Assembly: GCF_021353265.1 (NCBI RefSeq) | Contig: NZ_JAJTWU010000002.1 | Span: 744,001-808,000 of the forward strand | Reading direction: 5' to 3' | DNA: 64,000 nt | Source of the DNA: Pelomonas cellulosilytica | GTDB lineage: Bacteria; Pseudomonadota; Gammaproteobacteria; Burkholderiales; Burkholderiaceae_C | Part shown: piece after piece, positions 1-64,000 of the stretch | Numbering within the stretch: position 1 is the first letter of the stretch | How the letters are laid out: each line of letters starts with the position of its first letter | The notes under the pieces: generated by a model | The model's input: only the letters and a program-made list of their open reading frames with translations | Told to the model about the DNA's origin: nothing | Database searches by the model: none | Position numbers and translations under genes: made by a program

Positions 1-1290
1 CGGGTAGTAGTAGACCTTTCGGTTGGCGCAAAACCTCAACCCCTTGCTGACACAGACGCATTCCAGACTGCGTCGTGCGAGCTCCTTGGCGATGTCGCGG
101 GTCCTTCGGCCATCCTTCTCCGGCACTTCCTTCCACAGCAGCTGCCCGCGACCGTCGAGCTTGATGTGATCTGGCGGAGGAAGGAAGGACGCGAATCTAT
201 GGGAGGTGACCTTGGCGCAAGGCCAAAGTTGTCGCCACTCAATGAGCTGTTCAGCGCTGGGTTCCGCTCGGACCTCTACGATGAACATCACATCGGGCAG
301 CTCAAGCGGAAACACATTCGCGAATACCGGCTCCGGCGTCGCTACTGTCACTCGCACCGGCAGGTAGTCTCCCAGAGCGATGCTCCTGCCGCGCGCAGCA
401 TCCAGCGAAGGCTCTATGCCTCGTGTGGACAGCCGGGCCAGAACACCGCGCAGTCCCGTCATCCAGGACTCCCCGAACTCGGCCGTAGTGAGATCGCTGA
501 GCCGAGAGGGGAGTCGAGTGCCGCGGACCAGTCCGGCGCTGCAAGGTGTAACTAGATCTAGCGTGCTCCCGGCGACGACGCAGCGCTCTCTCAGCAGCTC
601 GTCAGACAGTCCAGCAGGTGAGAGTATTGGGATGTACTGCTGTGCCCGTGTCTCAAGTAGTAGTCGGATCGATGCATCGGCGTTCTCCCCGACAAGCGGT
701 GCAGTTCCTCGGCACCACGTTGAGAAGCCCGCAAGGGTGAGCCGGCGGGCCAGCCAGGTTGCCAAGGCGTGATCGTCGTCGACGTGGTCGATGATCAGGA
801 GATCTCGCGACTCCAGGACAACTTCACCTCCTCTTTGTGGAAAGAAGCTGGGCGTAAAAATGCTGGGGTGTCGGCTGACAAGGTGGCGCTGTGGACCAAC
901 CAGCCGGACGCGCAGCCGCTCGAGATCGAAGAGGTCGAGACGCCACCCGAACTCGTCTGCAACCATCGACTGTGCCCAGTCCTTCTCTGCTGCAGACAGG
1001 GACACCGTACACACGAAGACCAAGACGTCAAACTGATGTTGCATCGCCCGCAAGCGAGAGCAGTCCCGCTTGAGCTTGGTGCGCCAATCCTCTCTGACCG
1101 TGTACGCGAAGACAAAGCCAAGTCCGTCTGTAGGCGTTCGCATGACCGCGTCGCGGCCACCATCACCTGTTCCTCCCAAGGGATCGATCCCCGGGTAGCC
1201 GGCACCTGCCAGAAGCGCCGAGCAGAGCCGTTCAAAGTCGCGGTAGTCAGTCAGCCGCTCAAGGCAGTATGTGATCTTGTCAGCAGACAT
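1..1290 (-). CDS. Restriction-endonuclease-like/TIR-like fusion protein (3' end outside window)
   Basis: An open frame of 430 codons runs from ATG at 1290 to the window edge with no stop. Residues 15-75 read DYRDFERLCSALL, then GTGDGGRDAV and FAYTVREDWRTKL, which resembles the PD-(D/E)xK endonuclease-like domain at the N-terminus of many defence proteins. The usual QxK/ExK motif is not evident. From about residue 162 (DLLIIDHVDDDHALATWLA, GFSTW, YIPILSPAGLSDE) the sequence has the beta-alpha pattern of a TIR-2-like domain, with a Glu in LLLETRA that could be catalytic. The remainder (residues ~290-430) is not recognised. The gene follows gajA-gajB on the same strand, 112 bases after the gajB stop, so it may be a third component or a neighbouring defence gene. 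No strong ribosome-binding site was seen. The domain calls come from motif reading only. Confidence 0.72.
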   Translation of the reverse strand, partial: MSADKITYCLERLTDYRDFERLCSALLAGAGYPGIDPLGGTGDGGRDAVMRTPTDGLGFVFAYTVREDWRTKLKRDCSRLRAMQHQFDVLVFVCTVSLSAAEKDWAQSMVADEFGWRLDLFDLERLRVRLVGPQRHLVSRHPSIFTPSFFPQRGGEVVLESRDLLIIDHVDDDHALATWLARRLTLAGFSTWCRGTAPLVGENADASIRLLLETRAQQYIPILSPAGLSDELLRERCVVAGSTLDLVTPCSAGLVRGTRLPSRLSDLTTAEFGESWMTGLRGVLARLSTRGIEPSLDAARGRSIALGDYLPVRVTVATPEPVFANVFPLELPDVMFIVEVRAEPSAEQLIEWRQLWPCAKVTSHRFASFLPPPDHIKLDGRGQLLWKEVPEKDGRRTRDIAKELARRSLECVCVSKGLRFCANRKVYYYP

Positions 1291-1402
1291 TCTGTCGATC
1301 GCTCGGTCTAGTTTCTTTTGTTACTGGCTTGATCAATGACCTTCGACCAGCTGGACCTGGCAGCGGCTCAAACAAGGCTCGGCGCTTCATGCCATCTTTC
1401 GA

Positions 1403-3217
1403 TCAGCTGGGGTCGTAGTCGAATTCACATGCAATCAGAGCTCTTGTCGGGCGATAGACGTCCCTAGTGCCGCGTGCCCGGCCGCCCTCGGAGAAAAGGT
1501 ACAAATGCTTGCGAGCTCTGGAGCCAACGACATACAGCAACTTGCGAGCGCTGGATTCGCCGTCAGCGTCGTTGAAATGCGGCACCATCCCTTCCAGCAA
1601 GGCGTATCCGATCACGACGTCGAATTCCGCGCCCTTGACGCCATGGATGGTCGACACAGTGATGCCTGCGCGAGGCTGGAAGGCACGCTTGAAGAAAGCC
1701 AGTTCCCCGATGCCTTCAACGCCGTCATTTCGCAGTCGTTGGATTCGGGCCCGCGACGCGTCGAAGAAGTCGTCGTGCGCACTCATCAGCCCATCAAAGG
1801 CACAGTACGGAATAGCAAGCCGCGCAAAGACTTCATCGAAGAATGCCTGTAGGTAGTTCAAGCCGTCAGCGTCATCGACCTGGATCAAGTTGAACTCGCG
1901 CAGCAATTGTTTGCGGCTCAAGGCTGAGACATCGATGCCAGCCTCCTTCAGTCCCGCCAATACTTCGCCCGCCCACCGGAGGCGGCGCACATAGAGCTGT
2001 GGAGAGGGCTCCGTCAGAGCCAAGCGTGCGGCCTTGTACCAAAAGTTCTCAATATCGCGAGCAAATGGCACGATGCCTGGACCATTGAACTGAGAGTCCG
2101 GCATCCGAACGATCAACGCTCGGGTCATAGCAGACAGGTGCGTCCACTGCGGCGCAACGACACAGATCTCGTCAGGCCGGATCCCATGCTCTTCGACGCT
2201 CCGTCGGATCAGTCGCACGATGTCGTCAGCGAGGTCGGCCTTGTCAATGCGCCGGTTGTATGTGATCTGGCTTGGAAAATCGCGGTCCTTGCCAGCAGCG
2301 ATGATCGTCGTGCCGTGAACGTTGAAGTTCTCGAAAAATTCAACTATTCGTTCGGACGAGCGATAGTTCCGCGAAAGTGCCCGAGGCTCGATAGGGATGC
2401 CTGACTTTGCGGTCAGCTCGCCAAGGTCAATCGCATAGCCTCCAAGGGATCCAAAGATGGCTTGGTTGGGATCTCCGACCATGAAGAGCCTTGTGGCACC
2501 CGCCCCGGCGCGCAGTATCGACGCCAGGATTTCGTACTGAATCTCCTTCGTGTCCTGATACTCGTCCACCAGCACGATTGGGAACAAGTTGGATAGAAGC
2601 TGACTGATGGATGGCTGGGATTGGATAAGCTGATCGGCGTACTTCAGGATCATCTCGAAGTCGATCAGTTTGCGCTCTGACAGGATCTGGAAGTAGCGAG
2701 CAAGCACCGCTTCAATGTAGCGATGCTTCCCTGCGTCGCTGCAGCCAAGGAAGTAGCCTCCCCTTGTGACGTAATAGTCGCAGTCCCAGAACGTGACACG
2801 CTGTGCCCGGTAGGGTTCGCAGAGCTCCTCGAGCAACTTCTCGCGTTCATGCAGATCGAGGATGCCGTATCCGCCTGCCAGGTCGGGCTCATAGATGCCA
2901 TATGGCTTCAGGATCCACTCGAGGCAGAAAGCGTGAATCGTGCCGATCCACAGCTGGGTCGTGTCTACTCCCAGCGCTTCGATCCGATCATGAATTTCAT
3001 CGGCCGCTCGATTGGTGTAGGTGATAGCTACGACGAATTGGCGCGCAGATGTGAGGCGAGATAGTTCATGCGCAATCTTGTAGGTCAGCGTACGCGTCTT
3101 GCCGCTTCCTGGACAGGCGACGAGGAACTGACTGCCTTCGAAGCGAACCGCTTCGTCCTGTTCCTGGTTCAGTTCGCGGTCGGTCCAAGTGAACATCGCT
3201 GTGCGCCGTCCATTCAA
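1403..3217 (-). CDS. gajB: Gabija-type UvrD-like helicase GajB
   Basis: The 604-aa product is a superfamily 1 helicase. Visible motifs are Walker A ACPGSGKT (residues ~34-41), motif II LVDEYQDT, GDPNQAIFG, SRNYRSSERIVEF, STIHGVKGAEFDVV (motif V) and a late KLLYVVGSRA (motif VI-like). The TTG at 3217 overlaps the gajA stop by four bases (TTGA), suggesting translational coupling; an in-frame ATG at 3196 is the alternative start. In Gabija, GajB is activated by nucleic-acid ends and works with GajA against phage DNA. The pairing of an OLD nuclease followed directly by a UvrD helicase is the signature used for this call. A housekeeping UvrD/PcrA is unlikely: it would be about 700 aa or more and not coupled to an OLD gene. 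Confidence 0.85.
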   Translation of the reverse strand: MNGRRTAMFTWTDRELNQEQDEAVRFEGSQFLVACPGSGKTRTLTYKIAHELSRLTSARQFVVAITYTNRAADEIHDRIEALGVDTTQLWIGTIHAFCLEWILKPYGIYEPDLAGGYGILDLHEREKLLEELCEPYRAQRVTFWDCDYYVTRGGYFLGCSDAGKHRYIEAVLARYFQILSERKLIDFEMILKYADQLIQSQPSISQLLSNLFPIVLVDEYQDTKEIQYEILASILRAGAGATRLFMVGDPNQAIFGSLGGYAIDLGELTAKSGIPIEPRALSRNYRSSERIVEFFENFNVHGTTIIAAGKDRDFPSQITYNRRIDKADLADDIVRLIRRSVEEHGIRPDEICVVAPQWTHLSAMTRALIVRMPDSQFNGPGIVPFARDIENFWYKAARLALTEPSPQLYVRRLRWAGEVLAGLKEAGIDVSALSRKQLLREFNLIQVDDADGLNYLQAFFDEVFARLAIPYCAFDGLMSAHDDFFDASRARIQRLRNDGVEGIGELAFFKRAFQPRAGITVSTIHGVKGAEFDVVIGYALLEGMVPHFNDADGESSARKLLYVVGSRARKHLYLFSEGGRARGTRDVYRPTRALIACEFDYDPS

Positions 3218-5346
3218 GTCACATTTGCGAGATGACGATGCACCTGATCGCCCGGTAACGCAGCGAGCATCGCAGTCTTCAGGTCTGCCAGGGGCACCGC
3301 TCCGTCGAGGTAGAGCTGCATATCGATCCGAGCCGCGTCAAGTGCAGCTTGCGTGATCGATCCAGCTTCTTGGGCCTTGGCCAATCGGTAGCTGAAGATG
3401 TTTGAGAAGAGCTCTTTGGAAAGCTCCGGCCGGGCAAAGAAGATCGCCTCGGCGATGTAGGCAGGCAGGATCGTGTCGTGTTCGATCTTGGCACCAAGCA
3501 TGATGGCAAACCAACCTTTACCCTGGTTGGCGGCCATCGTCAGCACTCGCCGGCCGTACCGAGACTTGTCCCCTGATGAAATGTCGGCATGCGCATCCGC
3601 GATGGTTGGCGGGTCGACATAGACCTGGGTCACAAGAGCTTCGACGAGGGCTTCGTTTCCCGCCTCGACGAAGTCGACCTCAAAGGTGTGGGCCGCGTAT
3701 TTCGCCGATAGCCACGGATTTCCTGCGACAAATGTGTTCAGAGCGATCTGTCGCGCGGCACCCTTCGCGTCTGAAGCTGCGCACTTGGCCTTAAAGGCCG
3801 CGAGTCTTGCGGGCTCCCCTGGAACCGGATTGGTGTCGAGGATCGCTGCATCGCGGTCGGTGATGATGGCGCAACGCTTGCGAATTCGGCTTTCGTGGAA
3901 CAGCACCGCAACGTTTTGGAAGCCGGTGCTCCGGACATTGACCAGGCTGATCCCGAGCTCGTCGAGGCTGAGGCCAAAGACCTTCCTGAACAGCAGCGGT
4001 ACGAGGATCTCCTCTGCGTCACCTTCGACCAGCACCACGCTTTTGGCAAAGAGAAGATTGCTCCGAACGGCGTCGAGATACCGCTGCACGGTGCCGACCG
4101 TTTCGTCGTCGAGACCAGTCGCCGGTTGGTAAGCCTCGCAAGCCGTGCCTCGACGTCCTAGGACGTTGATGCTCTTGACGTTGCTCACCTCAGAAATCTG
4201 TGGCGAATGCGTCGAGTAGATGATCTGCGTGTCTTCGTACGTGATGCGATCGAAAAGAGTTTTCTGAATGTGCGTGTGAATGTGCGCCTCGGGCTCCTCC
4301 ACCACCAAGAAGTTCGCGATCGACTGATTTGCCCGTTGGTACTGAAATTCAAGCAACTTCAACGTCAGGAAGATCAAGTTCGCACCGCCGAGGCTCAGTT
4401 CGTGGATAGCGCCTTCGTAGGCATCAGCGGACTCACCGACGAAAAGCTTCAGCGATTGAAAGAGCTTGTCAGCCTCCTCCGGAAGATCTGACCGAATCGA
4501 CAGCGAGTGCGGCGAGTAGGTCTCACCGGCAGCTGCCTTGATCGTTCCGCGAATGTCTGATCGAACGTCCTGAACGTCGTTCAGAGCGACGATCGAGTCA
4601 TTGAGTTGCTGCACCTGCGCAACGATGGGCGCCATAGCTGCTGCCGAGATCTCACCGCTCTTGCTCTTGAGTAGAGCAAGCAATGGGTTGGTGCGGTTGT
4701 TGTGAAACTCTGCCACCACGTCCCTCAACGCCTGGACGTATGTAAACGACACTTCGTTGGCGATGGATAGGAAGTTGGGCAGCCGAGAACCGACTCGAGG
4801 GTCATCAACTTCATCGCCAAAGACGCAGAGGTCGAAGTCGCCAACAATCTCGCGATACACCGCCGGGTCGGAGAAGTCGGCGGTGCTTCGCCCAGTGATC
4901 ACTGTCTCGTAGTCAGTGATCTGGATATCGTTGCGAAGCGCGTCAAGCGCTGCGTTGTCGAAGTCGTCGAGCGCAGCCAACCTCAAACGAACGTCTTTCT
5001 TCGGGCGGAAGATGAGGTTATAGGTTGCCCTTGCTACGGCAGGCAGCACACCCGTGCCGTGGAGGAACAGCGCCTGGACTGCCTCATCTGCACTGATCTC
5101 GCAAAACTCTATGCTGATAACGATCCAGTGGCCTCTCCAGTCGCCTAGCCCGCGGTGGAAGTCGCTCTCATCAAGTCGAAAGGCGGATCTGCTCATCGAG
5201 TCGTCTAGCAGCAGACGAAGCGCGCGAAACAGGTTGGTCTTGCCAGATCCGTTCTCGCCGATGATGGTGTTGACGCCTTTGGTGAAGGTCAGCTTCGCAC
5301 CGGGGAAGTTTCGGTAGTTGACGAGCGTGAGTTGGGAGATGTGCAT
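3214..5346 (-). CDS. gajA: Gabija-type OLD-family ATPase/TOPRIM endonuclease GajA
   Basis: The 710-aa product starts with an ABC-type ATPase: Walker A GENGSGKT at residues 30-37, signature-like LSLGGANLIFLTLKLLEF, Walker B FLVVEEPEAH (~350) and switch histidine YSTHSPQIS. A TOPRIM nuclease domain follows, with the glutamate in VLVEGDAEEI (~443) and the acidic pair in TDRDAAI (~497). It is longer than the roughly 580-aa GajA of the type system, with about 130 extra residues after the TOPRIM core. In Gabija, GajA forms a nicking nuclease complex with GajB, inhibited by nucleotides. The gene is first in a minus-strand operon with gajB. A class 1 OLD protein is the alternative but would lack the coupled helicase. 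Confidence 0.87.
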   Translation of the reverse strand: MHISQLTLVNYRNFPGAKLTFTKGVNTIIGENGSGKTNLFRALRLLLDDSMSRSAFRLDESDFHRGLGDWRGHWIVISIEFCEISADEAVQALFLHGTGVLPAVARATYNLIFRPKKDVRLRLAALDDFDNAALDALRNDIQITDYETVITGRSTADFSDPAVYREIVGDFDLCVFGDEVDDPRVGSRLPNFLSIANEVSFTYVQALRDVVAEFHNNRTNPLLALLKSKSGEISAAAMAPIVAQVQQLNDSIVALNDVQDVRSDIRGTIKAAAGETYSPHSLSIRSDLPEEADKLFQSLKLFVGESADAYEGAIHELSLGGANLIFLTLKLLEFQYQRANQSIANFLVVEEPEAHIHTHIQKTLFDRITYEDTQIIYSTHSPQISEVSNVKSINVLGRRGTACEAYQPATGLDDETVGTVQRYLDAVRSNLLFAKSVVLVEGDAEEILVPLLFRKVFGLSLDELGISLVNVRSTGFQNVAVLFHESRIRKRCAIITDRDAAILDTNPVPGEPARLAAFKAKCAASDAKGAARQIALNTFVAGNPWLSAKYAAHTFEVDFVEAGNEALVEALVTQVYVDPPTIADAHADISSGDKSRYGRRVLTMAANQGKGWFAIMLGAKIEHDTILPAYIAEAIFFARPELSKELFSNIFSYRLAKAQEAGSITQAALDAARIDMQLYLDGAVPLADLKTAMLAALPGDQVHRHLANVT

Positions 5347-5885
5347 GCTGGGTAGTTGGTCGGTTTGCTCGCGCCAGAGCGAGAAGGCAGGCTACCTATT
5401 TGGCACATATGCCGCGAGGGGCAGCCAAGCGCTGGCTTGGCAGCGCCGCTGACCGCGTCGCTTCGTCCGAGCACTGCATCGCCGCGCTGTTGACGAGCCC
5501 AGCAGTAGAGCCATGTGGCCGTATTAGACACAGCGCAAACCCGGTAGCCTCAACGTGGTCAGCTCGGTATGCAGGCTAGTGTTTGAGGGCGGCCCAGCGC
5601 GCGTCGTTCAGTTGCCTGCGCGAGCAAACTGACGAGCCATGGGCCAACGCCGCCGCGCTTGTTACGCACAGCTCCACCCAGATCTACGATTTCGTGAACT
5701 CGCACATCGTTCTCCCTGCTTTGCTTGTAACAGTATCTTACTGCTCAGTCCTGCCGACCATACTAACGACGCTTCCGCTGCAATGGCGCTGAGTCCTTGA
5801 TCGACTCGGTCCCGCAGGGATTACTGGTATCTGACTGCGGAAGCAACGTGGACGAAGAACGCGCTCAAGACTTGGTCCCACGAGT
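5347..5885. other. Intergenic region upstream of gajA
   Basis: No convincing gene is seen in these 539 bases. Short open frames on both strands have no recognisable content. The part next to 5346 should hold the gajA promoter. The far end abuts transposase debris. Confidence 0.5.
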
Positions 5886-6106
5886 AAGAACAGCGCCACG
5901 AGCTGCGCGCCGGCTACACGCGGCCGGCGAAGTTTTCGTAGGCGGAGAAGCAACGCGCTGTCGAGCACTACCTTGAGCACGGCCAGTTCATCGCGGCGAC
6001 CATCAAGGCGCTGAGCTATCCCTGCCGGGCTTTGCTGTCTGCGTGGCTGCAAGAGATTCATCCGCAGCGCACGCGCGTCGTCGTGCGTCGAGGCAAGGCC
6101 GTTTAG
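5886..6106 (+). pseudogene. Transposase N-terminal fragment with in-frame stop
   Basis: The plus frame reads EQRHELRAGYTRPAKFS, stop, then AEKQRAVEHYLEHGQF, AATIKALSYPCRALLSAW and QEIHPQRTRVVVRRGKA before another stop. The helix-turn-helix style with a GYP-type turn resembles the N-terminus of IS150/IS3-group OrfA proteins. A TAG interrupts the frame and no catalytic part follows. It butts directly against the oppositely oriented IS3 orfB fragment, so one element probably inserted into or recombined with the other. Confidence 0.5.
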
Positions 6107-6394
6107 GCCTTGCTGACGCATCAACCGCTCGGCGGTGCAACGAGCCACCGCCACGCCTTCGCGGTTGAGCTGACGCCAGACCTTGTCGGCACCGTAGACC
6201 TGCATGTTGGCCTGCCACACGCGCTGGACCTGAGGCACCAGGCTTGCGTCGCGCTGCGCGCGAGGCGAGCACAACGCCGGGTTGCGCTGACGGGCAGCAT
6301 GGCGCCAGTACTCCGACGGGGCGATCTGCATGACGCGACAGATCGACTCGACCCCGAACTGTTGGCGATGCTGGTCGACGAAGGCCTTCAGGAC
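6104..6394 (-). pseudogene. IS3-family transposase OrfB, N-terminal fragment
   Basis: The minus frame reads [20 protein letters not shown], then MQIAPSEYWRHAARQ, and later VWQANMQVYGADKVWRQLN and CTAERLMRQQGLNGL. This is the HTH_21 start of an IS3-family OrfB. The homology stops at about 6104, before the DDE catalytic core, where the frame runs into the unrelated fragment at 5886-6106. The piece slightly overlaps the end of orfA, as expected for IS3 programmed frameshifting. It cannot encode an active transposase. Confidence 0.75.
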
Positions 6395-6711
6395 TTGATG
6401 CGGCGGTCGAGCTCCGCCTGGGCGAAAAACGCGCTGGCCAGCTTCAGTATCTCGTTGGCCTTGCGCAGCTCACGCACCTCGCGCTCGAGTTCCTTTACGC
6501 GCTGGGCTTCGCTGGTCGTCACGCCCTCGCGCACGCCCGCATCGACCTCTGCTCGCTTGACCCATTCGTTCAGCGTCTGCGGCACGCAGCCAATCTTGGG
6601 CGCGATGGACTCGATGGCCGCCCACAGCGACGGATATTCCCCTCGGTGCTCCTGCACCATCCTCACCGCGCGCTCACGCACCTCGGGCGAGAACTTGTTC
6701 GACTTGCTCAT
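6388..6711 (-). CDS. IS3-family transposase OrfA
   Basis: The 107-aa protein [19 protein letters not shown]... has the usual IS3 OrfA layout: an N-terminal HTH ([20 protein letters not shown]) and a C-terminal leucine-zipper-like helix ([20 protein letters not shown]). The gene is intact, but its partner orfB is truncated, so the element is immobile on its own. The sequence just upstream, at about 6740-6761, reads GGGGCGGTACA outward, which fits the conserved end of this IS3 subgroup. Confidence 0.85.
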
Positions 6712-6770
6712 GGCTCAATCCTCTGAGAGTGTTGAGCCTCCTCGAAACCCGGGGCGGTACAAAGAGACGA

Positions 6771-7241
6771 TCAAGGACCAGACGTTCCCTGACGCCGCGC
6801 CGGGCCGGGCGGCTTGGAGCGCACGAAGAAGAAACCCAGCAACGTAGCAAGTAAACCCTGTAGCGGACCGAGGAAGACAGTGGATTGCTGAAGAGCCGCT
6901 AAACGCTCGCCAACAGGGGCTTCCCAGAACAGCACTGCGGTCACCAACAAAAGGTAGACACACGAGCATCCCATGGCGATGCCGTACAGCATGCTGACGT
7001 CGGATGTCACCTGCAGGCGTTGAGCATTGTTCTGGGCCTGCCCGTCAGCGATGAGAACGCCCACCATCAACCCGAGCGAGGGCAGGAGACTCTGGATAAA
7101 CCACCCCCAGGCCTCAGTGGAGTGGGATTGAAATCCTCCCTTCCCAATCGTCATGAAAGCGAAGATCACGGTCAGGCATCCGCTAACACTGAACCACAGA
7201 ATGCCGAGGCGCTTCTTGGCCTGGCTGTATTGGACTGGCAT
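6771..7241 (-). CDS. Small integral membrane protein of unknown function
   Basis: The 156-aa protein has about four hydrophobic segments: residues ~13-33 (LGILWFSVSGCLTVIFAFM), ~47-65, ~82-104 and ~118-138, ending in a basic tail. I do not recognise a family. The start at 7241 has TGAGG seven bases upstream. It lies nine bases after the lipoprotein gene on the same strand, so the two are probably cotranscribed and the products may act together at the envelope. The C-terminal tail ends next to an IS3 terminus and may not be the original one. Confidence 0.7.
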   Translation of the reverse strand: MPVQYSQAKKRLGILWFSVSGCLTVIFAFMTIGKGGFQSHSTEAWGWFIQSLLPSLGLMVGVLIADGQAQNNAQRLQVTSDVSMLYGIAMGCSCVYLLLVTAVLFWEAPVGERLAALQQSTVFLGPLQGLLATLLGFFFVRSKPPGPARRQGTSGP

Positions 7242-7250
7242 GGGCGAACC

Positions 7251-8003
7251 TCAGGCGAGTTTGAGAGGAGGCGAGAGGGAGGCGCCAAGCAGGTGGATCT
7301 GTACATCAGCGTGGGGTACCAATTTCCCTTCTTCCTCTGATTTCGCGTCAGCGGGCAACTCGAATTCATAGACGAGTACGAACAGGCGCATGCCTGGCGT
7401 CGCGGATCGCATGGCCAAGACGTTCGGCAGTGCGCCAAGTACGCCGTTCTTAAAGAGCGCCGCGAACTCGGCGAACTTCGGCGCCTCTTTTGCGGTGAAG
7501 ACGTCCTGGTCGGTGACCACAAACGTCATGAAGCGCGACCGCCGACTATTGCCCTTGAACATGATCCTCAGATACGTCAGGAACGTGCCGTCAAAATCAT
7601 TGGGGTCGACGCCTTTGTACCAGCGGTCCACCGACGGCTTGCAGTCTTTCTCGATGCGCTCGAACTGGGTGAGCATCGCGTAGCCGCCGGGGAAGGAGAA
7701 GTAGCGACGCTCCCCGTATTGCGCCCTGTTGAGGCAAGGTTTCAGGGCTTCGTCGATCGCGCCCAAGGTCAGCTTGTCACCCGCAGTCCTGGTGATGCCG
7801 GCCGACTGCAGTGACAACGCCGCAAAGGTCGACGGCAGCGGCACAGGTGTCGGAAAGCTGGGAACGTCCTTGAGGAGCCCCGTTTGCGTCGCGTCCTCTG
7901 GCGGCGTTTGCCTCATGCCCGTTTTGTCCAGGCAGCCAGAAAGAAACAGGCCCAGCAGCGCAAGCAGCCGTCGCCTCTTCGAGACAGTATCGACGTCGAC
8001 CAT
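7251..8003 (-). CDS. Putative lipoprotein of unknown function
   Basis: I chose the ATG at 8003 (a G-rich stretch precedes it) because it gives a classic lipoprotein signal: basic KRRRL, a hydrophobic LLALLGLFL and the lipobox LSGC, with the lipidated Cys near residue 24. The mature part of about 225 aa is soluble and not recognised. An upstream extension to 8102 in frame has no signal features and is probably untranslated. It is divergent from the secreted hydrolase-like gene at 8160 and upstream of the membrane-protein gene. The shared 157-base region between 8003 and 8160 should hold both promoters. Confidence 0.7.
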   Translation of the reverse strand: MVDVDTVSKRRRLLALLGLFLSGCLDKTGMRQTPPEDATQTGLLKDVPSFPTPVPLPSTFAALSLQSAGITRTAGDKLTLGAIDEALKPCLNRAQYGERRYFSFPGGYAMLTQFERIEKDCKPSVDRWYKGVDPNDFDGTFLTYLRIMFKGNSRRSRFMTFVVTDQDVFTAKEAPKFAEFAALFKNGVLGALPNVLAMRSATPGMRLFVLVYEFELPADAKSEEEGKLVPHADVQIHLLGASLSPPLKLA

Positions 8004-8159
8004 TTGCCCCCCAGACATCGGCTTGATCTGCGAATCATCGATGCTCCTTGCTGTCGCGACCTCATCATTCTTGCGGAGGCTCCTCGGGCAGCGCGGCAGC
8101 ATCGGTCGCTATTCTTGCTCTCAAACTACGCCTGCCTGCTCGGAAGAGCCTTGGTTCAA

Positions 8160-9668
8160 ATGCGCTATCTGCTGGCAGCCTCAGCCGCACTCTTGGTCAC
8201 GATGTCGACGTTGGCGGCTGAGCGCCAGCCTCACGTCCTGCGGATACGTTCGTTGAGCGAACCGGTCCCGCTAAGTGCGGCACGCATCAACAGCGGTGAA
8301 TTTCTAGGTCTGGATCGCATCGGTCGGCGCGACGACGGTTCAGTGGACCTGCGCATCCTCCTCGTCCATGGCATCGGCTGGACGCAGAACGGCAGCCAGC
8401 CGCAGTTCGGCACAGACCTTCTGCGCGCATTGCAGCGATCGTACGGGGCTAAAGCGGTCGGGTTCGAAGGAGACAAGCAGCCCAGATGCGCTCAGTCCAA
8501 GAAGACGGAAGATGAGCCGGACTATCCCGTCGCGGGCGTGGACCTCCAACCGGTTGTGGAGCAGCGCGTCGACTACTACGCCAGCGACAGCCCCGTCACT
8601 CGGATGTGGAGCCAGGGGATAGGGTGCCTTGATCGAACGACGTTCAGCTTTCCCAGGGGGCGGGTGACGCTGTACCGCCTGGTCTGGGACGATGCTTTCT
8701 ACAACGCCTATTCCTACCCCCTGGTCGGTTATGACGACGCGATTCGCTCTGGTCATGAGCAGCCACAGCCACCGGCCTATTCAGGCTATGAGGACCTGAG
8801 CGCCACACGGCGGTCGGGGACGTCGGCGCTGCGGGACAACGTCATGACCTACGGTCTCACGGATGCAGCGCTGTACATGGGCCCGATCGGCGAGCTGATG
8901 CGCATGTCGGTGCGCGGCGCCATCTGCGCGGCAGTCAACGACGCGACGGGAAGAAGCGACGTGTTCACGCCGTTGATCAGGAAGGCCACCGTCAAGACTC
9001 CTGCGCTACAAGAGATGCAGGTCGAGGACTTGTGCGGGCTGGACGCACCGGCCTCACACGCCGTACCGCTTGCGATCGTGGCGGAGAGTCTCGGCAGCCG
9101 CATGGTGTTTGACGTGCTGAGCAAGGAGCGTCAGGAAGGCGTGGCGCGCAAGCTCAATGAGCTGCCGGGATCGGAACTGGAGGTCTACCTCCTGGCCAAC
9201 CAGATTCCCCTGCTCGCCGCAGCGAACCTGAAGCCCGCCAAAGCCGTCACGCCGTCGACGTCCATCAACAAGACCCTGCGCTACATCGCGATTTCGGAAT
9301 CGGACGATCTGCTTAGCTGGGAGCTCGTGCCCTATTTCGAGCATCTGTACTACATGGCATGCCGTGGTGAGAGCAGCGACACGCGCGCGCCAGCGTTCAA
9401 GGACTGGTGTTCGGACGGGGGGGGGGTGATGCAGGCTGTCCTGGATTTCAAAGCCGGCCGCAAGGAGCGGAAAAAGTACATCGAGGCCTTGGGCTTCGAG
9501 GTGATCGACGTGCGCACGTCGTTCAGCCCGCCAGCAAGCCGGCTGCTGAACGAGCACACCGACCCAGAGGTCGCGCACACCGGCTACATGCGTGCCGATG
9601 AGGTGCGTCGTGTGGTGATGTGCGGGGCTGCCAAAGGCGAAACGAACCCGGCTTGTGCGATCCGGTAA
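8160..9668 (+). CDS. Secreted alpha/beta-hydrolase-like protein
   Basis: From ATG 8160 the 502-aa product begins with a signal peptide ([20 protein letters not shown]). [13 protein letters not shown] (~65) looks like the HG oxyanion motif of lipase-like hydrolases. [15 protein letters not shown] (~305) fits a nucleophile elbow in which the first glycine of GxSxG is alanine. I could not place a catalytic acid or histidine with confidence. The in-frame region upstream of 8160 lacks signal features and overlaps the divergent lipoprotein gene, so it was excluded. The substrate is unknown; activity on lipid or ester substrates in the periplasm or outside the cell is inferred. A strong hairpin follows the stop. 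Confidence 0.68.
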
Positions 9669-9692
9669 GGCCTTTCGCCTGCGAGAGGCCTT
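9667..9692 (+). terminator. Hairpin after the hydrolase-like gene
   Basis: AAGGCCTTTCGC pairs with GCGAGAGGCCTT across a two-base loop: a 12-bp stem with one T-G wobble, starting inside the stop codon. There is no T-run, so it may be a weak terminator or an RNA-stabilising hairpin. Confidence 0.5.
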
Positions 9693-9789
9693 GGAGCGGC
9701 GAGCCACAGGGGAACGCGTGCGCGCGCCCGTGGCGGCAAAGAACTTTTGATGCTGGCGTTTCTGCGCGATGCAGCAGAACTTGCTGCAG

Positions 9790-10012
9790 TTTGCGGCAGC
9801 ATCACTACCCGGTCCTTGCCGCCTTTGCTTTGGCGCACATGGATTGCGCGTTGCGCGAAGTCGATGTCCTTGACTCGCAGGCACAAGGCCTCGGTGATGC
9901 GCAACCCCGTGCCGTACAGCAGGCGCGCCAGCAATTGATACTCGTCCTGCAGCTTGGCCAGCACCGACAACACTTCATCGACACTGAGCACCACTGGTAG
10001 GAGCCGCTTGGG
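9790..10012 (-). pseudogene. Integron-integrase-like tyrosine recombinase fragment
   Basis: The minus frame carries [18 protein letters not shown], then [19 protein letters not shown] and [11 protein letters not shown]. This is the central part of a tyrosine recombinase close to the integron-integrase or XerC type, including the first catalytic Arg (in GLRITE) and the KGGKDR lysine loop. The N-terminal SAM-like domain and the C-terminal HxxR...Y part are absent. The wording resembles IntI-family proteins more than the IS91-linked integrase at 46.1 kb. No attI or cassette array could be identified nearby. Confidence 0.65.
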
Positions 10013-10019
10013 CGTTCCG

Positions 10020-10862
10020 CTAGGCGAGGACAGCCTTTTCGCCGTCTCGCGACGCTCTGAGGTAGTCCAGCGCGCGCTGCATCTCCTTTTCGCGCTCGCG
10101 CAAGCTCGGCAGGAGTTCCTTCTTCATAGTCGACTCAAAGCTCACGATCTCACGGGCCGCTTCCTCTGATGAAAAGGCAGTCTGCACTTTGATCTCAAGC
10201 AGCCGCGAAAGTGTGTTGAGATGCTTGTCTGCGGAGTGGAGCCGGACGCTTTGCCTTGAACCTCTTTCGTTCCACATGTTACGGATATAGGCTGTCTCCA
10301 TCATGAGGCGGAAGTCGGCTACTGCGTTGTAGGCGCCCTCTGAGGTCGGATTGACTGCCGGCTTCAGCACACCTCTTGCAGCCACATTGCCATAGAGGCA
10401 TGCGACCGCGGCGGTCACAAGCGGGTGAGCCAGGGGAACACCGTGCTCTACGGCCAGTGCATCGATCTTTGGTAGCTCGCTGCGAGCATCCAGATAGTTG
10501 CGCTGTTGTGGAAGCAGGCGTTGAAGCTCCATGGCGAGAGGCACGAGCGCGCTGGACTTCTCTCGCATGTGCGGTGCGAACGCAGCCGCCGCTGAAGTGC
10601 CCATCTCTTGCAGGTACTCTGCATCCGTCCGGGCGTGGTGATAGAACATGCCGACGGCCTGAGACTCAACCATCAGTTGGTCATGCAGCTCCGCCCCCGT
10701 TTGCCCGCGTTGGGAGCTGCCCTCCATGATCGAGAGCAGAGGACTTGCGATGTTTCCTTTACGGTCGATTGCCCTCGCTAGGGCCACGCCTGACGTCGGA
10801 ACGCCCTTCAGGGACTTTTTGATGTCCTCAACAATGTTCTTGTCGAGCAAGTAGAGAGCCAT
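10020..10862 (-). CDS. PIN-like domain protein of unknown function
   Basis: I chose ATG 10862 because AAGGAGG lies five bases upstream. It gives a 280-aa protein starting [18 protein letters not shown], a strand with an early Asp like the first acidic motif of PIN-like nucleases. [25 protein letters not shown] and [15 protein letters not shown] could supply the further acidic residues. The C-terminal 60 residues are highly charged and probably helical. There is no antitoxin-sized partner next to it. A solitary PIN-like ribonuclease is a hypothesis; the fold assignment needs profile comparison. Confidence 0.55.
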
Positions 10863-10898
10863 GGCTCCTCCTTCGTTGCGGCTGCCCCAGAGGGCCAG

Positions 10899-11150
10899 TT
10901 GTTCTTGAATGGGGCTGCGATTTATGGGCGGCCGTCTGTTCTTCAAGCCTCACGTATATCCCGCGACGAGATCCATTTGCAGCGACTCAAGCGCGGGCTG
11001 GCGCTCTACCGTCTCGTCTTCGGTCAGCCTCGGCAGGAAGAGCTTCTCACGCACCTCGGCGACCTCGACGAAGAGCAGCGTCAGGCGGCCGTTGCCAAAT
11101 GGCGCATCGACTTGACACCGCCGGCGCTGCCTGACCAGTCCGAGGACTAA
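10899..11150 (+). pseudogene. Possible C-terminal remnant of a helicase-type gene
   Basis: The open frame contains RDEIHLQRLKRGLALYRLV followed by FGQPRQEELLTHL and ends WRIDLTPPALPDQSED. The phrase FGQPRQE and the IDLTPP ending look like the tail of a DEAD/DEAH- or SNF2-type helicase carried on integrative elements. The first ~20 residues appear unrelated, so this is best read as a 3' remnant with no start of its own. It lies directly upstream of three repeats that look like a transposon end. Confidence 0.3.
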
Positions 11151-11179
11151 GTCGCTGCCTTGAAGCGCGTGCGTGCACC

Positions 11180-11317
11180 CCGACAGACTTTGTTTGTCAT
11201 CACCGTCCGAGGGGCTTCGAACCTGCAGCTTCCGACGGACTTTGCGCCAGCTCGTCAGTGCTGAAGAATCAAGCACTTACAGACGCCCTCTCCGACGGAC
11301 TTTATTTGTTGGAGTCA
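11180..11317 (+). repeat. Three repeated motifs resembling a transposon end (plus orientation)
   Basis: CCGACAGACTTTGTTTGT at 11180, CCGACGGACTTTGCGC at 11233 and CCGACGGACTTTATTTGTT at 11292 are clear copies spaced 53 and 59 bases apart. They match the motif family at 47.0-47.1 kb in sequence, orientation and approximate spacing. Regularly spaced degenerate copies are typical of transposase-binding sites at Mu/Tn7-type transposon ends. Confidence 0.55.
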
Positions 11318-11328
11318 CCCGTGACCTT

Positions 11329-11373
11329 TGATCGTATAAACAAAGACTGTCAGTGGAAAACAAAGACTGTCAG
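11329..11373 (-). repeat. Left terminal repeats of a putative large transposon
   Basis: AAACAAAGACTGTCAG occurs at 11338-11353 and again at 11358-11373, period 20. The 24 bases 11330-11353 match the reverse complement of 47112-47135 at 18 positions. The outermost bases are TG on this side and CA on the other, as in Mu-type ends. Confidence 0.5.
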
Positions 11374-11678
11374 ACTTCGAGAAAAGCGTTGCGTTGCTAT
11401 TCCTTGCCAATTAAGTTTTAGATAGCGCAATAGAGTCGTAGACGCCCTAAGCGACCGCGGGGGGGGTTAGACACGAGGCCGACCGCCCCCAGCCCTGTCG
11501 GGCCGGTTATCGCGCGCTCGCGAAGCCAAGAGACAGTTCCTGCAAGCCGACTGATCCGATCGGCTTCGCATCCTTCAATGGCCTTCTTGATAGGTTCGAA
11601 CTTGCCCTTGGTCGAGTTCGACTTCGCCTTCACCTTTGAGCAGAGCACGGCGTCCTGTGCAGACGGCTTCAGGACTAG

Positions 11679-11954
11679 CAGGAGGCCATCGCCGCGCGGG
11701 CAGACGCCTGCCCCGAGGCACCGACTCCTAGGCCGAATCAGACGCCGGCCAGTCACTGGAACTGTCGTGTCATCGAAATCCCGTCGGACGAGGAGACTTG
11801 GTTTGCGGTCCACGAGGTCTATTACGAAGACGGCGTGCCCGTCGCCTACAGCAAATCGCCCGCGGCGGCTGGCTGGAAGGACGATGATGGACCGGAGGCG
11901 GGGCTTCATCGGCTGGATAAATTCATTGAGGCGCTGATGAAGTTGAGTTCATGA
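11679..11954 (+). pseudogene. Headless fragment of a small conserved hypothetical gene
   Basis: After a TAG at 11676 the plus frame reads ...PRPNQTPASHWNCRVIEIP, then ETWFAVHEVYYEDGVPVAYS and GLHRLDKFIEALMKLSS, ending at TGA 11952-11954. The HWN(C/Y)RV...FAVHEVYYE pattern belongs to a family of short hypothetical proteins I have seen in plasmids and genomic islands. There is no start codon in frame, so the 5' end has been lost. The preceding 250 bases show no clear gene on either strand. Confidence 0.45.
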
Positions 11955-12147
11955 CTCCTGCTGGCGAGACGATTGGTTTCGTCACGGTCGCGGAGGTTCA
12001 GTTGCAGCCAGTGCCTCAACAATGCCGAGGCGGCGGCTGAGGGCGCGACATTGAGATGTTCTACAGCCCAAGCGGCGCCACGACATGGCCCGCGGAACTT
12101 CGCTGTCGATGCGCCTAGCGCCGCGCATTCGGCGAGGACTTGACGCT

Positions 12148-12471
12148 TCAGGTCTGCATTGTGACGCCGGCGCCTGGCGGCTTGGCGTCTGACACCTCAA
12201 CAGCCGATCCTGGCTCGAGCTCCCGAAACCGGGTGCGATCCGTCATGCGACGGTTTGACACAAACTCCTGCGTGTGCAACCTGGGGAGCCCGTTGCGGGA
12301 AATCCGCACGGCGGGTTCTGTCAGAGGGGACGGCAAGCGCAATGCTCGAGGCCCGTCTCTATCCACCACGTCCTCTTCCGCCGCCAACAGGGCGCCAAGC
12401 AGAGGATCCCGCGGGGCATCGAAGATTCGTTTGCGTAATCGGGCCGTTCGCGCCGGCACATAATGGCCCAT
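12148..12471 (-). CDS. Hypothetical protein, doubtful
   Basis: A 107-codon frame starts at ATG 12471, divergent from gspG. The translation (MGHYVPARTARLRKRIFDA..., GALLAAEEDVVDRDGPRAL) has believable composition but no recognised motif. No ribosome-binding site is obvious. It may be chance in GC-rich DNA. Confidence 0.25.
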   Translation of the reverse strand: MGHYVPARTARLRKRIFDAPRDPLLGALLAAEEDVVDRDGPRALRLPSPLTEPAVRISRNGLPRLHTQEFVSNRRMTDRTRFRELEPGSAVEVSDAKPPGAGVTMQT

Positions 12472-12901
12472 GCTCTCATACCACATGCTAAGGCTTCGGC
12501 TCAACAAAGGCTTCACACTTCTCGAACTATTGGTGGTCATGGTCATCATCGGGCTGTTGGCGGGGTACGTGGGCCCGAAGTTTTTTGGCCAAATCGGCAA
12601 GAGCGAGGTTAAGGCAGCCCGCGCGCAGATCGATGCGCTAGAGAAGTCGCTCGACCAGTACCGCTTGGATGTCGGCCGATACCCAGCTACCGAACAAGGA
12701 CTCGCGGCTCTCAACACCAAGCCCGCCGACGAGTCGAAGTGGTCAGGGCCCTATCTGTCCAAGGCTGTACCCAAGGACCCGTGGGGACATGAGTACCAGT
12801 ACCGGAGTCCGGGCGAGCATGGCGAGTACGATTTGTTTTCCTTCGGCAAAGACGGCCGCCCTGGTGGCGAAGGCGAAGACGCCGACTTGACCAACTGGTA
12901 A
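12470..12901 (+). CDS. gspG: Type II secretion major pseudopilin GspG
   Basis: The 143-aa product has the prepilin signature: a short basic leader, cleavage before the Phe in KG|FTLLELLVVMVIIGLLA, and a glutamate at mature position 5. GRYPATEQGLAALNTKPA, DPWGHEYQYRSPG and the acidic C-terminus (FSFGKDGRPGGEGEDAD) match the calcium-binding fold of GspG. The start may be ATG 12485, giving a nine-residue leader; neither start has a clear Shine-Dalgarno. It is the only pseudopilin gene at this end, 21 kb from the rest of the apparatus, and an IS5-type element follows. It would be the main subunit of the pseudopilus built by the operon at 33476-42521, if the two work together. Confidence 0.93.
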   Translation: MLSYHMLRLRLNKGFTLLELLVVMVIIGLLAGYVGPKFFGQIGKSEVKAARAQIDALEKSLDQYRLDVGRYPATEQGLAALNTKPADESKWSGPYLSKAVPKDPWGHEYQYRSPGEHGEYDLFSFGKDGRPGGEGEDADLTNW

Positions 12902-13003
12902 GCCATTCGCCGCGCCGCAGTTCAACAATAGCGTTGTGCCGGTGGTCGTGTCGAACACGAGCACATTTAGGCATAAGACAGACGTCACCTTCTCGATCTG
13001 TCT

Positions 13004-13255
13004 CTAGGCGCGCTCCGTGTCTCGCCGGGATACGCCCGCCTTGGTCGGCGGCAGGCGCAGGTGAATTGTCGCGATCTGCCGGTATGCGGCCAAGGCCGCG
13101 GCGGGCGCCAACGTCTGCTCTGGTCCTTGAGATGCCTGCGGCGCAATGGCGGCCAGGCCGCGCTCAAACTTCGACTTCAGGGAAGAGGCCGCTGCACGAC
13201 TGACCTCACGACGAGCGTCCGCGGCCGGAAGTGACGGCGAATTCAAGATGTGCAA
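13004..13255 (-). CDS. Hypothetical protein or C-terminal fragment, doubtful
   Basis: An 83-codon frame with a TTG start contains ASSLKSKFERGLAAIAPQA, then ALAAYRQIATIHLRLPPTK and AGVSRRDTERA. The composition looks protein-like, but no family is recognised and it may be the tail of a lost gene. The rest of 12902-13318 holds no clear gene. A stem-loop (AGGGGCC-TTC-GGCCCCT, 13303-13319) lies at the downstream edge of the transposase. Confidence 0.25.
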   Translation of the reverse strand: MHILNSPSLPAADARREVSRAAASSLKSKFERGLAAIAPQASQGPEQTLAPAAALAAYRQIATIHLRLPPTKAGVSRRDTERA

Positions 13256-13318
13256 TCTAGACCCGGTTTCGGGCCGGTTTGACGCCTTTCGAGCCCTCTC
13301 CCAGGGGCCTTCGGCCCC

Positions 13319-14349
13319 TCAGGACGGACTACTCCCTGCATACGGCTGCAGCCGCCCGCTTTGCAGCTTCCTCATCGCCTTGAGCAGGTTCACGCCGAGC
13401 GCCGCCCAGGCCATCTGCGCCTGCGTCTTGGCCACCCCGAAGTACCTCGCCCGGCTCAGGTGAAAGCGCCGCTTCATCGTGCCGAAGCCTTGCTCGACCT
13501 TGTAGCGCAGCTTGGCGATGGCCCGGTTTATCTGGGTCTGCAACGGATGCACCGGATGGCCCCGGCTGCCCTTGAGCTGGATCAGGTCACCGATGCCCTT
13601 GGCCTGGAGGTACTCACGGTTGGCCGCGCTGGCATAACGCTTGTCCGCCAGCACGTCCTCAGGCTGGATGCCTTGCTCGATGAGCGCGTCGACGATGCCC
13701 GGCAGCTTGTTCACCTCGGACTGGTTGGCCGGGTGCACTTCGACGTGTTCGACATAGCCGTCCTCGGTGTCCACGGCGCTGTAGCCGCGGTAACCGAAGA
13801 AGGCCTCATTGCCCTTCTTGACCCAGCGTGCTCCTCGTCGGCACTGTCCACCACGTCGGCCTGACCCTCGTCATCGACTTCGACATGCTGGTTCGGCCGC
13901 GCCGCACTCTCGATGATGGTGGCATCGATGATCGCGCCGCGGCTGCCGGCGACCTTCAGGCCCTGGCCTTCGAGCTGCACATTGACCCGGCGCAGCAGCA
14001 CCTGGTCGAGCTTGGCCGTCACGAGCCGGTTGCGGAAGCGGCAGATGGTGGTGGCGTCGGGGAAGCTGCCGTCACCGGGCTCGAAGCCGGTGAACACCAT
14101 GAAGTCCAGTCGTACCTTGAGCGCGTGCTCCAGCTGCGTGTCCGACAGTCCGTGCCATTGCCCCAGCAGCATCAGCTTGAACATGGACAACGGCGCGTAC
14201 GGCTCAGGGCCGCCGCCGTGCGTGGCCTCACGCTTGTACAGACCCTTGAGCTTGTGCGCGATCTCGGCCCAGTCCAGCAGCTCGTGCAACTTCATCGTCG
14301 GCGAGTCTTGGACCAGCGGCCTGGCGCCCATGAGGAAGAAGCTGTCCAT
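13319..14349 (-). pseudogene. IS5-family transposase, frameshifted
   Basis: The N-terminal part (14349 to ~13830) reads MDSFFLMGARPLVQDSPTMK, LLDWAEIAHKLKGLYKREA, FEPGDGSFPDATTICRFRNR (IS5-type DUF772 start) and GAIIDATIIES (first catalytic Asp). The C-terminal part continues in another frame: WVKKGNEAFFGYRGYSAVDT, VLADKRYASAANREYL, and then FGTMKRRFHLSRARYFG with the terminal E-loop. One missing base near 13830 (after DSADEEHA) joins them. Restoring it gives a full transposase of about 343 residues, so the loss is recent or a sequencing error. Terminal inverted repeats could not be fixed by eye. Confidence 0.85.
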
Positions 14350-15014
14350 GCCGGATTGCAGCCGATCTCCAGGCGCCGCGCATCAGGGAAGTTATGCAGC
14401 CGTCTCGGGACCCTCTCTTTTCGACGCGCTAGTCATGGCATACGGCGAGCGGCAGAACCAGGTTGCACGCAGACCTGACCCGCACAGCCCTACTTGTCAC
14501 AACAACAGAATGCAGCTCCGTGAAGCGGGCAAGATTCACCGGCCGAAGCACAGCGAAGTTTGTGGTCTTGGAACTCTGAACCGCGCTAACATCGCCGCGA
14601 CAAAAAACCATTTCCGCCGTGCAGTCTTTTGTTTAGGCGGTGCATGAGTCAGGGAGCGATCAAATGCTTGAGCGTCGGCGCGTTGCGCCTTGGTTAGGTT
14701 CGCCAGTTGAGCGCTGGCAGCGTCAGGGGCAAGTGTCGGCCTTTTCGGGTGGCGGAGCGCTCAGCACCGCGTTCCCACCGCGTTCGCATCGACGCTAGTC
14801 CCCTTCGTTGGCTGACCGGTGTTTTGCCCGGTTAGTTGGCTGGCGTCACCGCCCGCTAACCCTCAACGATGTACCCGGGCAGTGGTACTTCACATCGATT
14901 GCATCCGACCAATGAGTCCGATGCGCTCTTCAAGATCGTGGCCCCGCGGCAGGTCTCGCAACGTGTTGCGGGCTTGAGTCAGCGAGTCCAGTTTCAGCAT
15001 CGAGAACCCGACGT
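14350..15014. other. Intergenic region upstream of the giant secreted protein
   Basis: No gene is supported in these 665 bases. GGTTAG...CTAACC inverted bits occur at about 14830-14865 but lack an RNA-like structure. The part before 15015 should carry the promoter of the giant-protein/Rhs operon. No strong Shine-Dalgarno was seen at 15015. Confidence 0.4.
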
Positions 15015-18000
15015 ATGGCAGCCTTTGTCGCGCGCATTGTGAAAATCCTCATTGCTTTGCTATGCGGACTTTTTGTTCATGTCGCGGCGGCTGGGATAGA
15101 CACCCAGCTCTTTGGTGATGACGCGTCGAACGGGCCGTACCCAATCGGCTTCACGTTCAAGTACTACGGCGTCGAGCGTACGCAGTTCTACGTTTCCACA
15201 AACGGACTGTTGAAGTTCACCGGCGCGTCGACTGACTACAGCAACAGCTGTCTGCCGAGTGGCTCCCACCCCAACACGATCTTTGTGTTCTGGGATGATC
15301 TACGAACCGACTCGCCGAACAATCCGACCGGAAAGATCCACTATCAGACCGTTGGCGAGGCGCCGAACCGCAAGCTGATCGTTCAATGGACCAATCAGTA
15401 CTTCTACGGTTCAAACCTGCCGATGGGCACCTTCCAGGCAGTTTTGAGCGAGGGCAGCAATCAGATATCGCTGCAATACCGCTATCTGCGCGACACACGA
15501 AGCACAGGCACCGAAGCAACGATCGGCATCCAAGGCGGAAACGGCGAGAACGTGCAGGTCGGCTGCAATGCTGTCAATAGCATAGCTGGCGGCCAAGCGA
15601 TCTCGTTTACACCTGACTCGGCCGGTACGCAGTACGTGATGGATAAGGCCGCGGCCTACGACTTCATCGACATTTCCGGCCTTACCGCAGCAGCCCCAGA
15701 ACCGATGGGCCGTTACACGAGTACGGCGCCTGTCTGGCGCTGGTCGGGGATCCCTGACCTGAACACCTACCAAATTGAGGTGCAGACTGACACGGGTGCC
15801 ATCGTTGTGCCAGCCCAGACGCTCGGCAATGTCGACTCGTTTACTTGGTCTGCGGGCTACGAGGCCGGCAAGACCTATCTGGTGCGAATCCGGGGCAGCG
15901 TCAACAACGGCGGCACCTGGGAGGCTTGGTCAGCGTTCAGCTCGCCAACGACGATCGATCAGACGCCGCCAACAGCACAGGTTTCATCATTGACCCAGAT
16001 CAGCGCCAATGCGATTGATCTGCGCTACTCAGCCGTCGACCCAGGCGGTGAGGTTGGCTCGATCCGCGTGCAGATCGCCGGGAACCCGGAGTTCACGAGC
16101 CCTCTTGTAAACGAGTTGCTTCCCTCCGGCAGCACCAGCTACACCTATGGTGCGGCCGTGCCGGGGCAGCGTCTGTACGCACGCGTGATCGCGACCGACG
16201 CGGCTGGCAACAGTTCGGCGCCGTCGAATGCGCTCGATGTCCTTGTGGTACCAGCTCCGACCGCTGACTTCTCGCCGAGCGTTGGCTCGGGCGAGGCTCC
16301 ACTCACCGTCACGTTCGACAATCGCAGCACCGGACAGGCGTCGAGCTATCTTTGGAACTTCGGTGATGGACGCACCAGCAGCGTAGCCGCGCCGAACATC
16401 CGATACGAGGATGCGGGCACCTTCAATGTGACGTTGCGAGCAGTCGGCGTCGGGGGCTTCACAGACAAGACGGTATCGATCGTCGTGACCCCGGACGTGA
16501 CGCGCCCGAACGTGACGTCTGTCACCATTGACGGCGTAGTGATAGCGGGCGCCGTGACTTTGCAGCAGACGAAAGCTCTGCGGTTCAGTGCCAGCGACGC
16601 TAGCGGTGTGACCAGCGTCAGTGCGCGCTTTGCGGGACAACCGCTAGCGGTCGAGAGCTTGGGCGGCGGCAACTATCAGTTGTCGCTCAATCCGGAGGCA
16701 GTCCCAAACGGTGACTATGTACTGGAGCTGATGGTTGTCGACCGACCCGGCAACTCCTCGACGGCGACGGTGCCGGTTCGCGTTGATTTGCCGCCGCCTC
16801 CAGCGCCGGTCTTGCAAGCGAATCTGCCCACAAAAACCAATCGAGCTGGCGTGACCGTGGTGGGCACGACCCAGTTCGGCACTGAGGCACGCCTGCTGCT
16901 CAATGGCGCCGAGGCGACCGACTGGGTGCCCGTACAGAACCAGCGCTTCGAGATCGGCCTGACGCTAATCGAGGGCGCCAACCGCATCACGGCCATCGTC
17001 CGCAACTCGCGTGATCGTAGCCCGGTTAGCGCGGAACTGCTCGTGACACTCGATACCTCTAAGCCGCGTGCGCCGGGCTCGCTGACCACAAGCGCCTTTG
17101 CCCAGGGCAAGGTGCGTCTGGCTTGGCAGCCATCGCAAGATGCCGCTGCTGTCGGGTATGTGATCCTGCGCGCTGCCGGCCCCTTCGAAGACGTTGCCCA
17201 GGCCACTCGTGTCAACGGCACACCGGTTGCGGGATCCAGCTTCGATGATGTGCCACCGACAGATGGCATCTACTTCTACCGCGTCGCCTCCATCAACCAA
17301 CTTGGCACGCTGAGCCTCCTGTCGAACCTCGCTCAGGCGGTCGCTGACAACACGCCGCCCAAGATCAACGCCGTTGCATTCACCCCTCAGGGCAAGATGG
17401 ACGTCGCCACAGGCCGCTATGGTCAGGGGCGAGTCGATCTGCGCGTTACCTTCAGCGAGGCTTTGCAGGGCGATCCCTATGTGGCCCTCGCCCCGAACGG
17501 CAGCGCACCAATCGTGATCCAACTTGCTCACAGCGAGGCGCTGATCTACACAGGCAGCTTCGTCATCGACGCCAACACCCCGTCTGGCGTTGCGACTCTG
17601 CTGTTCTCGGGGCGAGACGAGGCAGGCAATCGGGGCACGGAGATCGTCGGCGACGCCACGCTCAAGATCGACACCATGGGGCCTGTGCTGGCTGCGATTG
17701 CCGTCACCCCGGCGCAACCCATCAAGTACCAGACCGGCAACGTGCTGTTGGCGCAGTTGACTTTCGACAAGGCGTTGGCTGCCGCGCCGCAGGTGCGCTA
17801 CCTGCTCTCGGGTGCACTGCGCACGCCGACCGCCATTGGCGATGTCGTCCAGATCGATCCCAAGACCTACCGTGTCAGCTTCACGTTGCCGAACGATGCC
17901 GGTCAGGGTGCACCTGAGTTCTTGAGCTTCAGCTTTCAGGCACTTGACGATCTGGCGAACAGCTCCAGCCGCGTCGCGGCCCAGAACCGATTCCAGGTCT

Positions 18001-21000
18001 ATCAAGGCACACTGCCTCCGCCCGCCGGCCCCTTGGGCTTCACGGCTAAGGCGCAGCCGGCCGGCCGAGTACTGCTGGCCTGGCAGTCTGTCGATGAAGC
18101 CACTAGCTATCAGATCTATCGCCAAACCCCTGGCCAATCGAACCTTGAGCCTCTGGGGCGAACGAGTGGTGTCAGCTACATAGACTCGACCAGTCTGGAC
18201 GGCACCTACAAATACGCTTTGGCTGCCGTGCGCCAGGCCAATGGCCAGGAGTCGCTGTCAGCCCAGACCTCACCGGTCGAGGTGATCGCCATCTCGAGCG
18301 GGCCTGGCGCGCCGCAAAATCTGACGGCGCGCCTGACCGGGCAGGGCATCTATGCAAGCTGGCAGGCGCCACTGGCAAGCCAGGTCGACTCCTACAACCT
18401 TTATCGTGCGGGTGGCACAGCGATTACCGCGACTGCGGGCCTGACGCCGCTTAAAACCAAGATCCGCTCGCTCGCCACCTACGACACCAATCCATCCCCC
18501 CAGGAGGGCGCGTATGCCGTTACGGCTGTCGATGCGGCGGGCAATGAGTCGGCGATGTCCAGCTCGATCTACCTCAATGCCAGCTTGCTGCCGGTGCGCA
18601 ACCTGCGCATCGAGCAGATTGGCAATGTACAGCCGACATTGAGTTGGCAGGCGCCGAACGGCAACCTCTCGGGCTATCAGGTTTACGTCGGCCCGGATGA
18701 CAGCAGAGTCCGCATCACGCCAAGACCAATCGCGGCGCTCAGCTTTGTCGATACCGGCTTCACCTCGGGTGAGCGCCGCTACACGGTCGCCTCGGTGGAT
18801 GCCAATGGCGTCGAGATGCCCCGAAGCCTGACACTTCCGAACACGGCGGTACAGATTGCCAGTGGCTTGCCGCTCAAGCGCGGCGTCATGAACCGAATAC
18901 AGGTGCAAGTCGGCAATCTTTCAACCCAGGGACTGAGCAATGCGCGTGTCGTCGTGCGAGTGCCGGTCGACAAGAACTCGACCGAGTTCAAGGAGCATCG
19001 CTCGGACGCGTTCGATCTGGCTGCGTCAGACACGCGACTCATCTCGCTCATCATCGGCGGACATGCTGATATGCCGAGCGTGGTGAATGCCCAGTTGGGC
19101 CTTGAGATTGCGCCCAATGAAGGAGAACTCGTCAAGATCGCCAGGGATCAGCGCATGGAGGTCGTTGACGGAGCGCTAGTGGTTGGCATGTCGACCGAGG
19201 AATTCGTGCGCGGCGGCGAAGGCAAGCTGAAGCTGTCGATCGAGAACACCAGCGATGTCGAGATCGAGTTCCTTACAGCGACTGGTAACGGTAGCGCAGA
19301 TTCGAATGAGTTGCGCTTCAAGATCCTTGACCTGGACGGAAATCTACTGGCCACGCAGCCATACCGCCAGGTCTTCGGTGCCAACGTAGTTACGCTGACG
19401 AACGGCCAAACTGTCGCACGAGTCGCCGCTGGTAGCAGTTATCAATCGGATCTGTTCAAACTCAACGTCCCGACCTCGAGCCCGAACGTAGTACGCGTTG
19501 TCCTTGAAGTCGACAAGCTGCGCTACCACTCCGGCCAGTCAGACGAAATCACGATCACGGGCCGCGGCTCGGAGCGCCAGGTGTCGCTCCTTGACACAGC
19601 CTATGTGGGCGAGGTCACCAACGTGACGCCGGTCAGCTCTTTCGGTGACCAAGACATTGTCATTACCGGTCGAGCGCGGGGCCGTGCAGGAGAACAGTTG
19701 CTGCCCAACACGCGCCTCAAGCTGATCTTGAATCAGCAGGGTTTCGAGCGCAGCTTCATGGTTGTCACTGACGCACAGGGACAGTTCACGTACACATTCA
19801 AGCCGACTCTGACCGACGCGGGCCTCTACAAAGTCAGCGCCGTACACCCAGACATCACCGACCGGCCGGAGCAAAAAGCATTCACGGTCAACCGAGTGAC
19901 TGTCGGACCGAGCCCTTATCGCCTCGATCTTGCGAAAAACTATCCGTTCACGATTCCTTTCACGGCCAAGGCCGGACCGGGTACTGCGGCGACCAATCTG
20001 CGTCTCTTGCTTGATCCGGCCAGCCAGCCCACTGGACAGATTCCGGCGGGACTGACGATCCAGCTGCCCAACCCGGTCAATTTGGCCGAGAAGCAGACCT
20101 TGAACTTGCCCGTGCAATTCCTTGCCTCGCAAGACGCGCAACCGAGTGGCACGCTGCTGTTGCAGGTCATCAGCGACGAGCACCAGGGCGCGCCTTTCGG
20201 CGTCCTGACAGTCAACTATGTGCTCAGCGAGGCTAAGCCCTTTCTGATTAGTACGCCGAATTTCGTAGAAAGTGGTATGTCGCAGGGCGGCACTCAGCTT
20301 GAGTCACTCGTTCTGCAGAACCGTGGGTTGATGGAGGCGACCAACTTGCGCTTCACGTTGACGAAGCCGGATGGCCAGACCCCCGCGCCTGCTTGGGCCG
20401 CCATCACCAGCCAGACGGGTGGAAGCCTGGCCGTTGGAGAGTTGCGCACGATAGATCTGAGCTTTGCGCCGCCGTCCGGCACCCCTGAGGGCGTCTATGA
20501 GTTTCGCCTCAATTACGTTGGCGACAACGTACCGACGGGATTCGTCAATGTCTATGTCAGCCTGACGCAGAGCGGCAAGGGGCATGTGCTATTCAAGGCA
20601 AGCGACATGTACACCGCCACGGTGGGAAAGGACGGCAAGCTGATTCAAGGTCTGGCTGGTGCGACAGTCCTCTTGCAAAACGAGGACGTAGCTACTGTCA
20701 CCGAGGAATTGACGAGTGACGCGGCAGGCGAAGCGCTGTTCCAAAACGTCCCGGCTGGTCGCTACAAGTTCAAGGTCAAGGCCAATAACCACCAGGAGAT
20801 TAGCGGGCGCCTGTCAGTCAAACCCGGTATCACGCTCAACCAGCCAGTGTTTCTCAACTACAACCTGGTCACCGTTGAATGGAGCGTACGTGAGGTGCCG
20901 ATACAGGATCGCTACGAGGTCACTCTCAACGCTACGTTCGAGACCGATGTGCCTGCTGCCGTTGTGATCATGCAGCCATCTAGCATCAACCTGCCGAAGA

Positions 21001-21503
21001 TGAACGCGGGCGACGTCTATTACGGCGAATTGAGCTTGACCAACTACGGCTTGATTCGCGCCGAGAACGTGCGGCAAAAGCTACCGCAGAGCGATGCGTT
21101 CTTTCGCTTCGAGTTCCTGACCGAAGTGCCGGCGACGATTGAGGCCAAACAACGCCTCACCATCCCATACCGCGTTGTGGCACTTTCGTCGCTCGAAGCT
21201 TCGGCAAGCAGCGGCCAAGCCTCCGGTGGTGGTTGCTACAGCTACAGCAATAACACCTCGGTTGCCTATGAATCGAAGTGCCCAAGCGGTACCAACAAGG
21301 GTTCCACCGGCTCATCTTGGTTCAGCGGCAGCAACAGCTCCTGCGGCGGTGGTGCGGGGGGAGGCGGCGGCGGTGGAGGTGGCGGAGGCGGTGGAGGAGG
21401 CGGCGGAGGCGGAGGCGGCGGTGGAAGCGGTAGTTCCACGCCGATCAAGCTGAAGGGCAAGAAGTGTGTGTATGTGCCCAAGGGTTCGAGGTGCGAATCG
21501 TGA
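15015..21503 (+). CDS. Giant secreted NIDO-like/PKD/Fn3/CARDB-like protein with polyglycine tail
   Basis: The 2162-aa product opens with a signal peptide (residues 1-27, LIALLCGLFVHVAAAG). Residues ~28-200 resemble a NIDO-type extracellular domain (YPIGFTFKYYGVERTQFYV, FVFWDDLRTD, LIVQWTNQ). A PKD domain lies at ~415-495 (PLTVTFDNRSTG, YLWNFGDG). Fn3-like units follow at ~685, ~1000 and ~1097, then Ig/CARDB-like repeats and an SdrD/CNA-B-like turn near 1885 (GATVLLQNEDVATVTEEL). A glycine run at about 2109-2135 precedes a Cys-containing end. No membrane anchor or sortase signal is seen. It lies five bases before the first Rhs gene, so the two are very probably cotranscribed. A surface scaffold or adhesin exported with the toxin is an inference. 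Confidence 0.85.
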   Translation: MAAFVARIVKILIALLCGLFVHVAAAGIDTQLFGDDASNGPYPIGFTFKYYGVERTQFYVSTNGLLKFTGASTDYSNSCLPSGSHPNTIFVFWDDLRTDSPNNPTGKIHYQTVGEAPNRKLIVQWTNQYFYGSNLPMGTFQAVLSEGSNQISLQYRYLRDTRSTGTEATIGIQGGNGENVQVGCNAVNSIAGGQAISFTPDSAGTQYVMDKAAAYDFIDISGLTAAAPEPMGRYTSTAPVWRWSGIPDLNTYQIEVQTDTGAIVVPAQTLGNVDSFTWSAGYEAGKTYLVRIRGSVNNGGTWEAWSAFSSPTTIDQTPPTAQVSSLTQISANAIDLRYSAVDPGGEVGSIRVQIAGNPEFTSPLVNELLPSGSTSYTYGAAVPGQRLYARVIATDAAGNSSAPSNALDVLVVPAPTADFSPSVGSGEAPLTVTFDNRSTGQASSYLWNFGDGRTSSVAAPNIRYEDAGTFNVTLRAVGVGGFTDKTVSIVVTPDVTRPNVTSVTIDGVVIAGAVTLQQTKALRFSASDASGVTSVSARFAGQPLAVESLGGGNYQLSLNPEAVPNGDYVLELMVVDRPGNSSTATVPVRVDLPPPPAPVLQANLPTKTNRAGVTVVGTTQFGTEARLLLNGAEATDWVPVQNQRFEIGLTLIEGANRITAIVRNSRDRSPVSAELLVTLDTSKPRAPGSLTTSAFAQGKVRLAWQPSQDAAAVGYVILRAAGPFEDVAQATRVNGTPVAGSSFDDVPPTDGIYFYRVASINQLGTLSLLSNLAQAVADNTPPKINAVAFTPQGKMDVATGRYGQGRVDLRVTFSEALQGDPYVALAPNGSAPIVIQLAHSEALIYTGSFVIDANTPSGVATLLFSGRDEAGNRGTEIVGDATLKIDTMGPVLAAIAVTPAQPIKYQTGNVLLAQLTFDKALAAAPQVRYLLSGALRTPTAIGDVVQIDPKTYRVSFTLPNDAGQGAPEFLSFSFQALDDLANSSSRVAAQNRFQVYQGTLPPPAGPLGFTAKAQPAGRVLLAWQSVDEATSYQIYRQTPGQSNLEPLGRTSGVSYIDSTSLDGTYKYALAAVRQANGQESLSAQTSPVEVIAISSGPGAPQNLTARLTGQGIYASWQAPLASQVDSYNLYRAGGTAITATAGLTPLKTKIRSLATYDTNPSPQEGAYAVTAVDAAGNESAMSSSIYLNASLLPVRNLRIEQIGNVQPTLSWQAPNGNLSGYQVYVGPDDSRVRITPRPIAALSFVDTGFTSGERRYTVASVDANGVEMPRSLTLPNTAVQIASGLPLKRGVMNRIQVQVGNLSTQGLSNARVVVRVPVDKNSTEFKEHRSDAFDLAASDTRLISLIIGGHADMPSVVNAQLGLEIAPNEGELVKIARDQRMEVVDGALVVGMSTEEFVRGGEGKLKLSIENTSDVEIEFLTATGNGSADSNELRFKILDLDGNLLATQPYRQVFGANVVTLTNGQTVARVAAGSSYQSDLFKLNVPTSSPNVVRVVLEVDKLRYHSGQSDEITITGRGSERQVSLLDTAYVGEVTNVTPVSSFGDQDIVITGRARGRAGEQLLPNTRLKLILNQQGFERSFMVVTDAQGQFTYTFKPTLTDAGLYKVSAVHPDITDRPEQKAFTVNRVTVGPSPYRLDLAKNYPFTIPFTAKAGPGTAATNLRLLLDPASQPTGQIPAGLTIQLPNPVNLAEKQTLNLPVQFLASQDAQPSGTLLLQVISDEHQGAPFGVLTVNYVLSEAKPFLISTPNFVESGMSQGGTQLESLVLQNRGLMEATNLRFTLTKPDGQTPAPAWAAITSQTGGSLAVGELRTIDLSFAPPSGTPEGVYEFRLNYVGDNVPTGFVNVYVSLTQSGKGHVLFKASDMYTATVGKDGKLIQGLAGATVLLQNEDVATVTEELTSDAAGEALFQNVPAGRYKFKVKANNHQEISGRLSVKPGITLNQPVFLNYNLVTVEWSVREVPIQDRYEVTLNATFETDVPAAVVIMQPSSINLPKMNAGDVYYGELSLTNYGLIRAENVRQKLPQSDAFFRFEFLTEVPATIEAKQRLTIPYRVVALSSLEASASSGQASGGGCYSYSNNTSVAYESKCPSGTNKGSTGSSWFSGSNSSCGGGAGGGGGGGGGGGGGGGGGGGGGGGSGSSTPIKLKGKKCVYVPKGSRCES
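21343..21438 (+). repeat. GGN/GGC repeat encoding a polyglycine run
   Basis: About 25 consecutive glycine codons (mainly GGC, GGA and GGT mixtures) follow SSCGGGAG near the C-terminus of the giant protein. Codon mixing shows it is not a pure slippage tract. A shorter glycine-rich stretch also followed by Cys (GGGSGGGGGGCW) occurs in the next protein at 21790-21850. Confidence 0.8.
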
Positions 21504-21508
21504 GTTGT

Positions 21509-23365
21509 ATGAATCGATTGCTTCAGAGCGCGCTGATGGCTTGCTTCGCGCTGAGCGCGGCGACGGTGGCGGCGCAGCAAGGCACGCATGACGTGGTCGT
21601 CGGTGTGCCCAACGGATACCTCACGATCAAGTCAGACGATCTGAGCGTCGTCACCACATCAGGTCCTGTGCGCTGGATGCGCATCTGGGACGGCCAGGAG
21701 TGGCGCTTCAATCCACATTGGGAGAGCCTCTCACAAAGCTGGAAGAACCTGACCGGCTCAAAAGCCGCTGACACGACTGCCGGAACGCAGGGCGGCAGTG
21801 GAGGAGGCAGCACGTCTGCAGGCGGAGGATCGGGCGGTGGTGGCGGTGGCTGCTGGGTGCTGGTCGACGAAGACTGGCAGCCGTCGACTGGCACCGCCGT
21901 AATTGGCGGGGTTCCCGATGCCGGCCCGGTGCTTGCCGCCCGCACGGCTCCGTTCAATCGGTTGATGGGGGAGGCATCGGGAGACTATCCCCCGCCGGTG
22001 CGCGTCAATGTCGACTTTGCTGCACTGTGCGGCGGCGCCAGTGGCTCCGCCTTCGTCGACGTCGAGGGTATCCGCCGTGCTAATGAGCTCTATCTTGGTG
22101 AATCAGGTCGGTATGCCTTTGACAACCGAACCGGGCTCGAGAAGCGTTTGATTCGCATGCTTCAGTCAGCTAGCACAGCCGCGATCGATGAGGCAGTGGT
22201 GGGCGGCCAATACCCGCTCAATGTTCTGGACAACCAGAAGGGGTACCGCTGGACTGACAGGGCCGGTGACTGGATTGACTACAACGTGCAGGGACAGATC
22301 GTCTCCTACGGTGATCGCAACGACAACGTCGTTTGGATGTTGAGAGACACCACTGGGAAGATGCGCGCAGTGCTTGATGCGGCAGGGCGGGTTGTCTACA
22401 GCCTTCACTACGCAGGCGATCTCGTCACCGAGGTCCGGGACTATCCAGTTGCCGGCTACGCATTGGATCTTCCGGCGCGCAGCGTGCGCTATGCCTATGA
22501 CGAGCGTAACCGCCTGAACAAAGTGACAGATGCTCGTGGGAACACGCTGGCCTACGACTATGACGCCTCCAACCGCCTAATTCGCGTGATTGACCAGGAA
22601 GGGCGTGTTGAGCAGTTCTCCTACCAAGGGGACACGGTTGCCAAGCGCACCGCGCCGGATGGTGGTGAGACTGAATACCTCTTCGAATACGACGATGTCA
22701 ACAAGCAGTTCGCGAGCAAGGTCACTGGCCCGGAGACCGATGCCGGGCGTAGGGTTGAGCACTTCACGCACAACCGCGTGGGCAAACTGGTTCGCTACAT
22801 CGTCAACGGCCGTACCGAGAATGAAGTTCGCTTCGACACTGCCAACCGCATCGAGATCTCGACCAACCTGCGAGGGTTCACTACGCGTGTCACGCGGGAT
22901 GAGTTCGAGCAGGTTGTCAAGGTCGAACTGCCGGGTGGTGCGACGCGTACCAGCAAGTATTCGCCACTGCACCTGCAGCTGACGGAATACGTGGACGAGG
23001 CTGGGGTCAAGACGACTTACGAACACGACGCCCGGGGCAATCTGCAGAAGAGGACCGAGGCGGTCGGTACACCCGAAGAGCGTGTCACCGAGTACGAAAC
23101 CAACGCGTTGGGGCAACTCGTGCGCTACACGCGCAAGGGCCGGCTCGAGAAGAACGGGGTGCAGACGCCCGATGCGAGCTGGACCTTCGAGTACAACCAG
23201 CTTGGCCAGGTCAAGAAGACCACCGATCCGGAGGGACATATCCGGGAGTACGTCTACAACCGTGCCGGCGAGCTCGTGCAGCACGTCGATCCCCGCCGCA
23301 ACACGACCACGTACACGGTGGACGCACTTGGCAACCTGCTCAAGGCGGTGAGCCCGACACCATGA
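21509..23365 (+). CDS. Secreted Rhs/YD-repeat protein (upstream half of a split Rhs)
   Basis: I chose ATG 21509 because it gives a signal peptide (MNRLLQSALMACFALSAATV). The 618-aa product has a glycine-rich linker (~95-115), then DYNVQGQIVSYGDRNDNVVW followed by a ladder of YD/RHS repeats (YDERNRLNKVTDARGNTLAY, YDASNRLIRVIDQEG, ...) to the end. It stops after a repeat (YTVDALGNLLKAVSPTP) with no core-closing RHS motif or toxin. The stop overlaps the ATG of the next Rhs gene by four bases. It therefore probably supplies part of the Rhs shell in trans, or the two arose by splitting of one gene. Confidence 0.85.
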   Translation: MNRLLQSALMACFALSAATVAAQQGTHDVVVGVPNGYLTIKSDDLSVVTTSGPVRWMRIWDGQEWRFNPHWESLSQSWKNLTGSKAADTTAGTQGGSGGGSTSAGGGSGGGGGGCWVLVDEDWQPSTGTAVIGGVPDAGPVLAARTAPFNRLMGEASGDYPPPVRVNVDFAALCGGASGSAFVDVEGIRRANELYLGESGRYAFDNRTGLEKRLIRMLQSASTAAIDEAVVGGQYPLNVLDNQKGYRWTDRAGDWIDYNVQGQIVSYGDRNDNVVWMLRDTTGKMRAVLDAAGRVVYSLHYAGDLVTEVRDYPVAGYALDLPARSVRYAYDERNRLNKVTDARGNTLAYDYDASNRLIRVIDQEGRVEQFSYQGDTVAKRTAPDGGETEYLFEYDDVNKQFASKVTGPETDAGRRVEHFTHNRVGKLVRYIVNGRTENEVRFDTANRIEISTNLRGFTTRVTRDEFEQVVKVELPGGATRTSKYSPLHLQLTEYVDEAGVKTTYEHDARGNLQKRTEAVGTPEERVTEYETNALGQLVRYTRKGRLEKNGVQTPDASWTFEYNQLGQVKKTTDPEGHIREYVYNRAGELVQHVDPRRNTTTYTVDALGNLLKAVSPTP

Positions 23366-26300
23366 AGTGTTTCATCGAGATCAAGAACATGGCCAGCGCG
23401 AAAGTGAAGCTCCTGCTGGGCGTAGCCGCCATCCTTGTGGGCGGCGCAGCCTATGCGGAGCAGTACCCGGTCAAACTGCAGTCGGGCTACACCCAGGTCT
23501 ATGCAGGCCAGGAGGTTCAGTTCCGCGTCATACAGCCACAGATACCAGGCAACGTGCTCTACGAAGCCTTGACTGTGATGCCAGGCAATTGCCGTTACCT
23601 GGGCAATTTCGGTTTTGCTGACAACGTACCGCTGACCGTGGGCAATGTTGCCTGCCGGTTCGAGTATCCAGGTACCTACCAGCTGCGAGGCTACGGTGGG
23701 ATCGTCCAGGATGTTGTCTACCCGAATAGTGGCATTCGCAGGGAAGCGACATGGTTCAGCGACTCCAGGAGTAACGAGGAGATCACGCTGACGGTGCTGC
23801 CTCAGTTGCGGCCGACCATCACTCTGACGCTGCCAGAGAGTCGTGTCGTCATCGGTCGGCCCGCGCGCTTCACGGCGCACCTGACGGGCCTCGATCCTGC
23901 AGTGCCACTGGCCGGCGCGATCATGATCTCCGGCAGCGGCACGACGGGTCTGGCCTTCGCCAGCGGCACGCAGACGTTGTTTGAGGTCGACGCCCAGGGC
24001 AATGTCAGCGGCGAGTTCGTGCCAGGCACTGCCGGCACTTTCCGCTTCACGGCCCAGCTGTATCGCAAGTCCGATTCCTACGCCAGCGTCTATGCGACCC
24101 CCGTTGATCTGATCGTCGACAAGGGTGGGAGCCGTGTGAATCTCGCCAGCTCAGTGCCGGTGGCCCATGGCAAGCAAGAGGTGATCCTCAGCGGCAAGGT
24201 TGAAGGCACCAACCCGACCGGCTGGGTGCAGGTTGTCAGTGGGACCTCGACCGTCGGCACCGGATACCTTGACGCGTCGGGCAACTATGCTGTTCGCACC
24301 ACCCTGGCGGCCGGCGCCTACAGTCTGATTGCCAAGTACGGCGGTGATAGCAACCATGCGCCGAGCGAGTCGACGCCGCTCCCGCTAGCCGCCGACAACG
24401 CTGGCGCGTCGAACGTGGCGCTGCGCACATCGCTCAAGGACGTCGCGGCTGGCAAACCGACGGTGTTGGTGGCGAGTGTGGCGGGCAGCCGGCCCGGCGG
24501 TTTTGTCAGCTTCTTTGAGGGGGCCAACCTGCTCGGTCGAGCGCCCGTCATCGACGGCGTGGCCATGCTCTCTGTCAGCTTCGCCGCTTCGGGTGCACAT
24601 GAGGTGCGGGCTGAGTACGAGGGCGACGCCAACAACGTGGCGAGCAGCTCGGGAGCCTTGCCGGTGAGCGTGGCCGATGCTCCGCCGGCCAACTTGGGCA
24701 CCAACGAGCGCAAGTACAGCTACGACAAGGTCGGCAACCTGATCTCGGCAACCGACAAGCGAGGCAACTCACTGCAGGCCGCCTACGACGCGATGAACCG
24801 CCCCGTTGCGGCGGTCAACGCTGTGGGTGGCCTGAGCCGCACGCGCTACAACGGGCAGGGCCTGCCTGTCAGCCAGACGGACGCCGATGGCCGTGGCGAG
24901 ACGGCCGAGTTCGACAACTTCCTGCGCCTCATTCGTCAGGTCGACGGGCTGGGCAACCGGACCGAGTACGGCTACGAGATCGCCGACGGTTCGAGCAGTG
25001 GCCTGCCCGGATCGCTGCAGGAACCCACGGAGATCCGCTATCCGACTTTCACGAAGCGCGTGCGCTTCGACGCGCTGGAGCAGCCGACCAGCGAAACGCT
25101 GCTGAACCCGAACCCGCTTGGTACGGAAGGTTTGGTATCCGGTCGCACCTACGACGCACGCGGCCTTGTCAAAACGGAGACCGACGCGAACGGCAAGACG
25201 AGCAAGTTCGAATACGACGAACTCGGTCGACTGACGGTGCGTGAAGACAGCCTCGGCAACAAAACACAGGCCAGCTATGACGCGCGCGGCAACCTGCTGA
25301 CCATCACGGACCCGAACGGGAACGTCACGCGCTTCGAGTACGACCGCAACGACCGCGTCGTCAAGGAAATCCTGCCGCTCGGCCAGACCACCTCCTTCAC
25401 CTACGACGCCGCCGGCAACGTCGAATCGCGCACCGATGCATCCGGCCGCAAGCTTGCACACGTCTACGACGCCCTTGACCGCGTCAAGGAGAGCCGGCTG
25501 TACGACGCAGGCGGCCAACTGCAGCGCACGACCCAGCTGAGCTGGGACACGGAAGACAACCTGATCGGCTGGACCGACACCGATGCGACCCGTCCTGCCG
25601 GCCAGCAGACCAGCAGCGGCGTGCTCACCTATGACGAGGCCCACCGCAAGCGCTCAGAAAACGTGACCGTGCCCGACCCCGCCGGCGGCACGTACACCCT
25701 GCGCTATGGGTACGAGTACACGCTGGAGGGCCTCAAGAGGCGCCTGACCTGGCCCGACGGCACGGCCATCGACTACGACTACAGCGTCCATGGCGAACTC
25801 CAGTCGGTCGCGATCCCCGGCGAAGGCAGCATCAACGTCACCGACTTCAAGTGGCTGGCGCCAAGCAAGCTGATATTGCCCGGCGGCGGCGCCAAGGAGA
25901 AGAGCTACGACGGCCTGCTCAACCTGCAGACGCTCAAGGTCAAAAACCCGGGCCAGCAAACCGTGCTGGACGTCGCAAATAGCTACGGCAAGCTGCAGGA
26001 GCTGAAGACCAGCCAGCGCACCGACACGGTCGGCACGGCGAGCAGCAACCGCGACAGCAGCTTCACCTATGACGACGAAGGCCGCCTGAAAGAAGCGCAG
26101 ACGAGCGGCAGCTTCGGCAACGAGGTGGAGGTGTTCACGCTGGACGCCGCCGGCAACCGCATCGCGCACAGCCGCGTCAGCGGCGCGTGGAGCTATGACG
26201 CCAACAACCGCCTCAAGACGCGCGGCACTGGCGCCAACGCGACGACCTACGACTACGACGATGCCGGCAACCTGACGCGCAGGATGGAAGCGGGCGGCAA

Positions 26301-28038
26301 GGCCACCGAGTACCGGTATGACGGGCTGAACCGCCTCGCCGAGGTTCGCACTGGCTCGGGTCTTTTGGTGGCCCGCTACGGCTACGACCCGCTGGACCGC
26401 CGCATCTGGAAGGAACAGTACCGCGATGCTAGCGGCAATGCGCTTGCGCCTGCGCAGCGCAGCTACTACCTCTATGCCGATGAAGGCCTGATCGCCGAGG
26501 CGCGCCAACCGATCACCCTCGCGGGCGAGACAGTCACCGCTTCCGCAGCGCCGCAGCTGGCAAGCCAGTACGGTCCGGAGCCTGATGCCGATTTCACGAC
26601 GGGTCATCTGTTCGTCAAGACGATAAACAGCAATGGTCAGCCCGTCGTCGCGTACTTCCACCATGACCACATCGGCACGCCGGTCCAGGCCACTGACCGC
26701 GCGGGCAACGTTGTCTGGGCGGCGCATTTCAACGTCTTCGGCCAGGCCCAGATTACGACGCCGGCGGCGACCACCGACAAGCCGACGGTCACGACGGTTT
26801 TGAGGTTGCCGGGTCAAATCGAAGATGCCGAGACGGGCCTGCACTACAACTACCGTCGCTATTACGACCCGGCGACCGGTCGCTATATCACGGCCGACCC
26901 AGTGGGGCTTGATGGTGGTACGAATCGGTATCGATATGCCGATGCTGATCCGGCCAATCTGACGGACCCGACTGGGGAGATCATTCCCGCGGCAGCCGCT
27001 TACGCGAGCTGCGTTGCAGAGTGCATGTTGGAGGACGCGGCAGTTAGTACCCTGGGTGGCGAGTGCAACGACGTTGGAGGAAGCGCCAAGAGTTGTGCGG
27101 CGTCTTGCCTGCTAGGCCCGCTGGGCCGGGCGATGAAGTGGGCGAGCAAATTTAAGAAGGTTGAGAAGGCTAAGCCTTTCAAGAAGATGGTCGAGGAAGT
27201 TGCTTGCCCATTTGTTCCTGGTCAGAACAGTTTTCCTGGCGACACGTTGGTCCATGTCAAGCCGGAACAGTCGTCCGAATGGAATGCTATTGCAGGCATG
27301 GCGCAGCTAAGACCGATTAACGAGCTAAGGGTCGGCGATGAGGTTTTGGCATTTTCGGAGTGGAAAAATAAGGGCATAGATTCGGCTCTGGATGAGCGAC
27401 TTGGCTATCAAAAGGTGGTTGACGTTTTTCGTTCATTTAAAGAGCAAAAAATAGTCAATATATTCCTGGCCAATGGTCAGTCCTTGGCGACAACGAGCGG
27501 TCATCCGCTTATGACTGACAAAGGCTGGAGGGACGCTGCCAGCTTGGAAGAAGGTACTCGTCTTTGGCACAAGCCTCTCAGCACCGCTGTCCCCGGGGAT
27601 GAGCCATCAGACGCCGGATTTGTGAAAATTGAGAAGATCAGTACCGAGTGGCGGAAAATTCCCGTATTCAATCTTGAAATAGCGAACGGTCACACATATT
27701 TCGTCGGGGAAAGTGGAGAGCTGGTTCACAATGGCAAAACGAATTGCGGCAAGGTTCAAAAAACCCCATCGGGGAAACGAAAAGAGGACTACACACCAAA
27801 AAACAAGAGGGATGCTAAGAAAAAGAATGCAGAAAAGAACGACGGCCAGATGAAGTGTGAGGACTGCGGCAGGGATTTGGAAAATATTGCGAGTAAGAAA
27901 GGCGAACCAACTCCTCCAAACCAAGCGCAGGTCCATCACGATCCTCCGATTCATGAAGGGGGGACTCGCGAGTCAAGCATTCCTAGAATTCTATGTCCTG
28001 GCTGTCATGGCAATCGCCACCGATTTCCGAAAGGTTGA
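23362..28038 (+). CDS. Secreted Rhs polymorphic toxin with Hint and HNH nuclease tip
   Basis: The 1558-aa product starts with a signal peptide (MASAKVKLLLGVAAILVGGA). Ig-like domains occupy ~140-440, YD repeats ~450-1100, and the RHS core end (YYDPATGRYITADPVGLDGG, DPTGE) lies near 1166-1195. A pretoxin Hint domain runs from NSFPGDTLVHV (~1290) through TSGHPLM to YFVGESGELVHNGKTN (~1452). It uses Ser where Cys usually starts the domain. The tip (~1465-1558) carries KCEDCG, QVHHDPPIHEGG and LCPGCHGNRH, a zinc-bound HNH nuclease. The DNA after ~27150 is clearly richer in A/T than the core, typical of a swapped toxin tip. The next gene is its likely immunity gene. No VgrG, PAAR or Tc partner is present. 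Confidence 0.92.
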   Translation: MKCFIEIKNMASAKVKLLLGVAAILVGGAAYAEQYPVKLQSGYTQVYAGQEVQFRVIQPQIPGNVLYEALTVMPGNCRYLGNFGFADNVPLTVGNVACRFEYPGTYQLRGYGGIVQDVVYPNSGIRREATWFSDSRSNEEITLTVLPQLRPTITLTLPESRVVIGRPARFTAHLTGLDPAVPLAGAIMISGSGTTGLAFASGTQTLFEVDAQGNVSGEFVPGTAGTFRFTAQLYRKSDSYASVYATPVDLIVDKGGSRVNLASSVPVAHGKQEVILSGKVEGTNPTGWVQVVSGTSTVGTGYLDASGNYAVRTTLAAGAYSLIAKYGGDSNHAPSESTPLPLAADNAGASNVALRTSLKDVAAGKPTVLVASVAGSRPGGFVSFFEGANLLGRAPVIDGVAMLSVSFAASGAHEVRAEYEGDANNVASSSGALPVSVADAPPANLGTNERKYSYDKVGNLISATDKRGNSLQAAYDAMNRPVAAVNAVGGLSRTRYNGQGLPVSQTDADGRGETAEFDNFLRLIRQVDGLGNRTEYGYEIADGSSSGLPGSLQEPTEIRYPTFTKRVRFDALEQPTSETLLNPNPLGTEGLVSGRTYDARGLVKTETDANGKTSKFEYDELGRLTVREDSLGNKTQASYDARGNLLTITDPNGNVTRFEYDRNDRVVKEILPLGQTTSFTYDAAGNVESRTDASGRKLAHVYDALDRVKESRLYDAGGQLQRTTQLSWDTEDNLIGWTDTDATRPAGQQTSSGVLTYDEAHRKRSENVTVPDPAGGTYTLRYGYEYTLEGLKRRLTWPDGTAIDYDYSVHGELQSVAIPGEGSINVTDFKWLAPSKLILPGGGAKEKSYDGLLNLQTLKVKNPGQQTVLDVANSYGKLQELKTSQRTDTVGTASSNRDSSFTYDDEGRLKEAQTSGSFGNEVEVFTLDAAGNRIAHSRVSGAWSYDANNRLKTRGTGANATTYDYDDAGNLTRRMEAGGKATEYRYDGLNRLAEVRTGSGLLVARYGYDPLDRRIWKEQYRDASGNALAPAQRSYYLYADEGLIAEARQPITLAGETVTASAAPQLASQYGPEPDADFTTGHLFVKTINSNGQPVVAYFHHDHIGTPVQATDRAGNVVWAAHFNVFGQAQITTPAATTDKPTVTTVLRLPGQIEDAETGLHYNYRRYYDPATGRYITADPVGLDGGTNRYRYADADPANLTDPTGEIIPAAAAYASCVAECMLEDAAVSTLGGECNDVGGSAKSCAASCLLGPLGRAMKWASKFKKVEKAKPFKKMVEEVACPFVPGQNSFPGDTLVHVKPEQSSEWNAIAGMAQLRPINELRVGDEVLAFSEWKNKGIDSALDERLGYQKVVDVFRSFKEQKIVNIFLANGQSLATTSGHPLMTDKGWRDAASLEEGTRLWHKPLSTAVPGDEPSDAGFVKIEKISTEWRKIPVFNLEIANGHTYFVGESGELVHNGKTNCGKVQKTPSGKRKEDYTPKNKRDAKKKNAEKNDGQMKCEDCGRDLENIASKKGEPTPPNQAQVHHDPPIHEGGTRESSIPRILCPGCHGNRHRFPKG

Positions 28039-28047
28039 GAAAAAGCA

Positions 28048-28509
28048 ATGAATTCAAAGTCGAAAACTGTGAATGTCAGTAACTTACAATTCCAGCTGGA
28101 CGTTGAAGATGATTGGCCGCCAGTAGGTATTGAATCGCTACCATTCCGCATTGACGTTGATGGATACAAGCTTCTTAAGCCTCCGCTGTTCGTTAAAGGC
28201 CTATCAGTTGGAGATGTCATAAGGCCGACCCTTGATGGCGGCGGAACAGTAAGTAGTTGGTCGCATCAGACTCGCTCAGGCCGAACAACGTTGTGGTTGC
28301 TGCGTCTCGATGAGCCAAATAACCTGGAGCAAGTATTGGAAAAGCTGCTTGAGTTGGGGTGCAATGTTGTCAAGCTTCCTCAATACGGCTGTTATTCAAT
28401 CGACGTGCCCGCTGAAGTGAAGATCGGCGACATTGATGCGGTATTGGATGAATTGAATCCCGAGTTCGTTGCGTGCGCCTTTCCGTCAATGCGACATGCA
28501 GAGGATTAA
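28048..28509 (+). CDS. DUF4265-like immunity protein
   Basis: The 153-aa soluble protein sits nine bases after the HNH toxin and shares its lower GC content. The pattern WPPVGIESLPFRIDVDGYKL, then PPLFVKGLSVGDVIRPT, SGRTTLWLLRLD and GCYSIDVPAEV fits the DUF4265 family, which often occurs beside polymorphic toxins. The inferred role is to bind and neutralise the HNH nuclease in the producing cell. Position and composition support the immunity role more strongly than the family call does. Confidence 0.8.
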   Translation: MNSKSKTVNVSNLQFQLDVEDDWPPVGIESLPFRIDVDGYKLLKPPLFVKGLSVGDVIRPTLDGGGTVSSWSHQTRSGRTTLWLLRLDEPNNLEQVLEKLLELGCNVVKLPQYGCYSIDVPAEVKIGDIDAVLDELNPEFVACAFPSMRHAED

Positions 28510-28719
28510 GAAGCCCGGCAGGTTGGGGTTACGGGTCAGGGGCATTTTGAACTCCACCGCTCAGCTTGGCTTGTATGCCCATCCTCTTTGGCCAGAAATT
28601 CTTGTCTAAACTAATCGGCTAGCCACTTTTTGGCGTCTTGGAAATTTTTGGATTTGAGATGCAGATCTGGCGCCCTTGAATAAAAACAACTCCGTCGAAA
28701 CCCCTCTAGCTGTCGTTGC

Positions 28720-29298
28720 ATGCCTACTGTCTGCCCAAAATGCAATCATGTCCGTCCGCCGGACACGACCGTCCCGGCATGGCAGTGCCCGTCCTGCGGC
28801 GTTGCGTATGCAAAAGCGGGTTCGCCTGCGGCATCGGCCGCAGTGCCCCAGCGCAGCACGGTTCATGCCGCCGCGACGAGTCCAGGGCGGGCAAGCCGCT
28901 GGAAGATGATCACGACCGTCATGGCGATCTTGTTGGGGCTGTGGTGGGGCCATCAGGCTCGCCTGGACATGCGCAAGGGCGGCGAGATCGGGCAGACGAG
29001 CGTCAGCGACCTCGACGACACCGGCATCCGGCAACTCGCGTCCACCGTGCGGGCCGAGCAGATCGTCATGTACTCGACGAGCGAATGCGGCAATTGTGCC
29101 CAGGCCAAGGCATGGCTTGCCAGCTACGGCTTCGCCTTCACCGAATGCAATATGAGCGTGGACAGCCGCTGCGTTGGCGAGTTCCAGGCTTTGCGTGCGA
29201 GCGGCACGCCGTATCTCGTCGTACGCGGTCCGCGCGGTGAGCACCACATGAAAGACGGGTTCGACAGCGACGAGTTCCTGGCCGCGCTTCAGGGATGA
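28720..29298 (+). CDS. Membrane-anchored glutaredoxin/thioredoxin-fold protein with zinc ribbon
   Basis: The 192-aa protein begins with a zinc ribbon (CPKCNHV...WQCPSCGVAYAKAG), then a linker, one transmembrane helix (~62-80, MITTVMAILLGLWWG) and a glutaredoxin-like domain with CxxC in MYSTSECGNCAQAKAWL and the cis-Pro in SGTPYLVVRG. It may act in disulfide handling. Its position between the toxin module and the second giant protein makes help with folding of the exported Cys-containing proteins possible. The orientation of the Grx domain, cytoplasmic or periplasmic, cannot be decided from sequence. Confidence 0.8.
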   Translation: MPTVCPKCNHVRPPDTTVPAWQCPSCGVAYAKAGSPAASAAVPQRSTVHAAATSPGRASRWKMITTVMAILLGLWWGHQARLDMRKGGEIGQTSVSDLDDTGIRQLASTVRAEQIVMYSTSECGNCAQAKAWLASYGFAFTECNMSVDSRCVGEFQALRASGTPYLVVRGPRGEHHMKDGFDSDEFLAALQG

Positions 29299-29382
29299 CG
29301 TGAGAGCGAGCTGGCGCGAGCCGGCCGACGAGAACGAACGAACAAGCATTAAAGCCGGCTGAGGTCGGGAGGAACGAGCAAG

Positions 29383-32300
29383 ATGATGACCAAGGCCAAA
29401 GCCGCTTGGCGGACAGGAATCGCACAGGTTGTCGCCCTGTGCGCTGCGGGGCGTCGTTCAGTTGCCCTGTTGACCGCGGCTGGCGCCATGGTGCTGAGCC
29501 CGGCTGCCTTTGCGCAGGAAACGATCTGTGCCAAGGTCAAAATCGAAATCAAGCAGGAGCTGGCTTTCGAGCGCCAGGGGTTTGAGGCCGAGATGAAGAT
29601 CAGCAACTCGACCGACACGAGCTTGCTGGAGAACATCAGCGTTGACGTCAAGGTGGCTGACGAACTGGGTACGCCCGTGTCGATCTCGACCGACCCGAAT
29701 GATCTCAGCGCAAAGTTTTTCATCCGTCTGGCGAAGAAGGAAAACATCGCGGCCGTCGATGGCACCGGTACTGTCGCTCCCCGGTCGACGGCGCGAATCG
29801 AATGGCTGCTGATCCCGTCTCCCGGCGCGGCCGGCAGTTCGCCGCTGGGCAAGAAGTACCTGGTCGGCGCGACGCTGCGCTACCGCTACAACGGCGAGGA
29901 CACGGAGCTGAACGTGTCGCCCGGCGTCATCACGGTGAAGCCGGTGCCGCTGCTGAGGCTTGATTATTTCCTGCCTGCCGAGGTCGAGGCCGACGACCCA
30001 CTGACGCCGGAGATCGAGCCCGTGGTGCCGTTCACGCTCGGCGTGCGCGTGCGCAACAACGGCCTGGCCACGGCGAGCAATCTGAAGATCGACTCGGCCC
30101 AGCCCAAGATCGTCGAGAACAAGCAAGGCCTGCTGATCGGCTTCAAGCTGACCGGGAGCTACATCAACGACATGCCGGCGCAGAACACACTGATCGCCAA
30201 CTTCGGCGACATCCCGGGCAACAGCGCCAAGATGGCCCGCTGGATCATGGAGACGACGCTGTCGGGCAAGTTCACAGAGTTCACGGCGAGCTTCAGTCAT
30301 GCCGACGAGTTGGGCGGGGCCTTGACCTCGCTGGTCCAGGCAACCAATGCCCATGTGCTGGTGCGCGACGTGAAGGTCGACCTGCCGGGCCGCGACGCGG
30401 TGCGCGACTTTTTCGCCCGCGATGGAGACATTCTGCGCATCTACGAATCGGACGGCCCGGACACCGAGGTCACCGACCAGAGCGCCCTCGCGACGCTGGC
30501 GCCCTCAGGTGCGGGTAACGGCTTCACACTGAATTTTCCGGTCACAGCGGGCTTCGTCTACGTGAAGCTCAAGGACCCCTTCGACGGCCAGAAGCCGATT
30601 GGCACCGTGCAGCGCTCTGACGCCAAGGTGCTGCCGCCCGAGAACGCCTGGCTGAGCCGGACGCGCAACCCGTCGACCAAGCTGTGGGAATACTGGGTCA
30701 ACTTCTTCGACGTCAACTCGACAGGCAGCTACACCACCGGCTTCAAGGCGCCCGACGTCCAACCGCTGCCGCCGGTGTTGCAGTACATCCCGGACCGCAC
30801 AGTCAAGGAGGGGCAGCAGGTCTCGTTCCTTGTCGAAGCCAGCAGCCCGAACGGTCGTGCCGTGCAACTGACGGCCGCGCCGATGCCGGCCGGAGCGCGC
30901 CTGCTGGCCCAGGCCGCGATGCCACAGCAGCCCAACGTCGGTCGCGCCGTGTTCGACTGGACGCCGCCTACCGGCAGCAAGGGCGCCTACACGATCACCT
31001 ACACCGCCACCGATGGGCTGCTGCAAGCCACCCGCGATGCGAAGATCACCGTGCAGCAAGCGGGCCAGACGCAGTTGCCGGGCACGCCGCGCATCGTGTC
31101 GCCGCTGTCGGGTGCGCGGCTCACGCAGCCGATCGTGCGCATGGCTTCGGCCGACCTGCAGACCGTCGCCCTCAGCGCAGCCTCCTCTGGTCTCACCAGC
31201 GACACGGCCGCCACGCTGCAGTTCGAGCTCTACGCCGACGGTGGCATGACGCAGCAACTCGCGACGAGTTCGGTGGCCATCACCAATGGCCAGGGCACCT
31301 GGCTGGTGGATGTTTCGACACTGCTCCCGAACACCCCGTATTGGTGGCGCGTGCGAAGTGGCGACGGCCTGCTGTTCAGCCCCTGGGTAGATGCATGGTT
31401 TGTCGCCAACACCGGCACCAACCCACCCGGCGCCTTCAATGCCACGTTGCCATCGCACGGCAAGGAAGTTGGAACTACCACGCCCACCTTGAGCTGGAAC
31501 CATGCAGTCGACCCCGACCAGGAGGCGCTGACCTACACCGTCGAACTCTGCCGAGACCGCGTCGACAACGAAACGATCCCCACCAGCAATGGAATGTGCA
31601 ACGGTGGCGCCAACCAGATCCTGGTGGTGACATCCCCGGCGCTGCAGCCCGGTTCCATGGGCATGACCAGCTGGGTCGTCCAACCGCCGCTGGTGGACGG
31701 CAAGAAGTACGACTGGCGCGTCATGGCATCGGACGTCAGCGGTGCGCGCACGTCCACCGCGCTGCGCAGCTTCACGGTCAACACCGCCAACACGGCGCCT
31801 TCCACGCCGGCCACCGTCTCGCCGCCCGCAGACGCCGTGATCGATGGCACGTCGGCCACGCTCTCAGCACAGCCCGCGGTAGATGCGCATGGTGACGCGC
31901 CGACCTATCTGTTCGAGATCGACACCGCGCAAACGTTCGACTCGCCGAACCGCCGCGCGTCGCCAGCGGTGGCAGCGAGCGGCGGCAACCTGTCATGGAT
32001 AGCGATTCACCTGGTGAAGGGGCAGCGTTACTGGTGGCGCGTGAAGGCGCAGGACGGCCGTGCAGAGTCGGGCTGGGCGGTGTCCACCTTCGTCGTGGCA
32101 GCCGACGCGGTTGCGCCGGCTGCGCCGGTGGTGCGCTATCCAGGGCAGGATGCCTGGGTGAGGTCGAGCCAGCCGTCGCTCGCTGTGAGCACGGCCAAGC
32201 CGCCCGAAGGCCGAACACTGCGCTATCAGTTCGAGGTTTACTACGACGCCGGCCTCGCGCAAAAGCTGATAGACGGCAGCACGGATGTGCCCTTCTGGGT

Positions 32301-33459
32301 AGTGCCCAAGGCATTGGATGACCTGTCCACCTACTGGTGGCGGGCCCGGGTACTGGACGATCGGCAGGTCGCAAGCGACTGGAGCGTCGTGCAGCGCATC
32401 AACGTGCGGCTGGATTCGGAGCAGGGGCAGAGCGTGGCGCTGACGACGCCCGAGTGGATCGTCGCGCCTCGCTCCGTGGCGAACGGGACGAAGCGGGTGG
32501 TGCAACTGCGCTGGGAAGTGATGAACCCCGGTAGCGATCCGACGGTCGCCCTGTACTACAAGCCGGTGTCGCTGCCTTTGCCAGCCGGCTTCGACCCACG
32601 TGCCACCTTCAACGGATCTCTCATCGTGGAAGGTCTCAAGCCCGCTACCGGTCGATCGGGCGGCACGTACGAATGGGATGTCTCCAGCTTCCCCCCAGGC
32701 CCCTATGTTGTCTATGCGGTCGTTTACGGCAATGCCGGGCAAGGGCAGAGCTTTGCGCCGGGGGCGGTGGTTGTGCCAATGGCTACGCTGAGTGGCACCT
32801 TCCAGTTAGTCAAATCGTCTACCACCTACGAGTCCGGCACCGCCACGTGGGCCTTGTTACGGACCGGCGCCACCTTGAAGGCACCATGGAATCTGCTGCC
32901 GGCAGACCAGGGGGGCGACTTCGTCTTACCGCCGCTCAGCGTCCCCGCGGGTTCATCTAGCGGGAGCAACCAGTTCACCGTATATGCCCCGCGTCAGTGC
33001 TTCGCCGACTCGCCGTGGTCTGGTGCGGCCTACGTGATCAATTCGCTGGATCCCAATGGGCACGGTCGCTCAAGCTCCGTTTCCCCGCACATCACCTACC
33101 TCACATCGTCCAACACGAACTTCGACGACGTGCGGCTCTGCCGGATCCGGGTTCTCAGGGAGACGCCGGTCAGCGACACCGATTCCAACTACCTGCTGAC
33201 CGCTGACCTGGCCAATGCCGGTGCCGCCTTCGCCAGCGCGACGGCGGTGCCCGTGGTGGGCAGTCCGACCGCGACGTCCACCTGTCCTAATGTCACCGCA
33301 GTGCAAGGGGAACTCCGCTTCGGCGCTGTGGGAACGAAAGAGGTGGCACATCCCGAAGGTACTGTGGCCATCCGCGCGCCACGGTCCACCTCGTCGACGC
33401 AGTGGACCAGGCTCGTGCAGGTCTGTGGTCCCCTCTGGAATGTCACAGTCACGCGTTGA
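29383..33459 (+). CDS. Large secreted Ig/Fn3-like repeat protein
   Basis: The 1358-aa product has a long signal region (cleavage likely after SPAAFAQ, residue ~45). CARDB/DUF11-like beta domains follow (ELAFERQGFEAEMKISNST, VVPFTLGVRVRNNGLATAS), then a putative-Ig unit at ~465-560 (VLQYIPDRTVKEGQQVSFLV, AYTITYTATDG) and repeated Fn3-like blocks with WWRV/WWRA signatures (YWWRVRSGDG, YWWRVKAQDG, YWWRARVLDD) at ~640-1010. The C-terminal part, from ~1010 to the end, has no known domain. GGGAGGA precedes the start. It lies just before the secretion operon and may be its substrate or a surface scaffold. Function not known. Confidence 0.82.
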   Translation: MMTKAKAAWRTGIAQVVALCAAGRRSVALLTAAGAMVLSPAAFAQETICAKVKIEIKQELAFERQGFEAEMKISNSTDTSLLENISVDVKVADELGTPVSISTDPNDLSAKFFIRLAKKENIAAVDGTGTVAPRSTARIEWLLIPSPGAAGSSPLGKKYLVGATLRYRYNGEDTELNVSPGVITVKPVPLLRLDYFLPAEVEADDPLTPEIEPVVPFTLGVRVRNNGLATASNLKIDSAQPKIVENKQGLLIGFKLTGSYINDMPAQNTLIANFGDIPGNSAKMARWIMETTLSGKFTEFTASFSHADELGGALTSLVQATNAHVLVRDVKVDLPGRDAVRDFFARDGDILRIYESDGPDTEVTDQSALATLAPSGAGNGFTLNFPVTAGFVYVKLKDPFDGQKPIGTVQRSDAKVLPPENAWLSRTRNPSTKLWEYWVNFFDVNSTGSYTTGFKAPDVQPLPPVLQYIPDRTVKEGQQVSFLVEASSPNGRAVQLTAAPMPAGARLLAQAAMPQQPNVGRAVFDWTPPTGSKGAYTITYTATDGLLQATRDAKITVQQAGQTQLPGTPRIVSPLSGARLTQPIVRMASADLQTVALSAASSGLTSDTAATLQFELYADGGMTQQLATSSVAITNGQGTWLVDVSTLLPNTPYWWRVRSGDGLLFSPWVDAWFVANTGTNPPGAFNATLPSHGKEVGTTTPTLSWNHAVDPDQEALTYTVELCRDRVDNETIPTSNGMCNGGANQILVVTSPALQPGSMGMTSWVVQPPLVDGKKYDWRVMASDVSGARTSTALRSFTVNTANTAPSTPATVSPPADAVIDGTSATLSAQPAVDAHGDAPTYLFEIDTAQTFDSPNRRASPAVAASGGNLSWIAIHLVKGQRYWWRVKAQDGRAESGWAVSTFVVAADAVAPAAPVVRYPGQDAWVRSSQPSLAVSTAKPPEGRTLRYQFEVYYDAGLAQKLIDGSTDVPFWVVPKALDDLSTYWWRARVLDDRQVASDWSVVQRINVRLDSEQGQSVALTTPEWIVAPRSVANGTKRVVQLRWEVMNPGSDPTVALYYKPVSLPLPAGFDPRATFNGSLIVEGLKPATGRSGGTYEWDVSSFPPGPYVVYAVVYGNAGQGQSFAPGAVVVPMATLSGTFQLVKSSTTYESGTATWALLRTGATLKAPWNLLPADQGGDFVLPPLSVPAGSSSGSNQFTVYAPRQCFADSPWSGAAYVINSLDPNGHGRSSSVSPHITYLTSSNTNFDDVRLCRIRVLRETPVSDTDSNYLLTADLANAGAAFASATAVPVVGSPTATSTCPNVTAVQGELRFGAVGTKEVAHPEGTVAIRAPRSTSSTQWTRLVQVCGPLWNVTVTR

Positions 33460-33475
33460 CGGACACGGGTGACCT

Positions 33476-34714
33476 ATGGACGAGGTGAAGAGCGGCGCCC
33501 TGGGCGACGCTTCGGTTAGTTCGAATACGAGGTTGCGTGTGCGCGGCCCGGACGGCCTGGAGCAACTGCTGCACATGCCGGGGCTGGATGCCGTGCAGGC
33601 CGTGCGCCGCGCCCGCACCCGGGGGCTGCAGGTTTTGTCGGTGGAAACCGCGCCCGACTCCTCCGTGCAGGCGGGCATTGCTTCCGGCAAGCCTTTCCCT
33701 CTGCTGCTGTTCACGCAGGAATTGCTGGCCTTGCTGGAAGCCGGACTCAACCTCGCGGAGGCGCTGTCAACATTGCTAGCCAAGGAACGGCAACCACTGG
33801 CCCGCCAAGTTCTCGATAGCGTGCTGAGCGCACTGCAGCAAGGCCGCAACCTGTCGGATGCGCTCGGTGGGATGCCCGAGCATTTCCCGCCCGTTTATGT
33901 CGCCACGGTGCGTGCGTCTGAACGCACGGGCGACCTGCCCCGGGCGCTGTCGCGCTACGTGGCCTACCAGCAGCATTTCGATGCGTTGAGAAAGAAGCTC
34001 GTCTCCGCGCTCATCTACCCCACGATGCTGCTGGTGGTCGGCGGCTTTGTGACCTTGTTCCTGCTGGGCTATGTCGTGCCGCGCTTTTCGGTGGTGTACG
34101 AGGCGTCCGGCAAGGAGATTCCGTGGCTGTCGTCGGTGATGCTGGCGTTTGGCAAGGTGCTGTACCACCACTGGCAGGCTGGCCTGGCATTGCTTGTGGC
34201 GCTGGTGGTTGCCACCGTGTGGGCGGTGCGCCGCCCTGGCAGCCGCGCCTGGCTCTTGGACCGGGCGCTCGGCCTGCCGGGCATTGCGCCCAAGGTGGAG
34301 GAGTTCCGGCTGGCGCGCTTTTACCGGGCGGTCGGGCTGCTGCTGGCAGCCGGCATCGCATTGCCGCGGGCGATGGGCATGGTGTCGGGGCTGTTGAGCC
34401 CCGCTCAGCAGCCGCGGCTGGCCAGCTGCCGGCAGGCCGTCGAGCGAGGCCAGTCGTTCGCATCCGCACTTGTGGCCGCCGAGCTGGCCAGCCCAGTCGC
34501 GCTGTCACTGGTCAAGGTGGGTGAGCGGTCCGGCCAGATGGCGGAGATGCTAGAGCGGGCTGCGCGCTTTGCCGACGACGAGTTCGCCCGCTGGGTGGAC
34601 TGGACCTCGCGGTTGCTGGAGCCGCTGCTGATGACGCTGATCGGGGTCGTCGTCGGTACCGTGGTGGTGTTGATGTACATGCCCATCTTCGACCTCGCGA
34701 GCAGCCTGCAATGA
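33476..34714 (+). CDS. Type II secretion/type IV pilus inner-membrane protein GspF-like
   Basis: The 412-aa product has the tandem GspF/PilC layout: two cytoplasmic helical bundles (LLLFTQELLALLEAGLNLAE and RLARFYRAVGLLLAAGIALP) and three membrane helices at ~180-205 (YPTMLLVVGGFVTLFLLGYV), ~230-250 and the C-terminus (LLMTLIGVVVGTVVVLMYM). It forms the inner-membrane platform on which the E ATPase drives pseudopilus assembly. It is the first gene of an operon with overlapping reading frames; its stop overlaps the ATG of the E gene. Confidence 0.92.
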   Translation: MDEVKSGALGDASVSSNTRLRVRGPDGLEQLLHMPGLDAVQAVRRARTRGLQVLSVETAPDSSVQAGIASGKPFPLLLFTQELLALLEAGLNLAEALSTLLAKERQPLARQVLDSVLSALQQGRNLSDALGGMPEHFPPVYVATVRASERTGDLPRALSRYVAYQQHFDALRKKLVSALIYPTMLLVVGGFVTLFLLGYVVPRFSVVYEASGKEIPWLSSVMLAFGKVLYHHWQAGLALLVALVVATVWAVRRPGSRAWLLDRALGLPGIAPKVEEFRLARFYRAVGLLLAAGIALPRAMGMVSGLLSPAQQPRLASCRQAVERGQSFASALVAAELASPVALSLVKVGERSGQMAEMLERAARFADDEFARWVDWTSRLLEPLLMTLIGVVVGTVVVLMYMPIFDLASSLQ

Positions 34715-36390
34715 CGGCTGCGTTTGTGTTCACCGTGGCCACGGCAGGTCAGCTCGACGCAGCGCGCCGCCTGTCAGTGGAGCGCGATGTGCCGATGCTC
34801 GTCGCGCTCGCCGAGGCGGTGCTCGTGCCATTGCCGCAGTTGCTGGAACAGCTGGGCGAGCAACTGGGATGCGCCGTGTTGGGCCTGTCGGAGTTGCAGG
34901 CGCTGCAGCCGGCGTTCGACCTGGTGCCTTTTCCAGAATGCACGCAGCGCGGGCTGTTGGTGGCGCGCGGCGCCCGCGAGCTGCTTGTGCTCGGCGACCC
35001 GTTCGACGCTACCGCCGAGGACTGGGCGTTGCACCGCTGCCGGCAGGCCGGCGTGGTGCCCGAGGTGGTGCTCGCGCTGCCGTCGGACCTCCAGGCCTGC
35101 CTGATGCAGCAGGAGCGGGCACTGCGCGCGATGGACGGGTTCGAGGGCGCGCAGGCGGTGCAGGTTGACGACGACGTGGCCGCCGTCATCACGCTGGCCT
35201 CGATCAGCGACGACACCAGCCCGGTCGTGAAGCTGGTCAACTCCACCATCTACGACGCCTTGAAGTTGCAAGCCAGCGACATTCACCTGGAGTGCGATGC
35301 CAGCGGGCTGCGCGTTCTGTACCGCATTGACGGTGTGCTGGTGCAGATCACCGAGGTGCAGAGCCAGGAGATGGCCGAGCAGGCAGTATCGCGAATCAAG
35401 GTGATGGCCGAGTTGGACATCGCCGAGCGCCGCATCCCGCAGGACGGGCGTTTCAAGGTGCGGATCAACGGGCGCGAGATCGACTTCCGCGTCTCGGTCA
35501 TGCCCAGCATCTTCGGAGAGGACGCGGTCCTGCGGTTGCTGGACCGCCAGTCGCTGACCGAGGAGGCCAAGGCGTTGCGGCTGGATCACCTCGGCCTGGA
35601 CGCCGACGCGATCCGCGCGGTGCGCCGTCTGGCCGCCAAGCCCCACGGCATGCTGCTGGTGACCGGGCCGACCGGCTCGGGCAAGACCACCACGCTGTAC
35701 GCGGCCATCACGGAAATTCACACCGGGCGCGACAAGATCGTGACCATCGAGGATCCGGTGGAGTACCGCCTGCCGCGCGTGCTGCAGATCCCGGTCAACG
35801 AGAAGAAGGGCCTGACGTTCGCGCGCGGTCTGCGCTCGATCCTGCGACACGACCCGGACAAGATCATGGTTGGCGAGATCCGTGACGACGAGACCGCGCA
35901 GATCGCCGTGCAGGCCGCACTGACGGGTCACCTGGTGTTCACCACGGTACACGCCAACAGTGTGTTTGACGTGCTGGGGCGGTTTCTGCACATGGGCGTG
36001 GATGCGTACAGCTTCGCGGCGGCTCTGAACGGCATCCTGGCGCAGAGGCTTGTGCGCATCAACTGCACGTATTGCGCGGACAGCGCCGCACCGGACGCCA
36101 CCGCGCTGGCCGATGCCGGCCTGCTGCGCGAACAGGTGGCGGGCTGGACGTTCAAGGTAGGCACCGGTTGCAGCCACTGCCGCGGTGCAGGTTTCAAGGG
36201 CCGCAAGGCGGTGACCGAGGTGTTGGTACTGGACGATGAACTGCGCGAGATGATCGCGGCGCAAGCCCCCGTGACGGCCTTGCGGGCTCTCGCGCGTCAG
36301 CGCGGCATGCGCCCGCTGCGCGATGCGGCGATGCAACTGGTGGCGCGTGGAGAAACGACGTTGGAGGAGGTGGAGCGTGTCACGGGCTGA
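34711..36390 (+). CDS. Type II secretion assembly ATPase GspE-like
   Basis: The 559-aa protein has an N-terminal MshEN/GspE-N region, then the hexameric ATPase: Walker A GPTGSGKTTTLY, Asp box IVTIEDPVEYRLP, Walker B KIMVGEIRDDETA, His box TGHLVFTTVHAN, and a tetracysteine zinc motif (CTYC...CSHC) at ~450-490. It powers addition of pseudopilins. The start overlaps gspF by four bases. The full motif set suggests an active enzyme. Confidence 0.94.
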   Translation: MTAAFVFTVATAGQLDAARRLSVERDVPMLVALAEAVLVPLPQLLEQLGEQLGCAVLGLSELQALQPAFDLVPFPECTQRGLLVARGARELLVLGDPFDATAEDWALHRCRQAGVVPEVVLALPSDLQACLMQQERALRAMDGFEGAQAVQVDDDVAAVITLASISDDTSPVVKLVNSTIYDALKLQASDIHLECDASGLRVLYRIDGVLVQITEVQSQEMAEQAVSRIKVMAELDIAERRIPQDGRFKVRINGREIDFRVSVMPSIFGEDAVLRLLDRQSLTEEAKALRLDHLGLDADAIRAVRRLAAKPHGMLLVTGPTGSGKTTTLYAAITEIHTGRDKIVTIEDPVEYRLPRVLQIPVNEKKGLTFARGLRSILRHDPDKIMVGEIRDDETAQIAVQAALTGHLVFTTVHANSVFDVLGRFLHMGVDAYSFAAALNGILAQRLVRINCTYCADSAAPDATALADAGLLREQVAGWTFKVGTGCSHCRGAGFKGRKAVTEVLVLDDELREMIAAQAPVTALRALARQRGMRPLRDAAMQLVARGETTLEEVERVTG

Positions 36391-37729
36391 GCCGCGCCGG
36401 CCCGCCGCGTCCTTGGTGCTCGTCGTGCAGGCGCATCAGGTGACTTTCGGTGTGCGCGATGTGCGTTCCGGCGGCTGGGCTCAACTAGGCGGCGAGCCGA
36501 TGCCGCCGGCCGGGCTTCCTCGCCTTGTCAACCTGGGCACGGCGCTCGCCGCAGTGGCGCAGCGCTTGCGGGAGGGTGGTGCCGCAGTGGGCGAGGTGCG
36601 TGCCGTGGTGTCCGACACCTGGCTGGCCACCGTAGCGATCCCGTGGGCTCACGAGTTGCTGCAGACCCGGCAGGCTTTCGCATACGCCACGCAGTTGATG
36701 GACGAGGCCGGCTTCGAGGACGCCGCCGGGGATGCGATGCGGATTGACGATGCGCCCTATGGCCTGCCGCGCATTGCCGTGTCCTACCCGAGGGCCTTAC
36801 TGGCTGCGCTCGACGCCTGTGCCCAGGCAATGAGCTGTCGTGTCACGTCTGTGCTGCCGTTGTCGCAGGCGCTGTGGCGCGCCGGGCGTGGCGGCAGACC
36901 GGTCGCCCTGCGCACCGACGATGAGGTGATCCTGGTGACCGGCACCACCCGGTTGGAGGCCGTGACCACGCGCATGCGGCCGGATGACCGACCGCTGGAC
37001 CGCACGGACTTAGACCGCTTGTGGGCGCGGCAGATGCTGCGTGCACCGCTGGAGGCAGGCACCAAGCCGAGACTGCTGGACCTTGGCCCCGCAGGCCATG
37101 TGGTTCCGGTGCTGTCCGGCTCGTGGGAGCCGCTGCTTCTCGTTCGAGATGGCGTTGAAGCGCCCGTGCTGCTGGACGTCACCGTGCAGGCGCAACGGCA
37201 GCGTGGCGATGCGCTGGACGCCGTACCTGCCTCGCTGCGCCCCGGCGGCGCCGCGGTCGCTGTGCTGGCGACGCTGGCTGCGTTTGCGATGGTGCTCGCT
37301 TGGAGCGCATGGCAGTCGCAACAGGAGGCCATGCAACTTGCGCGACAGGCCGAGCAACGCAGCCGCCCTCCGGCGCCACGGCCTGCGCCGCGCACGTTGG
37401 ACAAGGAGAAACTCCTGCGGCAGCAGGCCATCGACGCCGCCGCGCAGCAACTGGACGCGCCGTTCCATGCCCTGTTGAAGGCATTGCAGCCCGCGCGCGA
37501 CATCCAGGTGGCTGTGCTCGGCGTCGATTTCACGGCGGCTGGGGGCAACGGCAGCGGCCGCATGGTATTGATGGCCGAGGCCGCCAGCGCCCTCGACATG
37601 ACGCGCTATGTCAGCTTCATCGACGGCCGCCGGCCGCTGGGCGAGGCTTACATGACGCACCACGAGCAAGTGCCGGTAGCCGGCGGCACGGGCTATCGCT
37701 TCACGCTGGAAGTTGCATGGTCGAAGTGA
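36377..37729 (+). CDS. PilM/GspL-like inner-membrane assembly protein
   Basis: GTG 36377 is preceded by GGAGGTGGAGC, giving a 450-aa protein that overlaps the E gene by 14 bases. The N-terminal ~290 residues have the weak actin-like pattern of PilM/GspL. One transmembrane helix follows at ~296-315 (AVAVLATLAAFAMVLAWSAW), then a periplasmic part with a ferredoxin-like end, like a PilM-PilN or GspL fusion. It should connect the ATPase to the periplasmic components. The assignment rests on size, topology and position; sequence signatures are weak. Confidence 0.65.
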   Translation: MSRAEPRRPAASLVLVVQAHQVTFGVRDVRSGGWAQLGGEPMPPAGLPRLVNLGTALAAVAQRLREGGAAVGEVRAVVSDTWLATVAIPWAHELLQTRQAFAYATQLMDEAGFEDAAGDAMRIDDAPYGLPRIAVSYPRALLAALDACAQAMSCRVTSVLPLSQALWRAGRGGRPVALRTDDEVILVTGTTRLEAVTTRMRPDDRPLDRTDLDRLWARQMLRAPLEAGTKPRLLDLGPAGHVVPVLSGSWEPLLLVRDGVEAPVLLDVTVQAQRQRGDALDAVPASLRPGGAAVAVLATLAAFAMVLAWSAWQSQQEAMQLARQAEQRSRPPAPRPAPRTLDKEKLLRQQAIDAAAQQLDAPFHALLKALQPARDIQVAVLGVDFTAAGGNGSGRMVLMAEAASALDMTRYVSFIDGRRPLGEAYMTHHEQVPVAGGTGYRFTLEVAWSK

Positions 37730-38301
37730 CGGGCATGCGACGCCGCGTGCAGCCCTTGCGCTGGGTGGTCGCACGGCAGTGGCGACGATGGCTGCAGCGT
37801 CGCGGCTGGTTCAGCGCGCTGGCGCCATTCGTGCTCGTTTGGCTGCTGATGGCCGCGGCATGGCAGCAATGGCAGGCGCAGCAGGTAGACGCCAGGCGCG
37901 TGCAGTTGCAACAGCTGCCGCCCACCCTCGCGCCGCCGCCGCCTCTGGCGGCAGACGTGCGGGCGGAGCGCTTTGAGGCGCTCCTGCCCCCGCGCGCCGA
38001 CCTCCCGCAGCGCGTGCAGGCGCTCCTCGACGCCGCACAGGCCGTCGGTCTGGTGGCGGCGAAAGCCGACTACCAGGCGCAGCCCGATACTGTTGCCGGC
38101 GTGGTGCGCTACCGCGTCACGATGCCGCTGCGCGGCCAGGGAGCGCAGGTGCTCGTGTTCGTGCAGCAGGCGCTGGCGGCCGACCCGGCACTCGCGCTGG
38201 AAGGATTGCAGATCAAGCGCGAGTCGGCCGCGTCAACCGACGTCGAAACCACCGTTCGGTGGGTGCTGTTCTCGCGTCTGTCGGTTATGGGGAACCCTTG
38301 A
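37717..38301 (+). CDS. GspM/PilO-like bitopic protein
   Basis: The 194-aa product starts at ATG 37717, overlapping the upstream gene by 13 bases. It has a short basic cytoplasmic tail, a single membrane helix (~31-49, LAPFVLVWLLMAAAW), a coiled or proline-rich linker and a periplasmic domain of ~110 residues ending in a ferredoxin-like repeat. This topology and place in the operon match GspM/PilO. Identity at the sequence level is not evident. Confidence 0.6.
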   Translation: MVEVTGMRRRVQPLRWVVARQWRRWLQRRGWFSALAPFVLVWLLMAAAWQQWQAQQVDARRVQLQQLPPTLAPPPPLAADVRAERFEALLPPRADLPQRVQALLDAAQAVGLVAAKADYQAQPDTVAGVVRYRVTMPLRGQGAQVLVFVQQALAADPALALEGLQIKRESAASTDVETTVRWVLFSRLSVMGNP

Positions 38302-38828
38302 TGAAGCGTATGCGTCGGCGCGCGGGCCTGGCTGTGGCGCTGGGCGCCACACTCGCCGCTACGGGCGCCGCCTGGTGGCGCGATGGCGGCCGCGAGGCGG
38401 CTGCCGCCATGTCGCCGACGGCGGTGGCCTTGCCGGCCCGCGCGCCACGAGCCGCGTCACGCCCGCCAGCGAATGTGCCCCCGTCGGTGACGGCCGGCGA
38501 TTCCGATGCGTTGACGCTGTTCGACCCCGCGCCGTGGTCATCCGCGCCGGCCGTACAGGCTCCGACCCAGACTGCTGCCGCCCAGCAGGTCGCGACCGTC
38601 GAGGTGCCGGCCGGCCCGCCGCCGCTGCCGTTCCGGCCGCTGGGGCGTTTCGACGACAACCAGGGGCCTGTGGTCTTCCTGATCCATGGCGACCAGAACC
38701 TTGTCGTGCGCAAGGGCGAGCGCTTCGCGGACGGTTACCGACTGGAAGAAATCAACGGCACGGTGGTGAGCATCCGCCACCTGGCCACAGGACAGTTACA
38801 GACACTCGATTTGGGAAGCGGCTCATGA
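38301..38828 (+). CDS. PilP/GspC-like periplasmic protein
   Basis: ATG 38301 overlaps the previous stop by one base (TGATG). The 175-aa protein has an N-terminal membrane anchor (LAVALGATLAATGAAWW), a long Ala/Pro-rich linker, and a compact C-terminal beta domain (PLGRFDDNQGPVVFLIHGDQ, VRKGERFADGYRLEEINGTV) like the HR domain of GspC/PilP, which docks onto the secretin. Confidence 0.65.
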   Translation: MKRMRRRAGLAVALGATLAATGAAWWRDGGREAAAAMSPTAVALPARAPRAASRPPANVPPSVTAGDSDALTLFDPAPWSSAPAVQAPTQTAAAQQVATVEVPAGPPPLPFRPLGRFDDNQGPVVFLIHGDQNLVVRKGERFADGYRLEEINGTVVSIRHLATGQLQTLDLGSGS

Positions 38829-38862
38829 GCCCGGTACAGCAAGGGAATCGAAGGTGAAGACG

Positions 38863-41106
38863 ATGTGGAGCCGGATCGGGCGGGTCGAGTGGGCGCTGGT
38901 CGTGGTCCTGGCGCTGGCCGGATGCGCTGGGCAGCAGGTCTTCCGCGAGGGCCGGGGCTTGGCCGCCGAGGGCAAGCCTGAGGCGGCTCTGGCCAAGATG
39001 GGCGAGGCTGTCCGACTGGAGCCCACCAATGCCGAGTACCGCATCGCGCTGGCGACGCTTCGCACCTCAACGGTCAACGAGTTGCTGCACAAGGCGGAAG
39101 CCGCTCGCCGCGACGCCCGCTTCAGCGACGCGGAAAAGATCTACACCCGGGTGCTGGCGCTTGAACCCGACAATGAGGCCGCCACGCGCGGTGTCGCCAC
39201 GCTGGTGCGTGATCGCCGCCACCAGCAGTGGATGGCCGATGCCGAGCCACTGCTGAAGACGCCCGCCGGTCAAGCCGAGGCGCTGGAGCGCGTTCGACAG
39301 GTGCTGCTGGAGAACCCGCAGCAGCGCCAGGCGCAGTACCTGAAGGCCCGCATCGACGAAGAGCAGCGCAAAGCCGCTCGACCCGAGGCGCGGCTGGGCG
39401 AGGCGTACCGCCGGCCGGTGTCGCTGGAGTTCCGTGACGCGCCGCTGAAGTCCATCCTAGAGGTGATCGCCAAGGTCGCGGAACTCAACTTCTTCTACGA
39501 CCGTGACGTCCGGCCCGACCTGCGCGCCACCGTTGTGGCCAAAAAGACGACCGTGGAAGACGCGCTGCGGCTGCTGCTGGTCACCAATCAGCTGGAGTTC
39601 AAGGTGCTCAACGACAACTCACTCCTGATCTACCAGAACACGCCGCAGAAGCTCAAGGAGTACCAGGAGCTGGCTGTGCGCAGCTTCTTTCTGGCCAATG
39701 CCGATGCCAAGGCCGTAGGCAACACGTTGAAGTCCATCGTCAAGACTCGCGACCTGGTGGTGGACGAGCGACTCAACGTTATCGTGATGCGCGACACGCC
39801 CGAGGCGGTGCGCTTGGCCGAGCGCATCGTGGCGCTGCAGGATCTCGGCGATGCCGAGGTGATGCTGGAAGTGGAGATCCTGGAGGTCAAGCGCTCGCGG
39901 TTGCTGGAACTGGGCATCCAGTGGCCAGGCCAGCTGTCGCTGACGCCTTTGGTCGCCGATGGCGCCGCCCTGACGCTTAGCCAGCTCTCCGATCTGCGCG
40001 CCAACAACATCCGCGCCACGGTAGGCAGCGTGGTCGCCAATGCCCGCAAGGAAGACCAGGACGGCAACATCTTGGCCAACCCGCGCATTCGTGTCCGCAA
40101 CAAGGACAAGGCCAAGATCCAGATCGGCGACCGCGTGCCGGTTATCACGACGACGTCCACCTCCACGGGCTTCGTCTCGGAGTCGGTCAACTACGTTGAT
40201 GTTGGCCTCAAGCTGGAGGTGGAGCCCAACATCCATCTCGACCAGGAGGTGGCGATCAAGGTCAACCTGGAGGTGTCCAACCTTGTGCGAGAGATCGTCA
40301 GTAAGTCTGGCACGTTGTCCTACCAGATCGGCCAGCGCGCGGCCAACACCGTGCTGCAACTGCGTGACGGCGAGACGCAGGTGTTGGCCGGCCTTATCAG
40401 CAACGAAGACCGCGTGACGGCCAGCAAGGTGCCCGCGCTGGGTGACCTGCCTATTGCAGGCCGGCTGTTTGGCAGTGGCAAGACGGACGGCCAGCGCAGC
40501 GAGATCCTGCTGTCCATCACACCCCACATCCTGAGGTCGGTGCAGCGGCCCGACCTGCTCGCCGCGGAAATCGACTCTGGCACCGAAGGCAGCGTGGGCG
40601 CGCCGGCGCTGCGGCTGTCCGCAGCGCCCGAGCCGGCCGCGTCGGCTGCTATGCAGACGCCGGTGCCACGCACGGCCGTGGTGGCCGCGCCGAAGGCCCT
40701 GGCCCTCAGCTGGTCCGGGCCGGTGCAAGTGAAGGCGGGAGAGCAGTTCAGCGTCGCGCTCAAATTGGGCACGGACAGTGCCCTCAAGGGCGCGCCCGTC
40801 CTCATCGGCTTCGACCCGCAGATCTTGCAGGTGGTGTCGGTCGCGGAGGGCGACTACTTCCGGCAGGCCGGTGGGCGGTCTACCTTCACCCACCGCATCG
40901 ATGCGGCCCAAGGACGCGTGTTCGCCGCCGGCGTACGCGAGGGCGAGGCGGGCATCAATGGTACGGGGGCGATACTGACGCTGGTTGTCCGCGCGCTGAA
41001 ACCGGCGCCAGCCGCGGCGATAACACTCTTGTCAGCCACGCCGGAGCCTGCGGCCAGCCTCGCCACAGCGTTGCCGCTGCAGCACTCCGTCAAGATCGAA
41101 CCATGA
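38863..41106 (+). CDS. Secretin with N-terminal TPR and C-terminal cohesin-like domain
   Basis: ATG 38863 has AAGGTG six bases upstream (GTG 38854 is the alternative). The 747-aa lipoprotein (LALAGCAGQQ, lipobox Cys at ~residue 22) has TPR-like repeats (~30-140), secretin N0/N1-type modules (VSLEFRDAPLKSILEVIAKV; VVDERLNVIVMRDTPEAVRL), the secretin beta-barrel region (LANPRIRVRNKDKAKIQIGD; TVLQLRDGETQVLAGLI; EILLSITPHIL, the last ending at ~555), and then ~150 residues of cohesin-like fold (VKAGEQFSVALKLGTDS, GAPVLIGFDPQILQVVSV). It would be the outer-membrane channel. The cohesin part, on the secretin itself, is unusual and could bind exported partners. Confidence 0.9.
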   Translation: MWSRIGRVEWALVVVLALAGCAGQQVFREGRGLAAEGKPEAALAKMGEAVRLEPTNAEYRIALATLRTSTVNELLHKAEAARRDARFSDAEKIYTRVLALEPDNEAATRGVATLVRDRRHQQWMADAEPLLKTPAGQAEALERVRQVLLENPQQRQAQYLKARIDEEQRKAARPEARLGEAYRRPVSLEFRDAPLKSILEVIAKVAELNFFYDRDVRPDLRATVVAKKTTVEDALRLLLVTNQLEFKVLNDNSLLIYQNTPQKLKEYQELAVRSFFLANADAKAVGNTLKSIVKTRDLVVDERLNVIVMRDTPEAVRLAERIVALQDLGDAEVMLEVEILEVKRSRLLELGIQWPGQLSLTPLVADGAALTLSQLSDLRANNIRATVGSVVANARKEDQDGNILANPRIRVRNKDKAKIQIGDRVPVITTTSTSTGFVSESVNYVDVGLKLEVEPNIHLDQEVAIKVNLEVSNLVREIVSKSGTLSYQIGQRAANTVLQLRDGETQVLAGLISNEDRVTASKVPALGDLPIAGRLFGSGKTDGQRSEILLSITPHILRSVQRPDLLAAEIDSGTEGSVGAPALRLSAAPEPAASAAMQTPVPRTAVVAAPKALALSWSGPVQVKAGEQFSVALKLGTDSALKGAPVLIGFDPQILQVVSVAEGDYFRQAGGRSTFTHRIDAAQGRVFAAGVREGEAGINGTGAILTLVVRALKPAPAAAITLLSATPEPAASLATALPLQHSVKIEP

Positions 41107-41588
41107 GAACACAGCGCCGCGCGAACCGCGGCTTCACCTTCATCGAGCTGATCGTGACGCTGGCCATCATGGGTGTGCTTGCGCTCGTCTCGGTGCCCAT
41201 GGCTCAGCTCAGTTATCAGCGTCAGCGCGAGCATGAGTTGCGCCTGGCGCTCATCGAGATTCGCACCGCGATCGACGACTACAAACGAGCTTCCGAGCAG
41301 GGCCGTATTGCGCAGAAGCTGGGCGACTCCGGCTATCCCCCGTCGCTCACCGTGCTGGTCGACGGCGTGGAGGATCAGCGCAGCCCTGTCAGGCGCAAGA
41401 TTTTTTTCCTGCGCCGGGTGCCTCGCGATCCAATGGCCCTTGAAGACGGTACCGATGCCGCGGCCTCGTGGGGGCTACGCAGCTACGCTTCCCCGGCCGA
41501 TACCCCGCAGGCAGGCGACGACGTCTACGACGTGTATTCCCGTTCCGACGCAAAGGGGCTGAACGGCGTGGCATATCGGTCATGGTGA
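41103..41588 (+). CDS. Pseudopilin (prepilin-type N-terminus)
   Basis: The 161-aa protein has a prepilin peptidase site (RG|FTFIELIVTLAIMGVLAL) with Glu5 and then a globular part (IRTAIDDYKRASEQGRI, VPRDPMALEDGTDAAAS) resembling GspG-type pseudopilins. The start overlaps the secretin stop by four bases. It is probably a minor or alternative subunit of the pseudopilus. Confidence 0.85.
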   Translation: MRTQRRANRGFTFIELIVTLAIMGVLALVSVPMAQLSYQRQREHELRLALIEIRTAIDDYKRASEQGRIAQKLGDSGYPPSLTVLVDGVEDQRSPVRRKIFFLRRVPRDPMALEDGTDAAASWGLRSYASPADTPQAGDDVYDVYSRSDAKGLNGVAYRSW

Positions 41589-41974
41589 AGCTGCCGCTTC
41601 GCAGCGCTAGACGCGGCTTCACGCTGGTGGAACTGTTAGTAGTGCTCGCAATCACCGCGCTGCTCCTTACCATCGCGTTGCCGCGCTACTTCGGCGCGAT
41701 CGACAAGTCGCGCTACACAGTGCTCAAGGAGAATCTGCGCGCGATCCGCAGCAGCATCGACAAGTTCTATGCCGACCGCGGCGCCTACCCTGAGTCGCTT
41801 GACGAGCTCGTTGAGGGCCGCTACCTATCCATGGTGCCCTGGGACCCCATCGCGGACTCCGACCGGCAATGGATACTGGTACCACCACCCGGCGACGAGC
41901 GCGGTCGCGTGGCGGATGTGAAGAGCGGCGCGGCCGGCACCGGCCCAGACGGCAAGCCCTATGAATCGCTATGA
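41582..41974 (+). CDS. Pseudopilin (prepilin-type N-terminus)
   Basis: ATG 41582 gives a 130-aa protein with a leader MVKLPLRSARRG followed by FTLVELLVVLAITALLLTI, so the cleavage site and Glu5 are intact. The mature part (DKFYADRGAYPESLDELVEG, PWDPIADSDRQWIL) is GspG-like and short. It overlaps the upstream gene by seven bases. Confidence 0.85.
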   Translation: MVKLPLRSARRGFTLVELLVVLAITALLLTIALPRYFGAIDKSRYTVLKENLRAIRSSIDKFYADRGAYPESLDELVEGRYLSMVPWDPIADSDRQWILVPPPGDERGRVADVKSGAAGTGPDGKPYESL

Positions 41975-42521
41975 GCTCCGACGGCGACGGAGCCGTGGCT
42001 ATACCTACCTTTGGTTGCTGCTGCTCGTCGCGCTGATGGCGGTAGGGTTGACGCGCGTGGTTGACGTGCAGTCACAGGCGGTGCGGCGCGACAAGGAGGC
42101 GGAGCTGCTTTTCATCGGCATGCAGTTCAGCCAGGCACTGGACAGTTATTCGCGCGGCGGCCCTGTCGCGGATCGACGGGAGTACCCGGCCACGCTGGAC
42201 GACTTGCTGGTCGACCGGCGAGGCGGTGGGCTGCGGCGGCACCTCCGCAAGCGCTTCACCGATCCGATGACCGGCAATGACCAATGGGGGCTGGTGATGG
42301 CGGGCGGGCGTATTGTGGCTGTCCATTCTCTGTCCGAGCAGCGGCCGCTTAAGCAGGATCACTTTGAGCCCGCCCAAGCTGGCCTGGCGAGCAAGTCGCG
42401 CTATGCAGAATGGCTGTTCGGGCGCGATCCGGCAGCGTTGACGGCGGAGCCCGGCCAGCTCGTTCATCCGCCCCAGGTATCGGCCTCACAGCCAGAGCGC
42501 GCGGCTTCTTCGATGTTTTGA
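41961..42521 (+). CDS. Pseudopilin-like minor component
   Basis: The 186-aa protein has RSRGYTYLWLLLLVALMAVGL at its start: a hydrophobic helix after a basic leader, but no Glu at mature position 5, so it departs from the canonical prepilin site (as GspK does). The remainder (RDKEAELLFIGMQFSQALDS, YPATLDDLLVDRR, KRFTDPMTGNDQWGL) matches proteins annotated as type II secretion components in similar operons. It would sit at the pseudopilus tip. Overlaps at both ends (14 bases upstream, one base downstream) tie it to the operon. Confidence 0.72.
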   Translation: MNRYELRRRRSRGYTYLWLLLLVALMAVGLTRVVDVQSQAVRRDKEAELLFIGMQFSQALDSYSRGGPVADRREYPATLDDLLVDRRGGGLRRHLRKRFTDPMTGNDQWGLVMAGGRIVAVHSLSEQRPLKQDHFEPAQAGLASKSRYAEWLFGRDPAALTAEPGQLVHPPQVSASQPERAASSMF

Positions 42522-43438
42522 TGCAAGACGGGATGTGGAGCATGAGATGGACGTGGCGGTTGAGCTTCGTGGCGTTGGCGACAACGCTGGGGACGGTGTT
42601 TGCGGCAAGCAAGCCGCCGGCCGGCGTGGAGGACTTCCAGCCTGCGGCGGCCATGTGCCGCATCGACGACCTGCGCTCCGATGCTGCCGGCAACGCAGCA
42701 GGTGTGGCCGATGCGGTGGCGGACGTCGGCTGCCTTCTGGCGCCCGCGCAGGTGGCGGCGCTGCAGGAGAAGGGCAACCCGGTCGTGGCCGACCTCCGGG
42801 GCGCTGATGCGTATGCAGTCTCCCATCTGCCCGACGCCATCCTGCTAAGTCCCGTTGAGTTGCGCACGAAGCCGTACTGGAAAGACCGCACCGTGGTGCT
42901 GGTGGGCTCCGGCAAGGGGGAGCGGCAGCAGTTGCAGTTGTGTAGCGCCTTGCGCGCCGGCGGTCATGCGAATGTGTATGTGTTGCGGGGTGGCATGGCC
43001 GCGTGGGGGCGGGATGCGCGCCCCGAAGCCGGCCGGCCAGCTGACCTGGACAGCCGGGCTTGGTTAACCGCAGGAGAACTGTTCATCGAAACGCAGGATC
43101 CGGCCGCGCTGCTGCTGGTGCCGCCCTCGCAGTCGGCTGTTCGGACCGTCCTGGGTGCCGGGCAGCCGCTTGATGACGAGGTGGCCGACGTGCAGCGCGC
43201 GGAAGTTGTCGTGCGCAAGGCGCTCAAGGCGGTTCGCACGGCGCCGGCACGTGTTGTCCTGGTGGCGCCGCGCTCGTGGTCGGGCGCCGATCTGGATGCC
43301 CTGGCCAGGAAGCTGTTGCCGTTGCCGTTGCTGGCTTATCGGGACGGAGCATCTGCAGTCGATGAATTCGTGCGTGGACACCGTGCAGGCCTCGTCGCGC
43401 TGGCGCGGGGGCCAAAAGTCCCCAGATGCGGGTTGTGA
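42521..43438 (+). CDS. Exported rhodanese-like protein lacking the catalytic cysteine
   Basis: ATG 42521 overlaps the previous stop (TGATG). The 305-aa product has a signal peptide (~6-25, FVALATTLGTVFAA). The rhodanese fold shows in VVADLRGADAYAVSHLPDAI and YVLRGGMAAWGRD. The active-site loop reads LVGSGKGERQQ, so Cys is replaced by Gly and sulfur transfer is unlikely. The last ~120 residues may hold a second, degenerate rhodanese domain. It is translationally coupled at both ends and so belongs to the operon. A binding or regulatory role in the periplasm is suggested. Confidence 0.75.
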   Translation: MQDGMWSMRWTWRLSFVALATTLGTVFAASKPPAGVEDFQPAAAMCRIDDLRSDAAGNAAGVADAVADVGCLLAPAQVAALQEKGNPVVADLRGADAYAVSHLPDAILLSPVELRTKPYWKDRTVVLVGSGKGERQQLQLCSALRAGGHANVYVLRGGMAAWGRDARPEAGRPADLDSRAWLTAGELFIETQDPAALLLVPPSQSAVRTVLGAGQPLDDEVADVQRAEVVVRKALKAVRTAPARVVLVAPRSWSGADLDALARKLLPLPLLAYRDGASAVDEFVRGHRAGLVALARGPKVPRCGL

Positions 43439-44301
43439 TGCAGGACAGTCTGACGCGCCGGGCGCTGCTTGCCACAGCGGTCGGCCTGCCCATCTGCCTG
43501 CATGCAGAGGAGAGGGGCGCTGTTGAAGCCCAAAGGCTGCGTGTGCGTTTCTCTCTTGGCTTCGTGAATCCGCGTGAGACCGAATTGGCGCATCAACGGA
43601 TCTGGTGCTATTTACCCGCCTCCTTGTTACCCGCGCAGCAACTCGCTCACGTTACTGCACGGCCTTCGATGGCGCTGCACAGGGACCACGTTGGGCACAA
43701 CTATGCTTCGGTCGAGATCGCGACAGTACCGGCGCATGGCCGCGTGTACATCGCGTTCGACGCGCAGGTGCAGATGGCCAATGTGGGCGAGCCAGTTGCC
43801 GCACCAGCTGACTGGCTGACGCCGGAGCGTTTCATCGAGTCCGACCATCCAGACATCATGGCCCTGGCGCGCGGGCTGCGCCAGCTCTCCGAGCACGCCA
43901 CCGTGGAGGCGATTTTCGACTGGGTGGCGACGGAGGTGTCCTATGCAGGCTACCTCGCAGATGACCGTGGCGCCTTGTATGCGCTGACTGAGCGTCGCGG
44001 CGACTGCACCGAGCAGGCCGACCTAGTCGTGGCGCTGGCCCGTGCATGCAGCATTCCGGCGCGCATGGCCGGCGGATACGTCGTTGAGCGGGACACAGTC
44101 CTGAACGCGGTGGACTATCACAACTGGGCCGAAGTCGGCCTGGACGGGAATTGGCACATCGTCGATGCCAACCGCCGCGAGCTGTTTCCCTCGACGTGCC
44201 GTTACCTGCGATTCCGTCTCTACCGTGACGTCCCTACCAATCCGCTGGGGTTCGCGCATCGGCATGCAGTCGAGGGAGCGCTGCAGGCGATCGAGAGTTA
44301 A
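43438..44301 (+). CDS. Exported transglutaminase-like protein
   Basis: ATG 43438 overlaps the rhodanese-like stop (TGATG); ATG 43426 is the alternative. The 287-aa product starts with a twin-arginine-like signal (SLTRRALLATAVGLPICL). The transglutaminase core shows the Cys (RRGDCTEQADLVVALARACS), His (VDYHNWAEVGLDGNWHI) and Asp (VDANRRELF) of the catalytic triad. Such domains cleave or cross-link peptides. As the last gene of the operon it may process the pseudopilus, a giant protein or the Rhs product. Its target is not known. Confidence 0.82.
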   Translation: MQDSLTRRALLATAVGLPICLHAEERGAVEAQRLRVRFSLGFVNPRETELAHQRIWCYLPASLLPAQQLAHVTARPSMALHRDHVGHNYASVEIATVPAHGRVYIAFDAQVQMANVGEPVAAPADWLTPERFIESDHPDIMALARGLRQLSEHATVEAIFDWVATEVSYAGYLADDRGALYALTERRGDCTEQADLVVALARACSIPARMAGGYVVERDTVLNAVDYHNWAEVGLDGNWHIVDANRRELFPSTCRYLRFRLYRDVPTNPLGFAHRHAVEGALQAIES

Positions 44302-44871
44302 TCTTACTGGGCCACAATAATATTTAAGTTAGGTCGCAGCACACACGGACCAGCGATTTACCACGCCAGTGAAGAAAGGGTTCAAGCAGTTCATGGGCGT
44401 GGAGCATGGCGGGCGGTCCTTCATGAGCCGCACGGTTGACGATGCCAACGACCGCTTGGTGGCGGGTGAGTTCCCCCTCAGCAACAGCTGACTGCTTCTG
44501 TTTAGGTTTGTCCGACACCTGCGCGACGCGCTGAACAGGTCGACGCGCCAAGCCAACGTGAGGGCAGGTGTTGGATAAACCTCGGGGGAGGAAACCGCGG
44601 CGCATGTGGCAACGGTTGTCGAGGCATCGTTGCTATGGCGATTCGGCGTTGAGGCCGCGCCGACGCAGCGCAGTTGCGCGCATGTCGATGGCCGCGAATG
44701 ACGCGAAGGCGCTGTCCGAGCCGGCGCAATGGCCTCCTGCACGCCGTGGTGCATGGCTCGCCCGCGTCGTTGCACCCGGGTAGCCACCAGACGACACAAG
44801 CTCACCCCGCACCGGATTGCGATGAACAAGGGCCGGTACTTGCTGGTGCCGAGTCTTCGTGCCTTTGCTCA
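44302..44871. other. Region between the transglutaminase gene and the IS91 remnant
   Basis: No intact gene is supported. The plus frame at 44358-44491 reads TTPVKKGFKQFMGVEHGGRS followed by DDANDRLVAGEFPLSNS and a stop, which looks like the tail of a lost gene. The AT-rich stretch at 44315-44335 is the only marked composition change. One end of the IS91 element should fall somewhere here. Confidence 0.4.
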
Positions 44872-46047
44872 TCATGGGGGTGCCTGGATCGCAGGCCGCT
44901 CACGCAAGACGATCTCGACGATGAGCAATGGCCGCCCGCAGTGCCGGCAGACAAAGGCCGGTGCTCGCACCGCCGGTTCGCCGTTGGGCACCTCGACCTT
45001 GGCCTGCAGCGCGGTGCGCGCCAATGCCAGGCAGTCACGCCGATGCCCATTGGCCAGCAGGCCGTAGTGCCGGATTCGGTGGAAGCCCGCGGGCAGCACA
45101 TGCAGCAGGAACCGGCGCATGAACTCCGGCGGCGACAGCGTCATCGTCTTGTGGCGCACCTTCCCGTGGGCATCACCCTTGGCGCGGTAGTCCTTCCAGC
45201 GGAAGGTCACGCCGTTTGCATCCGCCGCGACCAGGCGGCTGTTGGAGATGGCCACGCGGTGCGTGTAGCGCGATAGATAAGCCAGCACCGCCTGTGGCCC
45301 GGCAAACGGCGGCTTGGCATAGACCACCCACTCACACCGGCGCATCGGCGCCAGCCAGTCGGCGAAGGCCTTGGCGTCCTGCAGTGCCACGTGTTCGCCG
45401 AAGAACTGCAGCCGCCCCGCGCAATGCAGTTGCTGAAGCCCTTCGAGGAAGCGCCGCCGGAACAGCCGTGAGAGCACGCGCACGGGCAGGAAGAACCCCG
45501 GCCGGCAAGCCACCCAAGTCTTGCCGTCAGCTGAGAGCCCGCCGCCCGGCACGATGCCGTGCACATGCGGGTGATGCGTCAGCGCCGAGCCCCAGGTGTG
45601 CAGCACCAGCGTGGCGCCGATGCGCGCGCCCAGATGCTTGGCGTCAGCCGCGATGACCTGCAGCACCTCGGCGGCCATGTCGAACAGCAGGCCATAGATC
45701 TCGGCCTTGTTCTGATACGCGAGGTCCGCGATGGGGGCCGGCAGCGTGAAGACCACGTGGAAATACTCGACCGGCAGCAGGTCGGACTGCCGGGCGTCGA
45801 GCCAGCGCTGCGCCGCGTTGCTCTAGCACTTCGGGCAGTGCCGGTTGCGGCAGGAGTTGTAGCTGACCTGGTCGGTGCCGCAGCCTTCGCAGCGCAAGAC
45901 GTGACCACCGAGCGCCGCGCTGCGGCACTGCTCGATGGCCGACATGACCTTGAGCTGGCCCCCGCTCAGGCGGCCGCGCTGGGCCGCTCGCCAGGCAGGA
46001 CCATGCGTGCGGAAGATGTCGGCGACCTCCAGGGTGGGCCGCTCCAC
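44872..46047 (-). pseudogene. IS91-family transposase with an in-frame amber stop
   Basis: The N-terminal zinc-binding part (CRSAALGGHVLRCEGCG...YNSCRNRHCPKC) is followed by TAG at 45823-45825 and then continues in the same frame (SNAAQRWLDARQSDLLPVEY, FHVVFTLPAPI, HPHVHGIVPGGGLS, LAYLSRYTHRVAISN) to the end. HPHVHGIV is the HUH-type metal site and LSRYTHR carries the catalytic Tyr. Apart from the single TAG the 391-codon frame is complete, so one base change separates it from an intact IS91 transposase. Confidence 0.87.
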
Positions 46048-46057
46048 GGCGGTAGCC

Positions 46058-46884
46058 TCACGAGGTGAGCAACTTCTCCAGCGGGCTGATCACCTCGCGC
46101 AGCAAATCGGTGGCGACGTGGGCATAGATGCTGGTCGTCTCCAGCCTGGCGTGACCGAGCAAGACCTGGATCACGCGGATGTCGACTCGCTGCTCCAGCA
46201 GGTGAGTCGCAAATGAGTGCCGAAGCGTGTGCATGGACACGCGCTTGTCGATCTTGGCCGCATCGGCGGCGGCGTGGATGGCGCGGTTGAGCCGACGGGT
46301 GCTCAGCGGCTCCATCGGATCCATGCCCGGGAACAGCCAGCCGTTGCGCAGGATCTTGCCCTGGGCGTGGCCCACGCGCCACCACACGCGCAGCCGCTCC
46401 AGCAGGATGGGCGGCAGCATGGCGTAGCGGTCCTTGCGGCCCTTGCCTTGCTCCACGCGCAACGTCATGCGCTGGCTGTCGATGTCGCCGACCTTCAGCG
46501 AGATCACCTCGCTGGCGCGCAGCCCGGTGCCGTAGGCCAGCGACAGCGCCGTCTGGTGCTTGAGGTTCCAGGCCGCGGCGATCAGACGGGAGACCTCTTC
46601 GCGGCTGAGCACCACCGGCAGCGTGCGCGGCACGTGCACGGGCTGCATCTTGAGCATCAGCTCGGGGCGCGACAGTGTGATGTCGAAGAAGAACTTGAGC
46701 CCGGTGATGGTCGCGTTGAGCGTGATGGGGGAGACGCCGCTGTCGACCAGGTGCAGTTGGAAGTTGCGCAGGTCTTCTGCCGAGGTGGTATCAGGCGAGC
46801 GCTGCAGGTAGGCGGCTTGCGCATGCGCATGTCGTCGAGCATGCGCTGACGCAGCGGGGAGGCTGATTGAGTCGTCGAGTCCAT
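46058..46884 (-). pseudogene. IS91-associated tyrosine recombinase with internal deletion
   Basis: The true N-terminus (MDSTTQSASPLRQRMLDDMR) begins at 46884, but near 46820 the frame breaks. The body (AAYLQRSPDTTSAEDLRNFQ, YGTGLRASEVISLKVGD, HTLRHSFATHLLEQ, RLETTSIYAHV) is in another frame. The ~20 residues normally found between MRMRK and AAYL appear deleted, shifting the frame. The catalytic Arg, HxLR and Tyr motifs remain. It sits 10 bases upstream of the transposase, the usual IS91-type pair. A longer open frame starting at 47125 does not match this family and overlaps the end repeats. Confidence 0.82.
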
Positions 46885-47020
46885 GGTTGCTGCTCCGTCG
46901 ATGAGCGAGGCGGATTGCCTCGCCCGTCAACTTCGCAGAAACCGCCCTGCAGCGAACCATCACACCGTGGCCGGAGTGGCTACCGCGTGAGCGGCTTAGT
47001 CCATTGCTGCAAACCGGCCC

Positions 47021-47136
47021 CCGACAGCTTTTGTTTTTACTCGGCCTCCCGCCAGCGTCAAATTCGAGTGAATTGACAGTCTTTCGAAATCGCCTGGTGC
47101 CTTGGCAAAATCTGACACTCTTCATCTATGCGAGCA
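47021..47136 (+). repeat. Right terminal repeats of a putative large transposon
   Basis: Three related motifs in the same orientation: CCGACAGCTTTTGTTTTT (47021), TTGACAGTCTTTCGAA (47073) and CTGACACTCTTCATC (47112), spaced 52 and 39 bases apart. The outermost 24 bases (47112-47135) pair with the left terminus at 11330-11353 at 18 of 24 positions, and the end is CA. Confidence 0.5.
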
Positions 47137-47309
47137 GTTTGCGGGTCAGAAACAGCATGGGACCATGGCCATATGCATGCGATGTATCTGGCTGGGCATG
47201 ACAACGATGTCAAGGTGGATATCTCCACTCGGGAAAAGCCCGTATTGCTTCTCGAAACAGGTCGGGAAACTCTGAGCCGGCATTGCCACGGTCACAGGGA
47301 TCACAAAAA

Positions 47310-50300
47310 ATGGCAGACAAGAAGCCCGCCTCAGTCAGCGGCCGCTTGCGGCCGGAGAGCGTTCAAACGCTCATGAACGCTACCGCTGCTGCGCTTAGTA
47401 AGGTGGCTGACCTTCCACCTAACCTGGAGGTCACTGGAGCGCTCCCCGACGCCCTACTGAAGAAGTTCGAGGAGGTTTTTGAATCAGCGGAGCAGCAGGG
47501 CGTCGCCAAGGCAGAGCCCGCCAACGGGACTCAACCTGCTGATGAAACCGTTGACTCGCCGCGCCGGGACGACAAAGCCGATGAGGTCAGGCTGGGCATC
47601 AAGCGAACAGCGCTCGGTGAAAGACTGGTCAGACGGCGGCGTGAGGGGCGGGAGCACTGGGAGCTAGGGCTATGGGCCCGATGGCTATGTGTTCTGTCGG
47701 TGGCCTCGAAATATCCAACCAAATGGGAAGAGAAGCTCATAGACCTGGACGCGCCGACCTTTGCAAGTCGCGTTGTTTACGACCCCAGTCCCAAGGAAGG
47801 CGCGGGTGCAGGCCGTGTGCATGGGGAGCAGGAGCTAAGCGGTTCTTCGATTGGAAGACTGCTCGGAGACGTGTTTCGCCTCACGTCGGCCCCAAGGAGC
47901 GTTGAGGCTATTGGGGATTTGGGGGCCATCGAGCACCTGCGCCATTGGTTCAATGCGCTGCTTATCCGTGATGGACGCCCCCTCTCCGTCGATGACATCG
48001 CAGAGCGGCGTGCGTACCTGGGAGCCAACCCAGCCAAAGCGTTGGCGCGTTTCGAGGAGTGGCTGATTCATGGAGTTTGCTCGCCCGCTTTCACTGAGGA
48101 GGACGACGCGGAGCTGACGCCTCCTCCCTCGCGAAAGGCAGGAAGGCAAGTACCGGAGAACCTGTGCCAGAAGGTCGCAGATGATGTTCAGGCGGGCCCG
48201 AATTCAGCCCCAGTCGTGAACGTGGTTTGCGGCAATGCGCTTGAGGAGCGCCGCCAGTTGGTCGGGAAGGTAGTAGACGTTTTGACAGCACAGCCGACAG
48301 AGGAGGGGAAGGAAGTCGAAAAGCCTTGGGTCTTCTATTTCGACTTGCGCGGCGCCGATGGAAGCTTATTGGCGCCGGCCGAGGTGCTGGCGAGGCTAGC
48401 CAAGATTTACGCGATCGAGTTCGATGCCGCAGTGTTGGGGTCGTCTGACCGCGTCTTCCGCGACACCATGATGGCCGTCAGGCGGGCCTGCACCATTCAT
48501 CCGACGCTGATCGTGCTTGATGGGCTCGACGAGACGAGTGGCCGACACGTGCCGCTCCAGAACCTGATGCGTGGTCGACGCTGGGATGAGTTCATTCGCG
48601 TGCTGTGTCAGCCAGACTGGCATTGGGCCCATCAGTTTGGCTTGGAGCGGGTTCGTACTGCTCGGTTCCTCGTTACCTCGTCGGAGCCGTTGTCAGGTAT
48701 CAAGGGTTGGGGTGGGGAGGTCCACTACCTGCCGGACGTCGCGCGCTACCGACCGGCCAATGTGGTCGCAGCGCCGTGGTTTGAGATGGCGCAGCCCCTG
48801 ACGACGAAGGGCACGCAGCGGCAGGCCTTGCTGCACCTTGTGATGATGGCGTTCGTTGCCGCGTCACCTGATGGCATTAGCTACGGCGCTATGTACCGCG
48901 GCGTTGGCTATTGGCTGGACCTTCTCGGACGCATCGAGCATAAGCCGTCGACAGAAGACCTCCGGTCTCTCACTAGCAAACGGCACCTGGCAAATCTCGC
49001 TGAGCAGCGCAACTTGCAGCTCTTCTGGAGCTTCACATGCGATGAGATTCACGGAGCCCTTGATGAGCCGCTCCCATGGGTCACCGACTTGCGCATGCGG
49101 TACGAATGGCAGGCGAGTGCCTCCAAGGCCGACCTTCCAGACGGCAGTGACGTCAACGTGAAGCTGTTGTTCAAGTCTGAAGCCCAACGTACGCGGTTCC
49201 TGAGAACCATCATGTGCGACTGGAACCCAACGAACAATCCGAACGGCGCAAAGAAGCCTGAAGGAGGTTGGGCGGGTGGAGTGGCTTTAGGGGACCAGCT
49301 GTACCGTATGGTCAACTTGGCCATTGCCATCGAGTCGTTGGCTCAAGCAACGAGCCAGCTCAGGAGTCCGGACAGCCGGGATGCGCTGAAGCTCTCGGGC
49401 GTTCGTCGCCTTGTTCAGACGGTTTATCACCTTCGCGCGGCTGGTGACATTGAGATCAAAGCTGACGGTGAAGGGGAGTACGCGGCATACCTTTCCATCC
49501 CCAAGTCGGCAGGCAAACGCTTCCGATATGCGTACGCTTTTCTCTATCGACGCTGCATCGAAGGCTCGACTGACTTCCGGCTCACGCGCACCCATGGTCG
49601 CTCCGACCTGAGAATGCCATTGCTGGCCCTGTTTCTGGTTGATGACGTTCGCAAGCTTGAAGCCTGGTGGCCAGGCCACGAGCCAGGCAGCGACTATTTT
49701 CTTAAGGCGCTCGACGAAGGCATCCGGCGCTGGGAAAAGATGGGTGAAACGGCGGTGCCCTTGGTCAAACGGATTGGCGACTTGGATGCTGACAAAGAGC
49801 CGGACGGTCGCGAGCTGGTGGCGGACGTTGTGCTGAACCTCGCCGTCGCGGCCGTTGATGCCGGGGACAAGGACGTGGCGGAGTGGGCGCTCAGGCGCAT
49901 TGATGCCGTAGACAAGCCCTTCAAGGAGGCGTCGTCGGCGCTGTTCGCCCATCGGTCCGCGCTTATCGACCGAGACATCGTCAGCGACGCCTGGAGCAGC
50001 GTTGTGGCTTGGGAGGCCTCGCTTGGTGGGGCCTACGCGAAGCTGAGGTTCGACTACCTCGACCTAGAGGGGGAGACTGACGCCGCGACATCACACGTTG
50101 AACATTCGCTCATTCGTCTGCGAGTCCCAGCGGACTATCTGACAACGGTTTCTGGCAAGGTCAAGAAGCTCTGCGCCGGGCTCACGGATGCCGATGAAGC
50201 GTACAAGGGTGAGCCCTACTCTGTTCGCGAACTCGAGAGTCGTCTGGACAAGGTGCTGAAGGACATCCTTGTGGCGGGGCACAGTGATCGCGTCCGGTTG

Positions 50301-51206
50301 GTCATCTCGGAAATGCTCTGCCGTTATGCCGACATCTTGGCCACCAAGGCTGACAACCTTGCTCGGGAATCTGCCGTGCGCAAGGATCGATTGGAGCAGT
50401 TGCTGGAGGCCTTTGCCCATTTCTACATAGCTGATCGCGTGCGAAGCCACGTCTCCGGAAAAAGTGGATTTGGGACTGCCTGGGCATCGGTGTCGGGCAA
50501 ACCGAGCCGCGTGTACACCCGCACCTGTTTGTCCATCGCGCGGTGCGTTGTCGAAATCGACGATGTCGACCCCGATGAGACAAAGCCCAAGCGAAAGCCG
50601 GCGTCGGCCGAACGAAGAGCCAGCCTCTATTCCAGCGCCGAGAAGTGGGTGCAGCATGCTGCGAATCGCGTGGATGTCTACGTCCGCCACCTGGGCGCCC
50701 ATAGGCGGGAGTCCATCCACGGGTCGCTACTTATGGCGGCAGTGGTTCGAACGTGGGTGACCGTTGCCGCCAAAGGCGTGGCGAGGCGAGATGCGTGGGA
50801 CCCGCAGGCCCCGCAGCTTGAACATGCACTGTCCTATCTGCTGGATGCCGACCGAGTTCTCAACGACATGGGCGCACCGCAAACCACGGAACTCAGAGTA
50901 CGCATAGAACGGGTGTGCTGGCTGATCGGTCGTTACAACGAGCTCGCAGCCCGACTGCGGGAGAACCCGAGGGTGGGTGGCCGAGGCAACAAGAAGCCCT
51001 CAGAGCCCTTGAAGCAGCAGAAGGAACGGCAGCTGTCGACATTGGGGCAGCTCATCGCGCTAGACCTCCGAGGCGCCTGGCGCCTCGGCGGGGATTCGGG
51101 CTTCTACAAACCCCTCATCCGCAGACAGCAGATGCGTTGGAACAAAGCCATTGGCGTCGATTTGCTTACCGGAACCGACCTCGCAACTGCTGCTCTTACG
51201 GCCTGA
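47310..51206 (+). CDS. Large STAND-like protein with degenerate P-loop
   Basis: I prefer ATG 47310 (1298 aa) to the TTG at 47283. The N-terminal ~280 residues are unrecognised. Residues ~305-460 have the layout of a NACHT/STAND NTPase: a strand-loop VVNVVCGNALEERRQLV where Walker A should be, lacking GxxGxGK(T/S), then Walker B PTLIVLDGLDE (~405) and a sensor-like RFLVTSSEPL (~455). From ~650 the protein is helical and repeat-like (possible TPR-type superhelix). STAND proteins sense ligands and trigger an effector domain, often in phage defence. The effector is not identifiable here and the nucleotide site appears lost. It lies just outside the right transposon-like end and converges on the CHASE2 gene. 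Confidence 0.65.
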   Translation: MADKKPASVSGRLRPESVQTLMNATAAALSKVADLPPNLEVTGALPDALLKKFEEVFESAEQQGVAKAEPANGTQPADETVDSPRRDDKADEVRLGIKRTALGERLVRRRREGREHWELGLWARWLCVLSVASKYPTKWEEKLIDLDAPTFASRVVYDPSPKEGAGAGRVHGEQELSGSSIGRLLGDVFRLTSAPRSVEAIGDLGAIEHLRHWFNALLIRDGRPLSVDDIAERRAYLGANPAKALARFEEWLIHGVCSPAFTEEDDAELTPPPSRKAGRQVPENLCQKVADDVQAGPNSAPVVNVVCGNALEERRQLVGKVVDVLTAQPTEEGKEVEKPWVFYFDLRGADGSLLAPAEVLARLAKIYAIEFDAAVLGSSDRVFRDTMMAVRRACTIHPTLIVLDGLDETSGRHVPLQNLMRGRRWDEFIRVLCQPDWHWAHQFGLERVRTARFLVTSSEPLSGIKGWGGEVHYLPDVARYRPANVVAAPWFEMAQPLTTKGTQRQALLHLVMMAFVAASPDGISYGAMYRGVGYWLDLLGRIEHKPSTEDLRSLTSKRHLANLAEQRNLQLFWSFTCDEIHGALDEPLPWVTDLRMRYEWQASASKADLPDGSDVNVKLLFKSEAQRTRFLRTIMCDWNPTNNPNGAKKPEGGWAGGVALGDQLYRMVNLAIAIESLAQATSQLRSPDSRDALKLSGVRRLVQTVYHLRAAGDIEIKADGEGEYAAYLSIPKSAGKRFRYAYAFLYRRCIEGSTDFRLTRTHGRSDLRMPLLALFLVDDVRKLEAWWPGHEPGSDYFLKALDEGIRRWEKMGETAVPLVKRIGDLDADKEPDGRELVADVVLNLAVAAVDAGDKDVAEWALRRIDAVDKPFKEASSALFAHRSALIDRDIVSDAWSSVVAWEASLGGAYAKLRFDYLDLEGETDAATSHVEHSLIRLRVPADYLTTVSGKVKKLCAGLTDADEAYKGEPYSVRELESRLDKVLKDILVAGHSDRVRLVISEMLCRYADILATKADNLARESAVRKDRLEQLLEAFAHFYIADRVRSHVSGKSGFGTAWASVSGKPSRVYTRTCLSIARCVVEIDDVDPDETKPKRKPASAERRASLYSSAEKWVQHAANRVDVYVRHLGAHRRESIHGSLLMAAVVRTWVTVAAKGVARRDAWDPQAPQLEHALSYLLDADRVLNDMGAPQTTELRVRIERVCWLIGRYNELAARLRENPRVGGRGNKKPSEPLKQQKERQLSTLGQLIALDLRGAWRLGGDSGFYKPLIRRQQMRWNKAIGVDLLTGTDLATAALTA

Positions 51207-51211
51207 CGCTC

Positions 51212-51248
51212 GATGCCGTGCTCGTCGCAGACGCTGGAGCACGGCATC
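51212..51248. terminator. Perfect inverted repeat between convergent genes
   Basis: GATGCCGTGCTC and GAGCACGGCATC form a perfect 12-bp stem around a 13-base loop, six bases after the STAND-like stop and 11 bases before the CHASE2 stop. The symmetric position suits a bidirectional terminator, though there is no T-run. Confidence 0.65.
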
Positions 51249-51259
51249 CGCCGTGAACT

Positions 51260-52672
51260 TCAAGAAGCCGAGTGGGCGGCCGTCGTGTGTGTCCGGCTCA
51301 TCAGGTTGTGCGTGCGGCGATGCAGCATCTTCTCCAACGAGGGATGAAGCAACAGCGACGCAGCTACCAAGAAAAAGTCTAGCCAGAACACACGCAGGCT
51401 GTAGACAGCCAGCGCGCACGCGGCAATCGTGACGGCAATCAACCAGAAGAGCGCCCTGAATTGCGACCTGGTCGCGTTGCCAGTTGACCAAGACGAGCGC
51501 GAGCGCTTCAGCCAGATGGCAGCGCCGATCAACGCTGCGGACAGCGTCAAGTCGATGCCGAAGCGCGCGGTGTGGCTGAACTCCCAGACGGGCTCTGCGG
51601 CCAACGTGTAGGCGTTGGATGCATGCACAACCATGCCGGGCGAACCAGAAGGTTCCGTCGGAATGTCGAAGCTGTCGTACCCAGACGTGGGTCGGAGGTC
51701 GCCAACGATAACGATGCGGCCGACGATGCGCTCTCGGTGAGCCAGCAGGTCCTTTGCCTTGGTGATGCGGATGGGCGCTTCCTTCAACTGGCCCACGAGA
51801 GAGTGATTCGTCAGCACTTCGCCGACAAGCAGCTGCTTCTTGTTCATTTGTGTCAGCACTACCCGCTCTCTAAAACGCCGGCGCAACCCTTGCTCATCTT
51901 CCTGCGACAGCGGCTCCTCACCGTGTGCCGAGGCCAGCTTGGCGCCGAGGGACGGCAGCTTGTCAGCGACACCCGGTGCCTGGGTCCACGCAGGCGTACG
52001 CTCGAGTCCGGTCGGCGGCAGCCACATGCCGCCTGCCAGGCTGGCGAACTCGGGCAGTCCGAGCCACGCTGCGCGCGGCTCGCGCAAGGAACGGAACACG
52101 CCCAGAGCAATCGGCGTGGCCTGCTTCAGCTTGAGGCAGTACTTGAAGAACTCAGGATCCGAGTCGTCTACCCAGCCGTCAATGGTGGGGGAGAAGTCGA
52201 TGTCGACACCGATGCTGTACGGACGCATCTGCGCCAGGGTGGTGAGGATGTCCTGGAGCTCAACCCTGGAGGTGGGCCTCAGTTTGCCGTCCTCGAGGCT
52301 CTCGCCACCGCGAATTCTCGAGATGTCAATCAGCACGACATCGGTACCGCCGCGCCGGTATTCCGGAAGGACCCGCGAGAGCAACCGATAGGTGTATTGC
52401 TCGGCGGCTTCTCCCCACGGCGTGTGCTCGAAGGCCACCTTCAGCGAGATCATTGCCACCGTGATAACGATGCCAAGCATCAGGTGTCGCAGCTCTGCGG
52501 ACCAGGGCTTGTGCGTCGGTCGACGCCCGACATGAGCCTGCGGTGTAGCTCGTTGAGCCGTGCTGGCAGACGATGGCGGCGTGGTGGCCGACGGCGTGGT
52601 CAGCGGTGTTTGCGCCGCTTGGTTGCGGTCGGCGTTTCCAGGTACTCCCTGCTTCTTCCTACGCATCTTCAT
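51260..52672 (-). CDS. CHASE2-domain membrane protein without an output domain
   Basis: AAGGAG lies six bases before ATG 52672. The 470-aa protein has a Pro/Thr/Ala-rich cytoplasmic tail (~1-55), one helix (~63-80, LMLGIVITVAMISLKV), a CHASE2 sensor (~85-345: TDVVLIDISRIRGG, YSIGVDIDFSPTID, RIVIVGDLRPTSGYDSFDIP, PGMVVHASNAYTL) and three C-terminal helices (~362-380, ~400-425). It stops after the last helix plus ~20 residues, with no kinase, cyclase or GGDEF part. The signal would have to pass to a separate protein. It is the second gene of an operon with the FecR-domain gene and converges on the STAND-like gene. Confidence 0.88.
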   Translation of the reverse strand: MKMRRKKQGVPGNADRNQAAQTPLTTPSATTPPSSASTAQRATPQAHVGRRPTHKPWSAELRHLMLGIVITVAMISLKVAFEHTPWGEAAEQYTYRLLSRVLPEYRRGGTDVVLIDISRIRGGESLEDGKLRPTSRVELQDILTTLAQMRPYSIGVDIDFSPTIDGWVDDSDPEFFKYCLKLKQATPIALGVFRSLREPRAAWLGLPEFASLAGGMWLPPTGLERTPAWTQAPGVADKLPSLGAKLASAHGEEPLSQEDEQGLRRRFRERVVLTQMNKKQLLVGEVLTNHSLVGQLKEAPIRITKAKDLLAHRERIVGRIVIVGDLRPTSGYDSFDIPTEPSGSPGMVVHASNAYTLAAEPVWEFSHTARFGIDLTLSAALIGAAIWLKRSRSSWSTGNATRSQFRALFWLIAVTIAACALAVYSLRVFWLDFFLVAASLLLHPSLEKMLHRRTHNLMSRTHTTAAHSAS

Positions 52673-52707
52673 TCTTCACTCCTTGGATGGAGAAGACGGA
52701 CATGGAT

Positions 52708-53559
52708 TCAGTTACGGTCTTGCTTCGGGGATAGACCGCAAGTTATTGCCATTGAGCTGCTGCAGACAGTGCTGATACAGACACTGGAACGAGGCGCTGA
52801 TGCAGCACAGGCGGCGGAGTTGAAGGAACGAACCAAGGTCGCCGAGCGGACGTTCTGAGTCGCGGTTGCGGTCCGACCAAGGGCAGTCGTCGTGGCCGCA
52901 CTGTCCAACGCCGCTACGCGGGTGGACACCGACACCGTTCCTAGTTGGACTCTTGACGCAGAAGGCGAGCTTGCTGCGGCGACGGGACCCTCTGATGCGG
53001 GTCCGGCTGCCGCAAGACTTTTGCTGGTGTAGCGCGAGGCCGCGTCGATTGGCCGCCGTTCAGCTGGTGTCGCCTTTGCCGTCAGGGTGGCCTCAAGCGA
53101 AGCAGGCGCCGATGCGCCTGCCACTAACGGTGCAGCGAGGGGAGTTGGGCCGACGTCGGCTGAGCCGTGCGTCGGCCCTTCGACAGGTATGTCGGGGCCG
53201 CCGGCTACGCGGCCGCCCTCCCATTGTTGATTTTCCGGGGATTGCTGCGGCACGGCCGGCACTCGATAGGTCGATGCTCCGCCGTTGATGGGCAGAATTT
53301 TGACGCCGGCCGTACCGCGAAAACCGATGACAACTTTTCCACCGGTAAGGCAGCGAATCTCTGTTCCAACGGCCAAGGCCTGGCCCGTGACCAGCCTTTG
53401 CCAAGCCGCAGCCTCCGTAGGTCGCTGATGGCACACGCCTACGACGTCTTCTGCGATAGTTGCGGATTCAGTCTCCTGGGACAGGCCACAGATGGCCGCG
53501 CTGAGGATCGCAATGCCCAGAGCGCTCCGCACGAGCACGGTTAGCAAGGTCGTCTTCAT
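52708..53559 (-). CDS. Secreted protein with a FecR-like domain
   Basis: AGGAG lies seven bases before ATG 53559. The 283-aa product has a signal peptide (MKTTLLTVLVRSALGIAILS) and an early FecR-type beta motif (LVTGQALAVGTEIRCLTGGK VVIGFRG, residues ~55-82). The rest is Ala/Ser/Thr-rich and low in complexity. Genes of this kind frequently precede CHASE2 genes. The pair probably forms an envelope sensor. The gap to the CHASE2 gene is 35 bases. Confidence 0.65.
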   Translation of the reverse strand: MKTTLLTVLVRSALGIAILSAAICGLSQETESATIAEDVVGVCHQRPTEAAAWQRLVTGQALAVGTEIRCLTGGKVVIGFRGTAGVKILPINGGASTYRVPAVPQQSPENQQWEGGRVAGGPDIPVEGPTHGSADVGPTPLAAPLVAGASAPASLEATLTAKATPAERRPIDAASRYTSKSLAAAGPASEGPVAAASSPSASRVQLGTVSVSTRVAALDSAATTTALGRTATATQNVRSATLVRSFNSAACAASAPRSSVCISTVCSSSMAITCGLSPKQDRN

Positions 53560-54153
53560 ACTGCCGCTCCTCATGTTGCTCGGAAAAGGCTTGGCGCTTG
53601 AGTCGGCTCCGAGCGGGTCCAGACAGCGCGCTTAATGAGACTTCTGCTTGATTCGACTCTGGCAGCGCTAAACCATCTGGCCGCATATGCCGGTTGGGGC
53701 GTTGTTCCACCCGCTGCCGTCGGCCCGGCGTCAGGAATCGGCGCCATCCCGCAAGCTAGGGGGCAACCCTTAGGGTTGAGGGCGGGAAATCTCCAGTCAG
53801 TTGGAGACTTGTCTCAGGCGTGTGGAGAGCGGGGCGCGTGTGCCTCTGATGGCAAGGGTTGGGTGTGTCTGCTGTGCGTGACGCTCATGCTTGGCTGCAT
53901 CGGTCCATAGGTAATTTGGAGGCCGTCTCCCAGCGAAGTGCATCGTTGCGCTCGGGCCCCAAGGTGGGTCTCGGTAGGCCTTGTCGCTGTATGACGACGC
54001 GTCGCATGCGGTTGAAACGTAATAGTCTGGTGACGGCCGTTGTTGACGCGCTCACTCGCGGGCGTTCAAGCGGGCATTGATCTCGTCAATGTCGAAGGCC
54101 TGGGGATCAGACAGCATCAGCCGATGGGCTGTGTCATCGGCCGAGCGACGAGG
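53560..54153. other. Intergenic region upstream of the FecR-domain/CHASE2 operon
   Basis: No gene is supported. Two inverted repeats stand out about 200 bases upstream of the operon: CAACCCTTAGGGTTG (53764-53778) and TCTCCAGTCAGTTGGAGA (53790-53807). They could be operators or attenuator-like hairpins. Confidence 0.45.
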
Positions 54154-54681
54154 CTACTGGCGGGCGGTCGTGGCCATTGCAGCCAAGAACGCGCGCATGG
54201 CCTGGGCGGTGCTGCGACGAGGCGAGGCGTTTGCACTGCCGGCATAGCCGCGGCACCCATCGAACCACTGAAACCGGGAAGGTGCGAGGTCGGCGATTGG
54301 CGCCGAAGCCGCCGCCAGGTGCGCTCGCTTATCGTCCGCCAGGGACATCAGGCCGGCCCGATAGTTCTCCATCTGCTCGTTTGGCCCAAGCCTCAGCAGC
54401 CGAAGGAACGCATTGAGGTCCGCCGACATCGCTGCAACCTTGTCAGTCGAAGCCCGCAACGCCGTGACAGCGGCCGAATGGTCGGCGGGCCGGGGTGGAG
54501 CGGGCGCACCATCCAACAGCGTGCAGACGTACCGCCCTTGGGACACGTCGGCTGCACGGGCACGGCTGGCCAGTGCTGCAGCGTGCACGGATGAAACGCG
54601 CAGCGTCAGCTTCGTCACCTTGCCGGCCTCCGGCTTGATGCAGCTCAACTCAGCACGGCCGGCGTCCTCGTCGTCGAGCAT
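54154..54681 (-). CDS. MobC-like/ribbon-helix-helix mobilisation protein (possibly a remnant)
   Basis: The 175-aa frame contains KVTKLTLRVSSVHAAALASR, then QGRYVCTLLDG, and ALRASTDKVAAMSADLNAFL with LLRLG. This is the ribbon-helix-helix start followed by a helical region seen in plasmid MobC-type relaxosome proteins. The last ~45 residues are low in complexity and may be shifted out of frame. No relaxase follows. Starts at 54744 and 54681 are both possible. It indicates past plasmid or integrative mobile DNA next to the sigma/anti-sigma genes. Confidence 0.45.
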   Translation of the reverse strand: MLDDEDAGRAELSCIKPEAGKVTKLTLRVSSVHAAALASRARAADVSQGRYVCTLLDGAPAPPRPADHSAAVTALRASTDKVAAMSADLNAFLRLLRLGPNEQMENYRAGLMSLADDKRAHLAAASAPIADLAPSRFQWFDGCRGYAGSANASPRRSTAQAMRAFLAAMATTARQ

Positions 54682-55070
54682 GCGCACGATGGCGCGCCTC
54701 ACCAGCGCCACCGTTGACCTGCTGCTGGAACGCGCGCCTCTCAAGACTCGTACGCAGGCCTCGCAGGTCTAGGGTGACGCGGTCGCGGCGACGATCGCGC
54801 GCGCCTGCAGCCCTCCCAGCGCAATCAACAGCCGCGCGACGGCCGGCACAGCTGAGGCCGGACAGCACCTTCGCGGAGGGCTTGTAAGCTCCCGCGTCGA
54901 GCAGCAGATCCAGTTGCCGCCTGCTGGACAGATGCGTGGATCTGAGCATGACGGCTATCGTGCCCATCCGTTGGCAGCATGGATAGTCTGATGCAGTGGA
55001 AAGCTCGAGGTTTCGAAACGTCCCAGGGGCTCTCCCGGCGAACATCGGTGTCTCGCGCCGTCCCAGGGAG
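54682..55070. other. Region downstream of fecR where a TonB-dependent receptor would be expected
   Basis: The 389 bases hold overlapping frames without recognisable content. In most FecI/FecR loci the receptor gene begins here; it is absent. Confidence 0.4.
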
Positions 55071-56153
55071 CTAACGATCCGTTTCAACTTCCTTGGGTAT
55101 GGGTGCGGTCTCCGAGGGACCGGGCGTCAGCTCAAACCCGTGATCGCGCTGTTTGACGACCAAATCGAACAGGGTCGCGACAGCCTGCGCGAAGGCCTTG
55201 TTGTCACCCGTCCGGAAAGATCCACTGACGCGCAGCGGGCTCATCGCCGCCGGGTCGGCGAGTGTGATCTGCACCTTGTTGTAGCGGTTGAGGTCAGCGA
55301 TGGCCTCGGGCAGCGGAGTGTTGTCGAAGATGGCGACGCCACGTTGCCAGGCCAGGACCTGGTCGAGCTTGGGGCGGTCCAGTCGTGCTTGCGCGGGTGA
55401 CTGGCGCAGCTTGCTGGACGGCCGGTCCACACGCAGCCGGTCGCCCGGCGCCATGACGATTGGGGTGCTGAGTGCGCTCTCTGCGCCGCCCTCGTTGCGC
55501 TGCACGATCACTTGTCCCTCCAGCAGCGTCACCCCGAAGACCGCACTCGCCTCCTGCTGCGGCGGCGTGGATCGAACCAGGAAGGCCGTTCCCGTGGCGA
55601 CCACCTGGGCGTCGGCTACGCCCACGACGAACGGCCGGCTGGCGTCTTTCGCCACCTCGAACAACGCCTCACCCTGCTTGACTGTCACGGCACGCTTAGC
55701 CTTCGTCAGCTGCACGCGAACCTCGGTCGACGTGTTCAGCGTCATGCGGCTGCCGTCGGCCAGGACGATCAATCGCTGCTCACCCACACCGGTGCCGTAG
55801 GTGTCACCCGGCCATTGCATCACGGCAAACACCGCTGCGAGGCACAGCGTCGCGAGTGCCAGTGCCATGCGGCCAGGCCTGCCGACGAGAGAGCCGGTAT
55901 GAGCCGGTTCGGCGACGGCTGCTTGAATCCGCGCCCGGCTCACGCCTCCCACCTCTTGCCAGGTATCCGTGCAGCGCTCGAAGGCCTGACGGTGCGCGGC
56001 AGACCGGGCTTGCCAGGCAAGGCAGTCACGCTGCATCGCGCGGGATCGATGCGGACCGTGCAGGAGGGCTAGCCAGACGGCGGCTTCCGCCGCGATGGCC
56101 TGGGTGACGAGCGGCTCGCGGGCTCCCTCGGCGGGAGCTTCAGGCGGTTGCAC
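55071..56153 (-). CDS. FecR-family anti-sigma/sigma regulator
   Basis: GTG 56153 begins two bases after the sigma-factor stop. The 360-aa protein has a DUF4880-type cytoplasmic start (AIAAEAAVWLALLHGP, CLAWQARSAAHRQAFERCTD TW), a membrane helix (~115-132, MALALATLCLAAVFAVMQW), a FecR domain (LADGSRMTLNTSTEVRVQLT, VKQGEALFEVAKD RPFVV) and a C-terminal STN-like DUF4974 region (GVAIFDNTPLPEAIADLNRY). It would hold the adjacent sigma factor until a surface receptor signals. The receptor gene is missing from this locus. Confidence 0.88.
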   Translation of the reverse strand: MQPPEAPAEGAREPLVTQAIAAEAAVWLALLHGPHRSRAMQRDCLAWQARSAAHRQAFERCTDTWQEVGGVSRARIQAAVAEPAHTGSLVGRPGRMALALATLCLAAVFAVMQWPGDTYGTGVGEQRLIVLADGSRMTLNTSTEVRVQLTKAKRAVTVKQGEALFEVAKDASRPFVVGVADAQVVATGTAFLVRSTPPQQEASAVFGVTLLEGQVIVQRNEGGAESALSTPIVMAPGDRLRVDRPSSKLRQSPAQARLDRPKLDQVLAWQRGVAIFDNTPLPEAIADLNRYNKVQITLADPAAMSPLRVSGSFRTGDNKAFAQAVATLFDLVVKQRDHGFELTPGPSETAPIPKEVETDR

Positions 56154-56155
56154 GT

Positions 56156-56650
56156 CTACCAGCCTTCCATCCAAGTCGTGAGGCGCAAGGTGGCTTTGGC
56201 AACGTGAGCGTGGACCGTGGAGACGTTGAGGCCATAGAGCTTGGCGATCTCCGTGTAGGGCAGGCCGTCGAGGCGACTGGCAAGGAAGACGTCCCGGGTC
56301 TTGGCGGGCAGACGGCCCAGGCACACCTCCAGGCGAGCCGTGCGCTCCCGGGCCAGCACAACCGCTTCTGTCGATGGCGCCGCGTCGATCAGCACTTCAT
56401 GCTCTGCCAAGACATGCTCGCCATGGCTCACGTTCAAGCGATGGGCATCGATGGACAGGTTCAGCGCCGTGCGCATCAGAAACGCCTCCGGCTGGTCGAC
56501 CGGCTGGCGCTCATCCTCATAGCAGGCCATGCGCATCCACGCTTCTTGCACGAAGTCGTCCGCCTCGTGCTCGGTTCGCCCTCGACGACACAAGGCCCCG
56601 CGCACACGCGCAAAGACTTCCTGCCAGTTCCTAACAAGCCGGGCTGACAT
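56156..56650 (-). CDS. ECF sigma factor, FecI type
   Basis: ATG 56650 gives 164 aa with region 2 (ADDFVQEAWMRMACYE) and region 4 (LPAKTRDVFLASRLDGLPYT, LYGLNVSTVHAHVAKA), the usual FecI layout. The gene starts five bases after the stop of the 197-aa gene and ends two bases before fecR, so the three are probably one operon. No clear Shine-Dalgarno is visible, which fits coupled translation. Confidence 0.9.
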   Translation of the reverse strand: MSARLVRNWQEVFARVRGALCRRGRTEHEADDFVQEAWMRMACYEDERQPVDQPEAFLMRTALNLSIDAHRLNVSHGEHVLAEHEVLIDAAPSTEAVVLARERTARLEVCLGRLPAKTRDVFLASRLDGLPYTEIAKLYGLNVSTVHAHVAKATLRLTTWMEGW

Positions 56651-56655
56651 GGCAG

Positions 56656-57249
56656 TCAGGCCGCGCGAACCAGCACGCGGGGCACCGCGCTGAGGCCATA
56701 CGGCGCCGGCTTGGCGCGCTCCCAATAGTCGGCCAGCAGATCCCTGTTCGCTCGCTGGAATGCCTGCGCGAGGAAGTCGGCAGCCGCCGCGTGATCAGCA
56801 AACGGGCCGTGCTTCCTCGCCGCACGCGACACGCGTTCCTGCAGGCGCTGCGCGGCCGTGTCGGTCCAGCGAATGGCCTGGCGCATGCGATAGCTGACGG
56901 CGCCGGACTCGACAAGCTCGGCCACGGTGCGCTCGCAGAGCTTGGGGTGCCGGGCCTTCATGGCCGCGACAAGGCTCTCGTCCGCGTCCACCGCATGAAC
57001 CCGCTCCAACCCGCGGTCATGAAGGTCGCCAGCGATGCGCTGGGACGTCTCAGGACCTTCCTCGCGCCAGGCTCCGAACACCTGGAACTGACCATCCGTG
57101 AAGAGGCCAAGAGCCCAGTGCCATTCGGCGGTGGTGAGAACCCCATCGATCAGCGTCGGAAGCTTGAGCTGGCCGAACTGCACAACTGTGTAGCGGCAGC
57201 AGAGGGTGCTGCCGAACCAGTAGGCGGAATCCCAGAAGAAGTAGTTCAT
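56656..57249 (-). CDS. Uncharacterised protein, perhaps derived from a mutator-type transposase
   Basis: ATG 57249 (GGAG upstream) gives 197 aa. LGLFTDGQFQVFGAWREEGP followed by RIAGDLHDRGLERVHAVDAD loosely resembles the IS256/mutator transposase core, but the expected catalytic set is not complete and the length is half that of a transposase. It is intact and operon-linked to fecI-fecR and is divergent from the XRE gene. A domesticated fragment or an unrelated protein are both possible. Confidence 0.45.
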   Translation of the reverse strand: MNYFFWDSAYWFGSTLCCRYTVVQFGQLKLPTLIDGVLTTAEWHWALGLFTDGQFQVFGAWREEGPETSQRIAGDLHDRGLERVHAVDADESLVAAMKARHPKLCERTVAELVESGAVSYRMRQAIRWTDTAAQRLQERVSRAARKHGPFADHAAAADFLAQAFQRANRDLLADYWERAKPAPYGLSAVPRVLVRAA

Positions 57250-57367
57250 GGCTCGCTCCAAACGATGTTGACTCCACGCGCGCAGCCGCCTCACAAGCAA
57301 GACGTTCTAAACAATATGTGAAGCAAACTCCGTAGATGCAAATCTAGCACATCGTCACGCTGGCGGT

Positions 57368-57634
57368 ATGCCTGCGAAACCCAAGCCACCGGATGAACTT
57401 CCGTCCGCCGACGATGTTCGAGGGGTGCTTGCGTACAACGTCCGCTTGCTGCGCGTGGAGAAGGGCTGGTCCCAGGAGGACCTAGCGATGGAATGCGAGC
57501 TTGACCGCACATACGTATCTGCCGTGGAGCGGTCCCGCTGGAACGTGTCGCTCGGCAACATTCAGCGGCTGGCATTGGCGCTGGGCACGCAACCTTGGCT
57601 TCTTCTCAGGCCACCGGAAGAAATTGATCGTTAA
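57368..57634 (+). CDS. XRE-family helix-turn-helix regulator
   Basis: The 88-aa protein is essentially one HTH_3 domain: LAYNVRLLRVEKGWSQEDLA, LDRTYVSAVERSRWNVSLGN and IQRLALALG. It is divergent from the 197-aa/fecI/fecR operon, with 118 bases between the starts, so it may control both directions. It resembles solitary Cro/C-type regulators. Confidence 0.85.
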   Translation: MPAKPKPPDELPSADDVRGVLAYNVRLLRVEKGWSQEDLAMECELDRTYVSAVERSRWNVSLGNIQRLALALGTQPWLLLRPPEEIDR

Positions 57635-57856
57635 GACGTCTTACGGCAGCAGCGGTAGCCATGCTGTTCCTGTCACACCTCTGGGCAGCTCGGTTACCGG
57701 GGCCGCCCCTGCATAGAGGGCTTGCCGTCCTTTGTGTGTGCGTCGCGCTCTGGGCGGACCTGCAACTTTGGCGACAGGGCCTCCAAAGGCTGGCCGCATC
57801 TGGCGGCGGGCAATTTTCTTGAGGGCCGTGGGAAAGGCTATCGTTTGAGTCGACGG

Positions 57857-57899
57857 AAAAACGCCGGCCGTCTGCGTTTGCAGGCGGCCGGCGTTCTTT
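57857..57899. terminator. Strong bidirectional intrinsic terminator
   Basis: A 16-bp stem (AACGCCGGCCGTCTGC pairing with GCAGGCGGCCGGCGTT, one wobble) closes a GTTT loop. On the minus strand it is followed by TTTT, on the plus strand by CTTTA. It lies 25 bases beyond the xylanase stop and ends transcription from that gene, and possibly from the XRE side. Confidence 0.88.
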
Positions 57900-57923
57900 A
57901 AGGCACTGATAGATCAGTCGCGG

Positions 57924-60677
57924 TCAGCGTTTATAGACGCCAAGATCTCCGAGGTCGATGCCATAGCCGCTCTTGAGCTTGTCGTTCTCACCGGCGAAAT
58001 AGTCGTCCAGGTAGGAATGGCCAAGAAGGAATCGATTCGGATTCATCGCGCCGTAGTAGCCCGCATTGGCATTGCTGTTGCCGTCGAACAGGACATAGCT
58101 TCCCTGCCATCCCGAGCCCGCCACGCCCCAACTGAGGACATGGTGGATGTACGGGGCGAACTTGGCGAAGAGCTTGTACATCAGCGCGTATTGATACCCC
58201 AGGGCGTCGGATTGCCTGATGTTGAGCGCCGCAGGAGCAGTCGCGCCACCACCGGGCGCGCTGGTCGGCATCTGCAGATCGAACTCCGAGAAGTCGATGC
58301 CGGAAAGCAGGTGGTCGTCGACCAGCTTGGCGAACAGCGCGGTGGAGTACTGTGTGTCGCTGGCCTGGGTGCTGCCCACTGCATCATGGGCTTGGTTGCC
58401 GATGATCTCGATGAGAGGCCGCCCGTCGTACAGCGGGTCTGACAGCCAGGCGCTGTTCAATGCGCGAACCATGTTGTAGACGGTTCTCGCCTTGCTCCGC
58501 GCCGTAAAGCCGTAGTCGTTGTAGACCAGTTTCGTCGGATTGCTTGTGACATAGGCATCGATGCTGCCGTTGTCGTCGTGGCCATCGAGCTTCATGTAGT
58601 TGGGCAGTGAAGCGTAATTGGCCTTGAATGCCGCTGCCATCTGGGCATTCGGCGCCGCGATGTGGGCGAACTTGAAGAGCAGGTAAACGTAGTGGTCTTT
58701 GAGATCGCCGGCAATCAGGTCGTCCGACATCGCCACCAGCCAATTGGTGTGCTTGAGGCTGCTTCTCCAGCTGTTCGGGTCCAGCGGGATGTTGACGCTG
58801 TGGCGACTCTCGTGGACCTCCTCGTTGAGGATGTCCCAGGTCGAGAAGGGAATGACGCCGCGCGCTGCGCTGGAACCGTACTTCGTCGACGTGGTCAGGA
58901 AGTGCCGCATCACGTAGGTGATGTGGTTGAACTGCACGCGCCGGGCCATCTCCTTGGACACCGCCGTCTGCCTAGAGACGCCATTGCCCAGTCCGTAGAA
59001 GTAGGGCGTGCCGTTGTAGCCGGCAGCCAGCGTGGCGGGCGTGATTTGCGTCATCCATCCCGGCGCCTGGTTGTACCAGGCCATCACGTGGCCGTGGATC
59101 TTGTACTGGCCGGGCGTTCCCGAGTCGCGGATGCCCAGGTAGGCGTTGTCAGGGAAGCTGTATTCACCCACGCCCGGCGTCGTGGTCGCGCCGGTCAGCG
59201 GTTCACCCAAGACGCTGGTCAGCCAGTTCGGGCCGCGGGGGTGCGTTCCGTCGGCCTTGAGGTTGTTGCCGTCGACGAAGATTTCGTAATGCCGGGCCCT
59301 TGTTCCGGTGACTGCGCCGGTGCCCAGTGCGCCCATCATGAAGTAACCGTTGGCGTTGTTGTACAAGCTCTTCAGAGGTGCGACGACACTCTGGTTCTGC
59401 GTATTGACGACGTTGGGCAGTGCAGTCGTCTTCGGATCGGGCTGCGTGATCTTCAGGTTCTGCACCATGACCGACGTGCTTTCCGGAGGCCGGCCGTTTT
59501 CCCCGTGCAGTTCCAGAACGAAGGTCGATGACGCGCCCGTTTGCGGCACGTTGACGCTGACGTGGGTCTTGAGCCAGGTCTCACCGTTGTAGCTGCCGAC
59601 CCAGGACGGATTGAGGTTGGTGTAGTCGTATCCGCGGAGGTAGCTGTCGATGGTGGTCGAGCGATTGGTGAGTCGCCAGCGCATCAACTTGCCTTGCCCG
59701 CTCTTCGGGTAGTAGACGTCGAACTCAATCGTCGCGCCCGTGGGAACGTCGACAGACGGGGACAGAGGCGATTGCATGCTGACGCCGCCGAACGTCGTGG
59801 TTCCGCGGTAGAAGTAGTTGATCAGCAGCACCTGTGCCTGGCCTTGCGCGTCAGCAAACGGATACGGAATCATCCGGAACGTGCTGCCGTCGAAGTCGGC
59901 GGGAACACGTGCATCCAGCGGAGTGCGAGCGCTCCAGGCATTGGTGGGCGCCGTGACCATGACGGGCAATCGACCAGGGCCTGGGTCCAGACGGAAGTAG
60001 GGGTCCGAACCGTCTGACTTGATCTGCCCCTTGAAAGCCGCCATCGCGCTTTGCAGGTTCGGCATGGCCTGGGCATTCCACTGAACCAGGGCATTGCGCG
60101 CGGCTTTGAGCGCGTCGTCAAGTGCCTTGAATTCGGCGGCGGTGACCCAGGGGAGCGCCTTGTTCACGTCGGATCCGTTCCCGGCATTGCTGACCTGGAC
60201 CGGGAATTCCGCGTTGCCGGCTGCAAGAGCCTGACCCTGTGCGATGAGGCTGTTCAGCTGGGCGGTCAGGTCGGGTGTCGCGGGCAACACCACTCGCAGC
60301 GATCCGCCGAATGTGCCGCCGGTGTAGGTGCCGCTGTAACGCTCAACAACAGCGGCGCCCGAAAGGCCCGCACTCGCGGGGAATGTGAAAGCGGTCGACA
60401 CGACGGCGCGTGGCGGAATGTTGCCGACGGCTTTCGGCAGGGGTGAGCCCGCCGCAGTTCCCAGCATGGCAGTCGATACGACAACGTTCTGTGCCGTGGC
60501 GGTGCCGTTATTGGTGAGATACACCGTGGATTGGTAACTGCCGTCGCTGAGCTGGGTTCGAGTGGCAGTCGTGACCAGTGTCACCGTTCCCTGCGCAAAA
60601 GCGCCTCCGAATACGGAGAACAGCATGACGATGGCAAGGGCTCGATAGCCCTTTAGCAAGAATCTTATGTAATTCAT
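57924..60677 (-). CDS. Secreted GH10-family endo-xylanase
   Basis: ATG 60677 (AAGGTGGAG upstream) gives 917 aa with a signal peptide (LAIVMLFSVFGGAFAQG). An N-terminal beta domain (~25-130) is followed by a helical linker and a carbohydrate-binding-like region (~270-420, IEFDVYYPKSGQGKLMRWRL). The GH10 barrel shows HGHVMAWYNQAPGWM, the acid/base Glu in WDILNEEVHESRHS, and the nucleophile Glu in GIDFSEFDLQMP. The long N-terminal extension makes it about twice a minimal GH10. Secreted to cut xylan; the neighbouring GH3 gene could finish the job. Confidence 0.87.
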   Translation of the reverse strand: MNYIRFLLKGYRALAIVMLFSVFGGAFAQGTVTLVTTATRTQLSDGSYQSTVYLTNNGTATAQNVVVSTAMLGTAAGSPLPKAVGNIPPRAVVSTAFTFPASAGLSGAAVVERYSGTYTGGTFGGSLRVVLPATPDLTAQLNSLIAQGQALAAGNAEFPVQVSNAGNGSDVNKALPWVTAAEFKALDDALKAARNALVQWNAQAMPNLQSAMAAFKGQIKSDGSDPYFRLDPGPGRLPVMVTAPTNAWSARTPLDARVPADFDGSTFRMIPYPFADAQGQAQVLLINYFYRGTTTFGGVSMQSPLSPSVDVPTGATIEFDVYYPKSGQGKLMRWRLTNRSTTIDSYLRGYDYTNLNPSWVGSYNGETWLKTHVSVNVPQTGASSTFVLELHGENGRPPESTSVMVQNLKITQPDPKTTALPNVVNTQNQSVVAPLKSLYNNANGYFMMGALGTGAVTGTRARHYEIFVDGNNLKADGTHPRGPNWLTSVLGEPLTGATTTPGVGEYSFPDNAYLGIRDSGTPGQYKIHGHVMAWYNQAPGWMTQITPATLAAGYNGTPYFYGLGNGVSRQTAVSKEMARRVQFNHITYVMRHFLTTSTKYGSSAARGVIPFSTWDILNEEVHESRHSVNIPLDPNSWRSSLKHTNWLVAMSDDLIAGDLKDHYVYLLFKFAHIAAPNAQMAAAFKANYASLPNYMKLDGHDDNGSIDAYVTSNPTKLVYNDYGFTARSKARTVYNMVRALNSAWLSDPLYDGRPLIEIIGNQAHDAVGSTQASDTQYSTALFAKLVDDHLLSGIDFSEFDLQMPTSAPGGGATAPAALNIRQSDALGYQYALMYKLFAKFAPYIHHVLSWGVAGSGWQGSYVLFDGNSNANAGYYGAMNPNRFLLGHSYLDDYFAGENDKLKSGYGIDLGDLGVYKR

Positions 60678-60752
60678 TTGTCTCCACCTTGTTGGGCGGC
60701 AACCCGCGAGCATGTGCACGCTTCGTCGGTTGCCTTGGTTATGGACGAGAAC

Positions 60753-61271
60753 TCATGCAGTCGCCTGCGCTGACAACCTGCCGCCCTTCTTCCTGAAGCG
60801 GACAAGCCCGGCCAGGATGGCGGTGGACATCAGCAACATGCTCGACGGCTCCGGAACCACATTGACGTTGAAGCCGACCGTCGCCAAGGTGTTCGTCTCG
60901 CCCAGGCCGCCGCCCAGAATCGAGAAGCTGCTGGCATACATGCCATTCGAAATGCCAGCAGGCACGGTCAGCTTGAAGAGGAAGCCAGTGAAGCTTTCCC
61001 CCGGTGCTAGGGCGAGCGGGAAGTCCGAAAAGAAGCCGCTGTCGTGCAGCGTCAGCGGATCCGCCAGCGTGTAGGCGTCACCGTTCAGATAGACGTTGTC
61101 CAGATTGCTCAACGGTGCGGAGACCGTGGCTTCGAACTCCAGAATTCCGCCGTTGGGTGACATCTCCTGAAGCGGGCTCGTCAGGGTCAAGGTCAAGACG
61201 TCGGCGCGCGCCGTCACGGATGACAGGCACAACGAAAGCAGCGTTGCTACAACGTAAATCAGGCGTTTCAT
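60753..61271 (-). CDS. PEP-CTERM-anchored exported protein
   Basis: GAGGA precedes ATG 61271. The 172-aa product has a signal peptide (LIYVVATLLSLCLSSVTARA), a beta-rich middle and a PEP-CTERM tail (VPEPSSMLLMSTAILAGLVR then FRKKGG), the sorting signal processed by exosortase in exopolysaccharide-making Gram-negatives. It is probably in one transcript with the xylanase gene 75 bases downstream. Its function is not known. Confidence 0.88.
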   Translation of the reverse strand: MKRLIYVVATLLSLCLSSVTARADVLTLTLTSPLQEMSPNGGILEFEATVSAPLSNLDNVYLNGDAYTLADPLTLHDSGFFSDFPLALAPGESFTGFLFKLTVPAGISNGMYASSFSILGGGLGETNTLATVGFNVNVVPEPSSMLLMSTAILAGLVRFRKKGGRLSAQATA

Positions 61272-61742
61272 GTTTTCCTCTATAAGGACGGGTTGGACTG
61301 CAATCAGTGAGGGAGACGGCGCGGACATCGGCGCCAATCGTTCCGGGGAGTTCCGGACAGGTTCTCAGGGCCATTGGCCCGTCTGCCCATCTGCTCGTTT
61401 TGCACGGCGGAAGTCGGCAAGCCAATGGCCACGCTGCCCGTCTGACCCGGGCAATCTGTTGGAGCGTTAGCGGCATCGCTGCGTTGCCGGCGAACCCGGT
61501 GTCCCGCAGTCGATGGAGGGGACGCGTCTGTCGCCGATGTTCTTCACATCCGGCAATGGCCAGGCGTGGAGAGGGCGAGCGAAATCGGCGTGGGGCGAAC
61601 CCGGCTAGGCAAAGCCTGAGCGCGGAATAGCCGGTATGCCCTCAACCGGCGCAGGCACTGAACGTAGCAACGACGGCAGGCCGTGGAGTGAACGGAAGCA
61701 AAGCTGCTTCATGGTGCCGTGTCTCCTCGTTATGTTTGCGCT

Positions 61743-61811
61743 TACCATGAATTGGTAGCGCATCTACTAACGGTACCAAGCTCGTCAGATCAGTCCATAG
61801 GTAGCACTACC
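61743..61811. promoter_or_regulatory. Cluster of TACC/GGTA inverted repeats
   Basis: Three symmetrical sites share the same half-site: TACCATGAATTGGTA (61743-61757), GGTACC (61772-61777) and GGTAGCACTACC (61800-61811). Repeated half-sites within 70 bases suggest an operator array. The nearest starts are 61271 on the minus strand and 62066 on the plus strand. The rest of 61272-62065 holds no supported gene. Confidence 0.45.
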
Positions 61812-62065
61812 CATTTCATCTCTTTACATTCGTAACGTGTCGGACACGATGGCGCGAATGGTTTGACTGCAAGCACGGTTGCGAGCGCTATCGGATCACT
61901 GCGGGAAGTACAGGGAAGGCGCGACGGCACCAAGCGCGTCAAGCGCGGCGGGCGGGGCTAGGGCTGATGTCGCGGCGCCAGTCGCCGGCCGAGCATGTTG
62001 CGGAGCCGTCCGACAGTCGCGATCACTCCGGGTCAGCAGAATCGCTGCTGTTTCAGGAGATGCCC

Positions 62066-62272
62066 ATGGAAACGTCGCTCGCGGACCCGCTGCATCCCGG
62101 CTGGGTTGAAGGATGGATGGTGCTGCACACGAGGCAGGAGCTGCCGGGTGACTTCGTCAGCATCCACGCACATGCGGCCGATGCGCAGGCCGATGCGCAG
62201 AGGCTGGGTCCTGGCCATCAGGTGTTCCATGGCCGGTATCACGCCGGCAATGATGAGTTCCTCATCGACTAG
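62066..62272 (+). CDS. Small hypothetical protein
   Basis: ATG 62066 has AGGAG six bases upstream; the nearer ATG 62060 is too close to it. The 68-aa product (METSLADPLHPGWVEGWMVL, HTRQELPGDFVSIHAHAADA...) is soluble, acidic and unrecognised. The good ribosome-binding site is the main support. Confidence 0.55.
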   Translation: METSLADPLHPGWVEGWMVLHTRQELPGDFVSIHAHAADAQADAQRLGPGHQVFHGRYHAGNDEFLID

Positions 62273-62408
62273 TCGTGGTTGTCTGGCCGAGAAGACGAGG
62301 CCTCTGGGCAAGGGCGGCCGACGGCGACTATTGGATTTGATGGCCTGCGACGCTCGATCGGTCCGGCCGTTCGACGGGCGCCGGCGTCACAGCCGATGAC
62401 GCGCGGAC

Positions 62409-63384
62409 TCAGCGCGTCAATGCCGACGCATCCGGCGTGATGCCACCCTTCAGGCTGACGCTGGAGCCGATGGCAGCCACCAGCGCGTCCGCGCGCGGCA
62501 GCTGCAGTTGGCGGCGCAGGTGATAGACGGCTTCGAACCCCGTGCAATGGGCGCCTAACAGCCGTTTCACGCCGAAGGCCCGCATCTGTCGGCCGGTCCA
62601 GTCGAGCTGGGCGTCCTTCAGCGCGAACAGGTGGAAGCCGCCCACCAGCGTCACAACCGGGCGGGCCCGCACCACGCGATCGCGCACATAGGCCATGGTG
62701 TTGACCACGCCGGCATGCCCGCAGCCGGAGATCAGCACCGTGCCCTCAGCGGTGTCGATGGCGATGGACGAGTCCTCGGGAATGATGTCTTCCACTGTGT
62801 TGCCGTCCAACACCATCTGTCCTGATCCGGACCAGTTGCGCTCCGGAAACCGGCGCGGCACAGGGCCGCTGAACCACAACCCCGGCAGCAGCTCCATCGG
62901 CTCGTCATGCGCGAAAAACTGGATGCCCAGACGTTCCATCTCCGCGCGATGCTTCACGAGGTAGGTCGGCGCCATCCTCCGGGCGGCTCAGGAAGGCGGC
63001 CGAGGCGAGATGGACGCGGCTCATCGCCCGTGGGTTGCGGACCTGGAGCGCCTCGCGTAGCGAGATCAGTCCGCCGGTGTGGTCGTCATGGTTGTGGGTG
63101 AGGACGACGTCCTCCACGTCCGACAGGTCGATGCCCAACGCCCGCGCGTTCTCCAGCACTGTGCCTGGCGCCAGGCCCGTGTCGACGAGGAGCTTGTGCC
63201 CATCCGCCTCTACCAGCGCCGAGAAACCCCATTCGCCGCGAGTTCCGTAGTCGGCCACCATCGTCGACAGGATGGTGATCTTCAGATCGCGCACCTGGGT
63301 CGGCCTCTTTGCAGCGGCCGCCGCGTGGGCTCCGGGGCTGATTACGCAGAGGGCGAGAAAGAACGCAATGACCGGAATGCGCAC
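62409..63384 (-). pseudogene. Exported metallo-beta-lactamase-fold protein, frameshifted
   Basis: GTG 63384 (GGAG upstream) starts a signal peptide (VRIPVIAFFLALCVISPGA). The N-terminal part has GEWGFSALVEADGHKLLVDT and the metal motif VVLTHNHDDHTGGL. The frame breaks at ~62975-62985 after AAFLSRPED and continues as MAPTYLVKHRAEMERLG, then ISGCGHAGVVNTM and LVGGFHLF. Removing one G from the CCGG run there joins the halves as RPRMAPTYLV. The pattern fits the COG1237-type MBL hydrolases. It is either a recent pseudogene or a sequencing error. Confidence 0.8.
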
Positions 63385-63604
63385 GCGATGCTCCGGGAAG
63401 ACTCGGGCAGTAGGCAGTTTGGAACGGCCCTCGGCAGATGTCGGAGCGCTGCCGCCGCGCCTGCAATACTCGCCACCCGTCATCCGACCGCAGCCCCCGC
63501 GTCGGCCGTGATGGCGGCGGACGGTGACACGGCATCCCGCCACAGGCGTACGGCGCGGCGGGTGCCGGCAGGCAATACAACGGCCCATGAGAGCAAGGAG
63601 ACAT

Positions 63605-64000
63605 ATGAATTCCAACGGTCTGACACGTCGCAACTTCGTCAAGGGCGTGAGCGCCGTCGGCCTGGCCACGGCAGGTGGCGCCGAAGCTGCCGCGGCCGGC
63701 GCGCCGCTCTACAAGCAAGCTTCCGCGCCCGTGGAGAAGCGGGTGGAGGACCTGCTGTCGCGCATGACGCTGGACGAGAAGGTGGCCCAGCTGATGTGCA
63801 TCTGGCTGGGCAAGAACCAGGTCCAGAACGAGCGTGGCGACTTCGACGCGGTCAAGGCGACGCAGGCGCTGCCGCATGGCATGGGCATGCTCGCCCGCCC
63901 GAGCGACCGCAAGGGCGTGGGCAATACCAATGCGGGCGCGGATGCCAGCATGGCCAACCGCACCGCCGTCGAGACGGCGGCCTACGTGAATGCGGCGCAG
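63605..64000 (+). CDS. Tat-exported GH3-family glycoside hydrolase (N-terminal part)
   Basis: AAGGAG lies four bases before ATG 63605; 132 codons reach the window edge. A twin-arginine signal (LTRRNFVKGVSAVGLATAGG) is followed by VEKRVEDLLSRMTLDEKVAQ L, the hallmark start of GH3 beta-glucosidases and xylosidases. Together with the GH10 enzyme it suggests xylan use. The catalytic Asp and C-terminal domain lie outside the window. Confidence 0.87.
   Translation, partial: MNSNGLTRRNFVKGVSAVGLATAGGAEAAAAGAPLYKQASAPVEKRVEDLLSRMTLDEKVAQLMCIWLGKNQVQNERGDFDAVKATQALPHGMGMLARPSDRKGVGNTNAGADASMANRTAVETAAYVNAAQ

What the first reader, a model, noticed from the sequence alone, without database searches (positions are those of the whole stretch)
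12470..44301. Type II secretion-like apparatus physically tied to an Rhs toxin-immunity pair and giant exported proteins
Seen: a gspG pseudopilin, a 2162-aa NIDO/PKD/Fn3 protein, two signal-peptide Rhs proteins (the second with Hint and HNH), an immunity-like gene, a thioredoxin-fold protein, a 1358-aa repeat protein, then an overlapping F-E-L-M-P-secretin-pseudopilin-rhodanese-transglutaminase operon, nearly all on one strand. Rhs toxins are normally linked to T6SS, Tc complexes or Gram-positive export; no VgrG, PAAR, EagR-like chaperone or Tc gene is present and both Rhs proteins carry Sec-type signals. Inference: a dedicated type II-like route exports an Rhs toxin on a surface scaffold.
Basis: partly seen in the sequence, partly recalled or inferred. 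Interest (0 to 1): 0.88.

Follow-up and report, generated by a model that had tools for sequence, protein, structure and literature searches.

The report
Rhs toxin cassette beside type-II-like secretion operon
In many soil and water Betaproteobacteria a set of genes for a type II-like protein exporter sits next to genes for a Rhs antibacterial-type toxin and giant surface-type proteins, which suggests a private export route for this kind of toxin; export itself has not been tested.

Summary
The genes are real and in the order described, and the linkage is conserved. In 120 genomes of the same family an Rhs core lies within 20 kb of 12 of 46 secretins of this type, against 7 of 104 other secretins in the same genomes (p=0.002); 0.76 expected. 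One secretin clade is Rhs-linked in 12 of 12. The two window Rhs proteins are halves of one Rhs chain, each with its own signal. Against: Sec signals are common on unlinked Rhs; the window gspG is closest to a paralogous system's; one genome has giants and Rhs without the apparatus; other subclades sit beside proteases or a nuclease. Prior art: T2SS-dependent export of an Rhs bacteriocin by a general T2SS (PMC7259588); Sec/T2SS Rhs toxins as a class (PMC3482391). My literature searches met no dedicated linked apparatus. New variant of a known kind.

The parts
12470..12901 (+). gspG, major pseudopilin; displaced, closest to the paralogous C29 system of the same genome
   Evidence: TIGR01710 equivalog; 88% identity to the G000:C29 copy, 51% to the copy on C27, the contig of the canonical gspD
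15015..21503 (+). Giant 2162-aa exported-type protein, fn3/PKD/Ig (NIDO below cut-off), Gly-rich linker and conserved two-Cys C-terminal tail
21509..23365 (+). Rhs-A: N-terminal half of a split Rhs, with Sec-type signal
23362..28038 (+). Rhs-B: Sec-type signal, two Big_3_5, C-terminal Rhs half with core (DPxG motif pair), HINT and HNH-like toxin tail
28048..28509 (+). DUF4265 gene, probable immunity protein
   Evidence: found with the HNH tail in L039 too
28720..29298 (+). Glutaredoxin-like protein with N-terminal CxxC pair and one hydrophobic segment
   Evidence: relatives in L186, L039, L133
29383..33459 (+). Giant 1358-aa Ig-type protein of the cassette
   Evidence: relatives in window-type loci
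33476..34714 (+). GspF-like platform protein
   Evidence: T2SSF 168.8 bits
34711..36390 (+). GspE-like ATPase
   Evidence: T2SSE 420 bits
36398..37729 (+). L-like (GspL / PilM-PilN) protein; start approximate, ORF opens at 36323
   Evidence: weak GspL_C match; order and relatives
37735..38301 (+). M-like (GspM / PilO) protein
   Evidence: order; relatives annotated GspMb/PilO in L028 and PilO in L029
38301..38828 (+). P-like (PilP / GspC HR-type) protein
   Evidence: position and relatives; no Pfam match; family label recalled
38854..41106 (+). Secretin: lipobox Cys24, TPR, STN, N1, secretin, cohesin-like C-terminus
41103..41588 (+). Pseudopilin 1 (N-methylation motif)
41582..41974 (+). Pseudopilin 2 (N-methylation motif; ORF opens at 41468, start approximate)
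41961..42521 (+). Pilin-like protein 3, no family match
   Evidence: relatives in 85 loci
42410..43438 (+). Rhodanese-domain protein, probably catalytically inactive
   Evidence: no Cys at the aligned active-site loop in 11 of 11, window included
43426..44301 (+). Transglutaminase-like protein with conserved C-H-D, RR-type export signal (label recalled)
   Evidence: triad in 10 of 10, window included
13711..14349 (-). Transposase (DUF772) ORF between gspG and the cassette

Best explanation
A genetically dedicated type II-like secretion apparatus for a Rhs polymorphic toxin and its giant partner proteins. Proposed mechanism: the giant proteins and the Rhs chain(s) cross the inner membrane by Sec (inferred from signals); the Rhs halves fold in the periplasm into a cocoon around the HINT-HNH tail (inferred from the Rhs fold and from single-chain relatives); the GspE/GspF/L/M/P platform drives a short pseudopilus that pushes them through the lipoprotein secretin (inferred from the homologies); the giants hold the toxin at the cell surface (weakest step); the DUF4265 protein protects the producer. 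Shown here by sequence: gene content, conserved and recurrent linkage, split Rhs, conserved core with a tail that differs between relatives, toxin tail and immunity gene found together. Not shown: export, route, surface display, toxicity.
For: Rhs core within 20 kb of 12 of 46 family secretins against 7 of 104 other secretins in the same 31 genomes, p=0.0024; 0.76 expected by random placement, 0 of 200,000 draws reached 12. Genomes with the system have an Rhs core in 19 of 31, without it in 21 of 89. On a tree of 129 secretins (27 linked, 68 not, 34 with flanks too short) the linked rows need 15 changes against 25.0 in shuffles, 0 of 500 as low, if rows that cannot be judged count as unlinked; 11 changes if these are left out. 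So the label is both clustered and recurrent. One clade is 12 of 12 linked: 11, the twelfth (L043). The cassette recurs in Eleftheria (L025), G033 (L118/L165), Hydrogenophaga (L040/L187), Chitinolyticbacter (L038/L186) and a Sterolibacterium MAG (L047/L189, cut by the contig ends). Gaps in the Rhs unit are 5, -4 and 9 nt, and 16 nt between P0008 and gspF. T6SS marker VipA absent from 3 of 12 linked genomes, present in 9. Experimental parallel: Bcn-A, a Rhs bacteriocin of Xanthomonas, loses activity in an xpsD mutant (PMC7259588, passages read).
Against: Secretins of the same family in other subclades lie beside an M4 protease (L029), S8 proteases (L078, L143) or a nuclease-type protein (L109), so the machine is not Rhs-specific as a family. 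G020 has P0008, P0003 and an Rhs in a row but no secretin of this family, and two canonical GspD. Variovorax L037 and Accumulibacter L033 carry window-type operons without Rhs nearby, and the genomes of L033, L035 and L041 gave no Rhs core at all. Sec signals are common on unlinked Rhs. The gspG position seen between P0008 and gspF in relatives is empty in the window. The window genome also has a canonical GspD, which could serve the Rhs. The control secretins are themselves above random placement (7 of 104).
Confidence: 0.6

Rival explanations
1. The Rhs and giants are exported by the cell's general (canonical) T2SS, and the linked operon exports something else, for example only the giants.
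For: Bcn-A activity is lost in a general-T2SS secretin mutant (PMC7259588, passages); canonical GspD above cut-off in 26 of 31 family genomes; G020 has the giants and Rhs with canonical GspD only; many unlinked Rhs have Sec signals.
Against: Rhs sits near the dedicated secretin more often than near other secretins (canonical GspD above cut-off 2 of 27, counted by eye); 12 of 12 linkage in one clade.
Confidence: 0.22
2. The apparatus is a type IV pilus-like surface filament machine (PilM-N-O-P-Q-like) and the giants and Rhs are associated with that filament rather than secreted by a piston.
For: L-M-P-secretin order mirrors PilM-PilN-PilO-PilP-PilQ (recalled); secretin scores PilQ 154.7 and GspD 146.3 bits, both below cut-off; the nearest solved chains are PilQ, GspD close behind.
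Against: GspG-type pilin hits in 88 of 89 loci (other pseudopilins may be among them); no retraction-ATPase gene seen between the operon's genes; related loci carry secreted-type proteases.
Confidence: 0.1
3. Linkage reflects accessory-island clustering without functional coupling.
For: The window locus is flanked by transposase, integrase and defence genes; control secretins show 7 of 104.
Against: Ordered cassette conserved across several families, and linkage kept over 5.2 substitutions per site of branch length in one clade.
Confidence: 0.08

Closest known systems
Xanthomonas perforans Bcn-A (Rhs-family bacteriocin, PMC7259588)
   Same: Rhs protein with supernatant antibacterial activity that needs a T2SS secretin; own immunity gene; accessory genes needed, one (ORF4) a small protein with some identity to WapA and RhsA (passages read)
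   Different: Uses the general Xps T2SS; the passages read describe no dedicated apparatus or giant Ig proteins beside it
Sec/T2SS-exported polymorphic toxins (Zhang et al. 2012, PMC3482391)
   Same: Signal-peptide toxins with RHS repeats, HINT and HNH-type tails assigned to Sec/T2SS (passages read)
   Different: Table 1 gives no signature neighbourhood genes for this route; here a dedicated operon is such a signature
Tc toxin TcB-TcC
   Same: Two-chain Rhs cocoon (recalled); other Rhs-linked loci have SpvB/FG-GAP/TcdB_midN partners; Rhs-A model also hits Tc chains, from rank 30 on
   Different: No SpvB in the window pair; no TcA found in 13 genomes, though that search had no positive control
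T6SS Rhs effectors
   Same: Rhs core homologous to solved T6SS Rhs proteins
   Different: Sec signals; no PAAR, VgrG or chaperone family in the proteins scanned
Canonical T2SS (Xcp, Xps, Gsp)
   Same: Secretin, GspE, GspF, GspG-type pseudopilin
   Different: Secretin scores under the GspD cut-off, has lipobox plus TPR and a cohesin-like tail; no gene recognised as GspC by Pfam; transglutaminase and Cys-less rhodanese in the operon

Membership tests
Type II secretion system | GspE ATPase and GspF platform | tested here: met
   T2SSE 420 bits, T2SSF 169 bits
Type II secretion system | GspD-type secretin | tested here: inconclusive
   Secretin domain 135 bits but TIGR02517 146 bits against cut-off 351; PilQ 155 against 284
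Type II secretion system | GspG-type major pseudopilin in the system | tested here: inconclusive
   GspG-type hits in 88 of 89 loci (may include other pseudopilins), but the window copy is displaced and closest to a paralogous system
Type II secretion system | GspC and GspL/GspM assembly proteins | tested here: inconclusive
   GspL_C only E=0.005; M-like and P-like genes have no Pfam match; L model of low confidence, pLDDT 43
Type II secretion system | Prepilin peptidase | not tested
   not searched in the window's genome
Type II secretion system | Secretin-dependent export of a folded periplasmic substrate | not testable with these tools
   needs a mutant
Rhs polymorphic toxin | RHS/YD repeats and Rhs-associated core with DPxG motif pair | tested here: met
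   TIGR03696 77 bits against 32.5; motif pair at residue 1179 with 19-residue spacing; PMC10684867 gives 18 (passage)
Rhs polymorphic toxin | Conserved core with variable C-terminal toxin and cognate immunity gene | tested here: met
   Core (residues 501-1200) 48-73% identical to relatives; the tail after residue 1457 matches only L039, 42% over 83 residues, and DUF4265 too only L039, 27%. Toxicity untested
T6SS Rhs effector | PAAR or VgrG region, no Sec signal | tested here: not met
Tc toxin complex | TcA pore and SpvB-type TcB | tested here: not met
   no SpvB or Tc family in the window proteins; TcA search negative but without positive control
Cohesin-dockerin assembly | Dockerin in a partner protein | tested here: not met
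   no dockerin in the window giants or Rhs at E 0.1; one Dockerin_1 hit in the L052 partner, within its FG-GAP stretch

The most novel reading that the evidence does not exclude
A third dedicated delivery class for Rhs toxins besides T6SS and Tc: a pseudopilus-driven liposecretin machine that evolved with its own two-chain Rhs cocoon and giant Ig scaffold, so that separately exported Rhs halves assemble around the toxin outside the inner membrane and are displayed at the surface for contact-dependent killing.
Probability: 0.3. Interest if true: 0.87.

Novelty: new variant of a known kind. Interest (0 to 1): 0.7.

Why it matters
Rhs proteins with Sec signals and no assigned outer-membrane route are common in this family. 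A linked, recurrent apparatus gives a concrete candidate and a genomic signature, makes the route testable by one deletion, and offers natural split Rhs chains for studying how a toxin cocoon is assembled after Sec export.

Tried and rejected
Rejected: T6SS route (no PAAR or VgrG, Sec signals; 3 of 12 linked genomes lack VipA, 9 of 12 have it). Rejected: cohesin-dockerin tether (no dockerin in window proteins). Cohesin tail as an Rhs marker: 20 of 43 against 7 of 52 (p=0.0005) but no support from independent pairs on the tree. Rejected: Rhs-A as a decayed gene (same end point in L133, colinear with single-chain relatives). Sec signal as a discriminator failed (a home-made score; ORFs cut at a locus edge with no signal were dropped before the count; it misses the window's own Rhs-B because its start lies beyond the scanned stretch; the unlinked set was picked by me among long ORFs). 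Multicopper oxidase as cargo in L027 and L102, noted while working, was not confirmed by Pfam and is dropped. L-protein model too poor to search. Rhs-A model: residues 1-209 under pLDDT 50; best Foldseek hit 7q97 E=7.5e-21 but TM at most 0.39 among the rows shown, so fold class only. Promoter and terminator scan uninformative. Alignment A1 had wrong frames and strands and was replaced by A2. The tree was biased (12 loci added, 11 of them picked for Rhs); one search adds the unlinked rows of the same sample. Rows dropped: L111 (secretin not read), L026 (left out as near-duplicate of L027), G101:C363 (not fetched); G028:C95 and G066 stand there as L034 and L064. In window-type loci the 10-kb flanks hide the Rhs, which lies 12-16 kb away, so labels L038 and L040 unlinked although searches show them linked. 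My notebook counted 13 of 46 linked by eye; the script gives 12 (G028:C117 is 20.05 kb away start to start); L155 (G027) adds one whose Rhs is cut by the contig end. The G028:C117 secretin belongs to another subclade and lies upstream of P0003, so that link may be incidental. The Rhs near L049 (L188, 3513 aa) is only 27% identical to Rhs-B and no giant of the cassette was found there.
Full report
Observation. Rhs-A, Rhs-B and the DUF4265 gene form a tight unit with the 2162-aa giant (gaps 5, -4 and 9 nt); 210 nt then separate the glutaredoxin gene, and the 1358-aa giant ends 16 nt before gspF. The operon has GspF and GspE at high scores, L-, M- and P-like genes assigned mostly from order and relatives, a secretin with an invariant lipobox Cys24 in 21 aligned rows, TPR, STN, N1, secretin and cohesin-like parts, two N-methyl pseudopilins, a third pilin-like protein, a rhodanese and a transglutaminase. 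The secretin lies between PilQ and GspD models, below both cut-offs; the nearest solved chains are PilQ and GspD.

Corrections to the observation. The gspG at 12470 is separated from the cassette by a DUF772 transposase ORF. It is 88% identical to the gspG of a second system in the same genome (G000:C29, whose secretin is 42% identical to the window's) and 51% to the one on C27, where the canonical gspD lies. In window-type relatives such as L025, L033, L036 and L041 gspG lies directly before gspF, where the window, L037 and L038 show none. The rhodanese has no Cys at the aligned active-site loop in 11 of 11 (window included; the catalytic position is recalled), while the transglutaminase keeps C-H-D in 10 of 10.

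Two Rhs proteins are one split Rhs. Rhs-A (residues 8-616, counted from 21509) and Rhs-B (450-1526) align one after the other onto a single-chain Rhs in G033, 54% and 53% identical, with 4 residues between. The same holds for single chains in Eleftheria, Chitinolyticbacter, Hydrogenophaga and the Sterolibacterium MAG, and for a second one in G033. In the window and in G028:C117 the chain is cut at this place and the second half starts with its own signal and Big_3_5 domains. A model of Rhs-A (mean pLDDT 61.6; first 209 residues unreliable) finds T6SS Rhs cocoons first, then teneurins and Tc chains, as a fold-class match only.

Polymorphic toxin character. Over residues 501-1200 Rhs-B is 48-73% identical to its relatives. 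HINT is kept in the window, G033, L186, L187 and L133 (41-46% identical), but the tail after residue 1457 matches only L039 (42% over 83 residues), and the DUF4265 gene too is found only in the window and L039 (27% over 132 residues) among the loci compared. Toxin tail and immunity gene thus go together in two loci; toxicity is untested.

Conserved linkage. In 120 genomes of the window's family, 31 have secretins of this kind and 40 have an Rhs core. An Rhs core lies within 20 kb of 12 of 46 such secretins and of 7 of 104 other secretins in the same 31 genomes (Fisher p=0.0024). Random placement would give 0.76. Genome-level co-occurrence is 19 of 31 against 21 of 89. On a tree of 129 secretins (27 Rhs-linked, 68 not, 34 with flanks too short; the criterion is an Rhs within about 13 kb of the secretin for scan loci and 20 kb for sample loci) the linked rows need 15 changes against 25.0 in shuffles, or 11 changes with unjudged rows left out. 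One clade, spanning Massilia, Herbaspirillum, Janthinobacterium, seven genera of the window's family and two MAGs (one Gallionella), is linked in 12 of 12: 11, the twelfth; the same group without L155 had support 85, not starred. In the window's own clade (14 rows, support 93) 7 are linked within 20 kb (window, L025, L039, L118, L038, L040, L049), 2 are not (L037, L033) and 5 cannot be judged from their contigs (L034, L035, L036, L041, L042; the genomes of L035 and L041 gave no Rhs core); L047, just outside, is linked. Cassette order giant - Rhs - P0008 - operon is seen in L025, L118/L165, L038/L186, L040/L187 and L047/L189 besides the window. In G033 a second Rhs lies between P0008 and gspG; in L189 only the end of the first giant remains at the contig edge and the contig stops in the secretin.

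Other Rhs-linked loci. In 6 of 9 partner proteins scanned (L028, L052, L054, L122, L126, L155) the Rhs partner is a SpvB + FG-GAP + TcdB_midN protein; L125 has FG-GAP only, L030 TIG, L076 PKD. In L123, L124 and L133 Rhs chains have Big_3_5 repeats. None of the seven linked Rhs proteins scanned matched PAAR or VgrG.

Results against. The secretin family is not tied to Rhs: L029 has an M4 protease, L078 and L143 S8 proteases, L109 a nuclease-type protein nearby, and 68 of 95 judged loci have no Rhs near by the criterion, although two of these (L038, L040) proved linked at 12-16 kb. G020 has P0008, P0003 and Rhs in a row without this apparatus; its best P0013 match is 71.7 bits, and it has two canonical GspD. 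P0008 relatives are rare: 2 of 200 genomes of the order, one of them the window's own. Sec signals do not discriminate. T6SS is present in 9 of 12 linked genomes.

Mechanism and scoring. I take the apparatus to be a member of a widespread, cargo-adjacent type II-like family, of which several lineages, the window's included, are coupled to Rhs. That a T2SS can carry a Rhs toxin has experimental support from Bcn-A (PMC7259588, passages read), and signal-peptide toxins with RHS repeats were catalogued earlier as Sec/T2SS with no signature neighbour genes (PMC3482391, passages read). A Rhs structure paper also lists T2SS among Rhs routes (PMC10684867, passages read). Ten literature searches (open-licence papers only; listings seen, three papers read in passages) brought up no report of a dedicated linked apparatus; some searches asked about side questions (cohesin secretins, OxpG, liposecretins, DUF4265). 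Hence new variant of a known kind, interest 0.7.

Noticed in passing
window 1403-5346, - strand: A Gabija pair: GajA 997 bits and GajB 812 bits against PADLOC models.
   Followed up: partly
window 1-1290, - strand: Protein like the REase-TIR-PNTD partner of short Argonautes (PADLOC 273 bits); runs off the window.
   Followed up: no
window 44872-47125, - strand: Y2-type transposase and a phage-type integrase directly after the transglutaminase gene.
   Followed up: no
window 47283-51206, + strand: 1307-aa ORF with no Pfam or PADLOC match.
   Followed up: no
window 51260-60719, - strand: CHASE2 protein, FecR-type protein and a 931-aa protein with a GH10 domain.
   Followed up: no
G000:C29, locus L132: A second type II-like operon of the same family in the window's genome, no Rhs hit in the 19-kb stretch fetched; its gspG is 88% identical to the window's.
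   Followed up: partly
window 15015-21503, last residues: Gly-rich linker followed by a conserved tail with two Cys in 6 of 6 distinct proteins, window included; could be an anchor or sorting signal.
   Followed up: partly
L028 (Janthinobacterium lividum plasmid p356839): Three FG-GAP-like + Rhs + small-gene sets around one type II-like operon on one plasmid.
   Followed up: partly
L127, 717-10766: A 3349-aa single Rhs ORF shortly before the secretin part of the operon in the same-genus genome G030.
   Followed up: no
L197-L198 (G020): P0008-P0003-Rhs in a row without the dedicated apparatus.
   Followed up: yes
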